Assembly: GCF_000235425.2 (NCBI RefSeq)
Contig: NZ_KI912266.1
Coordinates: 3,167,671 to 3,231,670, forward strand
DNA length: 64,000 nucleotides
Source: Pseudofrankia saprophytica
GTDB taxonomy: Bacteria; Actinomycetota; Actinomycetes; Frankiales; Frankiaceae
Reading direction: 5' to 3'
The position numbers and the translations under genes are program-made. This document shows, piece by piece, positions 1 to 64,000 of the stretch (positions are counted from its first letter, which is position 1; the number at the start of each line of letters is the position of its first letter). A model generated the notes under the pieces. That model saw nothing but the letters and a program-made list of their open reading frames with translations. It was not told where the DNA came from and did not search any database.

Positions 1-210
1 ACCCGGACTTCGCGCGGCACGACAATCATCCCCACGCTCAGCGGCGGACGGGCCCCACACATCACTATCCGCGCCCCGCCCGGCCGCTGCGCCTGCCAGC
101 TCATCGAACGCCAACGCCGTGTAGAGCATCAGAACTTCGATTCGGGCGATGACCTGTACGTATGCGTGTCCGCAGGACTCGTGTCGGGCAGGCTGGCTGG
201 CATAGTGTGA
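1..210 (+). CDS. C-terminal part of an unidentified protein, cut by the window edge
   Basis: Frame 1 is open from the first base to a TGA at 208-210 and gives about 69 residues with no start inside the window. The translation has a plausible mixed composition (for example QLIERQRRVEHQNFDSGDD near residues 38-56) and ends in GRLAGIV. I recognise no family. The alternatives are a chance open frame in GC-rich DNA or the tail of a gene truncated by the mobile-element debris just downstream. Confidence 0.35.
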   Translation, partial: TRTSRGTTIIPTLSGGRAPHITIRAPPGRCACQLIERQRRVEHQNFDSGDDLYVCVSAGLVSGRLAGIV

Positions 211-309
211 TCCCTGCTCCACGGCCCGGCGTGCAACGTCCTCGGACTGATGGCGCTTCAGACCCGCGGGGACCGCGCGAAGGACCTGGGAACTCTCGTC
301 CTGCACCAC

Positions 310-406
310 CAGCGCAGGAACACGATTGTCGACACCGAGCCCGCCATGATCTCCCGTCGCGGTGTCTGCTCAGTTCAGCGCCCTGACCGTGCGGTTGCAC
401 CCCACA
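310..406 (-). mobile_element. Solo right end of an IS related to the one at 40919-42088
   Basis: Bases 375-406 match 42057-42088, the right end of the IS element further along, with about three substitutions and one indel, and both end in TTGCACCCCACA. Inward on the minus strand a start codon at 347 begins MAGSVSTIVFL, which parallels MADTVSTVVFL at the N terminus of that element's transposase. The similarity then stops, so only a terminal stub remains. No gene is supported between 407 and 656. Confidence 0.55.
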
Positions 407-656
407 GGTCGTTGCCGAGCCAAGCCCGAACGGGAGGCTGAGCGCGACGACGACGGTGCTCAGTACGGTGACCAGGCGGAGCCGCGGCCAGTTGGCCGCT
501 GGGATGAGGGGACGCAGGTCCTGCGGCTGCCGCTGGCATAGTGATCGCCTCTGGCTGGTTTTCGCCGGCTGGGACCGCCGTCGTATGGGTGCGGGTCATC
601 GGTGTGCCCCGGTCCCTCCGGCCAGGAGGGCAAGGTCGAAGACCTCGCTTAGGCCG

Positions 657-1112
657 ATCATGTAGGAATGGGTTGAACCCCCCTTGGACACGATCCATTA
701 CCCCACGGTAGGCGTCGTCGATCTTCAGGTCGGCCTTCACCGTGCTGGTCTCGACCTGGTAGGTCAGCCGTAGGCCCAGGTGGCGGTACAGGTCCGTCTT
801 CTCTACTAGTTCCACTTCGGCGAGTGCTGTGGCTACGTCGCCGAGGGACGTGACCAGGTTGCTGATCTCCTCGCGGGTGAGCTGTCGTTCCTGTCCTTGC
901 CGTACTTGGCGGAGGTCCCGCTCGGCGGTGGTCTTCTCCGCCTGGGCCTGTGCGATCCAGCCGGTGACGACCGCGGGGTCGGCGCCGGCGTCCAGCGCGG
1001 CTCGGTAGCGGGCCAGCTTGGCGTTGCTCTCCTCGATTGCCCGTCGGGCCTGCTCGGTGGCGAGGTCGTCGGAGACGTGCCGCTGGGCCAAGTGGCAGCA
1101 GACCAGCCAGTC
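657..1112 (-). pseudogene. C-terminal fragment of a large serine recombinase
   Basis: About 150 residues read HLAQRHVSDD, KLARYRAALDAGADPAVVTGWI and LYRHLGLRLTYQ, the coiled-coil and C-terminal tail seen in actinobacterial resolvase/invertase-type large serine recombinases. The catalytic resolvase domain and the zinc-ribbon part are absent. The frame is interrupted where the thioesterase-like gene ends at 1111, so this is a 5-prime-truncated remnant. The open frame continues to 375 but that tail has no recombinase character. It marks an old integration or rearrangement boundary on the left flank of the catabolic block. Confidence 0.75.
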
Positions 1113-1899
1113 AGGGCTGCGTGATGGGCGGGATACGGATCCAGAGGGTGGCGCAGGCGGCGACCAGCATGCCGTCCCGGGCGTAGAGAGCGGAGGAGGC
1201 GCGCAGCTTGCGGCCTTCGGCCGAGTCTGCGCGCGCGACAACGACGTAGGTCTCGCCGGGAAGCACCGATCCGGCGACGGCGACGGTCTGGCGGGCCAGC
1301 AGCGCAGCCAGTGCCTCGGTCGGCAGGGCGGCCTGGTGTACCCAGAAGGACGCGCAGTCGAGGGCTGACCACAACAGGTGCCGACCGATCGTGCCATCGG
1401 CGCTGGCGAGTGACGGGTGGACGGTCCACGGGGTGGCCGTCAGGCCGGGCGGTCCGCCGGGGACCGGGCCGGCGAGCAGCCGCAGCCCATCGCCGGGCGC
1501 GCGGCCGGTGCCACACCCGAAGCAGTTCGGGAACGGGTGCCCGCCGCCGCCAGGAAATCCGGGAAATGCCGCCGCCGCCTGCTCGGCCGCCGCGAGCTCG
1601 ATGAAGGGTGCCGGATTGGCGCGGATGCTGTCCGGTACGGCGTGTGCCTCGACCAACAGCGTCCCGTCGTGCAGGAGGCGCACTCCGCCGTCGACCGCCG
1701 CCTCGACGGTCAGCGTGACGTCCAGCGGTGTCCGTGCCCGCAACACTACCTCGGCCGCCCATCCGGACCCGGCCGAGCTGTCCTGCTCGGGGAGACGCTC
1801 GGCCACCGTACCCGCGATCCAGCCGCCGTTCGCGCTTCCCGGCGGCCCCTCGAACCGAGCCGGCACGGTCACGGTGCCCGTCGAGGTCGGGACCTGCAT
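1111..1899 (-). CDS. Hotdog-fold thioesterase-like protein
   Basis: The 262-residue product begins MQVPTSTGTVTVPARFEGPPG and contains the pattern FPNCFGCG followed by GDGLRLL, which I associate with a PaaI/hotdog-type thioesterase-like family that would hydrolyse acyl-CoA or bind acyl groups. The assignment rests on this motif and on the general layout of two hotdog-like halves (NGGWIAG in the first, a DCASFWVHQ segment in the second). A GTG further upstream at 1998 would add 33 residues but has no visible ribosome binding site, and the ATG at 1899 fits the family start better. It points the same way as the operon that begins at 9277 but is separated from it by 372 bp. Confidence 0.55.
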   Translation of the reverse strand: MQVPTSTGTVTVPARFEGPPGSANGGWIAGTVAERLPEQDSSAGSGWAAEVVLRARTPLDVTLTVEAAVDGGVRLLHDGTLLVEAHAVPDSIRANPAPFIELAAAEQAAAAFPGFPGGGGHPFPNCFGCGTGRAPGDGLRLLAGPVPGGPPGLTATPWTVHPSLASADGTIGRHLLWSALDCASFWVHQAALPTEALAALLARQTVAVAGSVLPGETYVVVARADSAEGRKLRASSALYARDGMLVAACATLWIRIPPITQP

Positions 1900-2271
1900 G
1901 TCGATCCGGTCCAGTCTGCCCACCCGCAGGATGCTAACGATCGGCCCTGTCCCATGTGCCCCAACGTGACCGAACGCGTCAGACCGGGACTGTTTCACCA
2001 GCGGCTCTGTCGCGCATCCGGTGGTGACGCAGAGTCAGTGGCCATCGCGTACCGACGCGCGACGGATTTGTTCTACGGCGCGGCTTCTGGGACCTCCCTA
2101 CGGCGGTTGCTCATCTCGCGTTCGATCGCGACCTGTCCGGATTCGACGGCGTTGGCGGGCGGCTGCCGCCATCAACACCCGCTAACAGACGGTCACTACC
2201 GAATATGGGACAGAGCCGTTGTTCTTACAGGCCCTCACGATCGTCCGCAGCGGCATCGGGATCTGGACCGG
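1900..2271. other. Intergenic stretch without a supported gene
   Basis: About 370 bp between the SDR stop and the thioesterase-like start. I see no convincing frame, no operator of the TTGTATACAA type and no clear hairpin terminator. Confidence 0.5.
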
Positions 2272-3015
2272 TCAGGTGTTGCGGCCGCCGTTGACGCCGA
2301 GGATCTGGCCGGTGATGTAACTGGCCTCCTCGCTGACGAGGAACGCGCAGGCGGCGGCGATATCCTCCGGACGGCCGATCCGGCCGACCGGGGTGGCCTC
2401 GGTCTGCGCCTCGACGCTGGCCAGCCCTTCCGTTGCCGACTGGCGCAGCATCGGGGTGTCGATAAAGCCCGGCGGGATCGTGTTGACGGTGATGCCCTGG
2501 CGGGCGAACTCGCGGGCCAGCACCTTGGTGAGGCCGACGACGCCCGACTTGGCCGCGACGTAGGAGGCCATTCGCGGCACGCCGCTGTGGACGCTCGACG
2601 AGGAGATGTTGACGATGCGCCCCCAGCCCTCGCCGATCATGCCGGGGAGAACGGCCTGGCAGCAGTGGAACGTCCCTGTGAGGTTGACGGCGAGCGTCTG
2701 GTTCCACGTCTCGAGCGTGAGTTCGAGGAACGGGCGGTGGGAGGCCATCCCGGCGTTGTTGACGAGGATCGTCGGGCAGCCGAGCCGCCCGCGCACCTCG
2801 TCGACGCCGGCATCGATGCCCGCGCGGTCCGTCACGTCGACGTCCACGCCGATCACCTTGCCGCCGGCCGCCTCGATCGAGACGGCCAGGGCATCCGCGG
2901 CCGCGCCGTCTCGATCGAACACGGCGACGGCGTTGCCGTCGTCCGCCAGCCGTCGGGCGATGGCCGCGCCGATACCTGAGGCGCCACCGGTGACAATTGC
3001 GATGCGTCCGCTCAC
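2272..3015 (-). CDS. SDR-family NAD(P)-dependent oxidoreductase
   Basis: A 247-residue classical short-chain dehydrogenase/reductase of normal length. The cofactor motif TGGASGIG is at residues 9-16, the adenine-pocket region VDVDV at 57-61, NNAG at 86-89, the catalytic Asn at 111, and the Ser/Tyr/Lys set at about 138, Y152 and K156. The C terminus GQILGVNGG matches FabG-type enzymes. It would oxidise a hydroxyl or reduce a ketone on a CoA-bound or free intermediate. It is the last gene of a minus-strand run that also holds TauD-type dioxygenase, acyl-CoA ligase, CMD protein, monooxygenase and cupin genes. The exact substrate cannot be read from the sequence. Confidence 0.9.
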   Translation of the reverse strand: MSGRIAIVTGGASGIGAAIARRLADDGNAVAVFDRDGAAADALAVSIEAAGGKVIGVDVDVTDRAGIDAGVDEVRGRLGCPTILVNNAGMASHRPFLELTLETWNQTLAVNLTGTFHCCQAVLPGMIGEGWGRIVNISSSSVHSGVPRMASYVAAKSGVVGLTKVLAREFARQGITVNTIPPGFIDTPMLRQSATEGLASVEAQTEATPVGRIGRPEDIAAACAFLVSEEASYITGQILGVNGGRNT

Positions 3016-3081
3016 TGAAGCTGTTCCCTCCCGATTCCGAGCTAATGACAGAATGAATCCAGTCCGGTTGGACGGAAAAGG

Positions 3082-3924
3082 TCACTGGATTGGCTCGTCG
3101 CCGAGGAGTGTGCTGCGGTGCATGCGGCGCTCCTGGGCGTGGTCGAAGGGGCACGCCCGGTGGACCAGGCCGCGGTTGTCCCAGATCACCATGTCGCCGA
3201 CCGTCCAGGTATGGCGCAGCACTCGGTCCGGGGCGGTGGCCCGGGCCAGCTGGTCGTCGAGCAGGGCCCGGCTCTCGTCGGGCGCGAGCCCCGGGATGTG
3301 TGAGGCCGTCGCGCCGAACACCAGCGAGTTGCGACCCGACCGGTGCCGCCATACCAGCGGGTGCTCCCGGGGCGGCCGGCGCGGCCCGCGCCAGTCGGCG
3401 AGCTGCTCGGGTGTCGGGTCCGGGTAGCTCAGGCGCTGCGCAGCCTCGAACGTGTGCACGACCCGCAGGCCGGCGAACCGTTTCTTCTCCGCGGCGGACA
3501 GCGCGTCGTAGGCGGCGTAGGTGCTGGCGAACTCCGTCTCGCCGCCGTCGGCGGTGACCACGTGGGCGCTGAGCACGGACGCCTTCGGTGGGGGGCCGCC
3601 GTCGAGCGCGCCGTCCATGTGCCAGTGGACGTTGCTCTCGAAGTATGACTTGTTCGGGTTTGCCGGATCGAAGCTGATCTCCATGATCTCGGGGGTTCGA
3701 TATCTCCGAAAGACCGCGAGTTCGCCCAGCTTGCGGCAGAACGCGACCTGGGCGGCGTCGTCGATGTGCAGCTCACGGAACAGCAGCACGCCCCGCGTCT
3801 CGAGCGTCTCCAGGCACGCCGACGGCAGGTCCTCGTCATGCAGGAGGCGGTCGACGTCGACGCCCTTGGCCGTGGCCCCGATGACCTCTCCCAGCTTTTC
3901 CGTCACCAGCGCGGCCACCGTCAC
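3082..3924 (-). CDS. TauD/TfdA-family 2-oxoglutarate/Fe(II) dioxygenase
   Basis: A 280-residue protein starting at a GTG that overlaps the TGA of the upstream ligase gene (GTGA), with GGGAGAA just before it. The iron ligands are visible: H102-x-D104 in HWHMDGAL and the distal H255 in WDNRGLVHRA, with R267/R270 available for 2-oxoglutarate. HPLVWRHRSGR (about 188-198) matches the TauD fold. Such enzymes hydroxylate carboxylates, sulfonates or ethers, often releasing a group. Tight coupling to an acyl-CoA ligase suggests both act on the same acid or its derivative. Confidence 0.88.
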   Translation of the reverse strand: MTVAALVTEKLGEVIGATAKGVDVDRLLHDEDLPSACLETLETRGVLLFRELHIDDAAQVAFCRKLGELAVFRRYRTPEIMEISFDPANPNKSYFESNVHWHMDGALDGGPPPKASVLSAHVVTADGGETEFASTYAAYDALSAAEKKRFAGLRVVHTFEAAQRLSYPDPTPEQLADWRGPRRPPREHPLVWRHRSGRNSLVFGATASHIPGLAPDESRALLDDQLARATAPDRVLRHTWTVGDMVIWDNRGLVHRACPFDHAQERRMHRSTLLGDEPIQ

Positions 3925-5663
3925 TTCTCCCTTGACGTGGTAGGCGCCAGTTCCGCCAGCCGTTTGGCGGCCAGCTCGCGCAGCTCGCCGGTCTTGATCT
4001 TCGCGGAGCCGGTCATCGTGATGTCGTCCTCGTCGAAGAAGAGCACCTGGCGCGGGACCTTGTAACTCGCCAGTCGCGTCCGCAGCAGCCGGCGGATCTC
4101 GTCGGCCTCGATGCTCGCGTCCGGGTGCCGCACGACACAGGAGACGACGACCTCGCCGAGCGTTGCGTGCGGAACACCGACGGTCTGGGCCAGTCTGACG
4201 CCGGGAATGGCCACCAGTGCCTCGTCCACCTCCCGCGGTGAGACGTTCGCGCCGCCGGTCTTGATGATGTCGGTGAGCCGGCCCTCCCAGAAGAGCAGGC
4301 CGGCGTCGTCGAGATACCCACCGTCTCCGGTGCGGAAGAAGCCATCGGCGTCCAGGGACTCGTCGAGCGGAACCCCGAGATAGCCGAGCATCAGGGTCGG
4401 GCTCCTGACGCAGATCTCGCCGCGTTCGCCGCGCGGGACCACGACACCCGTCGCCGGGTCCACGATCCTGACCGTGACGCCGGGCAGCGGCTTGCCGCTG
4501 CTGCCCTTGTGCTCCTCTGGCGGCGTGTTCGCGGGGAAACAGGTGGAGATCGTGAAGGTCTCGGTGTTGCCGTAGGCGTGGCCGGGCTCGTGCCAGACAG
4601 CCGACACGGTCGGGTGCCGCGCGATCGGCGTGGCGGCGTCCGTGAACCGCATGGCGCTCAGGTCCACGTCGTTCCAGTTGGGCGCCTCCTCGAGCTGTGC
4701 CCACTGGTGCGGCCAGGCGAACGGGAAGGTCACCCGCTCCGCCTGCATCAGCTCGAGCGCCTCGGCGGGGACGAACGTGGGCTGCAGCACCACGGTGCCG
4801 CCACTGGAGAAGGTGCCACCGATCGCCATGCCGAAGTTACCGGACCAGAACAGGCCGTTGGCGACCCAGCAGCGAACATGGTCCTGCTCGGAGAACCGGT
4901 AGATCCGAGGGAAACGCCACAACTGGAGGGCCACGCCGCGGTGCGAGTTGAGAATGCCCTTGGGCCGGCTCGTGGAGCCCGAGGAGAAGAACAGCAGCGC
5001 CGGGTCGCTCGGCCGCGTCGCATCGGCCGTCGCCTCGACCAGCTCCCGCGGCTCGCGGTGCCCGCGCGTGAGGAACGCCTCCCACGGTTCGACCGCACCG
5101 CCGGACGCGCCCTGGCCGAGGGCGACGAGCCGGCGCAGGAACGGGAACTTCGCCGACTGCAGCTCACCAGGCGCCGCCTTGACGATCTCCGGCTCGAGCT
5201 CGGTCAGCATGTCGACGAAGTCCTTCGTCAGCACGTCCCGCTCGACCAGCAGCACGCCGACGCTGGAGGCCCGCAGCAGGTACTCGAGCTCGCTCGGCGT
5301 CGAAAAGGTGCTCAACGCCACCGCCACGCCACCGGCGAGCGATACGCCGAACACCGACGCCACCCACTCCGGCCGGTTGGTCATCAACACACCGACCCGG
5401 CTGTCCCGGCCCACCCCGCAGGCGCGCAGCGCGCTCGCGACCTCGAACGCCCGTTCCCACAGCTCGGCGTAGGTCCAGCGAGTGACCGCGCCCCCGGCCG
5501 CGCGCAGGACCAGCGCCTCGCGCTCGGCGAAACGCCCGCAGACCTCACGCAGGTAGCCAGGCAGCGTGAGCACCCCCAGCCCCGGCTCGGTGGCTAACGG
5601 CGGTCCCGACACAATGGACAACACGGTGGGTGAAGAAACAAGCGTGTCTGGTTCAGGGCTCAT
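3921..5663 (-). CDS. AMP-dependent acyl-CoA synthetase (ANL superfamily)
   Basis: A 580-residue adenylate-forming ligase. Motifs in order: SSGSTSRPKG at 227-236 (phosphate loop), YGNTET at 364-369, TGDGGY at 445-450, GRLTDIIKTGGANVSPREVD at 461-480, and a C-terminal TGSAKIK with the catalytic lysine. It should activate a carboxylic acid with ATP and CoA, which would be the entry step of a CoA-dependent catabolic route. GGAGGGG precedes the ATG by a suitable distance. The substrate pocket cannot be assigned. The stop overlaps the next gene's start, so translation is probably coupled. Confidence 0.92.
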   Translation of the reverse strand: MSPEPDTLVSSPTVLSIVSGPPLATEPGLGVLTLPGYLREVCGRFAEREALVLRAAGGAVTRWTYAELWERAFEVASALRACGVGRDSRVGVLMTNRPEWVASVFGVSLAGGVAVALSTFSTPSELEYLLRASSVGVLLVERDVLTKDFVDMLTELEPEIVKAAPGELQSAKFPFLRRLVALGQGASGGAVEPWEAFLTRGHREPRELVEATADATRPSDPALLFFSSGSTSRPKGILNSHRGVALQLWRFPRIYRFSEQDHVRCWVANGLFWSGNFGMAIGGTFSSGGTVVLQPTFVPAEALELMQAERVTFPFAWPHQWAQLEEAPNWNDVDLSAMRFTDAATPIARHPTVSAVWHEPGHAYGNTETFTISTCFPANTPPEEHKGSSGKPLPGVTVRIVDPATGVVVPRGERGEICVRSPTLMLGYLGVPLDESLDADGFFRTGDGGYLDDAGLLFWEGRLTDIIKTGGANVSPREVDEALVAIPGVRLAQTVGVPHATLGEVVVSCVVRHPDASIEADEIRRLLRTRLASYKVPRQVLFFDEDDITMTGSAKIKTGELRELAAKRLAELAPTTSREK

Positions 5664-5893
5664 GGGCGCCCCTCCTGTCGGTCAGCCGGCGGCCTGGTGG
5701 CGGACCACCGAGACGCGGTGGACCGAGTGATGATGGACAGGGATTGTTGGCGGCCGGGGCCTCCTCGACCCGTGTGAAGAACGCGCCGCCTCCTCGCGCT
5801 CGCGCATTACCGCTCCGGGCCGGATGAATGGCATGTCCCGCCGGCTTCCGGCGCCGTGTCCTGGCGAGGTGCTCCGCCGGTCTCCCGCGGCGC

Positions 5894-6499
5894 TCACCAG
5901 GAGCCGGGGAGGTGGGGGACAAGGTCGGCCTCGGGCTCCACGCCGAACGAGCGCAGCGCCATCGCCACCAGCTCGTAGGTGCCCACGGTGAACACCACGT
6001 CCATGAGCTGCCGGTCGTCGAACTCGCCGGCGAGCGAGTTCCAGGTCTCGCCGCTGATCGCGCCGTGGGTGACCAGCTCGTCGGCTGCCTTCAGCAGGGC
6101 CTGCTCGGTGGCCGACCAGCCCGACATGTCCGCCGGCTGGGCGATCCGGTCGATCTCCGCGGGCTGCAGCCCGGCGGCCTTGCCGAGGATGCTGTGCTGC
6201 GCCCACTCGTAGTCGCAGCGCCGCAGCGACGCGACCCGCAGGATGAGAAGCTCCCGCTGCCGGGCCGACAGCGCCGACCCGTACAGCAGATGGCCGTTGA
6301 AGGCGAGGAACGCCCTGGCCAGCTGCGGGTAGCGGGCCAGCGTGCCGAACAGGTTGGACCCGCCCTGGCGGCCTTCCTCCGGCCGGTCGCCGCGAACCGC
6401 CGAGCGGTAGCTGGCAATAAAGTCCGTAAGCTCCGGCGGCCATTCAGTCCTTGGTATCGGTGGTATGCGCGCCATCGTCGGTCGCTCCTGTCCAGTCAC
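5894..6499 (-). CDS. Carboxymuconolactone decarboxylase (AhpD-like) family protein
   Basis: A 201-residue CMD-family protein. The diagnostic segment RELLILRVASLRRCDYEWAQH (about residues 82-102) holds one cysteine, C95, and H102. The second Cys of the AhpD CxxC is replaced, which is usual for the decarboxylase-like and function-unknown branches. An internal Met at residue 9 (MARIPPIP) could be the true start. It lies in a minus-strand catabolic run between the ligase and the flavin monooxygenase. It could be a decarboxylase, an isomerase or a peroxide-handling protein, and the sequence does not decide. Confidence 0.82.
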   Translation of the reverse strand: MTGQERPTMARIPPIPRTEWPPELTDFIASYRSAVRGDRPEEGRQGGSNLFGTLARYPQLARAFLAFNGHLLYGSALSARQRELLILRVASLRRCDYEWAQHSILGKAAGLQPAEIDRIAQPADMSGWSATEQALLKAADELVTHGAISGETWNSLAGEFDDRQLMDVVFTVGTYELVAMALRSFGVEPEADLVPHLPGSW

Positions 6500-6714
6500 G
6501 AGCTACTTTTTGGTCGAGGCCGAGACCGATCTTCAGCAGGTGGACCCGGGCCCGTCGATGGCCTACGAGCTGCTCACGCCAACGGCTGCCCGTCAGCCCG
6601 CGGAAAGAGGTGGGCCATGACATTCCTCTCGTCACGAACACTTCGCGCGCTGCGAGCCGGTCTTCCTCTGACGGCTCGACGAGCCGGGGCCGCCGCGAGG
6701 CGCTCCCATCCCGG

Positions 6715-8298
6715 TCAGGCAAGGAAGCCCGCGTAGTCGCTCTCGACGGTCTTCGCTATCAGTCGCAGCAGCGCCGGCCGGCCCGCCGGGTTGAGCAGGA
6801 ACCGCCGGGGCTTGCCCGGCACGTTCGTCCCGTAGTACTGGCCATGCTCCACGAAGCTGGTGTACCGCAGCGCGTTCGCCATCGTCTCGGCCCACTGCTC
6901 CTCGTCCGCGAGCGGGACTTCGACGCGGTTGTTGCCGTGCTCGCGTGCGTGGTTCAACAGGTCGGCGACGAAGTCGACCTGGTCACCGCCGTAGCGCGGG
7001 TTGTTGCCCGCCGCGCCGTGCGGGCCGCCCGGGAAGAAGAAGTTCGGGAACCGGTGACACATGAGACCGAGGAAGGTCCGCGGGCCTTCGGCCCAGTACT
7101 CATTCAGGGACAGTCCGTCGACGCCGTCGATGCCCATCCGCAGCATGGCGCCCGTGCCGAAGTCGAAGCCGGTCGCCCAGACGATGAAGTCGAACTCGCG
7201 CGCCCCGTCCGTCGTCTCGATGCCGGTCGGCGTGACTCGGACGAACGGCGTCTCACGGGTCGAGACCAGCTCGACGTTCGGCTTGTTGAACATCTCGTAG
7301 AAGCCCGCGACGAAGGGCGGCCGCAGCGCACCGTAACCGTGGTCGGGAATGAGCCGGTCAGCGACCGACTGGTCGGTCACGATGCCGCGGATCTTCTCCT
7401 CGAGGAATTCGCACCACTCCTTGTTGGCCTTCGGGTCTAGCAGCATGTCCTTGTAGTTGCTGCTCATCTTGGCGAATCCGGGACTGTTCCAGATGGTCTC
7501 GTAGAACTCCCAGCGCAAGACCTTCGAGTCGTCGAAGGTCTTGCGGTCGGAGCGCTCGTGCAGGAATCCCGCGAACGACACCGCCAGGGCGTCGCGAATC
7601 TTCTCGAAGCTGCCCTTGAGCTCGGCCTGCCGCGCTGCGGAGATCGGGCGGTTGTTCAGCGGGGTGCACCACGAGGGGGTGCGCTGATAGATCGTCAGCG
7701 ACACGGCCTCGTCGGCGATCAGCGGCGCGACCTGCACCCCGCTCGAGCCGGTACCGATCACCGCCACCCGCTTGCCCGCGACGTCCACGGGCGCCTTGGG
7801 CCACCGTCCGGTGTGGTACTGCTCGCCCGCGAACGTCTCGCGACCAGGCGCCTCCGGATAGAGCGGCACCGAGAGCACGCCGGTCGTGCTGATCAGGTAG
7901 GTCGAACGAACGACGAGCCCATCCTCGGTCCGGGTCGTCCACGTCCGCGACTCCTCATCCCAGTCGGCGGCGACGACCAAGCTGGCGAACCGGATGGAGT
8001 CGCGCAGGTCGAACCTGTCGACCACGTGGTTGAGGTAGCGCTCGGTCTCGGGTTGTGCGGCGAACTCCTCGCTCCACTCCCAGTCCCGCCAGAGCTCCGC
8101 GGAGAAGAGATAGCCGTAGGTGTAGCTCTCCGAGTCGAAACGGCACCCCGGGTAACGGTTCCAGTACCACGTACCGCCGACCCCGTCGCCCTGTTCCAGC
8201 AGTCGCACGGAGTACCCGTCTTGGCGCGCACGATATAACTGGTTGATCCCCAGGATGCCCGCACCCACGATGACGATGTCGACGTCAGCTTCTTCCAT
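6715..8298 (-). CDS. FAD-dependent Baeyer-Villiger-type monooxygenase
   Basis: A 527-residue class B flavoprotein monooxygenase. The FAD Rossmann motif GAGILG is at residues 12-17, the Baeyer-Villiger fingerprint FxGxxYHTxxWP is FAGEQYHTGRWP at 156-167, and the NADPH motif GTGSSG is at 182-187. It would insert oxygen beside a ketone to give an ester or lactone. The ATG at 8298 was chosen over an upstream start because GGAGAC sits directly before it and the FAD motif follows at the usual distance. About 130 bp separate it from the cupin gene, and both are probably transcribed from the region around 9421. Confidence 0.9.
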   Translation of the reverse strand: MEEADVDIVIVGAGILGINQLYRARQDGYSVRLLEQGDGVGGTWYWNRYPGCRFDSESYTYGYLFSAELWRDWEWSEEFAAQPETERYLNHVVDRFDLRDSIRFASLVVAADWDEESRTWTTRTEDGLVVRSTYLISTTGVLSVPLYPEAPGRETFAGEQYHTGRWPKAPVDVAGKRVAVIGTGSSGVQVAPLIADEAVSLTIYQRTPSWCTPLNNRPISAARQAELKGSFEKIRDALAVSFAGFLHERSDRKTFDDSKVLRWEFYETIWNSPGFAKMSSNYKDMLLDPKANKEWCEFLEEKIRGIVTDQSVADRLIPDHGYGALRPPFVAGFYEMFNKPNVELVSTRETPFVRVTPTGIETTDGAREFDFIVWATGFDFGTGAMLRMGIDGVDGLSLNEYWAEGPRTFLGLMCHRFPNFFFPGGPHGAAGNNPRYGGDQVDFVADLLNHAREHGNNRVEVPLADEEQWAETMANALRYTSFVEHGQYYGTNVPGKPRRFLLNPAGRPALLRLIAKTVESDYAGFLA

Positions 8299-8428
8299 GT
8301 CTCCTACAGCCACATCGCAGCAGTGCCCGGCGGTGGTACTCGGAGGCGGCGGCCACCGGCTACGCCACGCCTTCCTGCTGCTGCCTGAGTCGAGGTGGTG
8401 GGGCGAGCCGGACACGGTCGGTCGGGTC

Positions 8429-9277
8429 TCAGAGCGTCAGGGCCGCGGCGGTACGCGCCAGCTCCAGGAGATGGACGCCGCCGGCGCTGGCGGTGATGGC
8501 GGGTACCTTCGCCGCGGGCTCGACGAGCAGGACGTCGCCCTTGGTGAATTCCACAGCTCCGACGGTCATCGAGCCGTCGAGGACAAGCGTGGCTCGCCAG
8601 TCGTCGACGGCCGCGGGTGGCAGCATCGCGCCGGCCGCGAGCCTGCGGTCGAAGACGATCCCACGCTCGGGATCGGTCGAGTCACCGAGGTCCCAATATG
8701 CGTTGCCGTCGAGGTGCCCTTTTTGCAGGCCGGGCGTTCCGTCAACCGGAACAACCTGCCTGCGTCCGTTCTCCACGAGGGCCGGTGGCCGCGGGACGAA
8801 GACCGATGTGTCGAGACCTTTGAGGTACACGAGTGCGGGGTGGTCGCGGTATTCCTCCCCGTAGCCGCCGGGGGAAAGGACGTCGCGGGCGAAGATCTCG
8901 AGCAGCTCGCAGCCCTTGGGACCGTTCATCAACAGCCCGTACTCCACGCCCGGTGCGGCTATGAGCACGTCGCCGCGTTCCATCCACCAGTCGCCCATGA
9001 GGAGGCTGCCGTCGAGGACGACCACCGCGGTCCAGCAGTCGTGCCAGTGCAGCGGCCAGACCTGGTTCGCCGCCATCCGGATGTCGGGGAGCAACATGCG
9101 CCACGGGTCCTCCGGCCGTCCGAGGAACCACATCTGGGTCCACGCACCGCCGCCGGGCTGGTCCGAGTCCTGGACGACTCCGCCCGGCCCGTCCTTGCCG
9201 CCCGGCTCCAGCCGTGAACGCGTGACTCCCGCCGCCACGAGGTCGGACGGCGGGTCGTTGAAGACGAGCACGGGCAT
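8429..9277 (-). CDS. Cupin-domain protein, two cupin folds
   Basis: A 282-residue protein with two cupin-like halves: WPLHWHDCWTAVVVLDG and GDVLIAAPGVEYGLL in the first, and ATLVLDGSMTV with EFTKGDVLLVEP in the second. The first half has His residues suited to metal binding and the second is poor in them, so one site may be structural. The start at 9277 follows GGAGGGG at good spacing. It is the first gene of the minus-strand run and is separated by 143 bp from a pair of TTGTATACAA-type sites. The function (sensor, isomerase or dioxygenase) is unknown. Confidence 0.75.
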   Translation of the reverse strand: MPVLVFNDPPSDLVAAGVTRSRLEPGGKDGPGGVVQDSDQPGGGAWTQMWFLGRPEDPWRMLLPDIRMAANQVWPLHWHDCWTAVVVLDGSLLMGDWWMERGDVLIAAPGVEYGLLMNGPKGCELLEIFARDVLSPGGYGEEYRDHPALVYLKGLDTSVFVPRPPALVENGRRQVVPVDGTPGLQKGHLDGNAYWDLGDSTDPERGIVFDRRLAAGAMLPPAAVDDWRATLVLDGSMTVGAVEFTKGDVLLVEPAAKVPAITASAGGVHLLELARTAAALTL

Positions 9278-9420
9278 CTGGATTCCCCTCCGTCGGTGCG
9301 GCCAGGGCTGCCGCGGGGTACCGCCGCGGCCGTCGCGCCCGGTCGTCCAGGGCCAGGCGGCCGACCGCGCCGACGCCGTCTTGGCCAGGCTCGTCGGGCT
9401 CTCTCGAGGTCGGCCTTGTG

Positions 9421-9449
9421 TTGTATACGACTCTTGTTGTTGTATACAA
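9421..9449. promoter_or_regulatory. Operator pair TTGTATACGA / TTGTATACAA between divergent operons
   Basis: Two palindromes lie at 9421-9430 (one mismatch) and 9440-9449 (perfect), centres 19 bp apart. They sit between the cupin gene (minus) and the DUF35 gene (plus). The same palindrome occurs in pairs at 11426-11460, 18005-18038 and 29744-29772. GntR-family FCD regulators often bind sites with a GTATAC-like core. A promoter overlapping the sites is plausible but cannot be placed. Confidence 0.8.
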
Positions 9450-9668
9450 GCAAGTCGACGTGCGCAAGAGGGGATCGACCTTGACCGGCGAGTTGGTGAG
9501 CGCGATCCGCAGGTGTGGCGAGAACAAGTCCCCGGTGGGTGCCGACCTGACGCACATGCGATGGCCCGGCCCGGGAAGGGCCAGCCTGAGATGGCGGGGG
9601 AGCGGTAGCCAGGACGCCGCATCGGCGCGCGGCGGTCCGGGCGGGCGTGGCGCGCGAGGCGGGCGCAC

Positions 9669-10097
9669 ATGAAGCCCGCGGGCGGCCCGGTTGCCGCTGA
9701 GGGCCGGCCGGTGCCGGTGGTCGACGATGGCAGCCGTGACTTCTGGCTCGGCGGTGCCGGCGGGCAGCTTCTGATCAGGGCCTGCACCGGGTGCGACCGG
9801 TTGTTTCATCCGCCGGCGCCTATCTGCCCGCACTGCTGGTCCCGTGCGGTCACGTACCGGGCGGTGTCCGGGCGGGGGGCGGTCGAGTCCTACACGGTGG
9901 TGCGTCGGCCGTGGGTGCCGGGCTATGAGCCGCCCTATGTCGTGGCTCGGGTGGTGCTGGCCGAGCAGCCGGACCTGCGCCTGTTGACCAACGTGGTCGG
10001 CTGTGACGTCGAGGCGGTCACCACCGGCATGCCGGTCGAGGTGACCTTTGAGCGGCGAGGTGACGTGTTCGTGCCCATGTTCAGGCCGGTCGCATGA
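9669..10097 (+). CDS. Zn-ribbon/OB-fold DUF35 protein
   Basis: A 142-residue DUF35 protein. The zinc ribbon is C39-x2-C42 with C53-x2-C56 (ACTGC and CPHC), followed by an OB fold (GAVESYTVVRRPW, VARVVLAEQPDLRLLTNVVG). Proteins of this family are partners of thiolase-like enzymes, and known partnerships include retro-aldol cleavage of acyl-CoA side chains in steroid degradation. Its TGA overlaps the ATG of the thiolase-like gene (ATGA), the usual arrangement for a heteromeric complex. Confidence 0.88.
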   Translation: MKPAGGPVAAEGRPVPVVDDGSRDFWLGGAGGQLLIRACTGCDRLFHPPAPICPHCWSRAVTYRAVSGRGAVESYTVVRRPWVPGYEPPYVVARVVLAEQPDLRLLTNVVGCDVEAVTTGMPVEVTFERRGDVFVPMFRPVA

Positions 10098-11257
10098 CCG
10101 CCGAACGCCAGGCGATCATCTCCGGCATCGGAAGGTCGGCTACCGGCAGACGCCTCAACCAGTCCGCGACCGAGCTGACCCTGGACGCCTGCCTCCAGGC
10201 CGTCGCGGACGCCGGCCTGACTCCGCGCGAGATCGACGGTCTCGCGTCCTGGCCCGACTACCAGGCCCCGTTCGGCTTCGGCGGGCCCCGCGTCGGCGAG
10301 CTGCACTCGCTTCTGCGGCTGGACCTGTCGTGGATTCTCGGCTGCGGCGACGGCGCCAACGTCACCGGCATCCTCGGCATCGCCGCGCACGCGGTAGCGG
10401 CCGGGCTCGCGCGCCACGTGCTGGTCTACCGCACCGTCACCGAGGCGACCGCGCAGGGCGCCGGCCGGCGCCCGGCCGTGATGGCCGCGCCCGGAGCGGC
10501 CGCGGACTGGAAGTCCGCCTACGGGGTCGGCTCGCCCGCGCAGCTCGCCGCGCTGTGGGCCCGTCACCACTTCGACCGCTACGGCACCACCCGAGACCAG
10601 CTCGGCTGGGTCGCGGTGAACAACCGGCGCCATGCCGCCGCCCATCCGACCGCGATCTACCGTGAGCCGATGACGATCGAGGACTACCTCGCGGGGCGGA
10701 TGATCAGTGAACCGCTGTGCGTCTTCGACTGCGACGTCCCGGCCGACGGGTCGATCGCCTTCGTCATCTCTCACGTCGACCACCGCCGTGACGTCGACCG
10801 GCCCGTCTACTTCGAAGCCGTGGGCGGTGGGCGACCCATGACCTCCAGCTGGGAGTTCTGGCCCGACCTCGACGTCATGGCGGCGATGCCGGCGGCCCAG
10901 CAGATGTGGTCGCGCACCTCCTTGCGGCCCGCGGACGTCGACGTCGCCGGCATCTACGACGGGTTCAGCATCTTCGTCCTGTACTGGCTGGAGGCGCTGG
11001 GCTTCTGCGGCCGGGGCGAGTCGGGACCGTTCGTCGAGGGTGGCAAACGGATCTCCCTTGACGGTGAGCTGCCGCTCAACACGTCCGGCGGCCAGCTGTC
11101 GGAAGGCCGTTACCTCGGCTTCGGCCTGGCCTACGAGGCCTTCCTGCAGCTCCGCGGCCAGGCCGGTGCCCGTCAGGTCGCGGACGCGGAGGTCGGTCTG
11201 GTCACCGGTGGCGGCGGCCCGCTCGCACAGGCCTTCCTCTTCGCCAACGACCGCTGA
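10094..11257 (+). CDS. Thiolase-like protein (lipid-transfer / retro-aldolase type)
   Basis: A 387-residue thiolase-superfamily protein. The C-terminal segment NTSGGQLSEGRYLGFG corresponds to the NxxGGxLxxGHPxG block of thiolases, but GHP is replaced by GRY, so the catalytic His of true thiolases is missing. The nucleophilic-Cys region reads ILGCGDGAN rather than the canonical CASG-type motif. This pattern, with an overlapping DUF35 gene, resembles the Ltp2-type aldolases that split an acyl-CoA side chain without CoA attack. The assignment as an aldolase partner is inference. Confidence 0.8.
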   Translation: MTAERQAIISGIGRSATGRRLNQSATELTLDACLQAVADAGLTPREIDGLASWPDYQAPFGFGGPRVGELHSLLRLDLSWILGCGDGANVTGILGIAAHAVAAGLARHVLVYRTVTEATAQGAGRRPAVMAAPGAAADWKSAYGVGSPAQLAALWARHHFDRYGTTRDQLGWVAVNNRRHAAAHPTAIYREPMTIEDYLAGRMISEPLCVFDCDVPADGSIAFVISHVDHRRDVDRPVYFEAVGGGRPMTSSWEFWPDLDVMAAMPAAQQMWSRTSLRPADVDVAGIYDGFSIFVLYWLEALGFCGRGESGPFVEGGKRISLDGELPLNTSGGQLSEGRYLGFGLAYEAFLQLRGQAGARQVADAEVGLVTGGGGPLAQAFLFANDR

Positions 11258-11425
11258 ATCAACGTGGCTGGGGAGGGCCTGATCGGGCTGCCTCACGACC
11301 AGGCCGGCGCCGATGGGCGACGTCATGCTCGTGACCTGCCGGCCTCATCCTTTGCGTGATCCACCGGCGGTGCCGACGCGGGTGACGCTGGCGGCCAGAT
11401 CCATCCCTTGCGCATCTCCCCCGAG

Positions 11426-11460
11426 TTGTATACAAATGAGAACCCGGGTCTTGTATACAA
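11426..11460. promoter_or_regulatory. Operator pair TTGTATACAA x2 before the E1 operon
   Basis: Two perfect palindromes at 11426-11435 and 11451-11460, centres 25 bp apart, ending about 97 bp before the E1 alpha start. Read on the minus strand the spacer carries CCCGGGTTCT, nearly the same as the CCGGGTTCT between the sites at 18005-18038, so this pair is inverted relative to that one. Confidence 0.82.
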
Positions 11461-11557
11461 AAGGTGATGTAGCGCTTCGCTGTCGCTGGCGATCGGCCCT
11501 CCGGCCCTCGCTGAGCCGCCGCCATCGTCGCGGACCGGGTTGGGAAGGGGAACGGAT

Positions 11558-12556
11558 GTGAAGACGGATCGAACCGCGGGCGTGTCGCCGAGCGTGCAGC
11601 GCCGGTTGTACGAGCTGATGGTGCTGATGAAGGCGGCCGACGACCGGTTGGGCAGGGGGATCGCGTCGGGCGAGCTGCAGTGCGTGTACTGGCCGTCACG
11701 GGGGCAGGAGGCGATCGCCGCGGCAATGGGGGTGTGTCTTCGGCCGGATGACCAGCTGGTCACGACCTATCGGGGGTTGCACGACCTGATCGGTAAGGGT
11801 GTGCCGCTGGTGGAGATCTACGGCGAGATGCTGGGCCGGCGGGTGGGGGCAGGCCGGGGCAAGGGCGGGACGATGCACATCGCCCGCCCGGAGTCTGGCG
11901 TCATGCTGTCGACCGGGATCGTGGGAGCCGGACCACCGGTAGCGGTGGGGTTGGCGATGGCCGCACGGCGCAAGGGTCTCGATCGGGTCGCCGTCGCGAG
12001 CTTCGGTGACGGGGCGACCAACACCGGTTCGTTCCATGAGGCCGCGAACATGGCGGCGCTGTGGGACCTACCGCTGGTGCTGGTGTGCCAGAACAACCTG
12101 TATGCCGAGATGACGGCCACTGAGCACACGATGAAGATTGCTCACGTCGCGGATCGGGCGGCTGGGTATGGGATGCCGGGCATCCGCGTGGACGGTAACG
12201 ATCCGCTTGCGCTTGTCGCCGCGTTGACGGGGGCGGTGGAGCGGGCGCGCGGCGGGGGCGGGCCGACGCTGCTGGAGTGTGTGACGTTTCGGTTCCGTGG
12301 TCACTACTTCGGGGATCCGATGGCGTATATCCCGGCCGAGCAGTTGGCTGCCGCTATGGCGGCTGATCCCATCCCGCGGTTCCGGTCTCTGCAGCTCTCG
12401 GCCGGGATCTGCGATGAGCAGGACCTCGCGGGCATCGAGGCGGCCGCCGTCGCGGCGGTCGAGGAGGCGGTGGCCACTGTGTTGGCGGCACCGGTCCCGT
12501 CTTTGGACGAGCTTGATCGTGATGTGTATGCCGACTCGCGTAACTGCCCGGCATAG
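11558..12556 (+). CDS. Thiamine-diphosphate dehydrogenase E1 component, alpha subunit
   Basis: A 332-residue E1 alpha of the pyruvate/branched-chain/acetoin dehydrogenase type. The ThDP motif begins GDGATN at residues 150-155 and closes with NN at 179-180, and GRGKGGTMH (about 99-107) matches the conserved loop before it. The GTG at 11558 was chosen because GGGAAGGGG sits seven bases upstream. It pairs with the E1 beta gene that follows. The enzyme should decarboxylate a 2-oxo acid, or cleave an acetoin-like ketol, and pass the acyl group to a lipoyl arm. It opens the operon directly downstream of an operator pair. Confidence 0.9.
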   Translation: MKTDRTAGVSPSVQRRLYELMVLMKAADDRLGRGIASGELQCVYWPSRGQEAIAAAMGVCLRPDDQLVTTYRGLHDLIGKGVPLVEIYGEMLGRRVGAGRGKGGTMHIARPESGVMLSTGIVGAGPPVAVGLAMAARRKGLDRVAVASFGDGATNTGSFHEAANMAALWDLPLVLVCQNNLYAEMTATEHTMKIAHVADRAAGYGMPGIRVDGNDPLALVAALTGAVERARGGGGPTLLECVTFRFRGHYFGDPMAYIPAEQLAAAMAADPIPRFRSLQLSAGICDEQDLAGIEAAAVAAVEEAVATVLAAPVPSLDELDRDVYADSRNCPA

Positions 12557-12589
12557 CGGCCGCCCCGGCCGGTACCTACCTGTGTAGAG

Positions 12590-13606
12590 GTGGACGTGGA
12601 CGAACGACGGATGACGATGACCGAGGCGTTGAACCTGGCGTTAGATCAGGCGTTGGCGCGTGACGAGGGCGTTTTCCTGTTGGGCGAGGATATCGCCGAT
12701 CCGGGGGCGTCTGGTCCGACGAAAGGCCTGTCGACGAAGTACGGCGTCGACCGGGTGCTGGATACGCCGATCTCGGAGGCGGCGATCGTGGGCGCGGCCA
12801 TCGGCGCGGCGATGGAGGGGTTCCGCCCCGTCGCCGAGATTATGATTATGGATTTTATCGGGATCGCGGCCGATCAGCTCGTCAACCATGCGGCGAAGCT
12901 GCGGTTCATGACCGGTGGGCGGACGAGCTCGCCTATCACGGTGCGTACGCAGGTGTATGGCGGGATCGGGACCGGGGCGACGCATTCACAGTCGTTGGAG
13001 GCTTGGTTCATGCATATCCCGGGGTTGAAGGTGATCGTGCCCTCGACGCCGCGAGACGGCAAGGGCCTGCTGACGTCGGCGATCTTCGATGACGACCCGT
13101 GCCTGTTTGTCGAGACGATCCGGTTGCGCGGCCAGCGCGGGATGGTCCCGACCGATCCGGCGTTCGCGATCCCGCTTGGTCAGGCGGAGGTGAAGCGGCC
13201 GGGTACTGACGTCACGTTGGTCAGCTATGGCCGGGGAGTGGTCGAGGCGCTCGGGGCGGCCACCAGGCTCGAGAAGGAGGGGATCAGCGCCGAGGTGCTC
13301 GACCTGCGCACCCTGGTCCCGCTTGACGTGCCGGCGATGCTCGAGTCCGTGGGCCGCACGAGGCGGGCCGTCGTCGTGCACGACGCCGTCCAGTTCGCGG
13401 GGCCTGGCGCGGAGATCGCCTCGATCCTGCACAGCGAGCTTTTCGGCGTGTTGGCGGCGCCGGTGGAGCGGGTGGGTGCCCGATTCGTGCCGGCTCCGGC
13501 GGCACCGGCGCTCGAGTCCCAGATATATCCGAGCGCTGAGCGCATCGTCGCGGCTGTTGGTCGGACGCTGCGGGGCGCGACGGTTAAGGCAGGCGTTCAT
13601 GACTGA
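12590..13606 (+). CDS. Thiamine-diphosphate dehydrogenase E1 component, beta subunit
   Basis: A 338-residue transketolase-like E1 beta. MTMTEALNLALDQAL, VFLLGEDI, TPISEAAIVGAAIGAAM and the C-terminal half DLRTLVPLD with VVVHDAVQFAG are standard for the family. GTG at 12590 or 12596 are both possible starts, and AGAGG lies just before. It forms the E1 heterotetramer with the preceding gene. Its last codons overlap the start of the lipoyl-domain gene by 8 bp, so the three products are likely made together. Confidence 0.9.
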   Translation: MDVDERRMTMTEALNLALDQALARDEGVFLLGEDIADPGASGPTKGLSTKYGVDRVLDTPISEAAIVGAAIGAAMEGFRPVAEIMIMDFIGIAADQLVNHAAKLRFMTGGRTSSPITVRTQVYGGIGTGATHSQSLEAWFMHIPGLKVIVPSTPRDGKGLLTSAIFDDDPCLFVETIRLRGQRGMVPTDPAFAIPLGQAEVKRPGTDVTLVSYGRGVVEALGAATRLEKEGISAEVLDLRTLVPLDVPAMLESVGRTRRAVVVHDAVQFAGPGAEIASILHSELFGVLAAPVERVGARFVPAPAAPALESQIYPSAERIVAAVGRTLRGATVKAGVHD

Positions 13607-13841
13607 CTTTACGATCCGTATCCCTCGGATATCGGTGGCGATCTCGGAGTCGGAGCTCACGGAGCTGCTCGTCGACGAGGGAGGGCATGTCACCGAGGGC
13701 GCCCCGCTGTTCGTCATCGCCACGGACAAGGCCGAGAACGAGGTCGCCGCTGGTGCGTCCGGCACCGTCCAGTGGAGCGGTGAGGTCGAGACGGTCTACG
13801 AGATCGGGGCCGAGATCGGGACTATCCGCACATCGGGCTGA
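13599..13841 (+). CDS. Free-standing biotinyl/lipoyl attachment domain protein
   Basis: An 80-residue protein that is only a lipoyl domain: FTIRIPRISVAISESELTEL, then the attachment loop ATDKAENEVAAG with the candidate lipoyl-lysine in DKA, then a return strand. No peripheral-subunit-binding domain and no E2 acyltransferase domain follow, and neither E2 nor E3 genes are in the window. It overlaps the E1 beta gene. It could be a mobile acyl carrier fed by E1, using an E2 encoded elsewhere or handing the acyl group to another acceptor. Confidence 0.82.
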   Translation: MTDFTIRIPRISVAISESELTELLVDEGGHVTEGAPLFVIATDKAENEVAAGASGTVQWSGEVETVYEIGAEIGTIRTSG

Positions 13842-13868
13842 CGCCCACGCGGAAGGAGATTGCTGTCG

Positions 13869-15212
13869 ATGGCCATCACCGACGATCGACGACCCGTCGC
13901 CACTCGCGATGTGCCGTACGCGATGCGGGACCGGTTACACGTGCCTCGCGAGCGCTACTACGACCGGGAGTTCTTCGAGCTGGAGAAGGAGCACCTGTGG
14001 CCGCGGGTCTGGCAGATGGCGTGCCGGGCCGAGGAGATCCCCCGGCCCGGGGACTTCGTCGAGTACGAGATCTGCGACCAGTCGATTCTGGTGGTGCGTC
14101 AGCCTGACGGGTCGGTCAAGGCGTTCCACAACGCGTGCCGTCATCGGGCGACCCAGCTGTGCAAGGGTTCCGGGCGGCTGCCTGGCGGGCAGATCGTGTG
14201 CCCGTTCCACGGCTGGCGCTGGAACCTCGACGGCACCAACTCCTTCGTGTACGGCGCCGACGGGTTCGCGCCGGAGTCTCTGCGCCCGGACGACATCCGG
14301 CTGGTCGAATGCAAGGTCGAGGAGTGGGGGGCCTGCGTCTGGGTCAACATGGACCCGGGTGCCCGCCCGCTACGGGAGGCGCTCGCCCCGGCGGCGGACG
14401 CGCTGGACGCGGTCGGCGCCGAGAACATGCGTGTGTGGTGGTGGAAGGAGACCATCCTCAACGCAAACTGGAAGACCGCCCAGGAGGCTTTCCACGAGGG
14501 CTACCACGTGATGTCCACGCATCCGCAGCTCACCTTCGGCCAAGGTGAGGACTACCCGTACTCCAACGTCGAGTACATCCCGCTCGAGAACGGCCACGGC
14601 CGCTTCCTGGGGCGGTTCGACCCGACCGCGGGCGGCATCTCCCAGGGGCGGGGCGCGGAGGCTTTCCTGTCGCGGTCGCAGACGTTGTGGGAAGGGCAGG
14701 ACGCGATGACGCTGGAACGCGACCTGCATGTCTTCCGGGGGATGCGCAACCGGGTCCCGCCCGGCGAGGACTTCGCGACCGCGGCCATCAAGGCGCTGTT
14801 CGACTACGCCGAGGGCGCCGGCATACCGCTGCGCCCGACGCCGGAGGGCATGCGGATGTGGGGCGGCGAGGTGTTCCTGTTCCCCAACTTCATCGTGATC
14901 CCCCAGTTCGGCAACGCGCTGTCCTACCGGATCCGTCCCCACAATGACGATCCCGAGTGGTGCCGCTTCGAGGTGTGGTCGTTGACCATGTACCCGGAGG
15001 GCGAGGAGCCCGGCCGGCCGAAGCTGAAGGGCCGCTTCGCCGCCGACGACACCGAGAACTGGGGCCTGATCCCGCGCCAGGACTTCAGCAACATCGAGCG
15101 CCAGCAACGCGGCCTGCATTCCCGGAGCTTCCGACAGCATCGGCTGGCCACGGAATGGGAGCCGATCATCAGCAACATGCACGTCGAGCTCGACCGCTAC
15201 CTCGCCGGCTGA
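13869..15212 (+). CDS. Rieske-type aromatic-ring-hydroxylating oxygenase, large subunit
   Basis: A 447-residue oxygenase. The Rieske centre is C90-x-H92 with C111-x2-H114. The mononuclear iron site lies in NWKTAQEAFHEGYHVMSTHP (from 200), with H213 and H218 as ligands and E210 near the bridging position. AGGAG lies about ten bases before the ATG at 13869. A ferredoxin gene three positions downstream can deliver electrons. No reductase is adjacent. Such enzymes dihydroxylate or monohydroxylate aromatic and alicyclic substrates or demethylate ethers. Confidence 0.92.
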   Translation: MAITDDRRPVATRDVPYAMRDRLHVPRERYYDREFFELEKEHLWPRVWQMACRAEEIPRPGDFVEYEICDQSILVVRQPDGSVKAFHNACRHRATQLCKGSGRLPGGQIVCPFHGWRWNLDGTNSFVYGADGFAPESLRPDDIRLVECKVEEWGACVWVNMDPGARPLREALAPAADALDAVGAENMRVWWWKETILNANWKTAQEAFHEGYHVMSTHPQLTFGQGEDYPYSNVEYIPLENGHGRFLGRFDPTAGGISQGRGAEAFLSRSQTLWEGQDAMTLERDLHVFRGMRNRVPPGEDFATAAIKALFDYAEGAGIPLRPTPEGMRMWGGEVFLFPNFIVIPQFGNALSYRIRPHNDDPEWCRFEVWSLTMYPEGEEPGRPKLKGRFAADDTENWGLIPRQDFSNIERQQRGLHSRSFRQHRLATEWEPIISNMHVELDRYLAG

Positions 15213-15256
15213 AGGCGCCCACTCCACAACCATCGACTTCATCGGAGGGGTTCACC

Positions 15257-16939
15257 GTGGCGGACTCGGAGTACACGACCGACGTCGTCGTCGTGGGATC
15301 GGGCGGCGGGCTGGCCGGCGCCCTGACCGCGGCGGCGAGCGGGCTGGAAACGCTGGTGATAGAGAAGCAGCCGATGCTCGGCGGCTCGACGGCCATGTCG
15401 GGCGGCGTCCTGTGGCTGCCGAACAACCCGCTCATGCAGGACGAGGGCGTTCCCGACAGCCTCGAGGACGCCTTGGCGTACTTCGACTCGGTCGTCGGCG
15501 ACGTGGGTCCCGCGTCGTCGCCCGAGCGTCGGCTCGCCTACATCACCGAGGGCGCGAACATGGTCCGCTTCCTGCGGGAGCGGGGGCTGCGGTTCGAACG
15601 GTGCGAAGGCTACAGCGACTACTACGCACAGATGGCGGGTATCCGTGGTGGCAACGCCCGCGGGCGCTCCATCGAACCCGCCGTGACCAACGGCAAGGAA
15701 CTCGGGCCGTGGCTCGAGAAGCTGATGCCGGGCATGACGGTCGCGATGGGAATCGTCGTGATGACCCGCGAGGCGGCCACGCTGTCGATGGTCAAACGGA
15801 GGCCCAGGGCCATGCGCACCGCCGCACGCGTCGGCACACGGACAGCTGTCGGCCGGCTGCGGCGCCAGGCCCGCCTGGCCAACGGCGCGGCGCTGATCGC
15901 CCAGACCCTGAAAGCCGCCCTCGCGGCCGGGGCATCGGTGCGGACGAGCACCAGCCTGGTCGACCTCATCATGGAGGATGGCCGGGTGGCCGGCGTGGTG
16001 GCCCACCGGGACGGGCAGACCGTGCGGATCCACGCCCGCCGCGCCGTGCTGCTCAGCTCGGGCGGCTTCGCCCGCAACGCGCAGATGAGACAGAAATACT
16101 CGAAGCAACCGAACGACGCCTCGTGGACCATCGCCAACCCAGGCGACACCGGCGAAGCGATCGAGGCCGCCATCCACCACGGCGCCGCCGTCGACCTCAT
16201 GGACGAGGCACTGTGGATCCCGGCCTCCATGCAGCCCAGCGGCCGGCCGAGCATGCACAACGGCGAGCGCGGCAAACCCGGCTCGATCATCGTCGACAAG
16301 GGCGGCAAACGGTACTTCAACGAGGCAGTCTCCTACATGGAGGCCGGGCGGCAGATGTACGCCCACAACACCGACGGCGGCTCCATCCCCAGTTGGCTCA
16401 TCATCGACTCCCGCCACCGCGCCCGCTACCTGTTCGCCTTCCGTGCGAAGACCCCCGACGAGTGGCTCACCAGCGGCTACCTGAAGAAGGCCGACACGAT
16501 CGAACAGCTCGCCGAGGCCTGCGGCATCGACCCCGCCGGGCTGACGGTCACGGTGAAGCGGTTCAACACGTACGCGGAGCAGGGCAATGACCCGGACTTC
16601 CACCGCGGCGACGGCGCCCACGAGCGCTACCAGGGCGATTACGGCAGCAAGCCGAACGCCTCGCTCGGACCCCTCGCCAAGCCGCCGTTCTACGCCGTCG
16701 AGATCTATCCCAGCGACGTGGGCACCAGCGGCGGCCTGCTGTGCGACGAGCACGCCCGCGTCCTCGACGCCAACCACGACCCCATCCCCGGCCTCTACGC
16801 CGCCGGCAACTGCACCGCCTCGGTGATGGGCCGCACCTACCCCGGCGCCGGCGCGAGCATCGGCGGCAGCTTCGTGTTCTCCTACATCGGCATGAAACAC
16901 GCCGCGCTCGTCGCCTCCGGAGACAGCGTCGCCCGGTGA
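15257..16939 (+). CDS. FAD-binding dehydrogenase of the 3-ketosteroid delta-1-dehydrogenase type
   Basis: A 560-residue FAD-binding-2 family flavoprotein. The dinucleotide motif GSGGGLAG is at residues 14-21, followed by GGSTAMSGGVLWLPNN (42-57), a signature of KstD-like delta-1 dehydrogenases. The C terminus has the family's second FAD segment with YPGAGASIGGSFVF. GGAGGGG precedes the GTG at 15257. It should introduce a double bond next to a ring ketone. The steroid label comes from the family, and the real substrate may be another cyclic ketone. The stop overlaps the ferredoxin start. Confidence 0.88.
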   Translation: MADSEYTTDVVVVGSGGGLAGALTAAASGLETLVIEKQPMLGGSTAMSGGVLWLPNNPLMQDEGVPDSLEDALAYFDSVVGDVGPASSPERRLAYITEGANMVRFLRERGLRFERCEGYSDYYAQMAGIRGGNARGRSIEPAVTNGKELGPWLEKLMPGMTVAMGIVVMTREAATLSMVKRRPRAMRTAARVGTRTAVGRLRRQARLANGAALIAQTLKAALAAGASVRTSTSLVDLIMEDGRVAGVVAHRDGQTVRIHARRAVLLSSGGFARNAQMRQKYSKQPNDASWTIANPGDTGEAIEAAIHHGAAVDLMDEALWIPASMQPSGRPSMHNGERGKPGSIIVDKGGKRYFNEAVSYMEAGRQMYAHNTDGGSIPSWLIIDSRHRARYLFAFRAKTPDEWLTSGYLKKADTIEQLAEACGIDPAGLTVTVKRFNTYAEQGNDPDFHRGDGAHERYQGDYGSKPNASLGPLAKPPFYAVEIYPSDVGTSGGLLCDEHARVLDANHDPIPGLYAAGNCTASVMGRTYPGAGASIGGSFVFSYIGMKHAALVASGDSVAR

Positions 16940-17313
16940 CCGAACAGCGCGGCCGGCACGGGCGGGCACCGGTGGTGCACGTCGACCCCGTCGGGGCCGA
17001 CCTCGAGCTTGAGCCCGGTGAGACGATCATCGAAGCCGCCTGGCGTCTCGGGTACCACTGGCCGACAACCTGTTATGGCCAGGCGACGTGCACGGTGTGT
17101 CATCTCGAGGTGCTCGCCGGCGACGAGCACCTCACCCCCGCCGACGAAGAGGAGCGGCACGCCCTCGAGAACCGGCTTCCCGGGGCTGATCGCCGTGATC
17201 TCGCCCGGCTACGACTGGCCTGCCGGGCGCGGGCAACCGGCGACGTCACCGTACGGAAAAAGGGCGTTCGACGTCAGGAGACCGTGCCGATTCCCCCGGC
17301 TGGGCCACTGTGA
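16936..17313 (+). CDS. Plant-type [2Fe-2S] ferredoxin
   Basis: A 125-residue ferredoxin beginning at a GTG that overlaps the preceding TGA. Cluster cysteines are C46, C52, C55 and C96 (C-x5-C-x2-C-x40-C), slightly longer in the first loop than the usual C-x4-C. It probably carries electrons to the Rieske oxygenase or from the flavoprotein of the same operon. The C-terminal tail after residue 100 is basic and lacks known motifs. Confidence 0.87.
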   Translation: MTEQRGRHGRAPVVHVDPVGADLELEPGETIIEAAWRLGYHWPTTCYGQATCTVCHLEVLAGDEHLTPADEEERHALENRLPGADRRDLARLRLACRARATGDVTVRKKGVRRQETVPIPPAGPL

Positions 17314-17367
17314 GGCAGGACGTCGGACTGCCCGAAATGGAGGAATGGAGACGTCGAGGAAGGTGCG

Positions 17368-17889
17368 ATGACACAGAGCGCGAGCTGCGAGCAGGCAGCG
17401 ATCCAGCAGCTGCTCGACAAGCAGGCGATTCGCGAGGCGATTCTGCGGTACTGCCGGGGCGTGGACCGGTGCGACCCGGATCTCATCAGCTCGGCGTATC
17501 ACCCCGACGCGATCGACATCCATGGCCGCCAGCGCTTCACGGGCGAAACCGTCGGGCAAGGCATCGTGGACCTCGTCCGCTCGGCGAAAGTCGCGATGAA
17601 CCACATCACGAATCAGCTCATCACCTTTCACGGCGATGGGACTGCCGGCTGCGAGACGTACTTCACCGTGTGGCAGAGCGCTGAGACCGAGGGCGGCGAT
17701 CGCCTCGTCGTCGCGCTCGGGCGATACGTCGACCGCTTCGAACGCCGCGCGGGCGGGTGGAAGATCGCACACCGGCTTGTGATCGTCGAGCTGACCCGCG
17801 TCATCCCTCCGGGCGACCTCATGAAGCCGCCTCTCGGTCTTGGTTCCCGGGACCGGAACGACCCGTCATACGCGGCGCTCGTGCCCTGA
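17368..17889 (+). CDS. SnoaL/NTF2-like protein
   Basis: A 173-residue protein of the SnoaL-4 type: DKQAIREAILRYCRGVDRCDPDLI, HPDAIDIHG, then NHITNQLITFHGDGTAGCETYF and a final WKIAHRLVIVE strand. Members include small cyclases, isomerases, dehydratases and the beta subunits of ring-hydroxylating dioxygenases. Its position as the last gene of the Rieske operon allows an accessory role there. GAGGAAGG precedes the ATG. Confidence 0.82.
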   Translation: MTQSASCEQAAIQQLLDKQAIREAILRYCRGVDRCDPDLISSAYHPDAIDIHGRQRFTGETVGQGIVDLVRSAKVAMNHITNQLITFHGDGTAGCETYFTVWQSAETEGGDRLVVALGRYVDRFERRAGGWKIAHRLVIVELTRVIPPGDLMKPPLGLGSRDRNDPSYAALVP

Positions 17890-18004
17890 CCTTCCCAGGC
17901 TCCGCGGTGGCTCGGCGGGGTCCTTCGGAGCTCTCGCGGGTGAGCGCCATGCACCGCGTCTCGCGGGCTGTCCATCGCTCCCACCGCGACCGATTGACGG
18001 ATTG

Positions 18005-18038
18005 TTGTATACAAGTGCCGGGTTCTTGTTGTATACAA
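18005..18038. promoter_or_regulatory. Operator pair TTGTATACAA x2 before the CoA-transferase operon
   Basis: Perfect palindromes at 18005-18014 and 18029-18038, centres 24 bp apart, 56 bp before the CoA-transferase start. The spacer contains CCGGGTTCTTG. Just downstream, 18041-18054 is a separate short inverted repeat, CCCTAC-AA-GTAGGG, which could be a hairpin in the leader or a second protein site. Confidence 0.82.
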
Positions 18039-18093
18039 GTCCCTACAAGTAGGGCGCCCGTGAGGCGATCGACGAGGATGCGAGGGCGAGGCG

Positions 18094-19314
18094 GTGGCCG
18101 ACAAGCTCGCGTACGACCTGTTAGCAGGGGTCAGGGTAATTGAGGTGGCGGCATGGCTGTTCGCTCCGTCGTGCGGGGCAATCCTCGCGGACTGGGGCGC
18201 CGACGTCGTCAAGGTCGAGCCGACGACGAACGGGGGTGATCCCTACCGCGGCTTCTTCCACACCGGTCCGGTCAACCCGACGATCGAGCTCGCCAACCGG
18301 GGCAAGCGCAGCGTGGCCGTCGATCTGTCGACGCCGGCCGGGCGCGAGGTGCTGATGCGGCTGGTCGCCGAGGCCGACGTGTTCGTCACCAGCCTGCTGC
18401 CTGGTTCGCGCGGGCGGCTCGGCATCGACGTCGCCGACATCCGGGCGGCGAACCCCTCGATCATTTATGTGCGGGCCAGCGGCTACGGGCCTCGTGGCCC
18501 GGAGGCCGAGACCCCTGGCTTCGACGCCGCGGTGGCGTGGGCCCGGGTCGGTATCGCCCAGTTTCTCACCGAGCCGGATGCCTACCAGCCGACCCATCCG
18601 CCTGGTGGTATCGGTGACTGCGTGGGCGGGCTGTCTGGCGCTGGCGCCATCGCCGCCGCTCTCTACAAGCGGGCGCGCACGGGCGTGGCTTCGGAGGTCG
18701 ACATCTCGCTGCTTGCCGGCGGCATGTGGATGAACGCCACCGTCCTCATGACGGAGGCCAACGCCGGACCAGAGGGCTCGTTGATGCGGCGGGTCGACCG
18801 CGGGCTGGTCCGCAATCCGCTGTCGAACAGCTACCGGACGAAGGACGGCCGCTGGCTGTCGATGGTCGTCATACAGCCGGACCCGCACTGGCGCGGCTTC
18901 TGCCAGCACATTGGCCGGCCGGAGCTGGCCGACGACCCGCGATTCGCGGACTTTCATGCCCGCATGACGCACAACAGCGAGTTGATCGGCTTGCTGGACG
19001 AGGTGTTCGCGTCCCGCACGCTGGATGAGTGGCGGGCGGCGTTGGGCACTTTCGACGGGGTGTGGGATGTGCTCCAGACCCCCGCCGAAGCCGTATGTGA
19101 CCCGCAGGCGCTCGCCAACAACTACCTCCTGCCGGGGGAGGAGCCAGGCCCGCCGCTGTCGGCCGTGGCGTCGCCGGCGCAGTTTGACGGACAGCCGCTC
19201 GCGGCGGCGCGCCGCGCACCCGAGCACGGCCAGCACACCGAGGAGGTCCTGCTGGCGTACGGCTACTCATGGGACGACCTCGCCGCTCTCAAGGAACAGG
19301 GCGCCATCATCTGA
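18094..19314 (+). CDS. Family III CoA-transferase (CaiB/BaiF)
   Basis: A 406-residue formyl-CoA-transferase-family enzyme. The N terminus GVRVIEVAAWLFAPSCGAILADWGADVVKVE is classic; RASGYGPRGPEAETPGFDAAVAW places the catalytic aspartate at about D144, and GGIGDCVGGLSGAGAIAAAL follows. It would move CoA between acyl groups, giving a second way to activate a pathway acid. A GTG start at 18094 follows a GAGG-type site. It is the first gene downstream of an operator pair and is followed after 14 bp by the amidohydrolase. Confidence 0.92.
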   Translation: MADKLAYDLLAGVRVIEVAAWLFAPSCGAILADWGADVVKVEPTTNGGDPYRGFFHTGPVNPTIELANRGKRSVAVDLSTPAGREVLMRLVAEADVFVTSLLPGSRGRLGIDVADIRAANPSIIYVRASGYGPRGPEAETPGFDAAVAWARVGIAQFLTEPDAYQPTHPPGGIGDCVGGLSGAGAIAAALYKRARTGVASEVDISLLAGGMWMNATVLMTEANAGPEGSLMRRVDRGLVRNPLSNSYRTKDGRWLSMVVIQPDPHWRGFCQHIGRPELADDPRFADFHARMTHNSELIGLLDEVFASRTLDEWRAALGTFDGVWDVLQTPAEAVCDPQALANNYLLPGEEPGPPLSAVASPAQFDGQPLAAARRAPEHGQHTEEVLLAYGYSWDDLAALKEQGAII

Positions 19315-19328
19315 AAGGGGTACTCGCC

Positions 19329-20453
19329 GTGGAATACAAGGTCATCTCCGCCGACAACCACATCATCGAGCCGCCGCACACGTTCACGACCTATCTGCCC
19401 AAGGAGTACCGCGACCGGGCGCCGCGTATTCTGCGCGGCGCGGACGGCGGTGACGGCTGGAGTTTCGACGGCAAGCCGCCGGTGAAGACGTTCGGGTTGA
19501 ACGCCGTGGCCGGCCGCCCATACGAGGACTACAAGGCCAGCGGCCTCACGGTGGAGGAGATCCTGCCGGGCAACTACGACGGCACCGCCCACCTGAAGGA
19601 CATGGACACCGACGGCGTCGACGCCGCCACTATCTACCCCATGGCCTCGCTCACGGGGTACGTGCTCGACGACCGTCCGTTCGGTCTCGCGATCTTGCGC
19701 GCGTACAACGACTGGCTTCTGGATGAGTTCTGCGCGGTGAATCCCCGGCGGCTGATCGGTCTGCCGCTCCTGCCCGTGGACGACGGGCTGGACGTCCTGC
19801 TGGCCGAGTTGGAGCGGGTGGTCGCCAAGGGTGCCAAGGGCGTGTTCATCCCCTACTGGAGCGAGACTCCGTACTACGACAGCTACTACGAGCCTTTCTG
19901 GACGGCGGCGGAGCAGGCGCCGGTGGCGGTGTGCATCCACCGGACCATGGGTGGGAAGGAGCCCCCGACGCTGGCCACCCCGAGTCCGGACGCCGCCGCG
20001 GGCATCAACCTCTCCGGTGTCGTGCAGCGGTTCTTCACCGCCGTCGGGCCGTTCACCCAGCTGACTTTCACTGGGCTGTTCGAACGGCACCCCCGCTTGA
20101 AGTTCGTCGATGCCGAGGTGAATCTCGGATGGCTGCGGTTCTGGATCCAGATGATGGAACAGGAGTTCGAGCGCCAGCGGCACTGGGCGAACCCACCGCT
20201 ACACACCCCGCCCAGCGAGTTCGTCGGCAAGAACCTGTTCGTCAGCGTGCTCGACGACTTCGTCGGCTTCGAGGACGCGGGGCGTGATCCGCTCGTGGCG
20301 TCGGCGGCCATGTTCTCCACCGACTACCCGCACAGCACCACCCTGTTCCCGAAGACCCAGCAGTACGCAGCTGAGCTGACCCGAAGCCTTGACGACGACC
20401 GCAAGCAGGCCATCCTGGCCGGCAACGCCGTAAGGGTGTTCAACCTCGCCTGA
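19329..20453 (+). CDS. Amidohydrolase-2 family metal-dependent hydrolase/decarboxylase
   Basis: A 374-residue protein with a GTG start preceded by AAAGGGG. Metal ligands are D9-x-H11 in SADNHIIEPPH and a C-terminal D332-x2-H335 in STDYPHSTTLFP; internal His residues (VAVCIHRT, FERHPRLKFVDAE) match the family. Relatives decarboxylate aromatic acids (for example 2-amino-3-carboxymuconate semialdehyde) or hydrolyse lactones. Whether it decarboxylates or hydrolyses here is open. Confidence 0.87.
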   Translation: MEYKVISADNHIIEPPHTFTTYLPKEYRDRAPRILRGADGGDGWSFDGKPPVKTFGLNAVAGRPYEDYKASGLTVEEILPGNYDGTAHLKDMDTDGVDAATIYPMASLTGYVLDDRPFGLAILRAYNDWLLDEFCAVNPRRLIGLPLLPVDDGLDVLLAELERVVAKGAKGVFIPYWSETPYYDSYYEPFWTAAEQAPVAVCIHRTMGGKEPPTLATPSPDAAAGINLSGVVQRFFTAVGPFTQLTFTGLFERHPRLKFVDAEVNLGWLRFWIQMMEQEFERQRHWANPPLHTPPSEFVGKNLFVSVLDDFVGFEDAGRDPLVASAAMFSTDYPHSTTLFPKTQQYAAELTRSLDDDRKQAILAGNAVRVFNLA

Positions 20454-20563
20454 ACTGTTCGGACCTCGCCCGCGTCGCCACCTCCCCGGCGAGTCGCCAC
20501 GCGACGGACTGCGGCCGGCATGATGGGCTGCGGTGAACTGTTGGAGCAGCGTTCAGGACAGGC

Positions 20564-21286
20564 ATGGGCAACGGAATGACACAGTCGACAACGACGACCA
20601 GTTCGCCCTCGCGGCGCAACGTGCAGGAGCTTGTCGATGACGTCCGCGGGCGCATCATCCGCGGCGAGCTCGAGCCCAGTCAACGCTTGTGGGAGGAGCG
20701 GCTCGCGGCCGAGCTTGGCGTGTCGCGGATCCCGATGCGGGAAGCGCTGCGTGCGCTGGCGGCCGAGGGGTTCGTCCGATCCGAACGCTACGGCGGCACC
20801 TACGTGGCCACCATGGACGCCGAGGCCGCCCACGACCTGCTCGACGTGCGGGCGGTCCTGGAGCCGCTGGCCGCGGCGCAGGCGGCCATGCGGTGCAGCC
20901 CCGAGCACCTGGAGACGTTCCGTCGGCTCCTCGACGAGGGTGCCCGAGCGGCCCGCGAGCGGCGCTACGAGGACACCCGCAGCATGAAGGGACGGTTCTA
21001 TGAGCACCTGACCGTGGCGTCCCAGAACAGCACGTTGATCGCGCTGATGCACGTCGTGCGCTACAAGATCGAATGGGCCACGTCGATCGAGCTCGTCAGC
21101 AGCACGCCACGGGAGATGCGATCCCTTCGGGCGAAGGTCATGCGCGAGATCGTCGACGCCATTGCCGACCGCGACCCCGTGCGTGCGGCGACGGCGGCGG
21201 CGGACAACATCGACGCCATCTACGCCTCGATGGGATGGCGGCGCGCGGTCCACGCGCGGTTCGAAGCCGCCAGCACATCCGAATAG
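20564..21286 (+). CDS. GntR-family transcriptional regulator, FCD (FadR) subgroup
   Basis: A 240-residue regulator: an N-terminal winged helix from about residue 18 to 82 (QELVDDVRGRIIRGEL, AAELGVSRIPMREALRALA, YGGTYVA) and an all-helical FCD ligand-binding domain from about 90. ATG at 20564 or 20576 are both possible starts. FCD regulators respond to small carboxylates and bind palindromes with a GTnnAC-like core, so it is the best local candidate to bind the four TTGTATACAA pairs. That link is inference from family knowledge and position. Confidence 0.92.
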   Translation: MGNGMTQSTTTTSSPSRRNVQELVDDVRGRIIRGELEPSQRLWEERLAAELGVSRIPMREALRALAAEGFVRSERYGGTYVATMDAEAAHDLLDVRAVLEPLAAAQAAMRCSPEHLETFRRLLDEGARAARERRYEDTRSMKGRFYEHLTVASQNSTLIALMHVVRYKIEWATSIELVSSTPREMRSLRAKVMREIVDAIADRDPVRAATAAADNIDAIYASMGWRRAVHARFEAASTSE

Positions 21287-21416
21287 GCACCGCGCGGGCA
21301 GGAGACGCCGCCCGGGTTGACGGCGAAGCTCGTCCCGGCCGGCGGGGCCTGCCCGGGGGTGGTCCCTTCGCGGGCGCGATTCACCCCGAGACGGCCCGCG
21401 CGGCGCCGACTGCTTC

Positions 21417-21426
21417 TTGTACACAC
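21417..21426. promoter_or_regulatory. Degenerate single TTGTATACAA-like site
   Basis: TTGTACACAC matches eight of ten positions of the repeated palindrome. It lies 155 bp before the second TauD-type gene and 131 bp after the GntR stop. It is unpaired, so it may be a weak site or chance. Confidence 0.3.
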
Positions 21427-21581
21427 TGATCCGCTTTGAATGCAATGCCGAGGCTGGAGTCCAGGTGATCCCCACCCGTGTGAGCACGTGAGCAGTACCG
21501 GGCGGATGCCCCGGCGCCCGGAGAGGCCATCGCGGCCGTCCGTATGTATCTCGACAACGTTCAACCAGAGAGGTTGACATC

Positions 21582-22424
21582 ATGGGTGTTGAAACAGCGC
21601 CCGCTGAGGAGCTCTCGGCAGTCGGCGGTATCAGGCTGGAAAAGGTGACGGGGACCATCGGTGCGATCGTTCATGGGGTGGATGTTCATGTCTCCCACGA
21701 CGACGATGTGACATCGGCACTGCGGCGGCTGTTACCTGAGCACGGCGTACTGTTCTTCTATTCTGATTCGGACATCGGCGAGGAGACCTTCTCGTCATTC
21801 GCCACAGCCTTCGGTGAGCTCTACGTCTACCCTTACGGGAAAGGCCCGGGGCAGTTTGTGACCGAGGAGGGCGCCGACGCGGTACGACTTCGGACGAGTT
21901 CCTGGCACACGGACGGGAGCTCGCAGGAGAGGCCACCCCTAGCGGCGCTCCTGTCTCCGGTCCAGGTTCCGTCCTTCGGCGGGGACACGATGTGGTCGAG
22001 CATGACCGCGGCGTTCGACGCCCTTTCGTCCCGCTACCAGCGGTTGCTCGATGGCATGGAGGCCGTGCACAGCACCGCCGCGGTGGCGCGGTCCCACGGC
22101 GACGGCGGGCGTGCCTTCGGCGAAGGGGAACGCCACGTGCATCCCGTCGTCATCACCGATCCGGTGACCCGGCGCAGGGCTCTCTACGTCAACTCGGTCT
22201 ACACCGAGCGGCTCGTCGGGGTGAGTGAGCGCGAGAACGAGGCGCTCCTGCGGATGCTGTACGAACACGTCAACACGCCGGAGTTCCACGTGCGCCTGCG
22301 GTGGCGGCCGAACATGATCGCCGTGTGGGAGGAGCGGGTAACGCAACATCGCGCGATCGCCGACTACACGGAACGGCGAATCCTGCGCCGCATCACCATC
22401 AGCGGCGATCCCCCGGCGGCCTGA
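21582..22424 (+). CDS. TauD/TfdA-family 2-oxoglutarate/Fe(II) dioxygenase (second copy type)
   Basis: A 280-residue dioxygenase. The iron ligands are H109-x-D111 (SSWHTDGS) and the distal H256 in WEERVTQHRAIADY, with R265/R266 for 2-oxoglutarate. FGGDTMWSSMTAAFDALS is a standard TauD segment. GAGAGG precedes the ATG. It has the same length as the protein at 3082-3924 but is not closely similar, so the locus carries two different members rather than a recent duplicate. It begins a plus-strand run with BKACE, SDR and aldehyde dehydrogenase genes. Confidence 0.88.
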   Translation: MGVETAPAEELSAVGGIRLEKVTGTIGAIVHGVDVHVSHDDDVTSALRRLLPEHGVLFFYSDSDIGEETFSSFATAFGELYVYPYGKGPGQFVTEEGADAVRLRTSSWHTDGSSQERPPLAALLSPVQVPSFGGDTMWSSMTAAFDALSSRYQRLLDGMEAVHSTAAVARSHGDGGRAFGEGERHVHPVVITDPVTRRRALYVNSVYTERLVGVSERENEALLRMLYEHVNTPEFHVRLRWRPNMIAVWEERVTQHRAIADYTERRILRRITISGDPPAA

Positions 22425-22758
22425 CCGCGTTCCGAGTACTTCGGCGGCTCCTGCGGCGCTGGACCTCTGGTATGCCTTCTCCCGCCCTCGCCTGCCCGCG
22501 GCCATGAACCCGAGGCGGGTCAGGAGCGGCTCGCGCGAGCCGTCTCGCCGGGATGTAGAGCACAACGAAGCGCCGTCCGTGCCGTTGGAGGACACGGCAT
22601 GACATGCCATGACGACCGGGGGCGAGGAGTGGCTGGTAAAGCATCGAAACGTCGCCTTCCACTTCACCCTGGCGGCGCCGATTTCGGGTTCCACTTATGG
22701 CTTCGACCACAAGGCCGGCCGATGTGACGCCAGCCGGCGTGGCGACCTGGAGATGCAT

Positions 22759-23658
22759 ATGACAAAGCAGAAGCTCATCATCGAGGTCCGGATCAACGAG
22801 GGAACGCCGAGAGATATCAGCCCACACGTTCCCTACAGCCCTGAGGAGATCGCCGACCAGGCGATCGAGTGCTGGCGGCGGGGTGCGTCCGTCGTGCACT
22901 ACCACGCCCGGGACCCCGAAACGGGCGCCCAGTCCTCGGAGGTGGACCTGTACGCGGACGTGGTGCGGCGGATCAAGCAGGAGAGCGATCTCATCACGTT
23001 TCCGACGCTGGGCGCGAGCATGTTGCCCACCGTCGAAGAGCGGGTGGCACACATCCTCGAGATGGCGAAAGATCCGGCGACCAGACCCGACGGCATCCCG
23101 GTCGACATGCTGACCACGAACCTGGACCGGTACGACTCGAGACGCAGAGAATTCGCCAGCGTTGACCGGGTCTACCTGAACACCACGAAGATGCTCACCG
23201 ACCTCTGTGAGACCGTGAGCGCCGTCGGGGTGCGTCCGGTGCCGATGATGTGGAACATCGCCGGGGTGCGGCTCACCGAGGCGTTTCTCGAGATGGGCCT
23301 GTACCAGGAGCCGCTGTTTTGCGAGCTGACGGTGTTCGCGGACCCGTTCGTCAGCTACGGACATCCGGCCACGATCAGAGGTCTGCACGCGCTGCTCGAC
23401 TTCGTTCCGCCCCGGGCGAACTGGCAATGGCTCACGAGTGTGATCGGCGGCAACGCGTTCCCGGTGCTCGCCGGCGCGATCGAGGCCGGCGGCCACGTCG
23501 CCATCGGCGTCGCCGACCACTCGTACCCCGAGCTCGGCCTCCCCACGAATGCCGAGCTCGTCGCCCGTGTCGTCGAGATGGCGCGGAGCATGGGCCGGGA
23601 GGTTGCCACGGCGGCGGAGGCCCGCGAGATGCTAGGCCTGCCGGGAGGTGAGGTTTAG
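22759..23658 (+). CDS. BKACE-family (DUF849) beta-keto acid cleavage enzyme
   Basis: A 299-residue TIM-barrel protein. The zinc ligands H47-x-H49 appear in VVHYHARD, and SPEEIADQAIECWRRGASVVH is typical of DUF849. These enzymes condense a beta-keto acid with acetyl-CoA and cleave it to a CoA ester plus acetoacetate or an analogue, so a beta-keto acid is expected in the pathway. The ATG at 22759 was chosen because GGAG sits six bases before it; the open frame begins at 22609 but its first 50 residues do not look like the family. The 334 bp upstream (22425-22758) hold no supported gene. Confidence 0.88.
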   Translation: MTKQKLIIEVRINEGTPRDISPHVPYSPEEIADQAIECWRRGASVVHYHARDPETGAQSSEVDLYADVVRRIKQESDLITFPTLGASMLPTVEERVAHILEMAKDPATRPDGIPVDMLTTNLDRYDSRRREFASVDRVYLNTTKMLTDLCETVSAVGVRPVPMMWNIAGVRLTEAFLEMGLYQEPLFCELTVFADPFVSYGHPATIRGLHALLDFVPPRANWQWLTSVIGGNAFPVLAGAIEAGGHVAIGVADHSYPELGLPTNAELVARVVEMARSMGREVATAAEAREMLGLPGGEV

Positions 23659-23660
23659 CC

Positions 23661-24401
23661 ATGGGCATCCTCGACGGCAAAGTAGCGGTGATCACCGGTG
23701 CGGGTTCGGGGATCGCGAAGGCGTCGGCGAAGGTCTTCGTGCGAGAAGGGGCCAAGGTGGTGGCCGCCGACATCAGCGGCGCGGAGAAGGACACCGCTGC
23801 CGAGGTCGGGGAAGGCGTGCTTCCCGTCCACTGCGACGTGTCGAAGGACGCCGACGTGGCGGCGATGTTCCAGGCCGCGCTGCGGGAGTTCGGCCGTGTG
23901 GACGCGGTGCTCAACGTGGCCGGCACACACGGGCGCCGGCCCCCTGAGGTGCTGACGGTCGACGAGTTCGACAAGATGACCGCCGTCAACCTGCGGGGCG
24001 TCCTCCTCGTCACGCAACATGCGATTCCGGCCATGCTCGAGGGCGGCGGCGGCGCGTTCGTCAACGTCTCGTCGGTCTCCGCGATCAACGTCCAGAGCCG
24101 CACGTCGTTCATGTACGCGGCCGCCAAGTCCGGCGTCCACGCCCTCACCAAGTCCGTCGCCGTCGAGTACGGTCCCCGGGGCATCAGGGCGAACGCCATC
24201 GCACCCGGCTTCACCTTCACAGAGATCATGACCATGGGACCGGACCTGCTGCGCGAGATGAGCTCGAAGGCGGCGCTGAACCGAGCCGGTCACCCGCAGG
24301 AGCTCGCCGAGGTCGCGGCGTTCCTCGCCTCCGACCGAGCCTCGTTCCTGACCGGCGTGATCATACCGGTGGATGGCGGGTGGTCGGCGAAGCTTGCCTG
24401 A
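23661..24401 (+). CDS. SDR-family NAD(P)-dependent oxidoreductase
   Basis: A 246-residue classical SDR: TGAGSGIA at 12-19, CDV at 58-60, NVAG at 85-88, N110, and the catalytic set near S138, Y152 and K156. The end GVIIPVDGGW is standard. It starts two bases after the BKACE stop, with GGAGGTGA as binding site, so it is co-transcribed. It probably oxidises a hydroxy intermediate to a keto form for the cleavage enzyme. Confidence 0.92.
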   Translation: MGILDGKVAVITGAGSGIAKASAKVFVREGAKVVAADISGAEKDTAAEVGEGVLPVHCDVSKDADVAAMFQAALREFGRVDAVLNVAGTHGRRPPEVLTVDEFDKMTAVNLRGVLLVTQHAIPAMLEGGGGAFVNVSSVSAINVQSRTSFMYAAAKSGVHALTKSVAVEYGPRGIRANAIAPGFTFTEIMTMGPDLLREMSSKAALNRAGHPQELAEVAAFLASDRASFLTGVIIPVDGGWSAKLA

Positions 24402-24632
24402 CAGCCGGACGGCCTGCCGTCCGGTCGAGGCGGCCGCGCGGCTCGACCTTCGGCATCATGCCCGGCGGCAGCGCGTCCGGCGGAAGCGGACGCCGCTATC
24501 GGGTCGGACATCAATCCGCCAAAGCGCCGCGGGCGGGTATGGGGCGCCTTGCTTGGATCAGACCCAGTCTCGCTGCCCGGAGTGTGGGAGGCTGGAGACA
24601 ACGCCGCAAACCGGTAGGGAAAGGACAAGGAT

Positions 24633-26135
24633 ATGGCGACGGTCACCGAGTCGAAGCTCAGTGTCGGCGAAACGAGCCTCTATATCGACGGTGAACTGCG
24701 AGGCGCCGCCGGGGGCCGTACCTATGACAATATCAGCCCTTGGACCGGAGAGGTCGTAGGCAAATCTGCCGATGCCTCCGCCGAGGATGTCGGCGATGCC
24801 GTCTCGGCCGCGCGCCGGGCCTTTGACACCACCGACTGGTCAACCAATCATGCCAAGCGCCTGGAACTGGTGACGAAACTCTACGACCTGTTCCGCGCCA
24901 ACACGGACCGCTTAGTCCAGATTGCCCGTGACGAAGCAGGGTCGACCCTCTTCATCGCCAGAAACGTCCAGATCCTCCAGTCGCTCGCGGGCTACCAGGA
25001 CCTCATCGACGCGTTCGCCAAGGTCCGCTGGACGGAAGATCGCGGCAGACGCGGCCCGGAGGGACGTGTCAGCCACCGCATTCAGATGCGCGAGGCAGCA
25101 GGTGTGGTTGGAGCAATCACACCGTTCAACGTACCCTTCTACGTCAACATCGAAAAGGTTGTTTCGGCCTTGCTGTCGGGCTGCACGGTTGTGCTGAAGC
25201 CCGCCCCCGACACGCCTGCTCTCGGGGCGATCTGGGGCGAGATGGCAGCCGAGGCGGGCTTTCCGGCTGGCGTGCTGAACGTCGTGACCGGCAGCGATCC
25301 CGCCCTGGGTGAACTGCTGGTCACTGATCCCCGCGTCGATCTCATCGCCTTCACCGGCTCGTCGGCGGTCGGAAAGCGGATCATGGAAAAGGGCGCATCG
25401 ACGCTGAAGCGTGTGCTGCTCGAACTCGGCGGCAAGTCCGCCAAGATCATCCTCGATGACGTGGAGGACTTTGCGGGCGAGGTGGCTTCTTCCGTCATCG
25501 CGGGCCATTCGGGTCAGGGCTGTACGGTACGCTCGCGTCTGCTTGTGCCCAGGAACCGCTACGCCGAGGCGATCGAAATCCTGAAGTCGACCTATGCGGC
25601 CTACGACGGCAAGTGGGGCCACTATGACGATCCCCGGGATCCCATGGGCCCGGTCATCTCGCGGCGGCAGATGGAACGCATCAAGGCTTATATCGATGTC
25701 GGCCTGCAGGAGGGCGCTACCCTGATCGCCGGCGGGCGGATCGGCGCGGCGAAGCGGGGCTTCTTCATCGAACCCACCTGCTTTGCCGACGTGACCAACG
25801 ACATGGCCATCGCCCGGGAGGAGATCTTCGGGCCTGTGCTTGTCGTCATGCCCTACGAGGACGAGGACGACGCCGTGCGTATCGCTAATGACAGCGAATA
25901 TGGCCTTTCGGGTGAGGTGTCGTCCGGCAGCATCGAGCGCGCGATCAAGCTCGCCGCTCGTTTCCGTAGCGGTACGGTCAGCATCAACGGCGGCCGCTGC
26001 GTCGACGGAGACATTCCCTTCGGCGGTTACAAGTCGAGCGGCCTCGGCCGCTCCTGGGGTGTCGAAGGCATCGAGGAGTACACCGAGACGAAGATCGTCT
26101 CTTACCTGGTGCCGGGCGTATCCGCCGGCGCCTGA
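24633..26135 (+). CDS. NAD(P)-dependent aldehyde dehydrogenase
   Basis: A 500-residue aldehyde dehydrogenase with N166 (ITPFN), K189 (VLKPAP), GSSAVG at 242-247, general base E264 (LLELGG) and nucleophile C297 (GQGCTV). It should oxidise an aldehyde released by the pathway to an acid or CoA ester. AAGGA precedes the ATG, 231 bp after the SDR. Its codon use differs from its neighbours: TAT, AAT, AAA and TCT are frequent in the first 60 codons. This suggests recent acquisition, perhaps from a lower-GC proteobacterium. Confidence 0.92.
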   Translation: MATVTESKLSVGETSLYIDGELRGAAGGRTYDNISPWTGEVVGKSADASAEDVGDAVSAARRAFDTTDWSTNHAKRLELVTKLYDLFRANTDRLVQIARDEAGSTLFIARNVQILQSLAGYQDLIDAFAKVRWTEDRGRRGPEGRVSHRIQMREAAGVVGAITPFNVPFYVNIEKVVSALLSGCTVVLKPAPDTPALGAIWGEMAAEAGFPAGVLNVVTGSDPALGELLVTDPRVDLIAFTGSSAVGKRIMEKGASTLKRVLLELGGKSAKIILDDVEDFAGEVASSVIAGHSGQGCTVRSRLLVPRNRYAEAIEILKSTYAAYDGKWGHYDDPRDPMGPVISRRQMERIKAYIDVGLQEGATLIAGGRIGAAKRGFFIEPTCFADVTNDMAIAREEIFGPVLVVMPYEDEDDAVRIANDSEYGLSGEVSSGSIERAIKLAARFRSGTVSINGGRCVDGDIPFGGYKSSGLGRSWGVEGIEEYTETKIVSYLVPGVSAGA

Positions 26136-26155
26136 GCCAGCTTCAGGTACGCGGC

Positions 26156-26195
26156 CGCCGGGCCCGGCGCCAGCGCTCTAACCGGGCCCGGCGCC
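26156..26195. terminator. Possible bidirectional terminator between convergent genes
   Basis: The perfect palindrome CGCCGGGCCCGGCG at 26156-26169 is followed by a second copy of GGGCCCGGCGCC at 26184-26195, in the 104 bp between the convergent aldehyde dehydrogenase and sucrase/ferredoxin-like genes. There is no T run, so any termination would be of the GC-hairpin type. Confidence 0.4.
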
Positions 26196-26239
26196 GTGGA
26201 GCACGTGTCTGGGACGCTCGCAGGATTTCGGCTGGGCGT

Positions 26240-27181
26240 TCACCCCGTGCCCCTGAGACTGATCGACCGCAGGGCCAGCTCCGGTGCCGTCTTCTCCGCC
26301 AGTTCGGGAGCCTCGCCGCACCTGAGGGTGGGGACGTCGCGGACGACCTCGATCGTGGCGTCCGCCGTTCCCGGCCCGGTCGGCCCGCGCCAGGTCAGTT
26401 CCACGGTCGCCGATCGGCCGCCCGGCGCGATGTCGGTGCGTGACGAGGTCAGCTGGTGGTCCAGCCAGGCCCAGCCGAACCGCTCGAACAGCTCCCGCTC
26501 GGCGACCTGTCCCCAGGCGTCCAGCGCGGTGGTACCGCGGTAGTGCTGCCGCAGCGGAGGCGGCCCGAGCCGGCGCACGACCGCGTCGATGGCGTCGACG
26601 TCGAGGAAGCCCCAGGCCCGCCCGTCCGGCAGGGTGAAGCCGGTCGGGGCGAAGCGGTGTCCGCCGGTGTGGCTGCACCGGCGGACACGCACGCCTGGCC
26701 AGGTCCTCGCCACGTCCAGCGCCAGCCGCGTTCCCAGCCGGGCGCAGCAGCGATCCCGCGCGCCGTGCCCGCACAGCAGCACGTCGGCGGGGGCGGGCAG
26801 GTGACCCGGATCCGACCGCGGCGCCTCGAGCAGGCGGGCGACCTGGCCGGCGAGGCGTTCCGCGGGCACGACGTGGTCGGTGCCGGCGAACCGACTCGAG
26901 TCGGTCCGGCGCCAGATCGTCACCCGCACGCCGGGGACGTCCGCGTCGTCGGCGTGCGGTCTGACCGCCAGCAGCCGGGTGCGGGGCGGGCACCGCCCCA
27001 GCAGGTCGGCGAAGGCCGGTATCGCGCCGATGTCGCTGGGCCAGGGTGGTGGCATGTCGACGAGCACGAACGTGTCGCAGGTCAGCGCGGACCCGATCGG
27101 GTCGACGCCCTGGGCGCGGGTCCAGGGCGCGCATCGGTAGTCCAGTGCCGGGGAGACGGCGCCGACGTTCACGAAGGTCAC
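26240..27181 (-). CDS. Sucrase/ferredoxin-like protein (thioredoxin-like [2Fe-2S] family)
   Basis: A 313-residue protein of the Suc/Fer-like family. CGHGARDRCCARLG and RCSHTGGHRFAPTGFTLPDG (both mid-protein) are the two conserved blocks, with cysteines able to hold a 2Fe-2S cluster in a thioredoxin-like fold. The C terminus has an added domain with WRGPTGPGTADATIEV. The GTG at 27181 gives the family start VTFVNVGA. The biochemical role of the family is not well defined. It is convergent with the aldehyde dehydrogenase and has no operator pair of its own. Confidence 0.8.
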   Translation of the reverse strand: MTFVNVGAVSPALDYRCAPWTRAQGVDPIGSALTCDTFVLVDMPPPWPSDIGAIPAFADLLGRCPPRTRLLAVRPHADDADVPGVRVTIWRRTDSSRFAGTDHVVPAERLAGQVARLLEAPRSDPGHLPAPADVLLCGHGARDRCCARLGTRLALDVARTWPGVRVRRCSHTGGHRFAPTGFTLPDGRAWGFLDVDAIDAVVRRLGPPPLRQHYRGTTALDAWGQVAERELFERFGWAWLDHQLTSSRTDIAPGGRSATVELTWRGPTGPGTADATIEVVRDVPTLRCGEAPELAEKTAPELALRSISLRGTG

Positions 27182-27369
27182 CTTTCGTTGTCCTCGATCT
27201 CGTCTATCGACTGGGCGCTGAAAGCAGGATGCCGGCGACCCGCCTCGGGACACCGGCCCGCTGGCGATGGGAACACCGGCCCGCTGGCGATGGCGACGCC
27301 AGCGGGCCGACCATGCCCAGGACCACGCCGCGGCTGCCGTCGTGGGGGCTGCCGACGTGGGGCGGCGAG

Positions 27370-28230
27370 TCACTTCTCCGCGAAGAACGCGAAGTCTTCC
27401 AGCACCTGCTGCTGGTGCGCCCGCACCACATCCCCCATCTCCGGATGGGTGATGATGTGGGCGCGGTTCGCGCGAATGCCTCGCACGACAATCGGCCCCA
27501 CGGCCTCGATCGGCAGCATTCCCGGCACCGCGCCCGGCGACAGTACCCGACCCGCCATCGGATCGGCCATCGGTCCACCGAAGCGCTCCGGTCGGTGCCG
27601 GGCCGTGGTCGTGACCAGGTTGGTCGCTACCGCTCCGGGACACAGCACCGACACTCCGATGCCGTCGGACGCCAGCTCGTGCCGCAGCATGTTGCCGTAT
27701 CCGACCACGGCGTGCTTCAACGTGGTGTACACGCCGGTTTCCGTTCCGCCGGTCTGCTCCGTGGGCAGCGCCACCAGGCCGGCCATCGATGACGTGAGGA
27801 CGATGTGCGCCCCGTCGTCGTGCGCACGCAGAAGTGGCAGGAACGCGTCGACGACGCGTACGGCGGCCGTGAGGTGGAACTCGGTGAACCACGCCCACAC
27901 CTGTTCGCTGGACGCCGCGGCCGGAGCGCTGGTGTGGACGCCGACCGTGTTCACGAGGACGTGGACGTCGCCCAGATCATCCGCCGCCCCGGCGGCCAGC
28001 GTCGCCAACGAATCGCGATCGGTCGCGTCCACGCGCGCGGAAAGCGCGTCGCCGCCGCGCCCCGCGATATCGTCGCGTACCGCCCTCGCGTTCTCGGGGT
28101 CAATGTCGGCGACGAGGACCCGCATGCCCTCACCGGCGAGACCCAAGGCGATCCCGCGCCCGATCCCGCTGCCGCCCCCGACGACCACCGCGCCGCGTCC
28201 GTCGAGCTTGTCCATGGTCGTCATACTCAT
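27370..28230 (-). CDS. SDR-family oxidoreductase
   Basis: A 286-residue SDR: GGGSGIG at 18-24, DIDPENARAV after the second strand, NTVG at 94-97 in place of NNAG, Ser at about 147, Y168-x3-K172. The C-terminal third is longer than in FabG-type enzymes and contains MADPMAGRVLSPG, seen in SDRs acting on bulky substrates. Its ATG overlaps the TGA of the tandem CMD gene (ATGA). It is the third gene of the minus-strand operon downstream of the operator pair at 29744. Confidence 0.88.
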   Translation of the reverse strand: MSMTTMDKLDGRGAVVVGGGSGIGRGIALGLAGEGMRVLVADIDPENARAVRDDIAGRGGDALSARVDATDRDSLATLAAGAADDLGDVHVLVNTVGVHTSAPAAASSEQVWAWFTEFHLTAAVRVVDAFLPLLRAHDDGAHIVLTSSMAGLVALPTEQTGGTETGVYTTLKHAVVGYGNMLRHELASDGIGVSVLCPGAVATNLVTTTARHRPERFGGPMADPMAGRVLSPGAVPGMLPIEAVGPIVVRGIRANRAHIITHPEMGDVVRAHQQQVLEDFAFFAEK

Positions 28231-29132
28231 CTGCCTTCTTGGGTGGCGGTGCGTTGAAGGATGGCGTGTCGGGCGACGTTGGTGGCGTTGTGCCATCCCG
28301 ATCCGCCGGCGTAGACGCCGGTGTGGGCGATCACTTCGTAGATCTGGTCGGGCGTGATCCCGAGATTGAGCGCGTTATTGACGTGGATGTGCAGCTCGTC
28401 GTTTTCCACGAGAACCTGAAGGACGGCCATCGTGATGAAGCTCCGGGTGGGCAGCTCCAGTCCAGGCCGGCCCCACACTTCGCCATAGCCGTAGTCGGCG
28501 GTGATCCAGGCGAGGTCCTGTTCGACGGGGAGGCGGCCGGGCCTTGCCGCGGGGAAGGGGACGCCGGGCAGCTGTGTGAGGAGCGGAGCGTTCTCGCCGT
28601 GACCGATGCGCCCGACGCCGAGGATGGCGACAATCCGGGTTCTGGCGGCCCGCCGCTCGGTGTCATCCATCGGCGGTTTCGGTTCGCCCGGGGTGGCGTT
28701 GCCGGCGGGGAGGATCCCGCGCGCGACGAAGACCTCGCCCGCGACGTCGGCGGCGTTCTCCCAGGCGGACAGGCCGGCATAGACGCCGGCATGCAGGAGG
28801 GCTTCGTGGATCTGTTCTGGGGTGATGCCGATGTTCACCGCGCTGTTGATGTGGCGGTAGAGCTGGTCGGAGCGGCCGAGGGCGGTCAGGGCGGCCATCG
28901 TGATGAAGCAGCGGGCTTTCAGCTCGAGGCCGGGGCGGCCCCAGATCTCGTATTCATAGAGTTGGGCACCGCGTATTTCGGCCTCGATGGGGAGCGCTGT
29001 CGCGGGTCGAAGGTGCCCGCCGCGCCGGCGGGGAGGTAACGGCGGTGCGTCCGGGGAGGTTCCAATCCGGTCGATGCCGAGTTCGCGGCGCACGCGTTGG
29101 TAGGCCGCTTCACGTTCCGCCTGGGTCATCAT
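28227..29132 (-). CDS. Tandem carboxymuconolactone-decarboxylase-family protein
   Basis: A 301-residue protein made of two CMD repeats. Repeat 1 (about 55-145) has WGRPGLELKARCFITMAALTAL and NIGITPEQIHEALLHAGVYAG; repeat 2 (about 215-295) has WGRPGLELPTRSFITMAVLQVL and NLGITPDQIYEVIAHTGVYAG. The Cys in repeat 1 is Ser in repeat 2. A fused pair is longer than usual CMD proteins of about 120-180 residues. The role is probably decarboxylation or isomerisation of a lactone-like intermediate, but this is not shown by the sequence. Confidence 0.87.
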   Translation of the reverse strand: MMTQAEREAAYQRVRRELGIDRIGTSPDAPPLPPRRRGGHLRPATALPIEAEIRGAQLYEYEIWGRPGLELKARCFITMAALTALGRSDQLYRHINSAVNIGITPEQIHEALLHAGVYAGLSAWENAADVAGEVFVARGILPAGNATPGEPKPPMDDTERRAARTRIVAILGVGRIGHGENAPLLTQLPGVPFPAARPGRLPVEQDLAWITADYGYGEVWGRPGLELPTRSFITMAVLQVLVENDELHIHVNNALNLGITPDQIYEVIAHTGVYAGGSGWHNATNVARHAILQRTATQEGR

Positions 29133-29193
29133 GCCGACCTGCCTGGCCGGTCGAGAGGCTTTCGGGCAGGGACCTGCATGCTGGGCGTCTCCT

Positions 29194-29715
29194 CTACTTC
29201 AGTTCGGCGATCTCGGCGGTGGGCAGCACGGTCGCGATCCGCCACAGCCCGAGCCAGCTGTTGGGGAACACACCGGCGTCGACAAGCGCGGCGTGCGCCC
29301 CTGGCTCGGGGTCGTCGCACGCGTCGGAGCAGACGGTGACTCGGTAGCCGACGTCGACGGCCCACCGGGTGGTGGACAGCACCGTCCCCCCGGTTGCCAC
29401 GCCCGCGACGATGAGGTGACTGATCCCCGACTGTCGTAGAAGGTCGTGGAGACCGGTGCCGGCGAAGGCGCCGATGGTGGTCTTGCCCAGCACGTACTCG
29501 CCTTCCACGGGTGCCACCGACGGGTGGATGTCGTCGCGCATCGGCTTCGGCACCACATGAACGACGGGTACGCCCAGCTGGCGGGCCAGGCCCACTGCGT
29601 GGCCGGCCCGATCCACGACCGTGGGGTCATGGCAGAAGCGCTCGACGATGTACTGGGTGAAGTCCAGGACCACCAAGGCGGTAGTCCCCGCTGTCGGCGC
29701 CGTGGACAGCGTCAT
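29194..29715 (-). CDS. Isochorismatase-like cysteine hydrolase family protein lacking the Cys
   Basis: A 173-residue isochorismatase-fold protein. The triad positions are D18 (VVLDF), K78 (LGKTTIGAF) and, where Cys is expected in G-x2-T-x2-C-V, Thr111 in GVATGGTV. The Cys nucleophile is therefore absent, as in non-hydrolase or altered members. The ATG at 29715 follows GGAGGG, while an upstream frame runs through the operators and is not likely to be translated. It is the first gene of the operon controlled by the pair at 29744-29772. Confidence 0.83.
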   Translation of the reverse strand: MTLSTAPTAGTTALVVLDFTQYIVERFCHDPTVVDRAGHAVGLARQLGVPVVHVVPKPMRDDIHPSVAPVEGEYVLGKTTIGAFAGTGLHDLLRQSGISHLIVAGVATGGTVLSTTRWAVDVGYRVTVCSDACDDPEPGAHAALVDAGVFPNSWLGLWRIATVLPTAEIAELK

Positions 29716-29743
29716 CGGTCCCTCCATGAAGTTCGTCGACATC

Positions 29744-29772
29744 TTGTATACATTGGTTCTTGTTGTATACAA
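29744..29772. promoter_or_regulatory. Operator pair TTGTATACAT / TTGTATACAA
   Basis: Sites at 29744-29753 (one mismatch) and 29763-29772 (perfect), centres 19 bp apart, the same spacing as the pair at 9421. The nearer site is 28 bp before the isochorismatase-like start, close enough to overlap its promoter. The spacer carries GGTTCTTGTTG, also found between the sites at 18005-18038. Confidence 0.82.
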
Positions 29773-29919
29773 CACGCTCGAGATCTGCAAGAGGTCGACC
29801 TGGCTACTGGCCAGCCCGGGGATGCTGGCGCCGTCTGTCCGGCCCCGTCGGCCTCAAGATCGCCACCGGCGTCGGGGCTTGCCCCTCTCCACCGGCAGCG
29901 ATCGGCGACGGTCAACGAC

Positions 29920-30177
29920 CGCCAACCGATCCGGGTCGACCATCCGCACAAGGAGCTCATCACACGGCTCCTCGCGGAAATCTGCGAGGTCTGCCAGCGG
30001 GCGGGCGAGGTCGAGGTCCACCACGTCCGCACCCTAAAAGACCTTGGAACATCCGGACCCGCACAGCCCCGGTGGGCAGCGACCATGGCAAACCGGAGGC
30101 GAATAACCCTTGTGCTCTGCGCTTCCTGCCACGGCCAGATCCACACCAGGCAGCCAGCCATACCGCTCACCCAGTAG
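29920..30177 (+). pseudogene. HNH tail of a group II intron reverse transcriptase/maturase
   Basis: About 85 residues: CEVCQRAGEVEVHHVRTLKDL, ANRRRITLVLCASCHGQIH. Two CxxC pairs and HH match the C-terminal HNH endonuclease domain of intron-encoded proteins. The reverse transcriptase and maturase parts are missing. An intron domain V follows directly, which supports the reading. The bases between the operator pair and this fragment (29773-29919) hold no gene. Confidence 0.75.
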
Positions 30178-30185
30178 TCACCGGT

Positions 30186-30245
30186 GAGCCGATGATCGGG
30201 AAACCATCAAGTCCGGCTCGGCGGGAGGCCGCGCGGAAAAGGATC
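30186..30245 (+). mobile_element. Group II intron 3-prime end: domain V and part of VI
   Basis: Bases 30186-30219 are 34 nt long and fold as domain V: GAGCCG pairs with CGGCTC, TGAT with ATCA, and the tip is GGGAAACC. A GC-rich segment after it fits domain VI. Together with the HNH tail just upstream this is the right end of a degraded group II intron. Confidence 0.65.
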
Positions 30246-30280
30246 AGCCCACGCTGGCACCTCGCTGCGCGGCCGACCCA

Positions 30281-30400
30281 TCCGCCTGGCTCGGCGGCTA
30301 CCGCCGCCTGACGATCCGCTACGAGACCAACGGCCGCAACTTCCTCGCGTTCCTCACGCTCGCGGCCACACTGATCTGCTGGAAGAGGCTTGCCGCGTGA
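30281..30400 (+). pseudogene. C-terminal stub of an IS5-type DDE transposase
   Basis: 39 residues, AWLGGYRRLTIRYETNGRNFLAFLTL and ICWKRLAA, match the last helix region of IS5-family transposases (compare the stub at 56793-56939). Nothing of the catalytic domain remains. Confidence 0.6.
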
Positions 30401-30545
30401 GACAACCTCGAAGTGCCCCGATGAGCTGCGAGAGCGGGCGATCCGGCTGGTGCTGGACGCCAGGGCCGAGCCGGGGACGAGCGCGAAGGGCGTGTGCCAG
30501 CGGATCGGGGGACAGCTGGGGATCTCCCCGGATACGCTACGGACA
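30390..30545 (+). pseudogene. IS3-type transposase OrfA fragment
   Basis: About 50 residues: CPDELRERAIRLVLDARAEPG and IGGQLGISPDTLRT form the helix-turn-helix N terminus of IS3-family OrfA. The frame then diverges, so the gene is cut after the HTH. It abuts the IS5-type stub, making a small junction of mobile debris before the MarR gene. Confidence 0.6.
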
Positions 30546-30675
30546 GCTACCCATCGCGATCTTAACCCGCGCTCCCTTCGGCGATCATCAACGATGGGCT
30601 CACGATGATGACGGCGTTCCGATCTGGGCAGGCCGGTCGGGTGGGGCCTTGCGGGGTGGGGAGTGGGGTGACGTT

Positions 30676-31170
30676 GTGGGTGAGCAGGCGGAGATCTCGA
30701 CGGCGAGGCAGGCCGCCAACGACGAGTTGGTGCTTGCTTTTGGGCGGTTGCAGGGGGCGGCCAACCGGCTGGAGTACATCCTGGGGCGGGTGTTGGAGGA
30801 GGAGTGCGGGATCAGTCATCTCATGTTCGAGGTGCTGCTGATCCTGGGGCGGGCGGGAGAGCCCGGGTTGTCGATGCGGGCCATCGCGCAGGAGCAGGTA
30901 CTGACCACGGGCGGTGCGACGCGCCTGGTGGACCGTATGGAGGCCGCCGGGCTGGTCGAGCGGGCCGAAGACCCCGCAGACCGGCGCGGCCGACTGGTGC
31001 GGCTGACCCCGCGGGGCGAGGAGGCGACGGTGCACGCCGCCCGGGTGCACGTCGGGAACATCCGCCGCTACTTCCTGGAACCCGTGCCGGCCGAGGACCG
31101 GGAACGGTTTGCCGAGGATCTGCGCATCCTGAGCCACGCGGCGAGGGACATACTGCCCCGATTGCCCTGA
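30676..31170 (+). CDS. MarR-family regulator, copy 1
   Basis: A 164-residue MarR-type winged-helix protein: GISHLMFEVLLILGRAG, LSMRAIAQEQVLTTGGATRLVDRMEAAGLVER (recognition helix region) and DRRGRLVRLTPRGEE (wing). About four fifths of its residues are identical by eye to the protein at 35946-36440, and both are 164 residues from an aligned GTG. It is followed by a conserved 31-bp element and a decayed DsbA-like gene. It may still repress the intact copy's operon, since the element is shared. Confidence 0.88.
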   Translation: MGEQAEISTARQAANDELVLAFGRLQGAANRLEYILGRVLEEECGISHLMFEVLLILGRAGEPGLSMRAIAQEQVLTTGGATRLVDRMEAAGLVERAEDPADRRGRLVRLTPRGEEATVHAARVHVGNIRRYFLEPVPAEDRERFAEDLRILSHAARDILPRLP

Positions 31171-31235
31171 ACCGCAGCCCGCGGCGGCCGGCGGCGCGGT
31201 GGGGCCTGAGCGGCGGATGTGACCACCCTGGCGGA

Positions 31236-31266
31236 ATACCTGACCAGTCAGATACTGTTCTGTCGG
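31236..31266 (+). promoter_or_regulatory. Conserved MarR-DsbA intergenic element, copy 1
   Basis: A 31-bp block containing the palindrome CTGACCAGTCAG (31240-31251) followed by TACTGTTC. It matches 26 of 31 positions of the block at 35849-35879 on the other strand. Both lie between a MarR gene and a DsbA-like gene, and surrounding non-coding DNA is not conserved, so it is a likely MarR operator plus promoter. Confidence 0.75.
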
Positions 31267-31316
31267 AGGAGGCGCTTGCGCTGGGCGGGCGCGTACCACC
31301 CCTCCTAAGGTCTCTG

Positions 31317-31912
31317 ATGCAGCTGATCTACGTCTTCGATGCCTACTGTGGCTGGTCGCACGGGTTCTCCGGAACGTTGCGCGAGGTCGTCTCCCCGCCA
31401 TCCGGCGCTGCCGGTGGAGGTGGTCTCCGGGGGCCTGTTCACAGGTTCGCGCCGGGTGCCGATTCGCGCGTTCGGCTACGTCCGGGGCGCAAACGCCCAG
31501 ATCGCCGAGATGACCGGCGCGCCGTTCGGTGAGGCGTACGAGCTGCTGATCGCGGACGGCTCGTTCGTGATGGACTCCGAGGCAGCCGCCCGCGGCGTGG
31601 CCGCCCTGCGCCGGGTCGCCCCCACCGTGCTGTGGAACTGGCCATCGCGTTGCAGCACGCCATTTACGTCGACGGTCTGAGCCTGTCGGACGCGGGCACC
31701 TACCGGAAGGTGGCCGGCGTGGACGGCGACGCGGTCGTGGCCGCCTTCGAGGCACCTCAGGCGCAGGCAGCGGCTGAAGCCGAATTCCGCCGCGCCGCCG
31801 ATCTGGGCGTCACCGGCTCCCCACCCTTCTCGCCGTGGCCGCGGGCCGCGTCGCCGCCTTGGCTCGCGGCCACGCTACCGCCGACGACGTTGATCGGCGC
31901 CTGTCACATGGA
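31317..31912 (+). pseudogene. DsbA-like oxidoreductase, decayed copy with three frameshifts
   Basis: Starts MQLIYVFDAYCGWSHGFSGTLREVVS, then the homologous sequence moves to a second frame (VEVVSGGLFTG, IADGSFVMDSEAAARG), a third frame (ALQHAIYVDGLSLSDAGTYR) and a fourth segment (GRVAALARGHATADDVDRRL). Shifts are near 31395, 31622 and 31815. The intact paralogue is at 35176-35799. The single-Cys CGWS motif is kept. The 395 bp after it, up to 32308, hold no supported gene. Confidence 0.85.
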
Positions 31913-32308
31913 ACTCCGTGCCACCTCCGCCTGGCTCACACCCCGGGGCGAATCGGTCAGCGGCAGCCAGCCGGACCCGCTCCCGCCGTATCTGCTCGGC
32001 GGGCGTCAGCCCGCCACCAGCCGCATACCTCACCTCTCCCTCGACACCACCCAGACCGGGCCCACCATCCACGGCTGTTGAACCCCGCGGACAGTCCCAC
32101 TGCCGCACTCGTGGTAGCCGGGAATGCCAGCGCGCGGATGAGGACAAAAGTGGCCTGCCGGGACACGATCGTCAGTCGCGCGGAGGACGGATATGGAGAT
32201 CGGGACCCATCCGCGGATCTTCTCTCGGATGTCTCTGGCCGGGTCCTCCCCACACCTTCGACGAGGTCCTCCTCATTGACGTTGCGGACCACAAGAAAGG
32301 GAAGTCCA

Positions 32309-32705
32309 TGTACCGGAGACTTGCTCTGATAGCCTTGGCCGTCGCGGCGCTGCCTGCGTGCGGCCCGATCGATAACGCGACCGACACCCGACGATGGGTC
32401 CGTCGCCCATCGCTGCCGCGGCGCCAGTGACAGAAAGCCCGACAGCCGGTCTCATTAGTGAAACCGACGACGACGGTCGGTACGTGAGAACGTTTCGCCG
32501 GGAGTTTCCCGACCTCGCCGGTGGCAAGACTGACGCCCAGATCCTCAGCGACGGCGAAGCCGACTGCTCCGATATGGCCTCCAACTGGACGGTGACCGCG
32601 CCTTCGATGAGCCAGCGCCACGGCCTGGGCAACTCGACAGCCGACCAGTTCGTTCTCCACAACATTGCGCTGCTGGCGATGTTCACCATCTGCCCCGCCC
32701 GCTGA
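32309..32705 (+). pseudogene. Putative DUF732-like lipoprotein with one frameshift
   Basis: GGGAAG precedes an ATG that opens MYRRLALIALAVAALPACG, a lipoprotein-type signal peptide. The frame ends early, but the +1-related frame from about 32390 continues as YVRTFRREFPDLAGGKTDAQ, ADCSDM and ends MFTICPAR, the layout of DUF732 domains with two conserved Cys. A single-base deletion near 32390 would explain it. Sequencing error is possible. No function is known for the domain. Confidence 0.5.
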
Positions 32706-33478
32706 CCCGGCCCGTGACGACGATGGTCGGCGCCTGGGGCCAACTCAAGGCCGGCGGGGACTGGTTCAAGATCGGCTCTGTCGTGCTCTCGGTAGTAACG
32801 CAACGTCACATGGTGTCGTGACGCAGCAGCAGCGAGCGCGCCGGTCGCTGCCGTGCGTCAGCTGTCGGCGAGCTGGCGCAGGAGGCGGACGCCTGGCATG
32901 CGGTCGTCGGCCTGCGTCGGAACGTCGAAGATCTCCTGCTGGACACATCCCTGTGTGCCCGCCGCCGCGGTCGCACCCACCCCACGGGCAGGCGGCGATC
33001 TGGCTGCTGCGGATCAGACTGCTTTCTGGTCGTGCGGGCCTACGACACCTCCGTCGGAGCCGACGCCTGCCCTGCCTTCCCGAGCCGGGGCCGGGCCGCG
33101 GCGGACGCCGCCGGGTAGCTGTCTCCTGGGTGCCCAAGAATCTGTCTCCGCCGCAGTAAATATCTGGGCTCCGTCCTGGGTGGAGTTTCTGTCGTAGTCA
33201 AGAGAGTTTATGGTCGCGGCAGACAGGAACGGGCGCGAGCGGGACGGCGGCCATGGTGGGCCGCCGAGTACCACCGCGAAAGGTTCGGCAATACCCGGAC
33301 AGGTGACCCATGAGGAGAGGGGGGCAGGCACCATCAGGATCGACCGAGCGATGGGCACGCTCGCCCGGTCGCCGCGCAGGCCCGCGCCGCCATTCAGCCG
33401 CCCAGATCGGTGCGGGCGCGAAATAGGCGAGGGAACCTCGGTACAGGCCAACGCTCCGGGCCGTGTCGGCTGCCGCGA
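32706..33478. other. Long stretch without a supported gene
   Basis: About 770 bp with only short overlapping frames of biased composition. One frame (about 32850-32960) reads ELAQEADAWHAVVGLRRNVED and could be residue of a decayed gene. No repeat, RNA or operator was recognised. Confidence 0.4.
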
Positions 33479-33859
33479 TCAGAACATGGTGTTGTTGTTG
33501 GCGCTCTTCTCGGGCACCTCCTGGATGACGTCCCAGTGTTCGACGATCCTGCCGTCGGCGACGCGCCAGATGTCGGCGACGGCCATGCCGCGGTCGCCGG
33601 GTTTGAGGTGCAGATTACTGTGGGTGACGACGAGGTCTCCTTCGGCGATTGCCCGCTTGATGTCCAGGCGGAGGTCGGGGAACTGCCCGCGCAGCCAGCG
33701 GACGTAGCCGACGAACGCCTGCGGGTTGTCCCGCGCTTCGGGGTTGTGTTGGGTGTAGGTCTCGCCGAGGTATTGCGCGGCGGCTTGTTCCGGCTGGTTG
33801 TCGTTGAAGGCCTGCTCGTAGAAGGCGGTGACGAGTGCCTTGTTGTCGGTCGAGGACAT
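33479..33859 (-). CDS. SnoaL/NTF2-like protein
   Basis: A 126-residue SnoaL-like polyketide-cyclase-type protein: NKALVTAFYEQAFN, YTQHNPEARD, FPDLRLDIKRAIAEGDLVVTH, and DIWRVADGRIVEHWDVIQEVP are family hallmarks. Members act as small isomerases, epoxide hydrolases or cyclases. It is the last gene of the minus-strand operon DsbA-like, MBL-fold, SnoaL, SnoaL. Confidence 0.87.
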   Translation of the reverse strand: MSSTDNKALVTAFYEQAFNDNQPEQAAAQYLGETYTQHNPEARDNPQAFVGYVRWLRGQFPDLRLDIKRAIAEGDLVVTHSNLHLKPGDRGMAVADIWRVADGRIVEHWDVIQEVPEKSANNNTMF

Positions 33860-33893
33860 GGAGTCTCCGTCGGTAGGCCGGCGTGGCGGTGGG

Positions 33894-34316
33894 TCAGTCG
33901 GTCATGGCGTCGTGGACGAGCGCGGTGTCGACGAACTGTTCGAAGCGGACGATCTGGCCGCCGCGGACGGTGAAGTGGTGGGCGACGCGGACGTCGAGCG
34001 GCTTGCCGGTGTTCTTGTTCACCGCGGTGTAGCGGGCCAGGACGACGACGTTCTCACCGTCGACGACGTAGGTGTCGTCGTGGGCGGTCCAGCCGTCCCA
34101 GTCGCCGGCGAGCCGTTCCATGACACCCGCGGTGACGCCTTCGGGGGTGCGGTAGGTGCCGGCGAGGGGGAAGCCGGCCATCTCGGTCCACTCCACGTCT
34201 GGGGCGAGGGTGGCGCGCAGGGCTTGCAGGTCGCCGGCGGCGGAGGCCAGGTACTGGCGGCGTACCACGTCGGCGGGCGCGGTGGAGGTGGCGAACTCGG
34301 CGGTCTGCGCGGTCAT
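33894..34316 (-). CDS. SnoaL/NTF2-like protein
   Basis: A 140-residue NTF2-fold protein: DVVRRQYLASAAGDLQALRATLAPDVEWTEMAGFPLAG, TYVVDGENVVVLARYTAVNKNTGKPL and VRGGQIVRFEQFVDTALV. It starts five bases after the MBL-fold stop. The two adjacent SnoaL proteins differ in sequence and length, so they may work as different steps or a heterodimer. Confidence 0.87.
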   Translation of the reverse strand: MTAQTAEFATSTAPADVVRRQYLASAAGDLQALRATLAPDVEWTEMAGFPLAGTYRTPEGVTAGVMERLAGDWDGWTAHDDTYVVDGENVVVLARYTAVNKNTGKPLDVRVAHHFTVRGGQIVRFEQFVDTALVHDAMTD

Positions 34317-34321
34317 GGTCG

Positions 34322-35128
34322 TCAGCCCCAGCTCATCTCGCCCTTGGCGACCTTGGCTCCGATCTGCGCGGCGATCAGCATGCCGTGGCCGGGGTAGCGC
34401 CGCACGAGGGCGTCGGTCAGCGCGGCGCCGTCGGCGGCGCTCGCGAGTTCCTCCTCGAAGGCGGTGAGGTAGTCGCGGGTGGCGGTGATCGCGGAGGCGT
34501 CGGCGGGGGTGTTCGGCAGGCGGTGGCCGGGCACGACAATCCTCGGGGCGAGGGCGGCCATGTCGTCCAGCTGCCTGATCCAGGCGGCCCGCTGCTCGGG
34601 GGTGGGGGTGTCGGCGATCCAGACGTGCTCCTGCTGGAACAGCAGCACGCCGCCGAGGATCGCGCGCTGCTCGGGCTGCCACAGATAGTGCCGGTCGGGC
34701 AGCTCGGCCGCGCCGCCCCTGAGGTCGAAGCGGTGGCCTTCCAGCGTGAGGCCGCCGCTGAGCGGGGCCAGGTCGACCAGACGGGTGGGCAGGTTCGCCC
34801 CGAGAGCCGCCCACGCCTTGAGCTTGCCCTCGTAGGAGTGGTGGATGTGCTCGATGGCCGGCTCGGTGGCGACGAAACGCGCGTCAGGGAATGCGTCGGC
34901 GAGCACCTCGGCGCCGAAGTAGAAGTCCGGGTCGCCGTGGCTGAGGACCACGGTGGTCAGCCTCTTGCCGGAGTCCAGCACCGCGGCTGCCAGCCGGTGG
35001 CCATCCGCGCGGGTGAAGCCGGCGTCGACCAGCAGTACCTCGTTCTCACCGGCGACCAGGGTGGCGGTCTTGTTCTTGCTGCCTACGGGGAAGTCCAGGT
35101 CGAAGACGGTGAAGTCCAGGGTGCTCAT
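34322..35128 (-). CDS. Metallo-beta-lactamase-fold protein with altered metal motif
   Basis: A 268-residue MBL-fold protein. The first metal-binding motif, normally HxHxDH, reads H64-G-D66-P-D68-F69, so two of the three His are replaced. Later elements (GAEVLADAFPDARFVAT, IVVPGHRLP) match the fold and keep the GH. Metal content is therefore uncertain; it may bind one ion or act as a non-hydrolytic binding protein. AAGGAGCG precedes the ATG. Confidence 0.83.
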   Translation of the reverse strand: MSTLDFTVFDLDFPVGSKNKTATLVAGENEVLLVDAGFTRADGHRLAAAVLDSGKRLTTVVLSHGDPDFYFGAEVLADAFPDARFVATEPAIEHIHHSYEGKLKAWAALGANLPTRLVDLAPLSGGLTLEGHRFDLRGGAAELPDRHYLWQPEQRAILGGVLLFQQEHVWIADTPTPEQRAAWIRQLDDMAALAPRIVVPGHRLPNTPADASAITATRDYLTAFEEELASAADGAALTDALVRRYPGHGMLIAAQIGAKVAKGEMSWG

Positions 35129-35175
35129 GCGAGCGCTCCTTGTGTTCTGTGGGACGGACAGAGATGGGAGAACGG

Positions 35176-35799
35176 TCAGCGGGTGTCCGCGCGGAGCACG
35201 GCCAGGCGCGAGTCGACCTCGTCGGCGGTGGCGTGGCCGCGGGCCAGGGTGGTGACGCGCTCGCCGTCAACGGCGAGCAGGGTCGGGAAACTGGTGACGT
35301 CCAGCGCGGCGGCGCGGCGGAAGTCCGCCTCGGCCGCGGCCTCTGCCTCGGGTGCCTGGAAGGCGGCGACGACGGCGGCGGCGTCCAGCCCGGCCGTCTC
35401 GGCGACCCCCCTGTAGGTGGCCGGATCGGACAGACTGCGCCCGTCGACATAGAAGGCCCGCTGAAGCGTCGCCGCGAGTTCCAGCGCCCGTCCGGGGGCG
35501 GCCTGGCGTAGCGCGGCCACGCCACGGGCGGCGGCCTCGGAGTCCATGACGAAGGAACCGTCAGCGATCAGCCGGTCGTAGGCGTCCGCGAACTCCGCTC
35601 CGGTCAGCTCGCCGATCTTGGCGTTCGCGCCCTGCACGTATCCGAACGCCCGGATCGGTACCCGACGCTCCCCGGTGAACAGGCCACCCGAGACGACCTC
35701 CACCGACAGCCCCGGATGGCGGGAGACGACTTCGCGCACTGTCTCGGAGAACCCGTGCGACCAGCCACAGTAGGCATCGAAAACGTAGACGAGCTTCAT
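35176..35799 (-). CDS. DsbA-family (2-hydroxychromene-isomerase-like) oxidoreductase
   Basis: A 207-residue DsbA-like thioredoxin-fold protein with the active-site segment DAYCGWSHGF (single Cys, CGWS), SGGLFTGERRVPIRAFGYVQG, DGSFVMDSEAAARGVAALR and a cis-Pro region TSFPTLLAVDG. The lone Cys argues against a classical disulfide exchange role. It opens the operon with MBL-fold and two SnoaL genes and lies downstream of a MarR gene on the same strand. Confidence 0.88.
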   Translation of the reverse strand: MKLVYVFDAYCGWSHGFSETVREVVSRHPGLSVEVVSGGLFTGERRVPIRAFGYVQGANAKIGELTGAEFADAYDRLIADGSFVMDSEAAARGVAALRQAAPGRALELAATLQRAFYVDGRSLSDPATYRGVAETAGLDAAAVVAAFQAPEAEAAAEADFRRAAALDVTSFPTLLAVDGERVTTLARGHATADEVDSRLAVLRADTR

Positions 35800-35848
35800 C
35801 GAAGACCTCGACAGCCATGTCGACGCCCGCCCGATGCGGGCGATCTAC

Positions 35849-35879
35849 CTGACGGAACAGTAACTGACTCGTCAGATAT
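35849..35879 (-). promoter_or_regulatory. Conserved MarR-DsbA intergenic element, copy 2
   Basis: On the minus strand it has CTGACGAGTCAG (35864-35875) then TACTGTTC, the counterpart of the block at 31236-31266. It sits 50 bp before the intact DsbA-like gene, a fitting place for a MarR operator over its promoter. Confidence 0.75.
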
Positions 35880-35945
35880 TTCCCCATTTGTATGACCTAG
35901 GCCACATGGCGCCTCCAGTAGGGGCGCCGCCGCGCGGGCCGGGGC

Positions 35946-36440
35946 TCAGGGCAGGCGCGGCAGCATGTCCCGCGCCGCATGGCTGAGAACGCGGAGGTCC
36001 TCCGCGAACCGCTCGCGGTCCGCTACGGGCAGTGGCTCCAGGAAGCACCGCCTGATGTTCTCCACATGCATCCGCGACGCACGGACCGCGGTCTCCTCAC
36101 CCAGCGGGGTAAGCCGAACCAGCCGCCCGCGCCGGTCACCCGGAGCTTGCGCGCGTTCGACAAGCCCAGCCGCCTCCATGCGGGCCACCAGCCGCGTCAC
36201 ACCACCCGTCGTCAACACCTGCTCCTGGGCAACAGACCGCATCGACAGCCCCGGGCTACCCGCACGCCCCAGAATCAGCAGCACCTCGAACATCAGATGG
36301 CCGATCCCGCACTCCTCCTCCAGCGCGCGCCCGAGCAGGTACCCCAGCCGGTTAGCCGCCCCCTGCAACCGCCTGAAAGCCAGGACGAGCTCGTCATTCG
36401 CGGCCTCCTGCGCCGTCGAGATCCCCATCCGCTCATCCAC
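35946..36440 (-). CDS. MarR-family regulator, copy 2
   Basis: A 164-residue paralogue of the protein at 30676-31170 with the same helices and wing (DRRGRLVRLTPLGEE). The GTG at 36440 was chosen because it aligns with the GTG of copy 1 and gives equal length; an ATG at 36428 is an alternative. The gene is upstream of the DsbA-like operon on the same strand, so it probably regulates that operon and responds to a phenolic or oxidative signal, as many MarR proteins do. Confidence 0.87.
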   Translation of the reverse strand: MDERMGISTAQEAANDELVLAFRRLQGAANRLGYLLGRALEEECGIGHLMFEVLLILGRAGSPGLSMRSVAQEQVLTTGGVTRLVARMEAAGLVERAQAPGDRRGRLVRLTPLGEETAVRASRMHVENIRRCFLEPLPVADRERFAEDLRVLSHAARDMLPRLP

Positions 36441-36976
36441 GGGCCCACTGCCCACGTCATCGCCACCGGCGCCCACACACCGATCATGCCGCGCACGCCG
36501 ACCAGTGAGCGGGCCATCCCTCCCTGCCCCGCACACTGCGCACGCAGCGCGCCTGACCATACGGACTTGCCGCAGGTCACGACCCGCGCCAGAGTTCCCC
36601 GACGACCAGCCTGGGCCCGGCAGGGCGGTTCGTCGTCTCCGCAGCGCGGGGTCACCGCGCTCGCGCCCGCGCGTTGCGGGGTTGTGGTTGTCCTCAACGC
36701 GGCCGGGAAGATCTCCAGCGGGCAGCCCGGGGGCATCACAGCAACAGGACACGAGTTCCTCGCGTGAGCAGATCAATCGACGACGCAGGCCTGGCGCGGC
36801 GCTCGCGGCCCATCAGCACACCGATCCCAACCATGGCGCCGTCCCGGGCAGCCACAGCGCGGGCGCCCCCGGACCCTCGACACACCGGACTCAACAGGCT
36901 GCTTGCCTAATGAACCGACGGGAGGTTGAACCAGCCATCGGCGAATCCTGTACCGGATCGATGCGCGAGCAGAACC
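36441..36976. other. Stretch without a supported gene
   Basis: About 530 bp upstream of MarR copy 2. Open frames exist on both strands but have biased composition, and none shows a family motif. Confidence 0.4.
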
Positions 36977-37084
36977 GCGCCGTTCGGGCCGGTGGACCGG
37001 TCGGTGACCGGATGGCGGGGGGTGGCCGCGGTCGCCGAGCTGGTCGACCGGCTCGGGGTTGTCGAGGCGCTGCGGCCTGTCTGA
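36977..37084 (+). pseudogene. Possible IS1380-like transposase N-terminal fragment
   Basis: 35 residues, GPVDRSVTGWRGVAAVAELVDRLGVVEAL, resemble the N terminus of IS1380-type transposases, then a stop. The fragment is short and the family call is from memory of that motif only. Confidence 0.4.
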
Positions 37085-37104
37085 TGCTGGTCGAGCTGCT
37101 GCTC

Positions 37105-37568
37105 ATGGCACATGTTCTGGTTCTGGAACGCGCCGCCGGCCTGGACCGGCACCTTGCCGGGCTCCTGCTGCTGAGCCCGATGCTCGATGACCGCATGCAG
37201 GCCCCGTCGTCCCACCTCACGGGCGACCTTCTATGGAGCCGGACCAGCAACCAGACCGGTTGGCGCATGCTGCTCGGAGATCGCGCCGGCGCCGACGGCG
37301 TCTCCAGCTACGCCGCTCCCGGCCGCGCGACCGACCTGTCCGGTCTCCCCCCGACCTTCATCGGCGTCGGCTCCGTCGAGCTCTTCCGCGACGGGGACGT
37401 CGCCTTCGCCTCCACCATCTGGGCCAGCGGTGGCGACGCCGAACTGCACGTCTGGCCCGGCGGCTTCCACGGCATCGAGGACATGGCACCCCACTCCGCG
37501 CTCGCACCGACGCCTTCACGGCACGTGACCGCTGGCTAACTCACGTCCTTGGCAGCCCGCGCCGGTGA
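37105..37568 (+). pseudogene. C-terminal part of an alpha/beta-hydrolase (esterase/lipase, HSL type)
   Basis: Reads GLLLLSPMLDDR, SSHLTGDLLWSRTSNQTGWRMLL, PGRATDLSGLPPTFIGVGSVELFRDGD and HVWPGGFHGIE; the latter two carry the Asp region and the catalytic His. The nucleophile GDSAGG half is missing, and near 37505 the ending switches frame to FTARDRWLTHVLG. It is truncated at the transposase fragment and frameshifted. Confidence 0.7.
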
Positions 37569-37754
37569 CCGTCCCGAACGGGCCCCATGAAGGCGATCAG
37601 GCCGAAAACACCCACGCGGATGCGTCGCCCCGCGAGCGGGGCATGGGCCCGCCGCGGTTCTCGGAGCTGAAGGCGAAGCGGGCGTCCCCGGCACCCCTGG
37701 AACCGGCCCCGCTCACCCACCCAGGCGATCGCGCCGCCCGACGGCGGCGATAGG

Positions 37755-37786
37755 ATACATCTGTTCCTTTGGAAGCACATGTGTAT
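37755..37786. promoter_or_regulatory. Inverted repeat before the TetR gene, probable autoregulatory site
   Basis: An imperfect inverted repeat centred on TGTTCC-TTT-GGAAGCA with outer arms ATACAT and GTGTAT. It ends nine bases before the GTG of the TetR gene, so binding would block its promoter. The very short distance suggests a leaderless or short-leader transcript. Confidence 0.5.
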
Positions 37787-37795
37787 TATTGAGAC

Positions 37796-38407
37796 GTGCG
37801 ACCTGAGCCGTCGCGGGAGCCCCGCACCCAGGACCGAAGGGTGCTGCGGTCGCGCTCGGCCCTGTTCGCGGCCGCCGTGCGCCTGGTCTCCGAGCGCGGC
37901 ACGGCGGACGTCCCCGTCACCGACCTCGCCGAGGCGGCGGACGTGACCCGGAAAGTGATCTACACGCAGTTCGGCGATCGTGAGTCGCTTCTCGTGGAAG
38001 CAGCGGTGGACCTGGTCAATCGGGAGCTCTTTCCGCGGCTCGAGGACGGCGCTGAGGCTGAAGGGCTGGGGGCGCTGGCGGTGGCGCGGCACTTCGCTCG
38101 GTACCGGTCGTTTTATCGCCCGATGCTTTCCGGGTCGTGCGCGTTCGCCATGACCAGGGCGTTGAACAGCGCGTTCAGCTCATTCCAGGGACCGGCCATG
38201 CGGAGGCTGTTCGGCGAGTTGGACCAGGACGCAGTGGACGACCTGGCGGCGTTTTTCATGGGTGGGACGGCGGCGATCGTCAACGACTGGTTGTTCTACG
38301 GTGCAGACCCCCTCGATCCCGAGGAGTTGGCGGACCGCATGCTCCGCCTCGTATCGGTCCTCACCGGTGGCCAACATCCCCGAGCAGACCGAGGTCGCGT
38401 TCGATGA
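37796..38407 (+). CDS. TetR-family transcriptional regulator
   Basis: A 203-residue TetR protein: an N-terminal HTH (LFAAAVRLVSERGTADVPVTDLAEAADVTRKVIYTQFGDRESLLVEA, about 23-68) and a helical ligand domain. A GTG start lies just downstream of an inverted repeat. The gene 240 bp downstream encodes a secreted hydrolase-like protein and is a candidate target. The intervening bases hold no gene. Confidence 0.9.
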   Translation: MRPEPSREPRTQDRRVLRSRSALFAAAVRLVSERGTADVPVTDLAEAADVTRKVIYTQFGDRESLLVEAAVDLVNRELFPRLEDGAEAEGLGALAVARHFARYRSFYRPMLSGSCAFAMTRALNSAFSSFQGPAMRRLFGELDQDAVDDLAAFFMGGTAAIVNDWLFYGADPLDPEELADRMLRLVSVLTGGQHPRADRGRVR

Positions 38408-38647
38408 ACCAGACGGCCGGGCCGTCTTTCCGCGCCTACGCATGGAAGGCCTTCCCGCCGCCGACCCGGGATCTGGTCATCGAATGTGATCTGCGAATGC
38501 CGATCTGCGGTGGGTCGAGTCGCGATATCCATCTAGCCCGGCAACCGGACTAACCCTTCCGAGCAGGTCTAGTTGGCCGTCCAATCCGCCAGCTGGTCAT
38601 GATGCCAATGTCGGTGAACGTCAGGAAACAATGGAGGCTTGACCACA

Positions 38648-40159
38648 ATGCGACGTGAGAATACGGCCAGAAACCGTAGGGTTGTGACGGGTCGGCATCT
38701 TTTGGTGATTATCGGTTCGCTCACCGTTGCCGCGTTGGGATCGGCTTGTTCCGGCGGCTCGGACGCAACGCCGGAAACGTCCGCGACAACCCCGCCCCGA
38801 CCCGCGGGACCGGCTGCCGACTTACACGAACTCAGCGGCGGAAAAGGCGTCAACATGGGTGCCTCGACGACGGTCGTCAACCTGACCGGCACCGGGTACG
38901 TCGAGGACGAGTACGTCGCGTCAGGGACGGCGACGTCGTACAACCCGCAGGGCGCGCTCGCTCCCGACGGCCGTTGGACGTTCCAACCCGGCAGCACCGC
39001 CGCGTACAGCACCCGAGTGCTCGTCCGGCGACCGGCCGCGGGCAAGTTCAGCGGCACCGTCGTCGTCGAGTGGTTGAACGTCAGCGGCGGGGCCGACTCG
39101 GACGCCATGTGGGCCAACACGCACGAGGAGCTGATGCGCCGGGGCGACGCGTGGGTGGGCGTCTCGGCGCAGCGTATCGGCGTCATGGGCGGATCCGCGC
39201 TCGTCTCGGCCGGTGGAGCCCCCGCCTCGAGTGGACTGGTGGGCGCGGACCCCGCGCGGTACGGCTCGCTCGACCAACCCGGCGACGGGTACTCCTTCGA
39301 CATCTTCACCCAGGCCGCACGCGCGGTACGCGGCGGCGGCATGGCGACAGGCGGCCTGAAGCCGCGGCACGTGCTCGCGGCCGGCCAATCCCAGTCGGCG
39401 TACGCGCTCGTCACCTACATCAACGGAGTGCAACCCCTCACCCGCGCGTTCGACGGTTTCCTCGTCCTGAGCCGTGGCGCCGGCGCCCTGCCGCTCGTCG
39501 CGCCCGGCCAGCCCGCCAGCCTCGCCGACCGCCCTGCGCAATCACCGACAGTCATCCGGACCGACACCGACGTACCTGTACTCGAGGCCCAGGCCGAGGG
39601 CGACCTCACCGTCGTGCTGAACTCCCTCAGCTCGCGCCAGCCCGACAGCGACCGGTTCCGCCTCTGGGAGGTCGCTGGTGCCGCGCACGCGGACGCGCAC
39701 ACACTCGGCCCGTTCGTGAGCGCGATCGACTGCGGGGCGCCGCTCAACAACGCCCCCATGCACCTCGTCGTGAAGGCGGCACTGCACGCCCTCGAGAACT
39801 GGGTCTCCGCGGGGACACGACCTGCCACCGCACCGCGGATCGAGGTCACACCGGACAGCCCGCCGCAGATCGGGCGCGACGCCAACGGCATCGCCCGGGG
39901 CGGCGTGCGCACCCCGCCCGTGGATGTGCCGGTCGCCGTGCTTTCAGGCAAGCCCGGGCCGAGCGGATCGCCGATCTGCCAGCTGTTCGGCTCGACGATT
40001 CCGCTGCCCGCCGAGCGACTCGCGGCTCTCTACCCGTCCCGTGACGCCTACCTTCGGCAGTACACAACGGCGGTCGACAGCACGATCAAAGCCGGATTCG
40101 TCCTCGAGGCAGACCGCGCCGCGCTGCTCGCCTTCGCGCAACCATCAGACATCAAGTGA
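38648..40159 (+). CDS. Exported alpha/beta-hydrolase-domain protein
   Basis: A 503-residue protein with a Sec-type signal ending GSACSGGSD, probably a lipoprotein although the lipobox is not ideal. The mature part has VVVEWLNVSGG, QRIGVMGG, YSFDIFTQAARAV and AAGQSQSAYALVTYINGV, where GQSQSA resembles a nucleophile elbow, as in the large function-unknown alpha/beta-hydrolase-domain family. AHADAHTLG may supply the His. GGAGG lies 10 bases before the ATG at 38648. The substrate is unknown. Confidence 0.8.
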   Translation: MRRENTARNRRVVTGRHLLVIIGSLTVAALGSACSGGSDATPETSATTPPRPAGPAADLHELSGGKGVNMGASTTVVNLTGTGYVEDEYVASGTATSYNPQGALAPDGRWTFQPGSTAAYSTRVLVRRPAAGKFSGTVVVEWLNVSGGADSDAMWANTHEELMRRGDAWVGVSAQRIGVMGGSALVSAGGAPASSGLVGADPARYGSLDQPGDGYSFDIFTQAARAVRGGGMATGGLKPRHVLAAGQSQSAYALVTYINGVQPLTRAFDGFLVLSRGAGALPLVAPGQPASLADRPAQSPTVIRTDTDVPVLEAQAEGDLTVVLNSLSSRQPDSDRFRLWEVAGAAHADAHTLGPFVSAIDCGAPLNNAPMHLVVKAALHALENWVSAGTRPATAPRIEVTPDSPPQIGRDANGIARGGVRTPPVDVPVAVLSGKPGPSGSPICQLFGSTIPLPAERLAALYPSRDAYLRQYTTAVDSTIKAGFVLEADRAALLAFAQPSDIK

Positions 40160-40544
40160 AACTTGGCGCCGCCGACGTCGTCATTGCCTGCTTGGGAGCT
40201 GGTTGGCTATGCCGTCGAGGCTGTGGGTGAGGTCGGCGGCCTGATCTACTCCGGAGCCCGACATGGTCGTTACGACTGCCGCGACCTACACGAGCGACAT
40301 GACTGGCGACAGCGCCAGCAACCAGCCGATCTGGTTCAGCCGGGGCGGCGTTTCAATCTCTACGAGTAGCACGATGGTCTCCCTTGGTTGTATGCGGTGC
40401 GCGGTTCACGCTGATGGCGTGGCGTCCCTGATCGGTTCCGCGCCTGGTCAGGCGGTTCCCCGGCCACGTCCCCGACGTATGCGGAAGGTCCGTCGTGTGG
40501 CTGCTGGTGGGCTGGGTTCAGCTTCCGGTGCTGGTGGTCAGGGC

Positions 40545-40918
40545 GGTGGATGTCCGTCACCGGATCGGTGGATGAGGTCCGGCTGCGCCAGGCGACGTGC
40601 CCGTCGGGGCGGACGAGGACCGCGCCGTCGGGCGCGACGCCATAGAGGCCCGGCCAGTTCGGCTCGGGGATGACATGGCTGTCGACGGGTGCCCTGGTGG
40701 CGTGGGCGGCGGCGGCGCGCCAGGCGTGGCCGGGTTCGGCGGTCAGCAGGACGAAGCGCTGGTCGAACAGGTCGATGGTGGACGTGCCGTCGGCCAGCCA
40801 CAGATGGGGCGCCCGGCAGCCGGGTGCGGCGGTCGGCTGGTAGTCGGCGCCGGGCGGGTCGGCGTCGGGGCTGCCGTCGTCGACGACGACCGGTGACGTG
40901 TACTGGTAGCCCATGTCG
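40545..40918 (-). pseudogene. C-terminal domain of an FAD aromatic monooxygenase, cut by an IS
   Basis: About 120 residues, MGYQYTSPVVVDDG, GCRAPHLWLADGTSTIDLF, FVLLTAEPGHAWRAAA and LVRPDGHVAWR, are the thioredoxin-like C-terminal domain of PheA/TfdB-type FAD hydroxylases. The upstream part is missing exactly at the left end of the IS at 40919. The remainder of the gene is not found on the far side of the element, so a deletion accompanied or followed insertion. The bases 40160-40544 hold no supported gene. Confidence 0.75.
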
Positions 40919-42088
40919 TGAAGGGTGCAAGTGTGCGATTTCACCGGTCGGAGCCTTGATCATGCGGCTCGTTGGTATTCGTGGAGGAGGCCGCCGAGGC
41001 GGTCGATGCGTCTGATCGGGCCAGCCGGATCGCCGGTCGAGGTCTGCGCGGTGGGGGTGTCGAGGTCGATGCCTCGGTGAGGTCGAGCGGTGTTGTAGTG
41101 CTTGACGTAGGTCGACAGAACCTGGTCGGCGTGGCGCCGGTTCCAGATCAAGTTCCAGTCCAGGCGCTCGGCGCGGACGGCGCGGATCCAGCGTTCGGCG
41201 AAGGCGTTCGCCCGCGGCGCCTGGACCGGCGTCCTGAGGATCCGAATGCCCTCGTCGGTAAAGACCTCGTCGAAGCCGGCGACGAGCTTGGCATCCCGGT
41301 CGCGGATCAGGAACCTGTACGGCCCGCCGTGACTGTCGGCGAGCTGGTAGGTCAGGTTTCTGGCTTGCTGGGTGACCCAGGCGGCGGTGGGGTGTTCGGT
41401 GACGCCGGCGAGCCAGACGTGGCGGCGGTCGAGTCCGATGAAGAACAGCACGTAGAGCCTGGCCAGGGTCACGGTGTCGATCGTGAGGAAGTCGCAGGCC
41501 AGCGCGCCGTGGGCCTGAGCACGCAGGAACTGCGACCAACTCGGCCCTGCGCCACGGCGGGGTGCCGGGCCCAGGCCGTGGCGGCGCAGGAGATTGCGCA
41601 CCGAGGTGGCCGAGACCCGGACGTGGAGCTTGTGGCATTCCCCGACGATGCGGACGTAGCCCATCGCGGGTTCTCCCGGGCCAGGCGCAGCACCAGCTGC
41701 ACCGTCGCCTCCTGCAGCCGGCGGCCCCGACGCGTCGGCGGATAGGTCCACCGGCGCCGGACCAGCTCGCGATGCCAACGCAGCAGCGTCGCGGGGGTCA
41801 CGAGGAACACCGACCAGCGCGGCCGGGGCAGGAACCGAGCCAGGCTGGCCAGCAGCATCCGATCGGACGAGGAGTACCGCGGCCGGGCGACTTGCTGGCG
41901 CAGCACTGCCAGCTGGTGGCGCAGGACGGCGATCTCAACGTCCTTCTCGTCCGGCCGACCACCGAGACCGGCCGCGCTGAGCAGCCTACGGATCAGCAGG
42001 AACACGACCGTCGACACCGTGTCCGCCATGATCCCTGACGTGCGGTTCGCCCAGCTCAGCGCCCCTGACCGTCCACTTGCACCCCACA
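40919..42088. mobile_element. IS element of about 1.17 kb with imperfect inverted ends
   Basis: Left end TGAAGGGTGCAAGTG (40919-40933) and right end, read on the minus strand, TGTGGGGTGCAAGTG (42074-42088), 13 of 15 identical. Inside is one minus-strand integrase-core transposase gene. No target duplication could be recognised. A solo copy of the right end occurs at 375-406. The left flank is a truncated monooxygenase and the right flank a group II intron remnant. Confidence 0.75.
40960..42029 (-). pseudogene. Integrase-core (rve) transposase with one frameshift
   Basis: N-terminal frame MADTVSTVVFLLIRRLLSAAG, VEIAVLRHQLAVLRRQ-like and LLRWHRELVRRRW, ending at ARENPRW. The rest is in another frame from GYVRIVGECHKL through ACDFLTIDTVTL (first Asp), DRDAKL and EVFTDEGIRI, to NAFAERWIRAVRAE (Glu) and STYVKHYNTARPHRGI. 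One G is missing near 41661 (TGGGCTAC where TGGGGCTAC is expected). The DDE core is otherwise intact, so the inactivation looks recent, or it is a sequencing error. Confidence 0.85.
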
Positions 42089-42089
42089 G

Positions 42090-42395
42090 GCCAAGAGCGC
42101 GGAGGTCCGCTCCTGGCGGATCCACCGGCGCACCGGGCAGACGCTGGACGACCTCGCGCAAGCCATCAACCCGATGGTGCGAGGTTGGATGAACTACTGG
42201 GGCCGGTTCAACCGGCTGGAGATGTTCCCGCTTCTCAAACGCATCAACGCCTACGTGGTGCGATGGGCCCGCAGGAAATACAAACGGCTTCGCGCGTTCA
42301 AGTCTGCCATGGCATGGTGGCAGGCGGTCACCCACCGGTGCCGCACGCTATTCGTGCACTGGGTTTGGACACGCAACTTCTGGATGGCTGGATGA
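42090..42395 (+). pseudogene. Maturase tail of a second group II intron protein
   Basis: About 100 residues, KSAEVRSWRIHRRTGQTL, AQAINPMVRGWMNYWGRF, FPLLKRINAYVVRWARRKYK and WVWTRNFW, match the maturase (domain X) end of bacterial group II intron reverse transcriptases. It begins right at the IS end, so the IS inserted into or beside the intron. Unlike the remnant at 29920 it has no HNH domain. Confidence 0.8.
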
Positions 42396-42398
42396 GAA

Positions 42399-42473
42399 GA
42401 GCGGAGTGAGGGGAGACCCTCACGCTCCGTTCCGTGGGAGCCGGGGAGTGAAAACCTCCCCGGCCACCCGACC
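42399..42473 (+). mobile_element. Group II intron domains V and VI
   Basis: 42399-42432 is a 34-nt domain V: GAGCGGAGTGAGG pairs with CCTCACGCTCCGTTC around the tip GGAGACC. It is followed by a GCCGGGGAG...CTCCCCGGC hairpin typical of domain VI. With the maturase tail it marks the 3-prime end of the intron. Confidence 0.72.
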
Positions 42474-42568
42474 ATTCTTGCTGTCGTTGCGGCCCTTGCT
42501 GGCCTGCGCTTCCACAGCTGTTCTCACGGGTCTGTCGGCGGTGGGCATCTCACTGGTTCGTCATTTCC

Positions 42569-43702
42569 CTACCAGGCAGAGCGAGAGGCCCTCGGCGCGG
42601 GGCCTGCGATCATCGACGTGAGCACGTCGTCCGCGCTTGGCATCGTGTCGATCTCCTTCTGCACGGCGCGGGCCGCCGCCGCGTACCGCGGGTCGCCGAG
42701 CAGCTGACCTACTGCTTCGGTGATCGCGAGCGGGGTCACCACAGAGTCGTCGAGCGTGAGCGCGACACCCGCCCGCTGCGCGGCCGCGCCGTTGTCGAAC
42801 TGGTCAGCGCCCTGGGGCAGCACGAGCTGGGGCAGGCCGTGTGCCAGCGTGCCGAGCAGGATCCCGGCGCCGCCCTGGGAGACGACGAGGTCGCAGCGGG
42901 GCAGTAGGAGCGCATGCGGGAGGTAACGCTCGACGAGGACGTGCGGCGGCTGTGAGCCGAAACGATCGGGAGCCACGTCGGGGCCGACGGTGACGACGAG
43001 GTTGACCGGCAGCTCGCGCAGCCCGGCGATGGCCGCCTCCAGCACTCCGGGTCGACGCTGGTGGAACACCGTGCCAAGAGTGAGGTGCAGGGTGCGCTCG
43101 TACGGCAGCGCCATGAGTGCCTCGGGTAGCCGCTCGCCCGGCGCGGGCTCGCCGACACCGGGGCGCAGCGGCTGCACCCTGCGCTCCGACGCCCTGCGCT
43201 CCGACCTGGTCGGTGGCTGCAGGGTCGGTGGGCAGATGGACAGGTAGACCGCGCCGCGATGTGCGTCGGCGAGGTCGGGCACGTCCCACTGCCTTCCGAG
43301 CTCGTCGATGCTCGCGGCAAACATCTCCCAGTCGCCGGCCGCGGCGATTCCCAGCCCGTGCACGACGTGACGGGAGTCGCCGCGAGCCGCGGCGATGGCC
43401 CCGGCGAACTCCAGTTCCTCGGACACGATGAGGTCCGGGCCCCACGCGGCGGCCAGGGGGAGCAGGTCGACGGCGCGCTGGCTGGCGGTGTGCCAGAAAT
43501 ACGCCGGCGAGCTGGGTGTCCCCGCCTCGACGGACGTGGGCCCGACCGACCAGGCCGTCAGACCGCGACGTGCGATGTGTTCCCCGAAGTCGGCGCCAGT
43601 GGCGACGGCAACCTCGTGCCCGGCGCGCTGCGCGGCCAGCGCGAGTGGAAGCACAGTGTTGACGTGGCCGAAGAAGGGGCAGGCGGTGAACAGGATCCGC
43701 AT
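42569..43702 (-). CDS. UDP-glycosyltransferase-type (MGT, GT1) glycosyltransferase
   Basis: A 377-residue GT-B enzyme. MRILFTACPFFGHVNTVLPLA is the acceptor-domain start with the catalytic His; the donor-binding block is VVSQGGAGILLGTLAHGLPQLVLPQGADQFDNG (about 292-324) with the H-G-x-P and D-Q pair. Macrolide and natural-product glycosyltransferases share this pattern. The ATG at 43702 is preceded by AAGAG. It stands alone without sugar-biosynthesis genes, so a detoxifying or decorating role is as likely as biosynthesis. Confidence 0.88.
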   Translation of the reverse strand: MRILFTACPFFGHVNTVLPLALAAQRAGHEVAVATGADFGEHIARRGLTAWSVGPTSVEAGTPSSPAYFWHTASQRAVDLLPLAAAWGPDLIVSEELEFAGAIAAARGDSRHVVHGLGIAAAGDWEMFAASIDELGRQWDVPDLADAHRGAVYLSICPPTLQPPTRSERRASERRVQPLRPGVGEPAPGERLPEALMALPYERTLHLTLGTVFHQRRPGVLEAAIAGLRELPVNLVVTVGPDVAPDRFGSQPPHVLVERYLPHALLLPRCDLVVSQGGAGILLGTLAHGLPQLVLPQGADQFDNGAAAQRAGVALTLDDSVVTPLAITEAVGQLLGDPRYAAAARAVQKEIDTMPSADDVLTSMIAGPAPRASRSAW

Positions 43703-44400
43703 CGGCTGCTCTTTTCGCAGGTTGAGGAAGACCTTACCGGTCCGGCTCGCCCCCTGTTCACTCGACGCGGCGGGGGCACGAGCAGCTCGACGTCCTTCGA
43801 CGCCGACGAACGACCGAGCAGGACAAGCCACCCACACACCCGAACAAGATCAGACAGAGCAGACGCAGGGACACAGTCGGGCGCTGTTGCATTGAGCTGG
43901 TCCGGGGTAAGGCTCGGGCGGGCTGGTTGCGTGGTCACAGAGCCAGGGGGAGTTCGGTGAACGCTGTTGCGGGTCGGTGATGGGTTTCGGCGTCGGCACC
44001 GAGTTCGTAGTGGCGGCGGCGGAGATTCTGGGCGAAGGCGTGCCCGGCGCCGATCGCTTGGGCGGGAACTCGTCGAGCTCACGGACTTCTGCGGCCAGGA
44101 ACGCGATCCGTTCGTCTCCTGCACGCTGCCGGCCGAGCATCTCGGTGGGCACAGCTACGATCTCGGCGCCCTCGAGGCGGAACCGGGCGCGCCTGCCGTC
44201 TCCTAAGGACGGCGGGGACTGGCGCGGGACGCCGAAGGAGAAAGGCGCCGGCGGCCCATGCGGGGCCAGCGAGAACGGCAAGACGCCGCCTGGTCGGCCA
44301 CCTCCTGACGAAACGGCCACCAGCGCGCGTGCTCAACCCGCGCGCCGGTGGCCGTTCGGAGCCATTCGCCCTGGTCAGGAGACCGTACGCCAGCCGGAGA
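43703..44400. other. Stretch without a firmly supported gene
   Basis: On the minus strand a frame reading AGHAFAQNLRRRHYELGAD and FTELPLAL (about 43930-44060) has the look of the end of a DDE transposase but could not be assigned. It adjoins the sequence TGTTGCATTGAG at 43885, which is common near IS ends. Confidence 0.3.
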
Positions 44401-45080
44401 ACCAGGCAGTCGGCCAGACTCCGCCCGAGGTCCCCACCACTGGGAAAGGCGCAAGGAGACTGTCCGGGCCCCGGTCGTCCCAGGCGGTCCGGCGGGGCCT
44501 GTGGGCCCAGCCGGACCGGCTGGCCCAGCGGGACCGGTCGCGCCGGCAGGCCCGGCAGGCCCGGCAGGCCCGGCAGGTCCAGCGGGCCCGGCAGGCCCGG
44601 GCGGTCCGGCGGATCCGCCGCCGACGAGGCCGGCCGCGGCGGTGGCGGGGTTGACCACACCGAGCCTGAAGTGGGCGTGAAGGCGTTCGCGGCGGCCGTG
44701 TTCACCACGACGCCCGTGCTGACGTCGGCAGCCGACGTCGTGTGGGTGCCCGTGCACTCGGTGGACGCGCCGGGCGCCAGCACCGTCGCCTGATAGGCGA
44801 CCGTCGGCAGGCTCGAGTCGATGACGGTCAGGTCGGCGAGGTCGGATCCGCCGGTGTTCGTGGCCGTGAAGTCGTACTGGATGTCCTGGCCGCGGCGGCG
44901 TACGTGGTCGGGCTCGCCGCCTTGGTGAGTGTGAGCGCGGGCGGGGCGGCGACCGCGCTCAGGAACGGCGTCGTGGTGGCCGTGACCGTGAGCCCCGCCG
45001 GGTCGATGCCGCTCGCGGTCACGGTGCCGCTCACATGCCCGGCAGCCAGGTCGGCCGCCGTGGTGGCGTAAGGGCTGGTG
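44400..45080 (-). pseudogene. Surface-protein remnant: DUF11-like repeat plus collagen-like Gly-X-Y tract
   Basis: Minus-strand frames give a DUF11-type segment ([64 protein letters not shown]) and then, in a different frame, about 17 Gly-X-Y triplets of the form GPAGPAG (44490-44620). At least two frameshifts join them, near 44885 and 44660. The tract translates as collagen-like or proline-rich repeats on several frames because of its 9-bp periodicity. It would have been an exported, repeat-rich surface protein. Confidence 0.5.
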
Positions 45081-45354
45081 CAGATAACCGAGGCGCCCGC
45101 CTCGACCCCGATGAGTTCGACGAACTGGACACGGTCGTGCGCCACCTGGACGACGAGGCGAGATGCCCGCTGTCGTCTCATTCGCAACGGATTACCCTCA
45201 GTTAGCGAAATGGGTGGATATGCTCGTGGATGGCCGTTTGCTCGCCGTCGAGCCCGCGGTCCTCGTCTAGACCCGCCTGGGACTCCGCGACCTGCGGAAA
45301 CGACGACGGACGACCGGTGACGGTCCGTCGAGGAGCCCTCGTTTCTGGCGCACC

Positions 45355-46284
45355 TCAAACCACGTCAAGATCGCCTTGTTCGGGGCGGCGTCCCCACGCC
45401 GAGATCAGCGGTGCGAGGGTGAGATCGAGCCCGCCGGCGCCGACGGCCGCGACGTGCGCGTCGATCTCGGCTTCATCGGCCAGCCGGGCGGCGACCAGCT
45501 CGGCGCGGACCTGTCGCATCGTCGCTATCTCCAGGCGGTCGCAGACCGCCCCGCCGACCGGGAAACTGCCCGCCGCCGCGACATCGACCAGGCCGGCCTC
45601 GCGCAACGTCCGAGGCAGCGTACGGCCGTAGCGCAGATCGGCGCCGCGGCGTGTCATCAACTCCCGGAAGGCGCGCCGCAGCCGGTTGGCTCGCCGCTGC
45701 GCCGGGCCGCTTTCGTCGAGGCACGCCAACGGCTGCAGCTCGGTGTCCGCGTCCTCCACCAGAAGCCAGCCGCCGGGCCGCAGCGCCGCCACCATCGTTG
45801 CCAGCGCTCGAGCGCGGTCGGGCACATGGACGAGGACGAGCCGGGCGTGCACCAGGTCAAACGTCCCCGGCGGGGGATCCGCGCCGATGTCGTGCCGGCG
45901 TACCTCGTAGGTCCCCTGCGGGTCCAGCCACGCTGGATTGATGTCCGTCGCCAGTACGTATCCGGTCGGTCCGACGGCCGCGGCGAGCGCCTCGGGGATG
46001 CTGCGACCTCCGGCCCCCACCTCCCAGCAGCGCCATCCCGGCCCCACCCCCAGGCGGTCGAAGTGCCCGCGCGTCACGCCGTCGAACAGCTCGGCCAGCG
46101 CGACGAACCGCTCGCCCGCCTCGGCCTGCGCGTTGTCGAGGAGATAGCGGTGATCAGGGGCAGCCCCCAGCACGCCCGGCGACGAGGCCCCGCCCGGCGA
46201 GCCGGGAGCCTCTGCGGGCGGACTCGCGGTGGTCGCCGGACCGGGTTCGGGGCCAGAGTCGCGAGCCCGCGGCGAGGAGTTCAC
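45355..46284 (-). CDS. SAM-dependent methyltransferase
   Basis: A 309-residue class I methyltransferase. Motif I is CWEVGAGGRSIPEALA, followed by ATDINPAWLD, the acidic pocket HDIGADPPPGTFDLVHARLVLVHV, and LRPGGWLLVEDAD. The first 60 residues are Pro/Ser/Ala-rich and probably disordered. GTG at 46284 was chosen since AGGTGAGG lies eight bases upstream. The substrate is unknown; no partner gene is adjacent. Confidence 0.87.
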   Translation of the reverse strand: MNSSPRARDSGPEPGPATTASPPAEAPGSPGGASSPGVLGAAPDHRYLLDNAQAEAGERFVALAELFDGVTRGHFDRLGVGPGWRCWEVGAGGRSIPEALAAAVGPTGYVLATDINPAWLDPQGTYEVRRHDIGADPPPGTFDLVHARLVLVHVPDRARALATMVAALRPGGWLLVEDADTELQPLACLDESGPAQRRANRLRRAFRELMTRRGADLRYGRTLPRTLREAGLVDVAAAGSFPVGGAVCDRLEIATMRQVRAELVAARLADEAEIDAHVAAVGAGGLDLTLAPLISAWGRRPEQGDLDVV

Positions 46285-46546
46285 GGCCACATCCTCACCT
46301 CCTACCGCGCCGCAGGTACCACGACGCGAGATGACATCACTGCTACGGCGAATCAGCACCGTGTGCCGTTGAGTGGCCTCGAAATCCTGGCGGCCAAGCC
46401 ACGCCGCCCGTCCAACGAACCGCCCCTGACACCCGCCCCCGACCGATCCAATAGATCAACCCGGGGCTCGAGGAGGACCCGTACCGCCGTTGGCGACAGC
46501 GATGATCAAGGGTCCTTACGCCAGAGGGTCCCTGGATCGGCGAGTG

Positions 46547-46714
46547 TCAGCTACCGGGTCCGTTCGGTCCGCAGCGGTGACGATCAAGCCGTGGTCCTCG
46601 CGCCCCGATACCGGGGACAGCGCGGCCGTACGCTTCGAGGATGCGGGCCCGTTCCCGCGGGAGCGTGCCTCGCAGAGCGAGGGCCAGGCCCACGAGCCAG
46701 GCCAGGCAGGCCAC
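46547..46714 (-). CDS. Small putative membrane protein
   Basis: A 55-residue frame from a GTG: ACLAWLVGLALALRGTLPRERARILEAYGRA. One hydrophobic helix is followed by a basic amphipathic helix. Short proteins of this layout are common in actinobacteria next to multi-domain signalling genes. It lies 60 bp after the stop of the TIR-TPR gene. There is no clear ribosome binding site, so the call is tentative. Confidence 0.4.
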   Translation of the reverse strand: MACLAWLVGLALALRGTLPRERARILEAYGRAVPGIGARGPRLDRHRCGPNGPGS

Positions 46715-46774
46715 CTCGACACGGATGCGGTCTCTTGGTGAATGTGCAGTTCTCGTAGCAATTGAGCATGGACA

Positions 46775-49700
46775 TCATCCTTCTCGGAGCGTGTCGACGA
46801 GTTGGTTGATGGTGGTGGTGAGTTCTGGGTGGGTTTTGCGGAGGTGGTGGAGGCGGGTGGAGGCGGCGCGGCGTTGGAGGTCGGTGGCGTCGGCGGCTGC
46901 GGTGGCTGCCAGTTCGTTTGCGCTGGTGGGGTTGCCGGTGAGTAGTGCGTGGATGGCGGCGAGGAAGTGGCCGACGAAGGGGAGGTCCACGAGGTAGGGC
47001 GCGGTGGCGGCGATGCTGGCGAGCAGTTCGCTGTCACCGGCGGTGGCGGCTGCCATGGCGTCGGCGGTGGCGGCGGCGGGGTCGGTGAGGAGGTCAAAGA
47101 CGTCGTCGAGGTCGCGGTCGGCGAGCAGGGTGAGAATGGCGAGGTGCTGGGCGGCCTTCGGGCCCGGCGCGGTTGCGAGCAGGGCACCGGCTCGGGGATC
47201 GGTGATCAGCTCGGGGTGGTTGGCGATGTAGTCACGGGACTCCGACCAGGTGGGTGCCGTGAGCCAGCCGAGGAGCAGCGTGCGGAACTCGTCGTCGTCG
47301 CGGAGGCGGCGCAGGGTGGCGTCGAGGCCGTCGTTGGTGATGTCGTCGAGGATGCCGGCGAGTTCGCCGGAGGCCGGCAGGTCTGGGAACAGGCGGGCGA
47401 GGACGTCGAGCTCGGCGCGCAGCGTGGGGTCGGGGAGGTCGGCGACGATCCGGGTGAGGACGGCTTCGTGCGCGTCCCAGGTTTCGGCGTCGGCCCAGGT
47501 GCCGACGGCGTCGATGGTGCTGTCTCGTACGGGGAGCTGGGCCCAGTCGGGCAGGTCGTGGCGGGTCGTGGTGGGGAGTCGCAGCGCGGTCGCGCGCAGG
47601 GTGCGGCGTGCCCGCGTCGCCAGCGCGCCGTTGTCGGCCTCGTGTAGGTAGCGGGCCGCGGCGGCGAGGTCGGCGGCTGTGCCTGGTGGATCGTCGCCGG
47701 CGCGCCATGACGCGCGAGCGGCCAGCAGGTAGCCCGCCCCGTCGGGCCCGAGGGCCTCTACCTGGTCGTCGTGGAAGGCGGCGAGGGCCTCGTCGTGCCG
47801 GCCGGCTCGGGTCAGCTGGTCCGCGAGGGTGCTGACCGCCGTGGCCAGGGCGGGAAGGAAAGCGGCGGGGCTTGTGTCGGCGAGGGTGCGGTAGGTGGTG
47901 ACGGCCTCGCGGGCGGCGTTGAGTGCGCCGGTGTGGTCGCCGGTGTCGGCGAGCCGGTCGGCGAGGGTGCGCAGGGAGGCGGCGAGTCCCGGTCGGAACG
48001 CCGCGGGGTTGATCTCGGCGAGGTGGCGGCGCAGCGTGACAGCCTCGCGGGCGAACGCCAGCGCGCCGTCGTGGTCGGCTGCTGCCGCGGTGAGGGTCGC
48101 GAGGGTGGTGAGTGTCTGGGCGAGGCGCGGTGTGAACGCCGCGGGGCTGGCGTGGGCCAGTTCGCGGTAGAGCTCGAGGGCTTCGCGGGCCGTCGTGAGG
48201 GCGTGTGCGGGGTCGTCGGCGTTGGACAGTTCGATGGCGTGGGTGTGCAGCGCGGCGGCCAGGTCTGGCCGGAACGCTGCCCGGTTGGTCGCCGCGAGGC
48301 GTCGCCGCAGGTCGACGGCCTCGCCGGCAGCGGCGAGGGCCTGGTTGTGATGGCCGGCGTCGGAGAGGTGGATCGCGAGGTTGTGCAGCGCGGTCGCGAG
48401 TCCCGGCAGCGCAGTTTCGGGCCTGGTGGCGGCGAGCTGGCGGCGTAGGGCGAGGGCTTCCTGGGCGGTGGCGAGTGCCTGGTCGCGGTGGCCGGCGTCC
48501 GCGAGGCGGTTCGCGAGAGTGTTCAGCGCGTTGGCGAGGTCGGGCTGGTAGAGCGCCGGGTCGGTGGTGGCGAGCTGGCGTCGCAGGTCGGTGGCTTCGC
48601 GGGCCGCGGTGAGGGCCTGGTCGCGGTCGCCGGTCTCGGCGAGGAAGGTCGCGAGGTTGTTCAGGGCGGAAGCGAGGTCGGGTACGAACGCGGCCGGGTT
48701 GGTGGCGGCCAGATGGCGGTGCAGCGTGACGGCTTCGTGGGCGACGTTCATCGCTTGCCGGCGGTCGCCGGTGTTCGACAGGCTGGCGGCGAGGTTGGTC
48801 AGCGCGGTGGCGAGGTCGGGCAGGAACGCCGCCGGGTCGGCTTCGGCCAGCCGGCGGTAGAGCGTGGCGGCGGTGGTCGCCGCGTCGAGGGCCTGTGACC
48901 AGTCGCCGGTTTCGGCCAGCAGGCTGGCGAGGCTGTTCATCGCGCCGGCGAGCTCGGGTGTGAAGGCGGCCGGGTCGGCTTCGGCGAGGCGGTGGCGGAG
49001 CTCGACGGCCTCGCGGATCAGCGCGGTTGCCTGCTGCCGGTCGCCGACGTCGGCGCTGTAGAGGGCGAGGTTGGTCAGCGCGGTCGCCAGGTTCGGCAGG
49101 TAGGCGGCTGGGCCGTCCTCGGCGAGGCGGCGGTACAGCGTGAGGGCTTCGGCGCCGATGGTGACGGCCTGGTCGCGGTCACCGGTCGCTGCGAGGCGGG
49201 CGGCCAGGTTGTTCAGCGAGGTCGCGAGATCGGCCGTGAACGCCGCCGGGGTCGCCGCGGCCAGCGCTCGGCGCAGGTCGACCGCCTCGCGGATGACGAC
49301 CAGCGCGGCCGCCTGCTCGCCGATGTCGGCGAGCCTGTTCGCGAGGTTGTTCAGCGAGGAGGCCAGGTTCGGGAGGAACGCCGTCGGGTTGGCCGTCACG
49401 AGGCGGCGGTGCAGCGCTACCGCTTCCTGGGCGGTCGCGGCTGCCTCGGTGCGGTCGCCGGCGTCGCGCAGCGCCTGGGCGAGGTTGTCCAGCGAACGGG
49501 CGAGATCGGGAGCGAACGCCGCGGGGTCGGCGTCCGCGAGCTGGCGGCGCGCGGCGGTGGCCTCGCGGGCGACGGCGAGCGCCTGGGCCCGGTCGCCGGT
49601 CTCGGCGAGATAGCTGGCCAGGTTGTTCAGCGAGGTCGCCAGGTCGGGCAGGACGGCCGCGTCGGCGTCGGCCAGCCGGCGTCGTAGCTCGGTCGCCTCG

Positions 49701-52000
49701 CGGGCGGCGGTGAGGGCTTGGCCACGATCGCCTGTCCTCGACAGGAAGGTGGCGAGGTTGTGCAGGGTGACCGCCAGCGCGGGTTCGAACCGCGCCGGGT
49801 CGGCCTGCGCGAGCTGGCGACGCAGGTCGGCTGCCTCCCGGGCCACGGCGACAGCGCGCCGGGAGTCACCGGTCTCCGAAAGCTCGCCGGCGAACGTGCT
49901 CAGGGCTCCGGCCAGGTCGGGGATGAACCGCGCGGGGTTGGCCGTGGCGAGACCCCGATACTGGTCGGCCGCGGCGCGGGCCGCGGCCAGGGCTTTCTCG
50001 GGCTCGCCGGACTCGGCGAGCCGCACCGCATAGGTGTGTAGGGCGGCGGCCCGCGTGGCGACGGTGGTCTCCTGCACGGTGGCGGACGGGACCTGCGCGT
50101 CCGCCACCTGGCGGGTCGCGGCGGCGAGCGCCAGCGGCCGCAGCGTGCCGTGGCCGAGCGGCAGGCTGCTGGCGAGCTGGTCGAGGGGCAGCGGGGTGTC
50201 GGGGCGTTCCGCCAGCCGGACGAGGGCGGTGAGCATGGGTCCGCCGCGCAGGGCGGCGACCGCGAGCGCCGGGCGCCACAGCCCGGAAACCTCTTCGACG
50301 GCGCGGGTCGCGAGCCCTTCGACGACCGTTGGGTCCTCGGCGGTGTCGGCGGCACGGGTCAGCGTGAGGCAGGCGTGCCGGCGCTCGGCGTCGTCGGCGT
50401 CGGTGAGCTGGGCGACGAGCCGCAGCGGATCGCTTTGATAGACCGTCGTCGCGAGGTGGTCGCCGACGCGGTCGGGGCGAACGGCGATCGTGCCGTCGGC
50501 CGGGTCGGTCGGCAGGACGCGGGTGAAGGTCTCGGCGACCTCGTCCCGGAGCTGGTCCGCGCGCGCCAGCACCGGCGTGTGCGCCAGGGCTGGTCCCAGC
50601 CGGGACGGCGTCGGGGCCAGGAGGGTGACCGCGGCGCCGGCAGCGCGCAGCACGGTGTGCGTGGGCACCCGGTCACCGAAGTGGCGGGTGTAGGCGCGGC
50701 TCCAGTAGCCAATCTCATGGTCGAGGACCGCCTCATACACGGCGGCGTGGCTGGCGGGAAGCGCGCCGGCACGATGGACGCGCAGCCAGGCGAGCATCAC
50801 CAGGTCCAGCGTCGTCCACATGCCGACCATCGGTGGCGGCGGCGGGTCGCCGCCAGGGTCGGGACTGCCGGCCTCGGCGGCGAACGCGGCGCGGGCGCGC
50901 CGGTAGACCCGGCCCGGGCTCGGATGGTGGACCGGCAACGGGTCGTGCGCGGCCGTCGCCGGCAGGCCGTCGCGGCGCAGTGCCGGGCGCAGGTCGTCAC
51001 TCCACCACCCGGACACCGTCCGCGCGCCGAGCAACAGGCAGGTCGGCGCTGTCGGGCGCAGCGCCAGCGCACGGGCCGCGGCCAGCACCGCCGGGGTGCG
51101 GGCGGCCTCGGCGTAGTCGACCGCGACCGCCACCGGAGCCTCGACCGTCGCCAACCAGTCCAGGCTCGCCTGCGGGAGATCGTCACGTAGGAAGCCGGCA
51201 TACCACCCGTCGGCGGCGAGCCGCTGGGTCAGCTCGGCCAGCAGATGCGTCTTGCCGGAACCGCCGACACCCGACACGATCCGGATCTCCGGAGCCGACG
51301 TGGTCCCTGGGAGCCCGGCGCACCACTGCAGCAGCCCGTCGAGCTCGTCGCGCGGCTGGAACGGCACGATCCGCGACAGCGCCCGCATCGCCGCGAGCGG
51401 ACCTTGCGCCCGGTCTACGCCCAGGTAGGGCGGGGACAACGGCTCGACGACCGGAAGGCCGAACAGCCAGGCCCCGCCCGGGAATCCCACCGCGCCGACC
51501 GGTTCCCGTGCCCCAGGCGGTAGTGGTGGCGGTGAGGTCGGCTTTGCCCGGGCACCGCTGAGCGCGTGGTGCACGGCCGCGACCAGCCGTTCGCGCGCCG
51601 CCGAGGCGTCGAGGCCGAATAGATTGACGGGCACCCGCGGCGCCAGCAGGCCCGTCAGCGGGACGTCCTCGACCCGGACCGGAATCAGCCGTCGCGCCTG
51701 TCCGGACAGGTCCGCGGCCATCGCGGCCTGCCATTCCGCCCTGCCGAGCAGGGACCGGTCATAGGCCGCCGAGACGACCGCGATCACGCACCGGACCTCG
51801 CCGACGGCCCGGTGGAGAACATCGACCCAGTTGGACGCCGGGACGGCGTCCCACACCGGCAGCAGCACCCGATAGCCGGCAGTCTCAAGCTCCCAGGCGA
51901 TCCACTCCGCCCACGCCTGATCCTCCCGGGCATGGGAGACCAAGAACTCCCGACGCCTGTCCCCAGCCACGCCATCGGCGGTCCCACCCCCGTCGACCAC
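46775..52000 (-). CDS. TIR - NTPase (STAND-like) - TPR repeat protein
   Basis: About 1741 residues from a GTG at 52000; the start is uncertain, as the frame is open to 52534. Residues 18-147 form a TIR domain (EFLVSHAREDQAWAEWIAWE, VIAVVSAAYDRSLL, GRAEWQAAM with the Glu expected for NADase activity). A P-loop GVGGSGKT is at 244-251, followed by VAVDYAEA (Walker-B-like) and a winged-helix-like stretch. The C-terminal half has 17 tandem 46-residue TPR-type repeats, then a helical tail. Such architecture is that of NLR-like sensors: repeats detect a ligand, the NTPase oligomerises, the TIR degrades NAD or makes a signal. A kinase-WD40 gene lies upstream on the same strand. Confidence 0.88.
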   Translation of the reverse strand: MVDGGGTADGVAGDRRREFLVSHAREDQAWAEWIAWELETAGYRVLLPVWDAVPASNWVDVLHRAVGEVRCVIAVVSAAYDRSLLGRAEWQAAMAADLSGQARRLIPVRVEDVPLTGLLAPRVPVNLFGLDASAARERLVAAVHHALSGARAKPTSPPPLPPGAREPVGAVGFPGGAWLFGLPVVEPLSPPYLGVDRAQGPLAAMRALSRIVPFQPRDELDGLLQWCAGLPGTTSAPEIRIVSGVGGSGKTHLLAELTQRLAADGWYAGFLRDDLPQASLDWLATVEAPVAVAVDYAEAARTPAVLAAARALALRPTAPTCLLLGARTVSGWWSDDLRPALRRDGLPATAAHDPLPVHHPSPGRVYRRARAAFAAEAGSPDPGGDPPPPPMVGMWTTLDLVMLAWLRVHRAGALPASHAAVYEAVLDHEIGYWSRAYTRHFGDRVPTHTVLRAAGAAVTLLAPTPSRLGPALAHTPVLARADQLRDEVAETFTRVLPTDPADGTIAVRPDRVGDHLATTVYQSDPLRLVAQLTDADDAERRHACLTLTRAADTAEDPTVVEGLATRAVEEVSGLWRPALAVAALRGGPMLTALVRLAERPDTPLPLDQLASSLPLGHGTLRPLALAAATRQVADAQVPSATVQETTVATRAAALHTYAVRLAESGEPEKALAAARAAADQYRGLATANPARFIPDLAGALSTFAGELSETGDSRRAVAVAREAADLRRQLAQADPARFEPALAVTLHNLATFLSRTGDRGQALTAAREATELRRRLADADAAVLPDLATSLNNLASYLAETGDRAQALAVAREATAARRQLADADPAAFAPDLARSLDNLAQALRDAGDRTEAAATAQEAVALHRRLVTANPTAFLPNLASSLNNLANRLADIGEQAAALVVIREAVDLRRALAAATPAAFTADLATSLNNLAARLAATGDRDQAVTIGAEALTLYRRLAEDGPAAYLPNLATALTNLALYSADVGDRQQATALIREAVELRHRLAEADPAAFTPELAGAMNSLASLLAETGDWSQALDAATTAATLYRRLAEADPAAFLPDLATALTNLAASLSNTGDRRQAMNVAHEAVTLHRHLAATNPAAFVPDLASALNNLATFLAETGDRDQALTAAREATDLRRQLATTDPALYQPDLANALNTLANRLADAGHRDQALATAQEALALRRQLAATRPETALPGLATALHNLAIHLSDAGHHNQALAAAGEAVDLRRRLAATNRAAFRPDLAAALHTHAIELSNADDPAHALTTAREALELYRELAHASPAAFTPRLAQTLTTLATLTAAAADHDGALAFAREAVTLRRHLAEINPAAFRPGLAASLRTLADRLADTGDHTGALNAAREAVTTYRTLADTSPAAFLPALATAVSTLADQLTRAGRHDEALAAFHDDQVEALGPDGAGYLLAARASWRAGDDPPGTAADLAAAARYLHEADNGALATRARRTLRATALRLPTTTRHDLPDWAQLPVRDSTIDAVGTWADAETWDAHEAVLTRIVADLPDPTLRAELDVLARLFPDLPASGELAGILDDITNDGLDATLRRLRDDDEFRTLLLGWLTAPTWSESRDYIANHPELITDPRAGALLATAPGPKAAQHLAILTLLADRDLDDVFDLLTDPAAATADAMAAATAGDSELLASIAATAPYLVDLPFVGHFLAAIHALLTGNPTSANELAATAAADATDLQRRAASTRLHHLRKTHPELTTTINQLVDTLREG
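47760..50070 (-). repeat. Array of 17 tandem 138-bp coding repeats
   Basis: Within the TIR-NTPase gene, each 46-codon unit follows AAFxPDLAxxLxNLAxxLAxTGDRxQALxxAREAxxLRRxLAxADP. Copies differ from each other throughout, so the array is old rather than a recent expansion, although several units share long identical DNA words. The repeats can drive recombination and copy-number change. Confidence 0.85.
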
Positions 52001-52558
52001 CCCACGATCATCGCACCCCGCCTGGGCCCCGCCGATATCCCTGCGGTTGGCGGGCACCGGCCGGCCGGACATCCAAGCCGCCGTGTAGGTGCGGCCGGTC
52101 TCCGCCCAGTCGCCTGGTGCTCTCCGCGAGGGCGTCTGAGCCGTCCTGCGGGAGACGAAGGCCTCGACGTCCGTTCCTGCTGACGGGCCAGCCTGACCGG
52201 GCAGCACGGTTCGCCGCGGCGTCCGCGCACGAGGCCACGGACGTCCAGCGAGATGCCGCCATCGCCCGGCTCCGCCGGCTGCGGCAAACCCGACCGGACC
52301 TCGCCGCGGCCGTGGACGCCCTGATCGCCCGCTACGAAACCCCCACCCGTCAGGACGACGCCCCGGCGCCCGCGGCCGAGTCCTGATGTCGCCGCCACTG
52401 ACTCGCGCGACGACGCCGCCGGACACGACCGGACCGCAGCCAGAGGCCCAGGCCTCGGTGATCCGACGGGACCGGCTCGGCGGCCTCATCCACGAATCCC
52501 TGCAGGCAGCCTGACCGGACCCGGTTCTGGGCACCCATAGGCTCAGCTGTTCGGTGGT
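52001..52558. other. Gap between the kinase and TIR genes
   Basis: About 560 bp. A plus-strand frame at 52117-52386 ends with DVQRDAAIARLRRLRQTRPDLAAAVDALIARYETP, which has helical, protein-like composition but no good start or known family. It may be a small gene antisense to the flanking pair, or a shadow. No terminator or promoter was recognised. Confidence 0.35.
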
Positions 52559-55500
52559 TCATGGGATCTCACCCTGGGCCGCCGAACCGCCCGTGATGCC
52601 AGCGGCGGGGGACCGGGACGGGAAGGTGAAGTCCCAGGCCAGGCCCCAGGCGCACAGGCCGCTACTCAGGTCGGTGGTCGCCAGGAGCGTGCCGTCCTCG
52701 CTCAGCGTCGCCTTGGTGACCGGGGCGCTGTGTCCCTCCAACGTCCGCAGACAGCGCCCGGAAGCGACGTCCCAGACCTGCACCAGGCGTTCCCCGCCGG
52801 CGGTGACCGCGAACGAACCGTCAGCGCTGAGGGCGAAGGCACGCGGCTTCCCCGCCAGCGCCAGGGTCTGGCGCACCTCTCCGGTGTCCGTCGCCCACAC
52901 GCGCAGCGCGTCCCGGTCGGGCGTCGCGGCCAACCCGTGGTCCGCGCTGAACGCTATGAGGGTGTCCCCAGTGCCGTAGCTGCCTTGGTTGGTCAAGGAG
53001 TACCGAAGCTCGCCGCTGGCGACGTCCCAGGCTCCGACGGACAGGCCGGTGCAGAGGAAGAGGGTCCGGCTGTCCGCGCTGAAGTCGAGGCGTTCGAAAC
53101 GGCTGTGCGACGGCAGCGTCCAACTGGGCTGGTCCGCGTCGAGCGACCACGCCTTGACTTCACTGTCGCGGAAGGGGTTGTCGGACTCGTCCGCGTTCTG
53201 GTGGGTGCCGCCGAGGGAGGCCGCATACCGCCCGTCGGGACTGAGCGCGACCGTGTGGACCGCCCCGCCGTGCGCTCGCAGCTCGCGCAGGAGCGCACCT
53301 GTGGTAAGCCTGCGCAAGCGTAGGACGCCGGCCTTGTCACCGATCAAGATACGGTCATCGTCATCCGTCGGCATCAACGCGAACGCGCTGATCGCGCCCA
53401 TCTCGTCGGTGAACAGCTGCCTGCTGCCGTCGACGAGGCTCAGCCGCTGGATCATGCCTTGGGACGTCAGAACGACGAGCAGGGCGCCGCCGAGCGCGAA
53501 CCGGATGTCCCGCGCGCTCCCGCCCTCGCCACGGTTGAAGATGTGCAGCCGCTCACCGACGGCGAAGTCCCAGACATCCACCTCGCCGGTCCACCAGCCG
53601 ATTGCCGAGACCAGGCCGTCGGCGCGCAGGGCCAGCGTCGTCGGCTGGGTGAACTCGCCGTGCCCGTTGTAGGAGTACAGCTGCCACGCGCCGAGCAGTT
53701 CGGACCTGTGGCCGTGCGCGCCGACCCGCGCCCACGCCGCCCGCAGCTCCGGATGGCGGGCGAAGCCCGGCATCCCCTGCGCGGACCGCAGGGCTTCGGC
53801 GGCGGCGGAGAACCGGCCCTGCGCCGTGAGGTCGCTCGCCTGGTCCATCAGGTCGCCGAACACGTCCTGCACCCCGGTGAGCTCGCGCGCGGCCCGGGGC
53901 CGCGCGTAGCACCAGGGCGCCTGGTAATCGGCGGCAGGCAGTGACCGGACCGCCACCTGGCGACTGCCGATGCCCAGGACGGCGACCCGGCCATCGGCGC
54001 TGACCGCCGCGGTGTGCACCCACCGGGCATGAGCCGGCAGCTGCTGGTCCAGCGTGCGCAGGCAGCGACCGGTCGTCGCGTCCCAGACCTGGACCGGCAC
54101 GGCGGCATCGCCAGCCGTCAGCACGGTCGGCCCGGCCGAGCTGACCGCCAGGGACGTCACGGACCGCCACCGGTGACCGGCCTCGCTCACCACGATGCGC
54201 CGTCGCGCGTCGAACACCGTGAGCGGCCCCTTCCACCAGGCGACCACGGCGCACCGGGCGTCGGCGGACACCGCCCCGATGTCCATCGGAAAGCTGCGCA
54301 CGGGCCTGCCGTGCAACGTTCCCCTGGCCGGCCCGACCAGCGTCGTGGTGCAGGTCCTGCGGGCGACGTCCCAGGCACGGACGGTGCCGTCGCCATCCGC
54401 CATCAGCCCGCCGAAGGACGCGGACAGTGCCATGGTGCCGTCGTGGCTCAGCGCCAACGAGCTGATCGCGCCCATGTGGTCGTCCATGGTGTTGACGACC
54501 CGGGGTGTACTCGCCTCCCAGACCCGCAGTACGCCGCGCGCGGACCCCGTCGCCACGTACCGGCCGTCGCCGCTGACCGCCACGGCCACCACGGCGGCAT
54601 CCCCGTCGAACCGCGGCAGGTCCCGGCGCCGGCCGCGCCTGAGGTCCCAGATCTCGGCGGCGCCGGCGCGGACGGCGAGGCCGAGCGTGCCGGCGGTGTC
54701 CATCGCCACGGCCGTGACGGGCTCGCCATCCTTGGTCAGGGTGCGCCGCGCCCGCCGTCCGCCGCGCCCCGGCGCCCAGAGCAGCAGCCCGCCCGCGCGG
54801 TCACCGGACAGGACGAGGCCGCCGTCGGCGCTGCTCGCGACGGCAGACACGTCCGCGCCGTGGTCCTCGAGGCCGGCATGGATCCGTGGCGGGCGGTGCT
54901 CCCACGCGGCGAGCGCCGCGGCGACGTCCGCCGAACCCGGGTCGGTGACGGACGCCGCCCGCAACAGTTCCCCCGCGCGCTCGTCCTCGTGCCGTTCCAG
55001 CTGCGCGGCGCCCAGGAGCAGCGCGCCGCGCCCCGCCTGCGCCCCGCCGTCGGCGGCCATGGCCGCCTCGACGTTCGCGACCAGCTCCTCGCCGGTCTGG
55101 CGGCCCGACCGCCAGCGGTGCAGGCCGAGGTTGTAGACAGACGGAAGGTGGTACGGGTCGGTGCCGAGCGCCTCCAGCCACAGCGCTTCGGCCTCGTCTA
55201 TCCCGCCTAGGTCGAGGAACGACAGGGCCTGGTTCGACAGGCCGTCCGCCAGCAGCCGGGCCGCCCTGGGCGCGGGCCGCTCGTAGGCGGCGCCGACGAG
55301 CTCGGGGTAGAGCCCATGCAGCCGCGCCGCCAGGTCGACGAGGCTCGCGGGGCGCGCCGCCGGATCGGCGGCGAAGCACTCGCGCAGCAGGACGGCGACG
55401 TCCGCTGGCATCGGCGGGATCCGCGGGTCGCCGACGCCGCTGCCGCGCAGGAACGCGTCGAGCGCCGCCCCGGCGGCCGGGCCGTGGCGGCCCGACCGAC

Positions 55501-56206
55501 CGCCCGCGAACATCTCCAGGACGGTCACCGCCCAGGACCACACGTCCGTCGCGGCGGTCAGCCGGATGGTCCGGTCCACGGCGGCGGCGGCCTGTTCCGG
55601 CGAGCAGTAGGCGGGCGTCATCCCGCCGAAGCTGACGGCCACCGGGACGTCCGGCGGCCGTGCGGGCGCGCTCTCACCGGTCGCCGCCGCCCGCGCCTTG
55701 GCTACGCCGAAATCGGTGACCTTGGCCGTGCCGTCCGGTTCCAGCATCACGTTGGCGGGTTTGACGTCCATGTGGACGAGCCCGGCCGCGTGCGCGTGCG
55801 CGAGACCCCACGCCATCTGGACGGCCGTGTCGAGAATGCGGCCCAGCGCTGCCTGCCCGCCGCCCGCGTAGAGGTCCCGGCTGCTCACGGCCTGCGCCAG
55901 ACTTCCGCCGTCCACCCACTCGGCGAACACCCGGGGGACGTCGTCGATGGTGCGGACATACGCGCAGGCGACCGTATGCGGGTGCAGCCCGAGCTTGACC
56001 CAGGTGGCAGCCTCGGCCTCGAAACGGGCGCGGCCATCCGGTGTGCGAACCATCTTCGAGCGCGGCGTCTTCACGGCCATGTCGATCTGCCAGCCGCGAT
56101 GGCGCACTCGGTGCACGACGCCCATGCCGCCGCTGTGCACCACGTCGAGTACCTCGTACAGGCCGAGTACGACGTCGCCCGGTTTCCAGTCCTCAGCCGG
56201 CGCCAT
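52559..56206 (-). CDS. Ser/Thr protein kinase with C-terminal WD40-type repeats
   Basis: About 1215 residues. The kinase domain has a Gly-rich loop HSGGMGVVHRV, ATP lysine K46 (MAVKTP), catalytic loop HMDVKPAN (D147, with M in place of R of HRD) and DFG at 165-167; PAYCSPEQ is the P+1 region. A TPR-like helical stretch follows (about 340-430). From about residue 450 there are two beta-propeller-like sets of WD40 repeats (for example GDGRYVATGSARGVLRVWEA, GRYAASLGG, AGGERLVQVWDVASGRCLRTLEGH). There is no transmembrane segment, so it is cytosolic. It probably phosphorylates partners recruited by the propellers. Confidence 0.9.
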   Translation of the reverse strand: MAPAEDWKPGDVVLGLYEVLDVVHSGGMGVVHRVRHRGWQIDMAVKTPRSKMVRTPDGRARFEAEAATWVKLGLHPHTVACAYVRTIDDVPRVFAEWVDGGSLAQAVSSRDLYAGGGQAALGRILDTAVQMAWGLAHAHAAGLVHMDVKPANVMLEPDGTAKVTDFGVAKARAAATGESAPARPPDVPVAVSFGGMTPAYCSPEQAAAAVDRTIRLTAATDVWSWAVTVLEMFAGGRSGRHGPAAGAALDAFLRGSGVGDPRIPPMPADVAVLLRECFAADPAARPASLVDLAARLHGLYPELVGAAYERPAPRAARLLADGLSNQALSFLDLGGIDEAEALWLEALGTDPYHLPSVYNLGLHRWRSGRQTGEELVANVEAAMAADGGAQAGRGALLLGAAQLERHEDERAGELLRAASVTDPGSADVAAALAAWEHRPPRIHAGLEDHGADVSAVASSADGGLVLSGDRAGGLLLWAPGRGGRRARRTLTKDGEPVTAVAMDTAGTLGLAVRAGAAEIWDLRRGRRRDLPRFDGDAAVVAVAVSGDGRYVATGSARGVLRVWEASTPRVVNTMDDHMGAISSLALSHDGTMALSASFGGLMADGDGTVRAWDVARRTCTTTLVGPARGTLHGRPVRSFPMDIGAVSADARCAVVAWWKGPLTVFDARRRIVVSEAGHRWRSVTSLAVSSAGPTVLTAGDAAVPVQVWDATTGRCLRTLDQQLPAHARWVHTAAVSADGRVAVLGIGSRQVAVRSLPAADYQAPWCYARPRAARELTGVQDVFGDLMDQASDLTAQGRFSAAAEALRSAQGMPGFARHPELRAAWARVGAHGHRSELLGAWQLYSYNGHGEFTQPTTLALRADGLVSAIGWWTGEVDVWDFAVGERLHIFNRGEGGSARDIRFALGGALLVVLTSQGMIQRLSLVDGSRQLFTDEMGAISAFALMPTDDDDRILIGDKAGVLRLRRLTTGALLRELRAHGGAVHTVALSPDGRYAASLGGTHQNADESDNPFRDSEVKAWSLDADQPSWTLPSHSRFERLDFSADSRTLFLCTGLSVGAWDVASGELRYSLTNQGSYGTGDTLIAFSADHGLAATPDRDALRVWATDTGEVRQTLALAGKPRAFALSADGSFAVTAGGERLVQVWDVASGRCLRTLEGHSAPVTKATLSEDGTLLATTDLSSGLCAWGLAWDFTFPSRSPAAGITGGSAAQGEIP

Positions 56207-56298
56207 GGCGTCAGCCGACCAGCGCGTCGAGCGCCCGTTGCGTCCGCATGCGGCCCCCATGAGCTGGCCGAAAGTATGTCGCAAGGATCAGGCTAGTC

Positions 56299-56601
56299 GT
56301 GACGCGAAGACTCTGCCTATTCCGATCGCGTTCGCGACAGCTCAGACCCGGTGAGGCCGGTACCGGCGGCGAGCAAGGCCAGGCCGCCCGGCCGGAGCTC
56401 GACCCGACCGCCACCTTCGTTCCTCGCGGCTACATCGCCGCGCACCTTGGGTGCGGCCTCTACTTGATCGAACCCGACCCTGAAACCGACCCAATAGGAT
56501 CGGGCGACCTGTTCACCGCCGTCGACGACGCGTGGCCGAACCGGGACCTGCGGGCCGTGATCATCCGGCCTGGGGCGGGAGGCACCAGCCATGGATGTTG
56601 A
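56299..56601 (+). CDS. Unidentified small protein, low support
   Basis: A 100-residue frame whose second half (FVPRGYIAAHLGCGLYLIEPDPETD, DLFTAVDDAWPNRDLRAVIIRPG) has ordinary protein composition. It overlaps a following 34-codon frame (56591-56695) that has GGGAGG before its ATG. No family was recognised; both may be decayed sequence left of the transposase stub. The remainder of 56207-56792 holds nothing else I can support. Confidence 0.3.
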   Translation: MTRRLCLFRSRSRQLRPGEAGTGGEQGQAARPELDPTATFVPRGYIAAHLGCGLYLIEPDPETDPIGSGDLFTAVDDAWPNRDLRAVIIRPGAGGTSHGC

Positions 56602-56792
56602 CGAGGTCGTCGCGATGGTCACCTGCCGGTCTGCGGAAGCGTCGGCTGTGCCTCGGGCGACCCCGACTGCCTCGGGCCCGCCCGAGGAGGACTAACGGGA
56701 GCTACCGGGTCGGCATAGGGCAGGCTCAGCGCCGGCAGGGGAGAACCTGGATTGCTCCCGCGCACCCCCACGGCTCCGGCCTCGGCTGCCAA

Positions 56793-56939
56793 CGCTTGCC
56801 CGTCGAGCGGACCATCGGCTGGATACGCCGGTTCCGCCGGCTCCGCACCCGCTGGGAACGCCGCGCGGACATCCACCAGGCATTCCTGACCCTCGCCTGC
56901 TCGATCATCTGCCTACGAAAACTCAAAGGATCATTCTGA
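56793..56939 (+). pseudogene. C-terminal stub of an IS5-type transposase
   Basis: RLPVERTIGWIRRFRRLRTRWERRADIHQAFLTLACSIICLRKLK ends at 56939. It contains the VERT motif with the last catalytic Glu of DDE enzymes and the usual tail helix. The rest of that transposase is missing. Twelve bases later the intact IS5-family element begins. Confidence 0.72.
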
Positions 56940-56951
56940 AACCAGCTCTAA

Positions 56952-57924
56952 GAGCCTGTCCTGAATCTTGATGTTGTGGGCTGGCCGTGGCCCGTTCCCG
57001 ATCTTCGCGGTGTGGTGGCGTGAACGGCTGGGACGGGCTGGTCACGGTCGGGACATGGGACGATCTCGCCGCTATCCCTCGGATATGTCGGATGAGGAGT
57101 GGGCGTACGTGGCGCCGCTGTTGCCGCCGGTTCCGAAGGACGGCCGGCCCGAGAGCCATGACCGGCGCGACATCGTGGACGCGATCCTGTACGTGGCCCA
57201 CAACGGGATCGTGTGGCGGGCGCTGCCGGCGGACTTCCCACCCTGGAAGACGGTCTACGGCTTCTTCGACCGGTGGAAACGCAAGGGCGTCGTCATCCGG
57301 GTCCACGACGGGCTGCGCGACCAGTTGCGCCAGGCCGAGGGCCGCCGGCCGCGGCCGACCGCCGGGGTGATCGACTCCCAGTCCGTGAAGGGCGCCCAGA
57401 CCGTCACCCACCCCAGCCGTGGCTACGACGCGGGCAAGAAGGTCAACGGCCGCAAGCGGTTCATCGTCGTCGACACGTTGGGCCTGCTGCTGGGGGTACT
57501 CGTGCTGCCCGCCAGCCGCCAGGACCGCGACGGCGCTCGCCAACTCCTGCTCGACCACTACTTCACCACCCCGACGTGTCGGCACCTGTTCGCCGACGGC
57601 GGCTTCGCCGGCAAGTTCGTCACCTGGGCCACCGACATTCTCAAGACCACCGTCGAGGTCGTCCGCAAGAAAGACGGACAGAAAGGCTTCACCGCCCTCC
57701 CGAAACGATGGGTCGTCGAGCGCACCCTGGCCTGGCTCACCGCGCACCGCCGCCTCGCCCGCGACTACGAACGAGACCCGGCAAGCTCGGTCGCCTTCAT
57801 CCGCTGGGCCATGATCCGCACCATGGCCCGCCGCCTCGTCCGCGGCAAGCCCGTCGAACGCTGGACGGCCCGCGAGCAACCGAACACGGCGAGCTGATAG
57901 CCCTTCAAGATTCAGGACAGGCTC
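56952..57924 (+). mobile_element. Intact IS5-family insertion sequence, 973 bp
   Basis: Perfect 20-bp terminal inverted repeats begin GAGCCTGTCCTGAATC at 56952 and end as their complement at 57924. TAA occurs immediately outside both ends (56949-56951 and 57925-57927), a 3-bp target duplication of the kind made by IS427-group members. It holds one intact transposase gene, so it may be active. Confidence 0.88.
57055..57897 (+). CDS. IS5-family DDE transposase
   Basis: A 280-residue transposase: MGRSRRYPSDMSDEEWAYVAPLLPP, DIVDAILYVAHNGIVWRALPADFPPW (DUF4096-type N-terminal domain), GVIDSQSVKGA (first Asp), HLFADGGFAGKF (second Asp) and RWVVERTLAWL (Glu). All three catalytic residues are present and the frame is unbroken. 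A longer frame starts at 56968, close to the IS end, but the ATG at 57055 gives the usual family start. Confidence 0.93.
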   Translation: MGRSRRYPSDMSDEEWAYVAPLLPPVPKDGRPESHDRRDIVDAILYVAHNGIVWRALPADFPPWKTVYGFFDRWKRKGVVIRVHDGLRDQLRQAEGRRPRPTAGVIDSQSVKGAQTVTHPSRGYDAGKKVNGRKRFIVVDTLGLLLGVLVLPASRQDRDGARQLLLDHYFTTPTCRHLFADGGFAGKFVTWATDILKTTVEVVRKKDGQKGFTALPKRWVVERTLAWLTAHRRLARDYERDPASSVAFIRWAMIRTMARRLVRGKPVERWTAREQPNTAS

Positions 57925-58100
57925 TAAGGGAAGCAGCGGTGTTCCAGTGCCGGTAGGCGGTAGCGAAGGCGAGCACGCAGCCCCCGGCGTCCTGGCTCGG
58001 CTCGCCATGATGGCACCGACACTCGTCCGCCCGCCAGGCACATCCGAGCCAGCATCGCAGGACCCGCTCGGCGCCTCGCGGCGGACCGGGTGACGAAGGC

Positions 58101-58976
58101 CTACGGTTCCTCGTTCTCCTGATCCCTCAGGTAGTCGTATGTACGGCGCGGCGGGGCACTGTTGCCTTCGGGGCGCGGATAAAGCGTCGTGAGCAGGGTC
58201 GCGAGATGGTCGGCGAGGCTGCGGTGGCGGGGGTCATCCGGTGGGTAGGCGGCCATCGCCGTGGTCAGCATCTCGATGGCCTTGTTGTGCTCCGCCGGAT
58301 CGGAGGGACGCCCCAGGACGTGCATGGCGCGGGCGACCGCACGGTCATGGTCGGCCTGCGCGACAACACGTCGCCAGGCATCAAGCCACGCCGCTCGGTC
58401 GCCGCCGGGCACACGACAGACTGCGAGGATGGTCCGCAACGTGTGTTCGGACGGCCTGCCGTTCTTCAACGCGTCATGCGCTGTCTGAAAGGGGAGCGCC
58501 CGCGGCAGATTCAGCATGCGCGCCCGCCGCTCCATATCCCGGAACGACAGGCCCCTACTCTGCCGAAGCCCGTCGAGCGCCCTGGCAAAGTCCTCGGCTG
58601 TCCGCACGTCCTCCGGGCCCGGCAGCCTGGAGGCCTCGACGGCGCCTTCCCCGCCGCCAGCCTCGCGCCGGGTCCAGGCCTGGTGCTCGCGGGCGACGAT
58701 CGCATGTTCCTGCTGCCAGACTTCCCGCTCGTCCTCGGACACACCGCAGGCCGTCAGGTAGGCGCAGGTGACCGACCAGGTCGGCATCTTCCGTCCCGCT
58801 GCGGCGGCCGCCAACGTCGGCTTCGAGCAGAGCGCGACCTTCGCCATCAGGTCAAAGGTCATCTCCGGTGGCCGCAGGTCCCGCAGACGCTGCGCGAACG
58901 CGGCCACCGGACCGCCGGCGGGATCGATCGGTCGTTCGGGTCGGCCCGGACGACGCTTGGCCGGATCCCTCGACAC
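58101..58976 (-). CDS. Helix-turn-helix (XRE-like) regulatory protein
   Basis: A 291-residue protein with two HTH-like units. The first (about 27-78) has FAQRLRDLRPPEMTFDLMAKVALCSKPTLAAAAAGRKMPTW. The second (about 125-185) has FARALDGLRQSRGLSFRDMERRA, LPFQTAHDALKNGRPSEHTLRTILAVC. A linker WQQEHAIVAREHQAW precedes the second unit. The C terminus is short and lacks an enzyme domain. It is three bases downstream of the small membrane protein gene, forming a two-gene unit. Confidence 0.78.
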   Translation of the reverse strand: MSRDPAKRRPGRPERPIDPAGGPVAAFAQRLRDLRPPEMTFDLMAKVALCSKPTLAAAAAGRKMPTWSVTCAYLTACGVSEDEREVWQQEHAIVAREHQAWTRREAGGGEGAVEASRLPGPEDVRTAEDFARALDGLRQSRGLSFRDMERRARMLNLPRALPFQTAHDALKNGRPSEHTLRTILAVCRVPGGDRAAWLDAWRRVVAQADHDRAVARAMHVLGRPSDPAEHNKAIEMLTTAMAAYPPDDPRHRSLADHLATLLTTLYPRPEGNSAPPRRTYDYLRDQENEEP

Positions 58977-58979
58977 CGG

Positions 58980-59216
58980 TCAGCCCGGCTGCTTCTCGCC
59001 GCCCAGCATCTGGCGCCTGATCTCGGCCGCCGCCGCGGCGGCGGCCGAGATCAGGCCGAGCGTGGTGACCGGGTCGTAGCCATAGCGCCTCAGCACAACG
59101 ACGACCACGATGACGAGAACGAGAACGAACAGGTGCAGGAGCACCGCCCACCAGGACGTCTGCTCAGATGAACCCGCGCGCTTCGCGCGCCAGATGCGGC
59201 TGGTGCGTGCGCCCAC
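58980..59216 (-). CDS. Small membrane protein paired with an HTH protein
   Basis: A 78-residue protein: a basic N terminus, a strong transmembrane helix (WWAVLLHLFVLVLVIVVVVVL at about 22-42) and a second, Ala-rich helix (GLISAAAAAAAEIR, about 54-67). Its stop is three bases before the HTH gene's start. The pairing suggests a membrane-linked regulatory switch, which is inference. Confidence 0.62.
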   Translation of the reverse strand: MGARTSRIWRAKRAGSSEQTSWWAVLLHLFVLVLVIVVVVVLRRYGYDPVTTLGLISAAAAAAAEIRRQMLGGEKQPG

Positions 59217-59649
59217 GGCACAGCCCCTTTCCAGAAGACAACGTGCTGATTACAGGTCCGGACGGGTCTTGCGACGAGCAGCCAGCACGTCGATCCGCCG
59301 GTAGCCAGCCGGCGAAAACGTGTGGCGTTACGGCGATGATGCAGGCCTACCGGGCCGTATGACAGGGACAGCGACCACCGTGTTGTCTGTTTCGACTCCG
59401 CATCGCGTTGGGACGGTCAGCCCAACAATTCCACGGCGCGGGCGTTGTCGAAGGAACAGCCACCTAACAACTATGAAAGCGCAGGTCAGAAGGCTTTTCG
59501 TCCGGGTGTATCCGAACGTCTGGCCGAACAGGCCTCCGATCCCGTCTACTAGGACCCGCAGCCGTACGCCGCCTAGGCGGCTGGCTGCACCGAGGCGGCG
59601 TCTGAATTGGTCCGGACGGCAACTCGGCGGAGCGGGCCCTCCACTAGCC
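59217..59649. other. Stretch without a supported gene
   Basis: About 430 bp between the small membrane protein start and the Tn3-type fragment. Open frames are shadows, and I see no repeats or operators of the types found elsewhere. Confidence 0.45.
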
Positions 59650-60085
59650 ATGGAGGGCCCCTCCCACCTCCCCGACGCCGAGTCGATGCTGGCGCTGCTG
59701 CACCACCGGCTTCAGGAGATCACCGACACGCTCGTGGAGCTGCTGATCTCGATGGTGCACCGGATCGGCGCGCGCGCGGACAAGAAGGTCATCGAGGAGC
59801 TGGTCAACGCGTTCAAGCGGGTGACCGGCAAGGAGAACATCCTGTTCGCGATCGCCGAGGCCTCGCTTAGCAGCCCGGATGAGCCGGTCTGCGAGGTGGT
59901 GTTTCCGGCGGTGGCCGGCGGGGAGCAGACGCTGCGGGACCTGGTGCACGAGTTCAAGACCAAGGGGCCGGTGTACCGGCGCACCGTGCAGACCACGCTG
60001 AAGGCCTCGTGCTCGAACCACTACCGGCGCGGGCTGATCGCGCTGCTCGACGTGCTGGAGTTCCGGTCGAACAACGCCGCCCCGG
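59650..60085 (+). pseudogene. Internal fragment of a Tn3-family transposase
   Basis: About 140 residues, LHHRLQEITDTLVELLISMVHRIGARADKKVIEELVNAFKRVTGKENILF, EVVFPAVAGGEQTLRDLVHEFKTKGPVYRRTVQTTLK and NHYRRGLIALLDVLEFRSNN, match the middle of Tn3-type transposases. Neither the N-terminal DNA-binding part nor the catalytic DDE part is present. It directly precedes the catabolic set on the right. Confidence 0.72.
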
Positions 60086-60208
60086 GCAGGAACCTGAACC
60101 CAGCGAACTTCGAGACCGGAGCCGGTGGACGACGAAGGCAGCGAGCCATCATCCGATCAGCCTGGGCGTCGACCGCGACCCCGCCTCCGACGAGTGCAAC
60201 AAATCCTG

Positions 60209-60973
60209 CTATCGCATGGTTGTGCCTCCGTCGACGCTGAGTACCTGGCCGGTGACCCATTCGGCGTCGTCGGAGAGCAGGTAGGCGACGGCCGCCGCGA
60301 TGTCCTTTGGCTGGCCGAGCCGTGGCGCCGCGCAGAGGTCCAGGACCTGCCGCGAGATGGCGTTCGCTCGGGCGAGCACGCCCTCGGTCAGGACGTAGCC
60401 CGGCGACACCACGTTGGCGCGGATGCCCTCCTTACCCCATCGGTGAGCGACATGGCGGGACAATGCCAGCAGCCCGCTTTTGGCTGTGGCGTAGGAGACG
60501 CGGCCCGACCCGCCGGTGAACGCCGCCGCCGACGCGGTATAGACGATGGCGCCACCGCTCCTGGCGCGCAGCTCGGCGAGGACGCGCCGAGTGACCAGAA
60601 CGTGGCCCCGCAGGTTGACGGCGATGGTCCGGTCGAAGACCTCCAGGGGGACGGCTTCGGCGTCCGTGTCACGGCCGAGCGTGCCGGAGGAGAGATCCGC
60701 CGCATTGACATGCACGGCGTCGAGACCTCCAAAGATCTCGACGCTCCGGGTCACGAGTTCGTCGACGGAGGCCTCGTCGGCGATGTCGAACGGGATCGGG
60801 GCGGCCTTGCCACCGTCCTGGCGGATGGCGGCCGCCACGCGCTCGGCGTTGCCGGCGTCGATGTCGCCGACGACGACGAAGGCGCCCTCCTCGGCGAGGC
60901 GTATGGCGGTCGCGGCGCCGATACCCGACCCGCCGCCGGCGACGAGCGCGACCTTGCCGGCGAGGCCTCTCAT
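60209..60973 (-). CDS. SDR-family NAD(P)-dependent oxidoreductase
   Basis: A 254-residue SDR: AGGGSGIG near 12-19, GDIDAGNAERV, FDIAD, a variant NAAD in place of NNAG, IVYTASAAA, and Y-x3-K in VSYATAKSG. It ends with TGQVLSVDGGTTMR. Its ATG overlaps the stop of the upstream nitroreductase gene (ATGA), so the two are co-translated. It converges with the Tn3-type fragment. Confidence 0.9.
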   Translation of the reverse strand: MRGLAGKVALVAGGGSGIGAATAIRLAEEGAFVVVGDIDAGNAERVAAAIRQDGGKAAPIPFDIADEASVDELVTRSVEIFGGLDAVHVNAADLSSGTLGRDTDAEAVPLEVFDRTIAVNLRGHVLVTRRVLAELRARSGGAIVYTASAAAFTGGSGRVSYATAKSGLLALSRHVAHRWGKEGIRANVVSPGYVLTEGVLARANAISRQVLDLCAAPRLGQPKDIAAAVAYLLSDDAEWVTGQVLSVDGGTTMR

Positions 60974-61416
60974 GGCCGGTTCCCAGCTGGCGCGAGTACG
61001 ACGACGGGGATGGCTCGGTCGGTGCGCGTCTGGTATGCGTCGTAGTTCGGCCAGAGGTCGGCCATGAACTTCCAGAGACGTGGCTTCTCGCTGTCGGATG
61101 CCGTTCGGGCGATGACCGGGATGTGCTCGGCCCTGACCTGGATCTCGGCCGCTGGACGTGCCCGGAGGTTCAGGTACCACGACGGATGCTTCGGAGCCCC
61201 ACCGGTCGAGGCCACGACAAGGTAGTCGTCGCCGTCACGACCGAAGATCAGCGCCGAGGTCCGAGGCTCGCCCGTGCGGCGCCCTGTCGCGGTCAGCAGC
61301 AGGATCGGGACGCCGTTCCACAGGTACCCGACCTCGCCTCCGGTCTCCCGGTAGGCGCGGACATGGTTGTCCTTGAGCAGGGTCAGATCGTGCTGAGTGT
61401 AGGTCGGTTCGGTCAT
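60970..61416 (-). CDS. F420(H2)-dependent nitroreductase (DDN/FDOR family)
   Basis: A 148-residue protein: ILLLTATGRRTGEPRTSALIFGRDGDDYLVVASTGGAPKHPSWYLNLRA is the deazaflavin-dependent nitroreductase core with the F420 phosphate-binding and Trp/Tyr pattern. AAGGAGAG sits six bases before the ATG, inside a perfect 28-bp palindrome that could hide it. F420 enzymes are typical of actinobacteria. It may reduce an enone or quinone-like intermediate handled with the SDR. Confidence 0.9.
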   Translation of the reverse strand: MTEPTYTQHDLTLLKDNHVRAYRETGGEVGYLWNGVPILLLTATGRRTGEPRTSALIFGRDGDDYLVVASTGGAPKHPSWYLNLRARPAAEIQVRAEHIPVIARTASDSEKPRLWKFMADLWPNYDAYQTRTDRAIPVVVLAPAGNRP

Positions 61417-61422
61417 CGGGAC

Positions 61423-61450
61423 TCTCCTTCGGCCGGCCGGCCGAAGGAGA
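61423..61450 (-). promoter_or_regulatory. Perfect palindrome containing the nitroreductase ribosome binding site
   Basis: 28 bp, each arm TCTCCTTCGGCCGG and its complement. In the minus-strand transcript the 3-prime arm contains AAGGAGA, the binding site of the F420 nitroreductase, and the 5-prime arm its exact complement. The hairpin would block ribosome entry unless opened; alternatively the palindrome is a protein site in DNA. Confidence 0.75.
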
Positions 61451-61652
61451 CCGGAGGCGATCGCCTCCGCTCGTATCTGGCGATCCGGGCAGGGCGGCGG
61501 CAGCACCGAGCCGACGGGCCGCTCAGCCGGGTTGGTCGACGGCCGGTGCAAGTTGGATCCATAATTCACTTTGCCGGCCGGATGCGCTAGAACCGGCTCA
61601 TGCCGCGCGGTACGCGCTCGTGCCGCCGCCGGCATCGCTCCTGGGAGGACGC

Positions 61653-62462
61653 ATGCAGCTCGATCATGTCCAGTTCGAGGTCGACGACCATGTCGGGATC
61701 ATCACGCTGAACCGGCCAGAGGCCGCCAACGCCCAGAGCCAGAAGGTCCTGATGGAGCTGGACCAGGCGTGGCAGGCGGCGGACGAGTCGTCCGAGGTGA
61801 AGGTCATCGTGCTGCGGTCGAGCGGTAAGCACTTCTCGGCCGGTCACGACATGAGCGGCAAGCAGACGTCCACGATCGACCGCGAGATCCCGCTGCCCGA
61901 CGCGCTGTACGACTGGGAGACCCGCCACTACTTCCACTACGCCAAGCGCTGGCGGGAGGTCCCCAAGCCGTCGATCGCCGCGGTACAGGGCAAGTGCATC
62001 GCCGCCGGGCTGATGCTGTGCTGGCCGTGCGACCTGATCGTCGCCGCGGACAACGCCGAGTTCTCCGACCCGGTGCTCTACATGGGCATCTGCGGCGTCG
62101 AGTACCACGCTCATGCCTGGGAGTTCGGCGCCCGCAAGGCCAAGGAACTGCTGTTCACGGGTGGGTCAATCACCGCTGAGGAGGCGCGCCAGATTGGCAT
62201 GGTCAACAAGGTGGTGCCCACCGACGACCTCCTTCCCGCCACCCTTGAGCTCGCCCGCCGTATCGCCGCGCAGGACAGCTTCGCGCTACGGATGGCCAAG
62301 CGGGCGATCAATCGCACCCTCGACATCCAGGGCTTCGCGAGCGCGCTTGAGGCCTGCTTCGACATGCACCACTTCGGCCACACACGAGCCAACGTCGTCA
62401 CCGGCGGTACTCCCTCATTGGCAGCCCTCACCGCGATGAAGGAGCGAAGCACCGCCCGGTGA
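61653..62462 (+). CDS. Enoyl-CoA hydratase/isomerase family protein
   Basis: A 269-residue crotonase. VGIITLNRPEAANAQS, GKHFSAGHDMSG (first oxyanion-hole segment), PSIAAVQGKCIAAGLMLCWPCDLIVA (second) and FSDPVLYMGICGVEY are standard. The usual Glu at the first catalytic position appears to be replaced around YMGICG, so a hydrolase or isomerase role is possible. The start at 61653 follows GGGAGGAC. Confidence 0.9.
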   Translation: MQLDHVQFEVDDHVGIITLNRPEAANAQSQKVLMELDQAWQAADESSEVKVIVLRSSGKHFSAGHDMSGKQTSTIDREIPLPDALYDWETRHYFHYAKRWREVPKPSIAAVQGKCIAAGLMLCWPCDLIVAADNAEFSDPVLYMGICGVEYHAHAWEFGARKAKELLFTGGSITAEEARQIGMVNKVVPTDDLLPATLELARRIAAQDSFALRMAKRAINRTLDIQGFASALEACFDMHHFGHTRANVVTGGTPSLAALTAMKERSTAR

Positions 62463-62640
62463 GACCAGCGCTGGCGGCGTAGGAGCAGGGATGGTGGCGC
62501 CGGCCGCAGCCGGTTCGGCCGTTGTCCTGACATCGTCGGCGTGCCCGTACCGGTGGTCATTCGGCCGGTCGCCGCATCCCTGCACCGGCCGCCCTGCCGG
62601 GACTCGACTGGCCACTGTCCTGAGGAGAGGTGATCAGAAG

Positions 62641-63402
62641 ATGGCCGTCGAACTTGCGCTGACTCCGGACAGCCGGTGGGACATCGACACGGACGGGCTG
62701 GTGCGGGCGGCCCGCGACGCGGGATTCTCGGCGCTTGGTATCCCCGCCGGCCGGGTGAACACCGAGGCCGCCGCGTCCTTCGCGTCCGCGGGGTTGCACT
62801 GCCATGAACTGCTGGCACTCGTCATCGCCGAGGACGAGACGGCGACGGTGTTCTCGGCGCAGCGGCTGGCCGAGGCGGCCGCCGTCATCGGCGCGCGCTG
62901 GGTCAACGCCGTTTTCCGGGTCGGCCTCACAGACGAGACCGCCAAGGTCATCGAACGATGCGCCGCGATCCTCGCCGAGGCGGGGGCAGGCATGGCCGTC
63001 GAGTTCAGCCCGCTCGGTCCGGTGACGTCGATCAGGACCGGCCTGGAGGTCGTGGCGGCCGCGGGAACCGACCGGGCGGGCCTGCTGATCGACACCTGGC
63101 ACTTCTTCCTCGGCGACAGCACCTGGGAGGACCTGGCCCACGTCCCGTTGGAGCAGATCGCTTACATCCAGTTCGATGACGCGCCAGTGCCGGAGTCGGA
63201 CAACCTGATGCGCGAGACGATGCACCGCCGGGTGATGCCAGGCGATGGGGTCTTCGAACTCGACCGGTTCGCGTCCACGCTGCTGGACCGAGGCTTCGAC
63301 GGCGTGGTGAGCGTCGAGGTGCTCAACCGGGAGCTGCGCGCCCTGCCGGTACCCGAGTTCGCTCGCCGGGCCTACGCGTCGTCTGCTCGGTACTGGTCCT
63401 GA
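62641..63402 (+). CDS. Sugar-phosphate isomerase/epimerase-like TIM barrel protein
   Basis: A 253-residue xylose-isomerase-like barrel. DAGFSALGIPAG, VIGARWVNAVF, VEFSPLG with a metal-binding Glu, LLIDTWHFFLGD with DTWH, YIQFDDAP, and PGDGVFELDRF with GVVSVEVL place the usual metal ligands. GAGGAGAGGTG precedes the ATG. Its TGA overlaps the start of the LarA-like gene, and the enzyme may epimerise a hydroxy acid or polyol intermediate. Confidence 0.87.
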   Translation: MAVELALTPDSRWDIDTDGLVRAARDAGFSALGIPAGRVNTEAAASFASAGLHCHELLALVIAEDETATVFSAQRLAEAAAVIGARWVNAVFRVGLTDETAKVIERCAAILAEAGAGMAVEFSPLGPVTSIRTGLEVVAAAGTDRAGLLIDTWHFFLGDSTWEDLAHVPLEQIAYIQFDDAPVPESDNLMRETMHRRVMPGDGVFELDRFASTLLDRGFDGVVSVEVLNRELRALPVPEFARRAYASSARYWS

Positions 63403-64000
63403 TGCGGGTCGAGCTGGCCTACGGGCCGGGAACGGTCCCGGTCGACGTGCCCGACAACGCCCACGTGTTGCGCCGACCGACCGGCCCGGTCTTCCCGACC
63501 CGGCGGCGGCGCTCGTGACGGCGCTGCGCCGGCCGCTGGTCGGTCGGCCACTGCCCGATCTGGTGGCACCGGGCACGACGGTCGTGATCGTGTTCCCGGA
63601 CATCACCCGACCCATGCCCAACCGGGTCGTGCTGCCCCCGCTGCTGGCCGAGCTGGAGCGGCTGGGCGCGGGGCCGCACGAGGTCACCCTGCTGTGCTCC
63701 ACCGGAACACACCGGCCGGCCACGGCCGAGGAACTTGCGGCGCTGGTCGGCCCCGACATCCTGGCCCGCTATGCGGTGCACCAGCACGTCGCCACGGACG
63801 GCGACCACGTCGAGGTGGGGACGGTCGACGGGACGCCGGTGCTGCTCGACCGCCGCTACGTCGCGGCCGACGTGCGCATCGTCACCGGCTTCGTCGAGCC
63901 CCACTTCTTCGCCGGTTTCAGCGGCGGGCCCAAGGCGGTCTGCCCCGGCGTCGCCGCCCTCGAGACGATCCTCGCGGCCCACAGCCCCGCGCGCATCCTT
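63402..64000 (+). CDS. LarA-like (DUF2088) racemase gene, frameshifted and cut by the window end
   Basis: ATG at 63402 overlaps the previous stop (TGATG) and reads MRVELAYGPGTVPVDVPDN, the family start, but the frame ends at about 63518. From about 63450 the homologous frame is another one: GLPDPAAALVTALRRPL, VVIVFPDITRPMPNR, LLCSTGTHRPATAEEL, VEPHFFAGFSGGPKAVCPG, open to the last base. One missing base near 63445-63453, in a short CGAC repeat, would restore it. Members are lactate racemases or hydroxy-acid epimerases using a nickel pincer cofactor. Sequencing error or a recent mutation are both possible. Confidence 0.7.

Follow-up and report, generated by a model that had tools for sequence, protein, structure and literature searches.

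Paired palindromes as probable operators of a GntR-FCD repressor at a putative degradation locus of Pseudofrankia saprophytica

We found a ten-base-pair palindrome, TTGTATACAA, arranged as close pairs in front of operons within a 64,000-nucleotide stretch of the Pseudofrankia saprophytica genome (the window). The eight (probably ten) palindromes are very likely the operators of a GntR-family protein encoded at 20564-21286, which would repress a pathway through pairs of sites at its promoters and be released by an effector. Four, possibly five, pairs mark the starts of operons that together look like one degradation pathway. A small number of related bacteria share the putative regulon, and this comparative evidence is the decisive support for the proposal. 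The features are as follows (spacings are start to start).

9421..9449, operator pair P1 (putative): TTGTATACGA / TTGTATACAA, spacing 19 bp, between leftward genes headed by 8429-9277 and the rightward DUF35-thiolase genes
11426..11460, operator pair P2 (putative): two perfect TTGTATACAA, spacing 25 bp, 98 bp before the E1-alpha gene
18005..18038, operator pair P3 (putative): two perfect TTGTATACAA, spacing 24 bp, 56 bp before the CoA-transferase / amidohydrolase / GntR genes
29744..29772, operator pair P4 (putative): TTGTATACAT / TTGTATACAA, spacing 19 bp, 29 bp before the leftward isochorismatase-like gene
21417..21445, degenerate fifth pair P5 (sites 21417 and 21436): TTGTACACAC / TTGAATGCAA, spacing 19 bp, 137 bp before the TauD gene
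2272..9277, leftward, behind P1 (provisional extent): family-less 282-aa protein, flavin monooxygenase, CMD protein, AMP-ligase, TauD, SDR
9669..11257, forward: DUF35 (ChsH2 OB-fold) protein and Ltp2-like thiolase-fold protein
11558..17889, forward: E1-alpha, E1-beta, small lipoyl protein, Rieske oxygenase alpha, 3-ketosteroid-delta1-dehydrogenase-like flavoprotein, 2Fe-2S ferredoxin, SnoaL-like protein
18094-19314, forward: CoA-transferase family III
19329-20453, forward: amidohydrolase-fold protein, PtmU3/DitZ-like
20564..21286, forward: GntR-family regulator of 240 aa, GntR winged helix and FCD effector domain, the proposed repressor
21582..26135, forward, perhaps under P5: TauD/TfdA dioxygenase, BKACE, SDR, aldehyde dehydrogenase (ALDH)
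26240-27181, reverse: Suc/Fer-like gene, after the P4 operon genes on the same strand
27370..29715, reverse, behind P4: isochorismatase-like protein, double CMD-domain protein, SDR

A search of the window at up to one mismatch returned the eight sites that a sequence-only reading had pointed out, six of them perfect and one-mismatch copies at 9421 and 29744. That reading had called an AT-rich palindrome of this length rare in such DNA, and the chance expectation is indeed 0.04 (mean of 100 dinucleotide shuffles, largest value two). As it had also proposed, all four pairs are intergenic and adjoin operon starts, 29-220 bp from a predicted gene start. Its labels for the neighbouring genes hold for DUF35, E1-alpha, CoA-transferase III and isochorismatase. 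The label 'cupin' for 8429-9277 is unsupported, as the product has no Pfam or NCBIfam match and its best PDB hits are at chance level (E=0.14 and 0.34), although it might have such a fold with too little sequence similarity to show; a single-sequence AlphaFold model of this protein has a pLDDT of 31.6.

In the whole genome (9,978,592 bases on two contigs), TTGTATACAA at up to one mismatch occurs in 15 distinct places, eight in the window and seven elsewhere (6.62-7.61 Mb). A reversed control pattern likewise occurs in 15 places per strand, so overall abundance is no higher than in the control; what is raised is the clustering, pairing and perfection of the sites. The concentration at the locus expected by the sequence-only reading is thus found, with all six perfect copies of the 9.98-Mb genome inside 20 kb of the window, and in place of many unpaired copies there are seven, each with one mismatch. 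We rejected these seven as regulon members because the GTATAC core is broken in five of them (the other two have an outer change) and none has a partner at up to two mismatches 15-30 bp away. Six of the seven overlap long stop-free frames, which is weak evidence in GC-rich DNA. A shorter core pair, TGTATACN{11,20}TGTATAC, occurs once elsewhere in this genome, at 5.46 Mb, and once each in the genomes G001 and G003, both lacking the GntR gene. The 5.46-Mb pair and its like in G001 were set aside; the pair lies beside another isochorismatase-type gene, and among the six L029/L031 proteins that were scanned there is no GntR protein.

The degenerate pair P5, absent from the sequence-only reading, is the next-best pair in the window, with a score of 17.95 that was reached in none of 300 simulated windows (best simulated 16.9). 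The GTATAC core is broken at both of its sites, and alignment with relatives did not confirm it. P5 is probably a weak fifth operator pair, and may control the TauD-BKACE-SDR-ALDH genes. In the relative G006 the ALDH gene has an operator-like pair; the aligned window ALDH has no site directly upstream.

An orthologue of the GntR protein (E<=1e-40) is present in 4 of 196 genomes, and the same four carry the paired-operator pattern TTGTATACAAN{8,16}GTATACAA, which detects three of the four window pairs and misses P2, whose spacer is too long; the reversed control gave zero in all rows. The genomes G014 and G017 seem to be closely related sisters, and the four genomes therefore represent fewer than four independent events. 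At E<=1e-45 among 396 genomes of the phylum, the only orthologue is that of P. saprophytica itself. The exact 10-mer occurs in three of ten relatives, exactly the three carrying the GntR gene, where 12 of its 14 places lie on contigs with the GntR orthologue; the reversed control has exact counts of one or two in six of the ten. We mapped six relatives' contigs (tblastn matches of at least 60 bits, best per place; two-mismatch sites shown only near another site). The pairs precede the same genes as in the window although operon order is reshuffled, so that the earlier proposal of one catabolic system under one regulator, guessed to be the GntR protein, gains support. Behind P1, the filtered list of relatives' contigs holds only the first gene, SDR and distant AMP-ligase hits.

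In four aligned species both palindromes are kept and the length of the spacer drifts. P3 and P4 are kept in all four, P4 with spacings of 19, 23, 23 and 27 bp, and the range across regulon sites is 18-27 bp. In G006, the pair ahead of the DUF35 orthologue matches P1 in its 19-bp spacing and in its TTGTATACGA variant, and contig C266 of this genome carries five sites at up to one mismatch that have no partner. Among 38 regulon sites at up to one mismatch, 20 are perfect, 18 have outer changes and none has a change in the GTATAC core; two of these sites (contig C97) were fetched for having a core-bearing pair, and the remaining 36 likewise show no core change. L015, with the helix SRIPVREA, was left out of the four-species alignment set and read separately.

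The product of 20564-21286 has an N-terminal GntR winged-helix domain (PF00392, 56.5 bits against a curated cut-off of 27) and a C-terminal FCD domain (PF07729, 66.4 bits against 24.3); a single-sequence AlphaFold model has a mean pLDDT of 44.9. The PDB chain 6z74_A, presumably Atu1419, aligns with residues 24-111 only (E=5.4e-8). Atu1419 of Agrobacterium fabrum, a GntR/FCD regulator of the VanR group, is the closest precedent in the available portions of the sources compared here, with the operator ATGTATACAT (PMC7797058). Its DNA-contact residues are Glu34, Arg45, Thr46, Arg49 and Gly66, with Arg45 reading G3 of the operator (PMC7797058). In the window protein, matched by spacing and the range of aligned residues rather than by a printed alignment, E44, R55 and R59 are spaced like Glu34, Arg45 and Arg49; Ile56 stands at the position of Thr46, and Tyr76, followed by glycines 77-78, at that of Gly66. 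Both systems combine a GntR-FCD regulator with a 10-bp palindrome having a GTATAC core; Atu1419, as proposed for the window protein, acts at several promoters of one region for degradation of a plant compound, its own included, through two sites per region at -10 boxes (PMC7797058). However, the two sites of Atu1419 are separated by 190 or 109 bp, with looping, rather than by 18-27 bp, and the outer operator bases differ; its effector is methylene-tetrahydrofolate (PMC7797058). VanR regulators of the Atu1419 type are marked by tetramer formation, both free and when bound to DNA, and by an effector domain that contains Zn.

Likenesses extend to a VanR-type FCD repressor described in the available part of PMC12042122, which controls a catabolic monooxygenase gene, recognizes, at the -10 region, a GT-AC palindrome with AT flanks, and is released by long-chain acyl-CoA. 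In contrast to the window system, it has another substrate and acts at one promoter, through one 13-bp principal site, ATTGTCAGACAAT, with odd GT/AC spacing; two additional sites are weak. TTGTATACAA also fits the operator consensus NyGTM-N0-1-KACNy of FadR-subfamily regulons obtained by comparative genomics, GTATAC corresponding to N0 (PMC4494728). Unlike the window operator, the string GTATAC is absent from the main text of that source, and its available sections do not name paired operators as a hallmark. Control of such a kind is ordinary. Among the titles listed in a literature search with the exact 10-mer, none concerned a GntR operator; TGTATACA with GntR matched Atu1419 alone; GntR operators in Frankia matched other subjects, judged by listing; and platensimycin with retro-aldol and CoA gave one off-subject match only.

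The palindromes might instead be operators of another regulator, either the MarR protein of 30397-31170 or a remote GntR protein, the local GntR being merely a neighbour. Genomes of this kind seem rich in GntR-like genes (in G000 a loose first look gave 61 candidates, of which 14 were scored), and GT-AC palindromes are a shared trait of the FadR subfamily, as far as PMC4494728 covers it in its available part. We consider this improbable, as the local GntR orthologue and the paired pattern share the same four genomes and the protein carries the three residues spaced as in Atu1419. The MarR protein was rejected: it has no match of at least 60 bits in the six relatives' contigs that were mapped, and its one hit outside them is weak (29% identity, 50 bits, contig C150 of G014).

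It is less probable still that the repeats are core promoter elements, -10-like TATACA and -35-like TTGTAT, rather than repressor sites. TATACA does resemble a -10 hexamer, TTGTAT and TATACA are 16 bp apart at the 19-bp spacing, and at the CoA-transferase promoter the gene-proximal site is the better conserved in the four species. However, the sites have a 10-bp symmetry, their spacing varies, they track one regulator gene, and a promoter scan of 9000-28999 (P4 lies outside this range) lists no promoter at P1-P3 or P5; a paralogous cluster, described below, also does without them. The two roles may coexist. That a functionless AT-rich 10-mer reached four intergenic regions by copying or by drift, as a chance event or a mobile repeat, matches the genome total equal to that of the reversed control, but is hardly credible for perfect copies confined to one locus, paired at operon heads and kept in relatives with diverged spacers.

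For the preferred reading, repression by the local GntR protein, we propose the following mechanism. One GntR homodimer would occupy each 10-bp palindrome, so that each pair would carry either one tetramer or two dimers. An overlap of the AT-rich operator with the -10 region (TATACA) is probable, and the bound protein would block RNA polymerase and silence the operons of a single degradation pathway. Its own operon would be included, since the GntR gene follows the CoA-transferase and amidohydrolase-fold genes (18094..20453), on the same strand, behind P3. An acid or acyl-CoA of the pathway, probably the acyl-CoA, would bind the FCD domain and release the protein, whereupon the operons would switch on together. 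Repression is the habit of the GntR family, and we infer that this protein acts by repression and not by activation.

The predicted enzymes give a hint that a side chain is removed from an acid resembling a steroid or terpenoid. The metal ligands of AibH2 are Asp-x-His, His, Glu, Asp and His, and PtmU3 has been called similar (PMC7782822). Six residues of these types in 19329-20453 align with PtmU3, as matched by eye. The residues named for TcLtp2 are the Tyr of its YDHF motif (Tyr294) and Tyr344 (PMC12329534). The Ltp2-like protein of 10094-11257 keeps the first of these in YDGF; Tyr344 aligns with Arg, which a Tyr follows. The pathway may begin with CoA transfer to a polycyclic isoprenoid acid; the predicted PtmU3-like enzyme might then hydroxylate the beta position, the DUF35/Ltp2-like pair might cleave the product in a retro-aldol reaction, and ring oxidation might come last.

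A paralogous cluster in the same genome, at 5.912-5.948 Mb of C1, encodes E1-alpha, E1-beta, lipoyl, Rieske, flavoprotein and ferredoxin proteins 75-87% identical to those of the window, together with an alpha/beta hydrolase, an FAA hydrolase and a P450. It carries AraC-type and TetR-type regulator genes. The window GntR protein has no tblastn match at 5.91-5.94 Mb and the cluster has no site within one mismatch of TTGTATACAA; the top words printed by a palindrome search there were all GC-rich. A more specific picture, which we offer tentatively, has a tetrameric GntR protein clamping closely placed operators whose spacer is loose, its 18-27 bp range not tying them to a single face of the helix. 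The protein would in this way coordinate a pathway not yet described, in which a diiron hydroxylase like PtmU3/DitZ and a retro-aldolase like DUF35/Ltp2 take the acid side chain off a plant steroid or terpenoid, and the enzyme module would have been re-wired between GntR and AraC control in one genome.

The proposed regulon would tie genes otherwise annotated as separate clusters into one catabolic system and name its likely regulator, and the paired TTGTATACAA gives a ready reporter design for a search for the substrate. The second, near-identical enzyme module of this genome, accompanied by other regulators, would allow a natural comparison of the ways in which such catabolic modules come under new control.

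Allowing one mismatch, the 64-kb window contains 8 matches to the palindrome TTGTATACAA where 0.04 would be expected, and all eight lie exactly where the sequence-only reading had placed them. The genome-wide count proposed there gives 15 distinct places in 9.98 Mb, 8 in the locus and 7 at 6.62-7.61 Mb, with all six perfect copies inside the regulon locus. Since a reversed control pattern also scores 15 places on each strand, the argument lies in the clustering, pairing and perfection of the sites and not in their raw number. For six sites scattered at random, the probability that the other five land with the first within a stretch of such size comes to about 3.5e-14, as calculated post hoc. 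None of the seven remote copies has a partner 15-30 bp away, even with two mismatches allowed. Features of the window, with regulon gene families assigned by Pfam and NCBIfam, are as follows.

Proposed operator pairs and regulon genes, with other features of the window
8429-9277, (-) strand, protein of 282 aa
9421-9449, operator pair
9669-11257, DUF35 and thiolase
11426-11460, operator pair
11558-17889, E1-alpha, E1-beta, lipoyl, Rieske alpha, flavoprotein, ferredoxin and SnoaL
18005-18038, operator pair
18094-21286, CoA-transferase III, amidohydrolase-fold protein and GntR-FCD regulator
21417 and 21436, sites of a probable fifth operator pair, between the GntR and TauD genes
21582-26135, TauD, BKACE, SDR and ALDH
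27370-29715, leftward, isochorismatase-like, CMD and SDR
29744-29772, operator pair
40960-41664, (-) strand, integrase-core transposase, right of the regulon
46775-52534, (-) strand, 1919-aa protein with TIR domain, TPR repeats and a weak STAND-NTPase match
52559-56284, (-) strand, 1241-aa protein kinase with WD40-type repeats
57085-57897, (+) strand, IS4/5-type transposase, right of the regulon

The neighbouring genes at 46775-52534 and 52559-56284 are very large and GC-rich. The flavoprotein listed under 11558-17889 scores 875.8 bits against a cut-off of 789 for the 3-ketosteroid-delta1-dehydrogenase model NF009478.

The distribution of the operators follows that of the regulator gene. Among 196 genomes (own, genus, family and class), a GntR orthologue is present at E<=1e-40 in four: the genome studied here (G000) and the relatives G006, a member of its genus, G014 and G017. 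The same four carry the pair pattern TTGTATACAAN{8,16}GTATACAA, which catches three of the four window pairs (the spacer at 11426-11460 exceeds its range) and whose reversed control is absent from every genome. Random coincidence of two such sets has a probability of 1.7e-8, which is too generous given kinship, as G014 and G017 appear to be close sister genomes. The product of 8429-9277, which had been labelled a cupin, matches no Pfam or NCBIfam family; at E<=1e-20 it is found in these same four genomes, and it may be an unclassified enzyme dedicated to this pathway. The Rieske protein is more widespread than the regulator (10 of 196 genomes at E<=1e-100). When 396 genomes were drawn from the phylum, the GntR orthologue appeared at E<=1e-45 in the own genome only. 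The exact 10-mer was sought in ten relatives and found in just the three with the GntR gene, at 6, 4 and 4 places; 12 of these 14 are on contigs bearing the orthologue, and the other two precede BKACE-TauD-SDR-E1 in G014 and G017. The reversed 10-mer has one or two copies in six of the ten.

An internal control comes from another enzyme cluster of the own genome, at 5.91-5.94 Mb, which is 75-87% identical from E1-alpha to ferredoxin. The 36 kb fetched there (C1:5912000-5948000; stretches L044 and L045) contain no TTGTATACAA within one mismatch and no tblastn match to the GntR protein; the regulator genes are of AraC and TetR type. This cluster also has P450 and FAA hydrolase genes, with an IS240-type transposase nearby. 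The fetched stretches of similar clusters in G006 (contig C5), G014 (C182) and G020 (C36) have no site within two mismatches. Thus the operator goes with the GntR gene and not with the enzymes. Against strict specificity, a shorter pair, TGTATACN{11,20}TGTATAC, has single copies in the genomes G001 and G003 and, in the own genome, at 5.46 Mb; the own-genome and G001 copies adjoin another isochorismatase-type gene. These two TGTATAC pairs, at about 4994-5024 of L029 and about 3034-3064 of L031 (stretches fetched from the own genome and from G001, which lacks the window's GntR gene), are perhaps recognised by a further regulator whose operator resembles this one.

Mapping the window proteins by tblastn showed that operon order varies among relatives, with the mapped operators still at operon heads. 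G014, G017 and G006 all have pairs before the isochorismatase and CoA-transferase genes. The first two also have them before BKACE-TauD-SDR-E1, and G006 has one ahead of DUF35-thiolase and another between TauD and CoA-transferase. Aligned promoters retain both palindromes while the spacing shifts (19, 23, 23 and 27 for isochorismatase; 24, 23 and 24, plus one triple site, for CoA-transferase). Pairing is usual but not universal, since contig C266 of G006 has five sites within one mismatch that lack a partner. At the same threshold, 38 sites in the relatives' loci and the window comprise 20 perfect copies and 18 with changes in the outer four positions. The GTATAC core is altered in none of these 38 versus five of the seven remote sites (Fisher p=4e-4); contig C97 supplies two of the 38, which were fetched for their core-bearing pair, and omitting both gives the same kind of result. 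Behind that pair (L030 1824-1857, in G006) is a carboxylesterase gene (PF00135) that has no counterpart among the window proteins and may be an additional member of the regulon in this species.

A two-mismatch search of the window found four further sites, including those at 21417 and 21436, spaced 19 bp apart as in the first and last pairs. Scored with a matrix built from 30 sites of relatives only, they form the next-best window pair after the known four (17.95), a score reached in none of 300 simulated windows (best 16.9). We grade this fifth pair only as probable because the GTATAC core is broken at both sites and alignment with relatives gave no confirmation.

In A. fabrum, the GntR-FCD protein Atu1419 is described as repressing a hydroxycinnamate region and binding the 10-mer ATGTATACAT, with Arg45 contacting the G at position 3; a palindrome lies across -10 boxes there, and two sites can be joined by a tetramer (PMC7797058). 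E44, R55 and R59 of the window protein are spaced like Glu34, Arg45 and Arg49 of Atu1419, and the recognition stretch SRIPMREA is common to three orthologues, the fourth having SRIPVREA. The VanR-type member AlkR is reported to cover -10 regions and to be released by acyl-CoA (PMC12042122). By analogy, two GntR dimers or one tetramer would bind each pair and repress transcription, and a pathway acid or acyl-CoA may release the protein. The spacing range of 18-27 bp argues against rigid contact on one helical face. Gene order suggests that the regulator, encoded behind the pair at 18005-18038, controls its own expression.

Both the observation of the sequence-only reading and its main interpretation, one regulator for one catabolic system, are upheld, and the prediction from sequence comparison that the locus is a GntR-FCD regulon, shared by three relatives or more, is well supported. 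As for the pathway, the closest PDB matches of the amidohydrolase-fold protein are PtmU3 and DitZ; according to PMC7782822, PtmU3 acts in diterpenoid biosynthesis as a diiron beta-hydroxylase and takes CoA-ligated substrates, and six residues of metal-ligand types align with it. For the thiolase-fold protein the nearest match is 6ok1, a 'lipid-transfer protein' entry identified as the TcLtp2 complex in PMC12329534; the window protein keeps the first catalytic Tyr (YDGF) but not Tyr344. Together with the CoA-transferase and DUF35, the likenesses of these two proteins suggest that the regulon may serve CoA activation, beta-hydroxylation and retro-aldol removal of the side chain from a steroid- or terpenoid-like acid.
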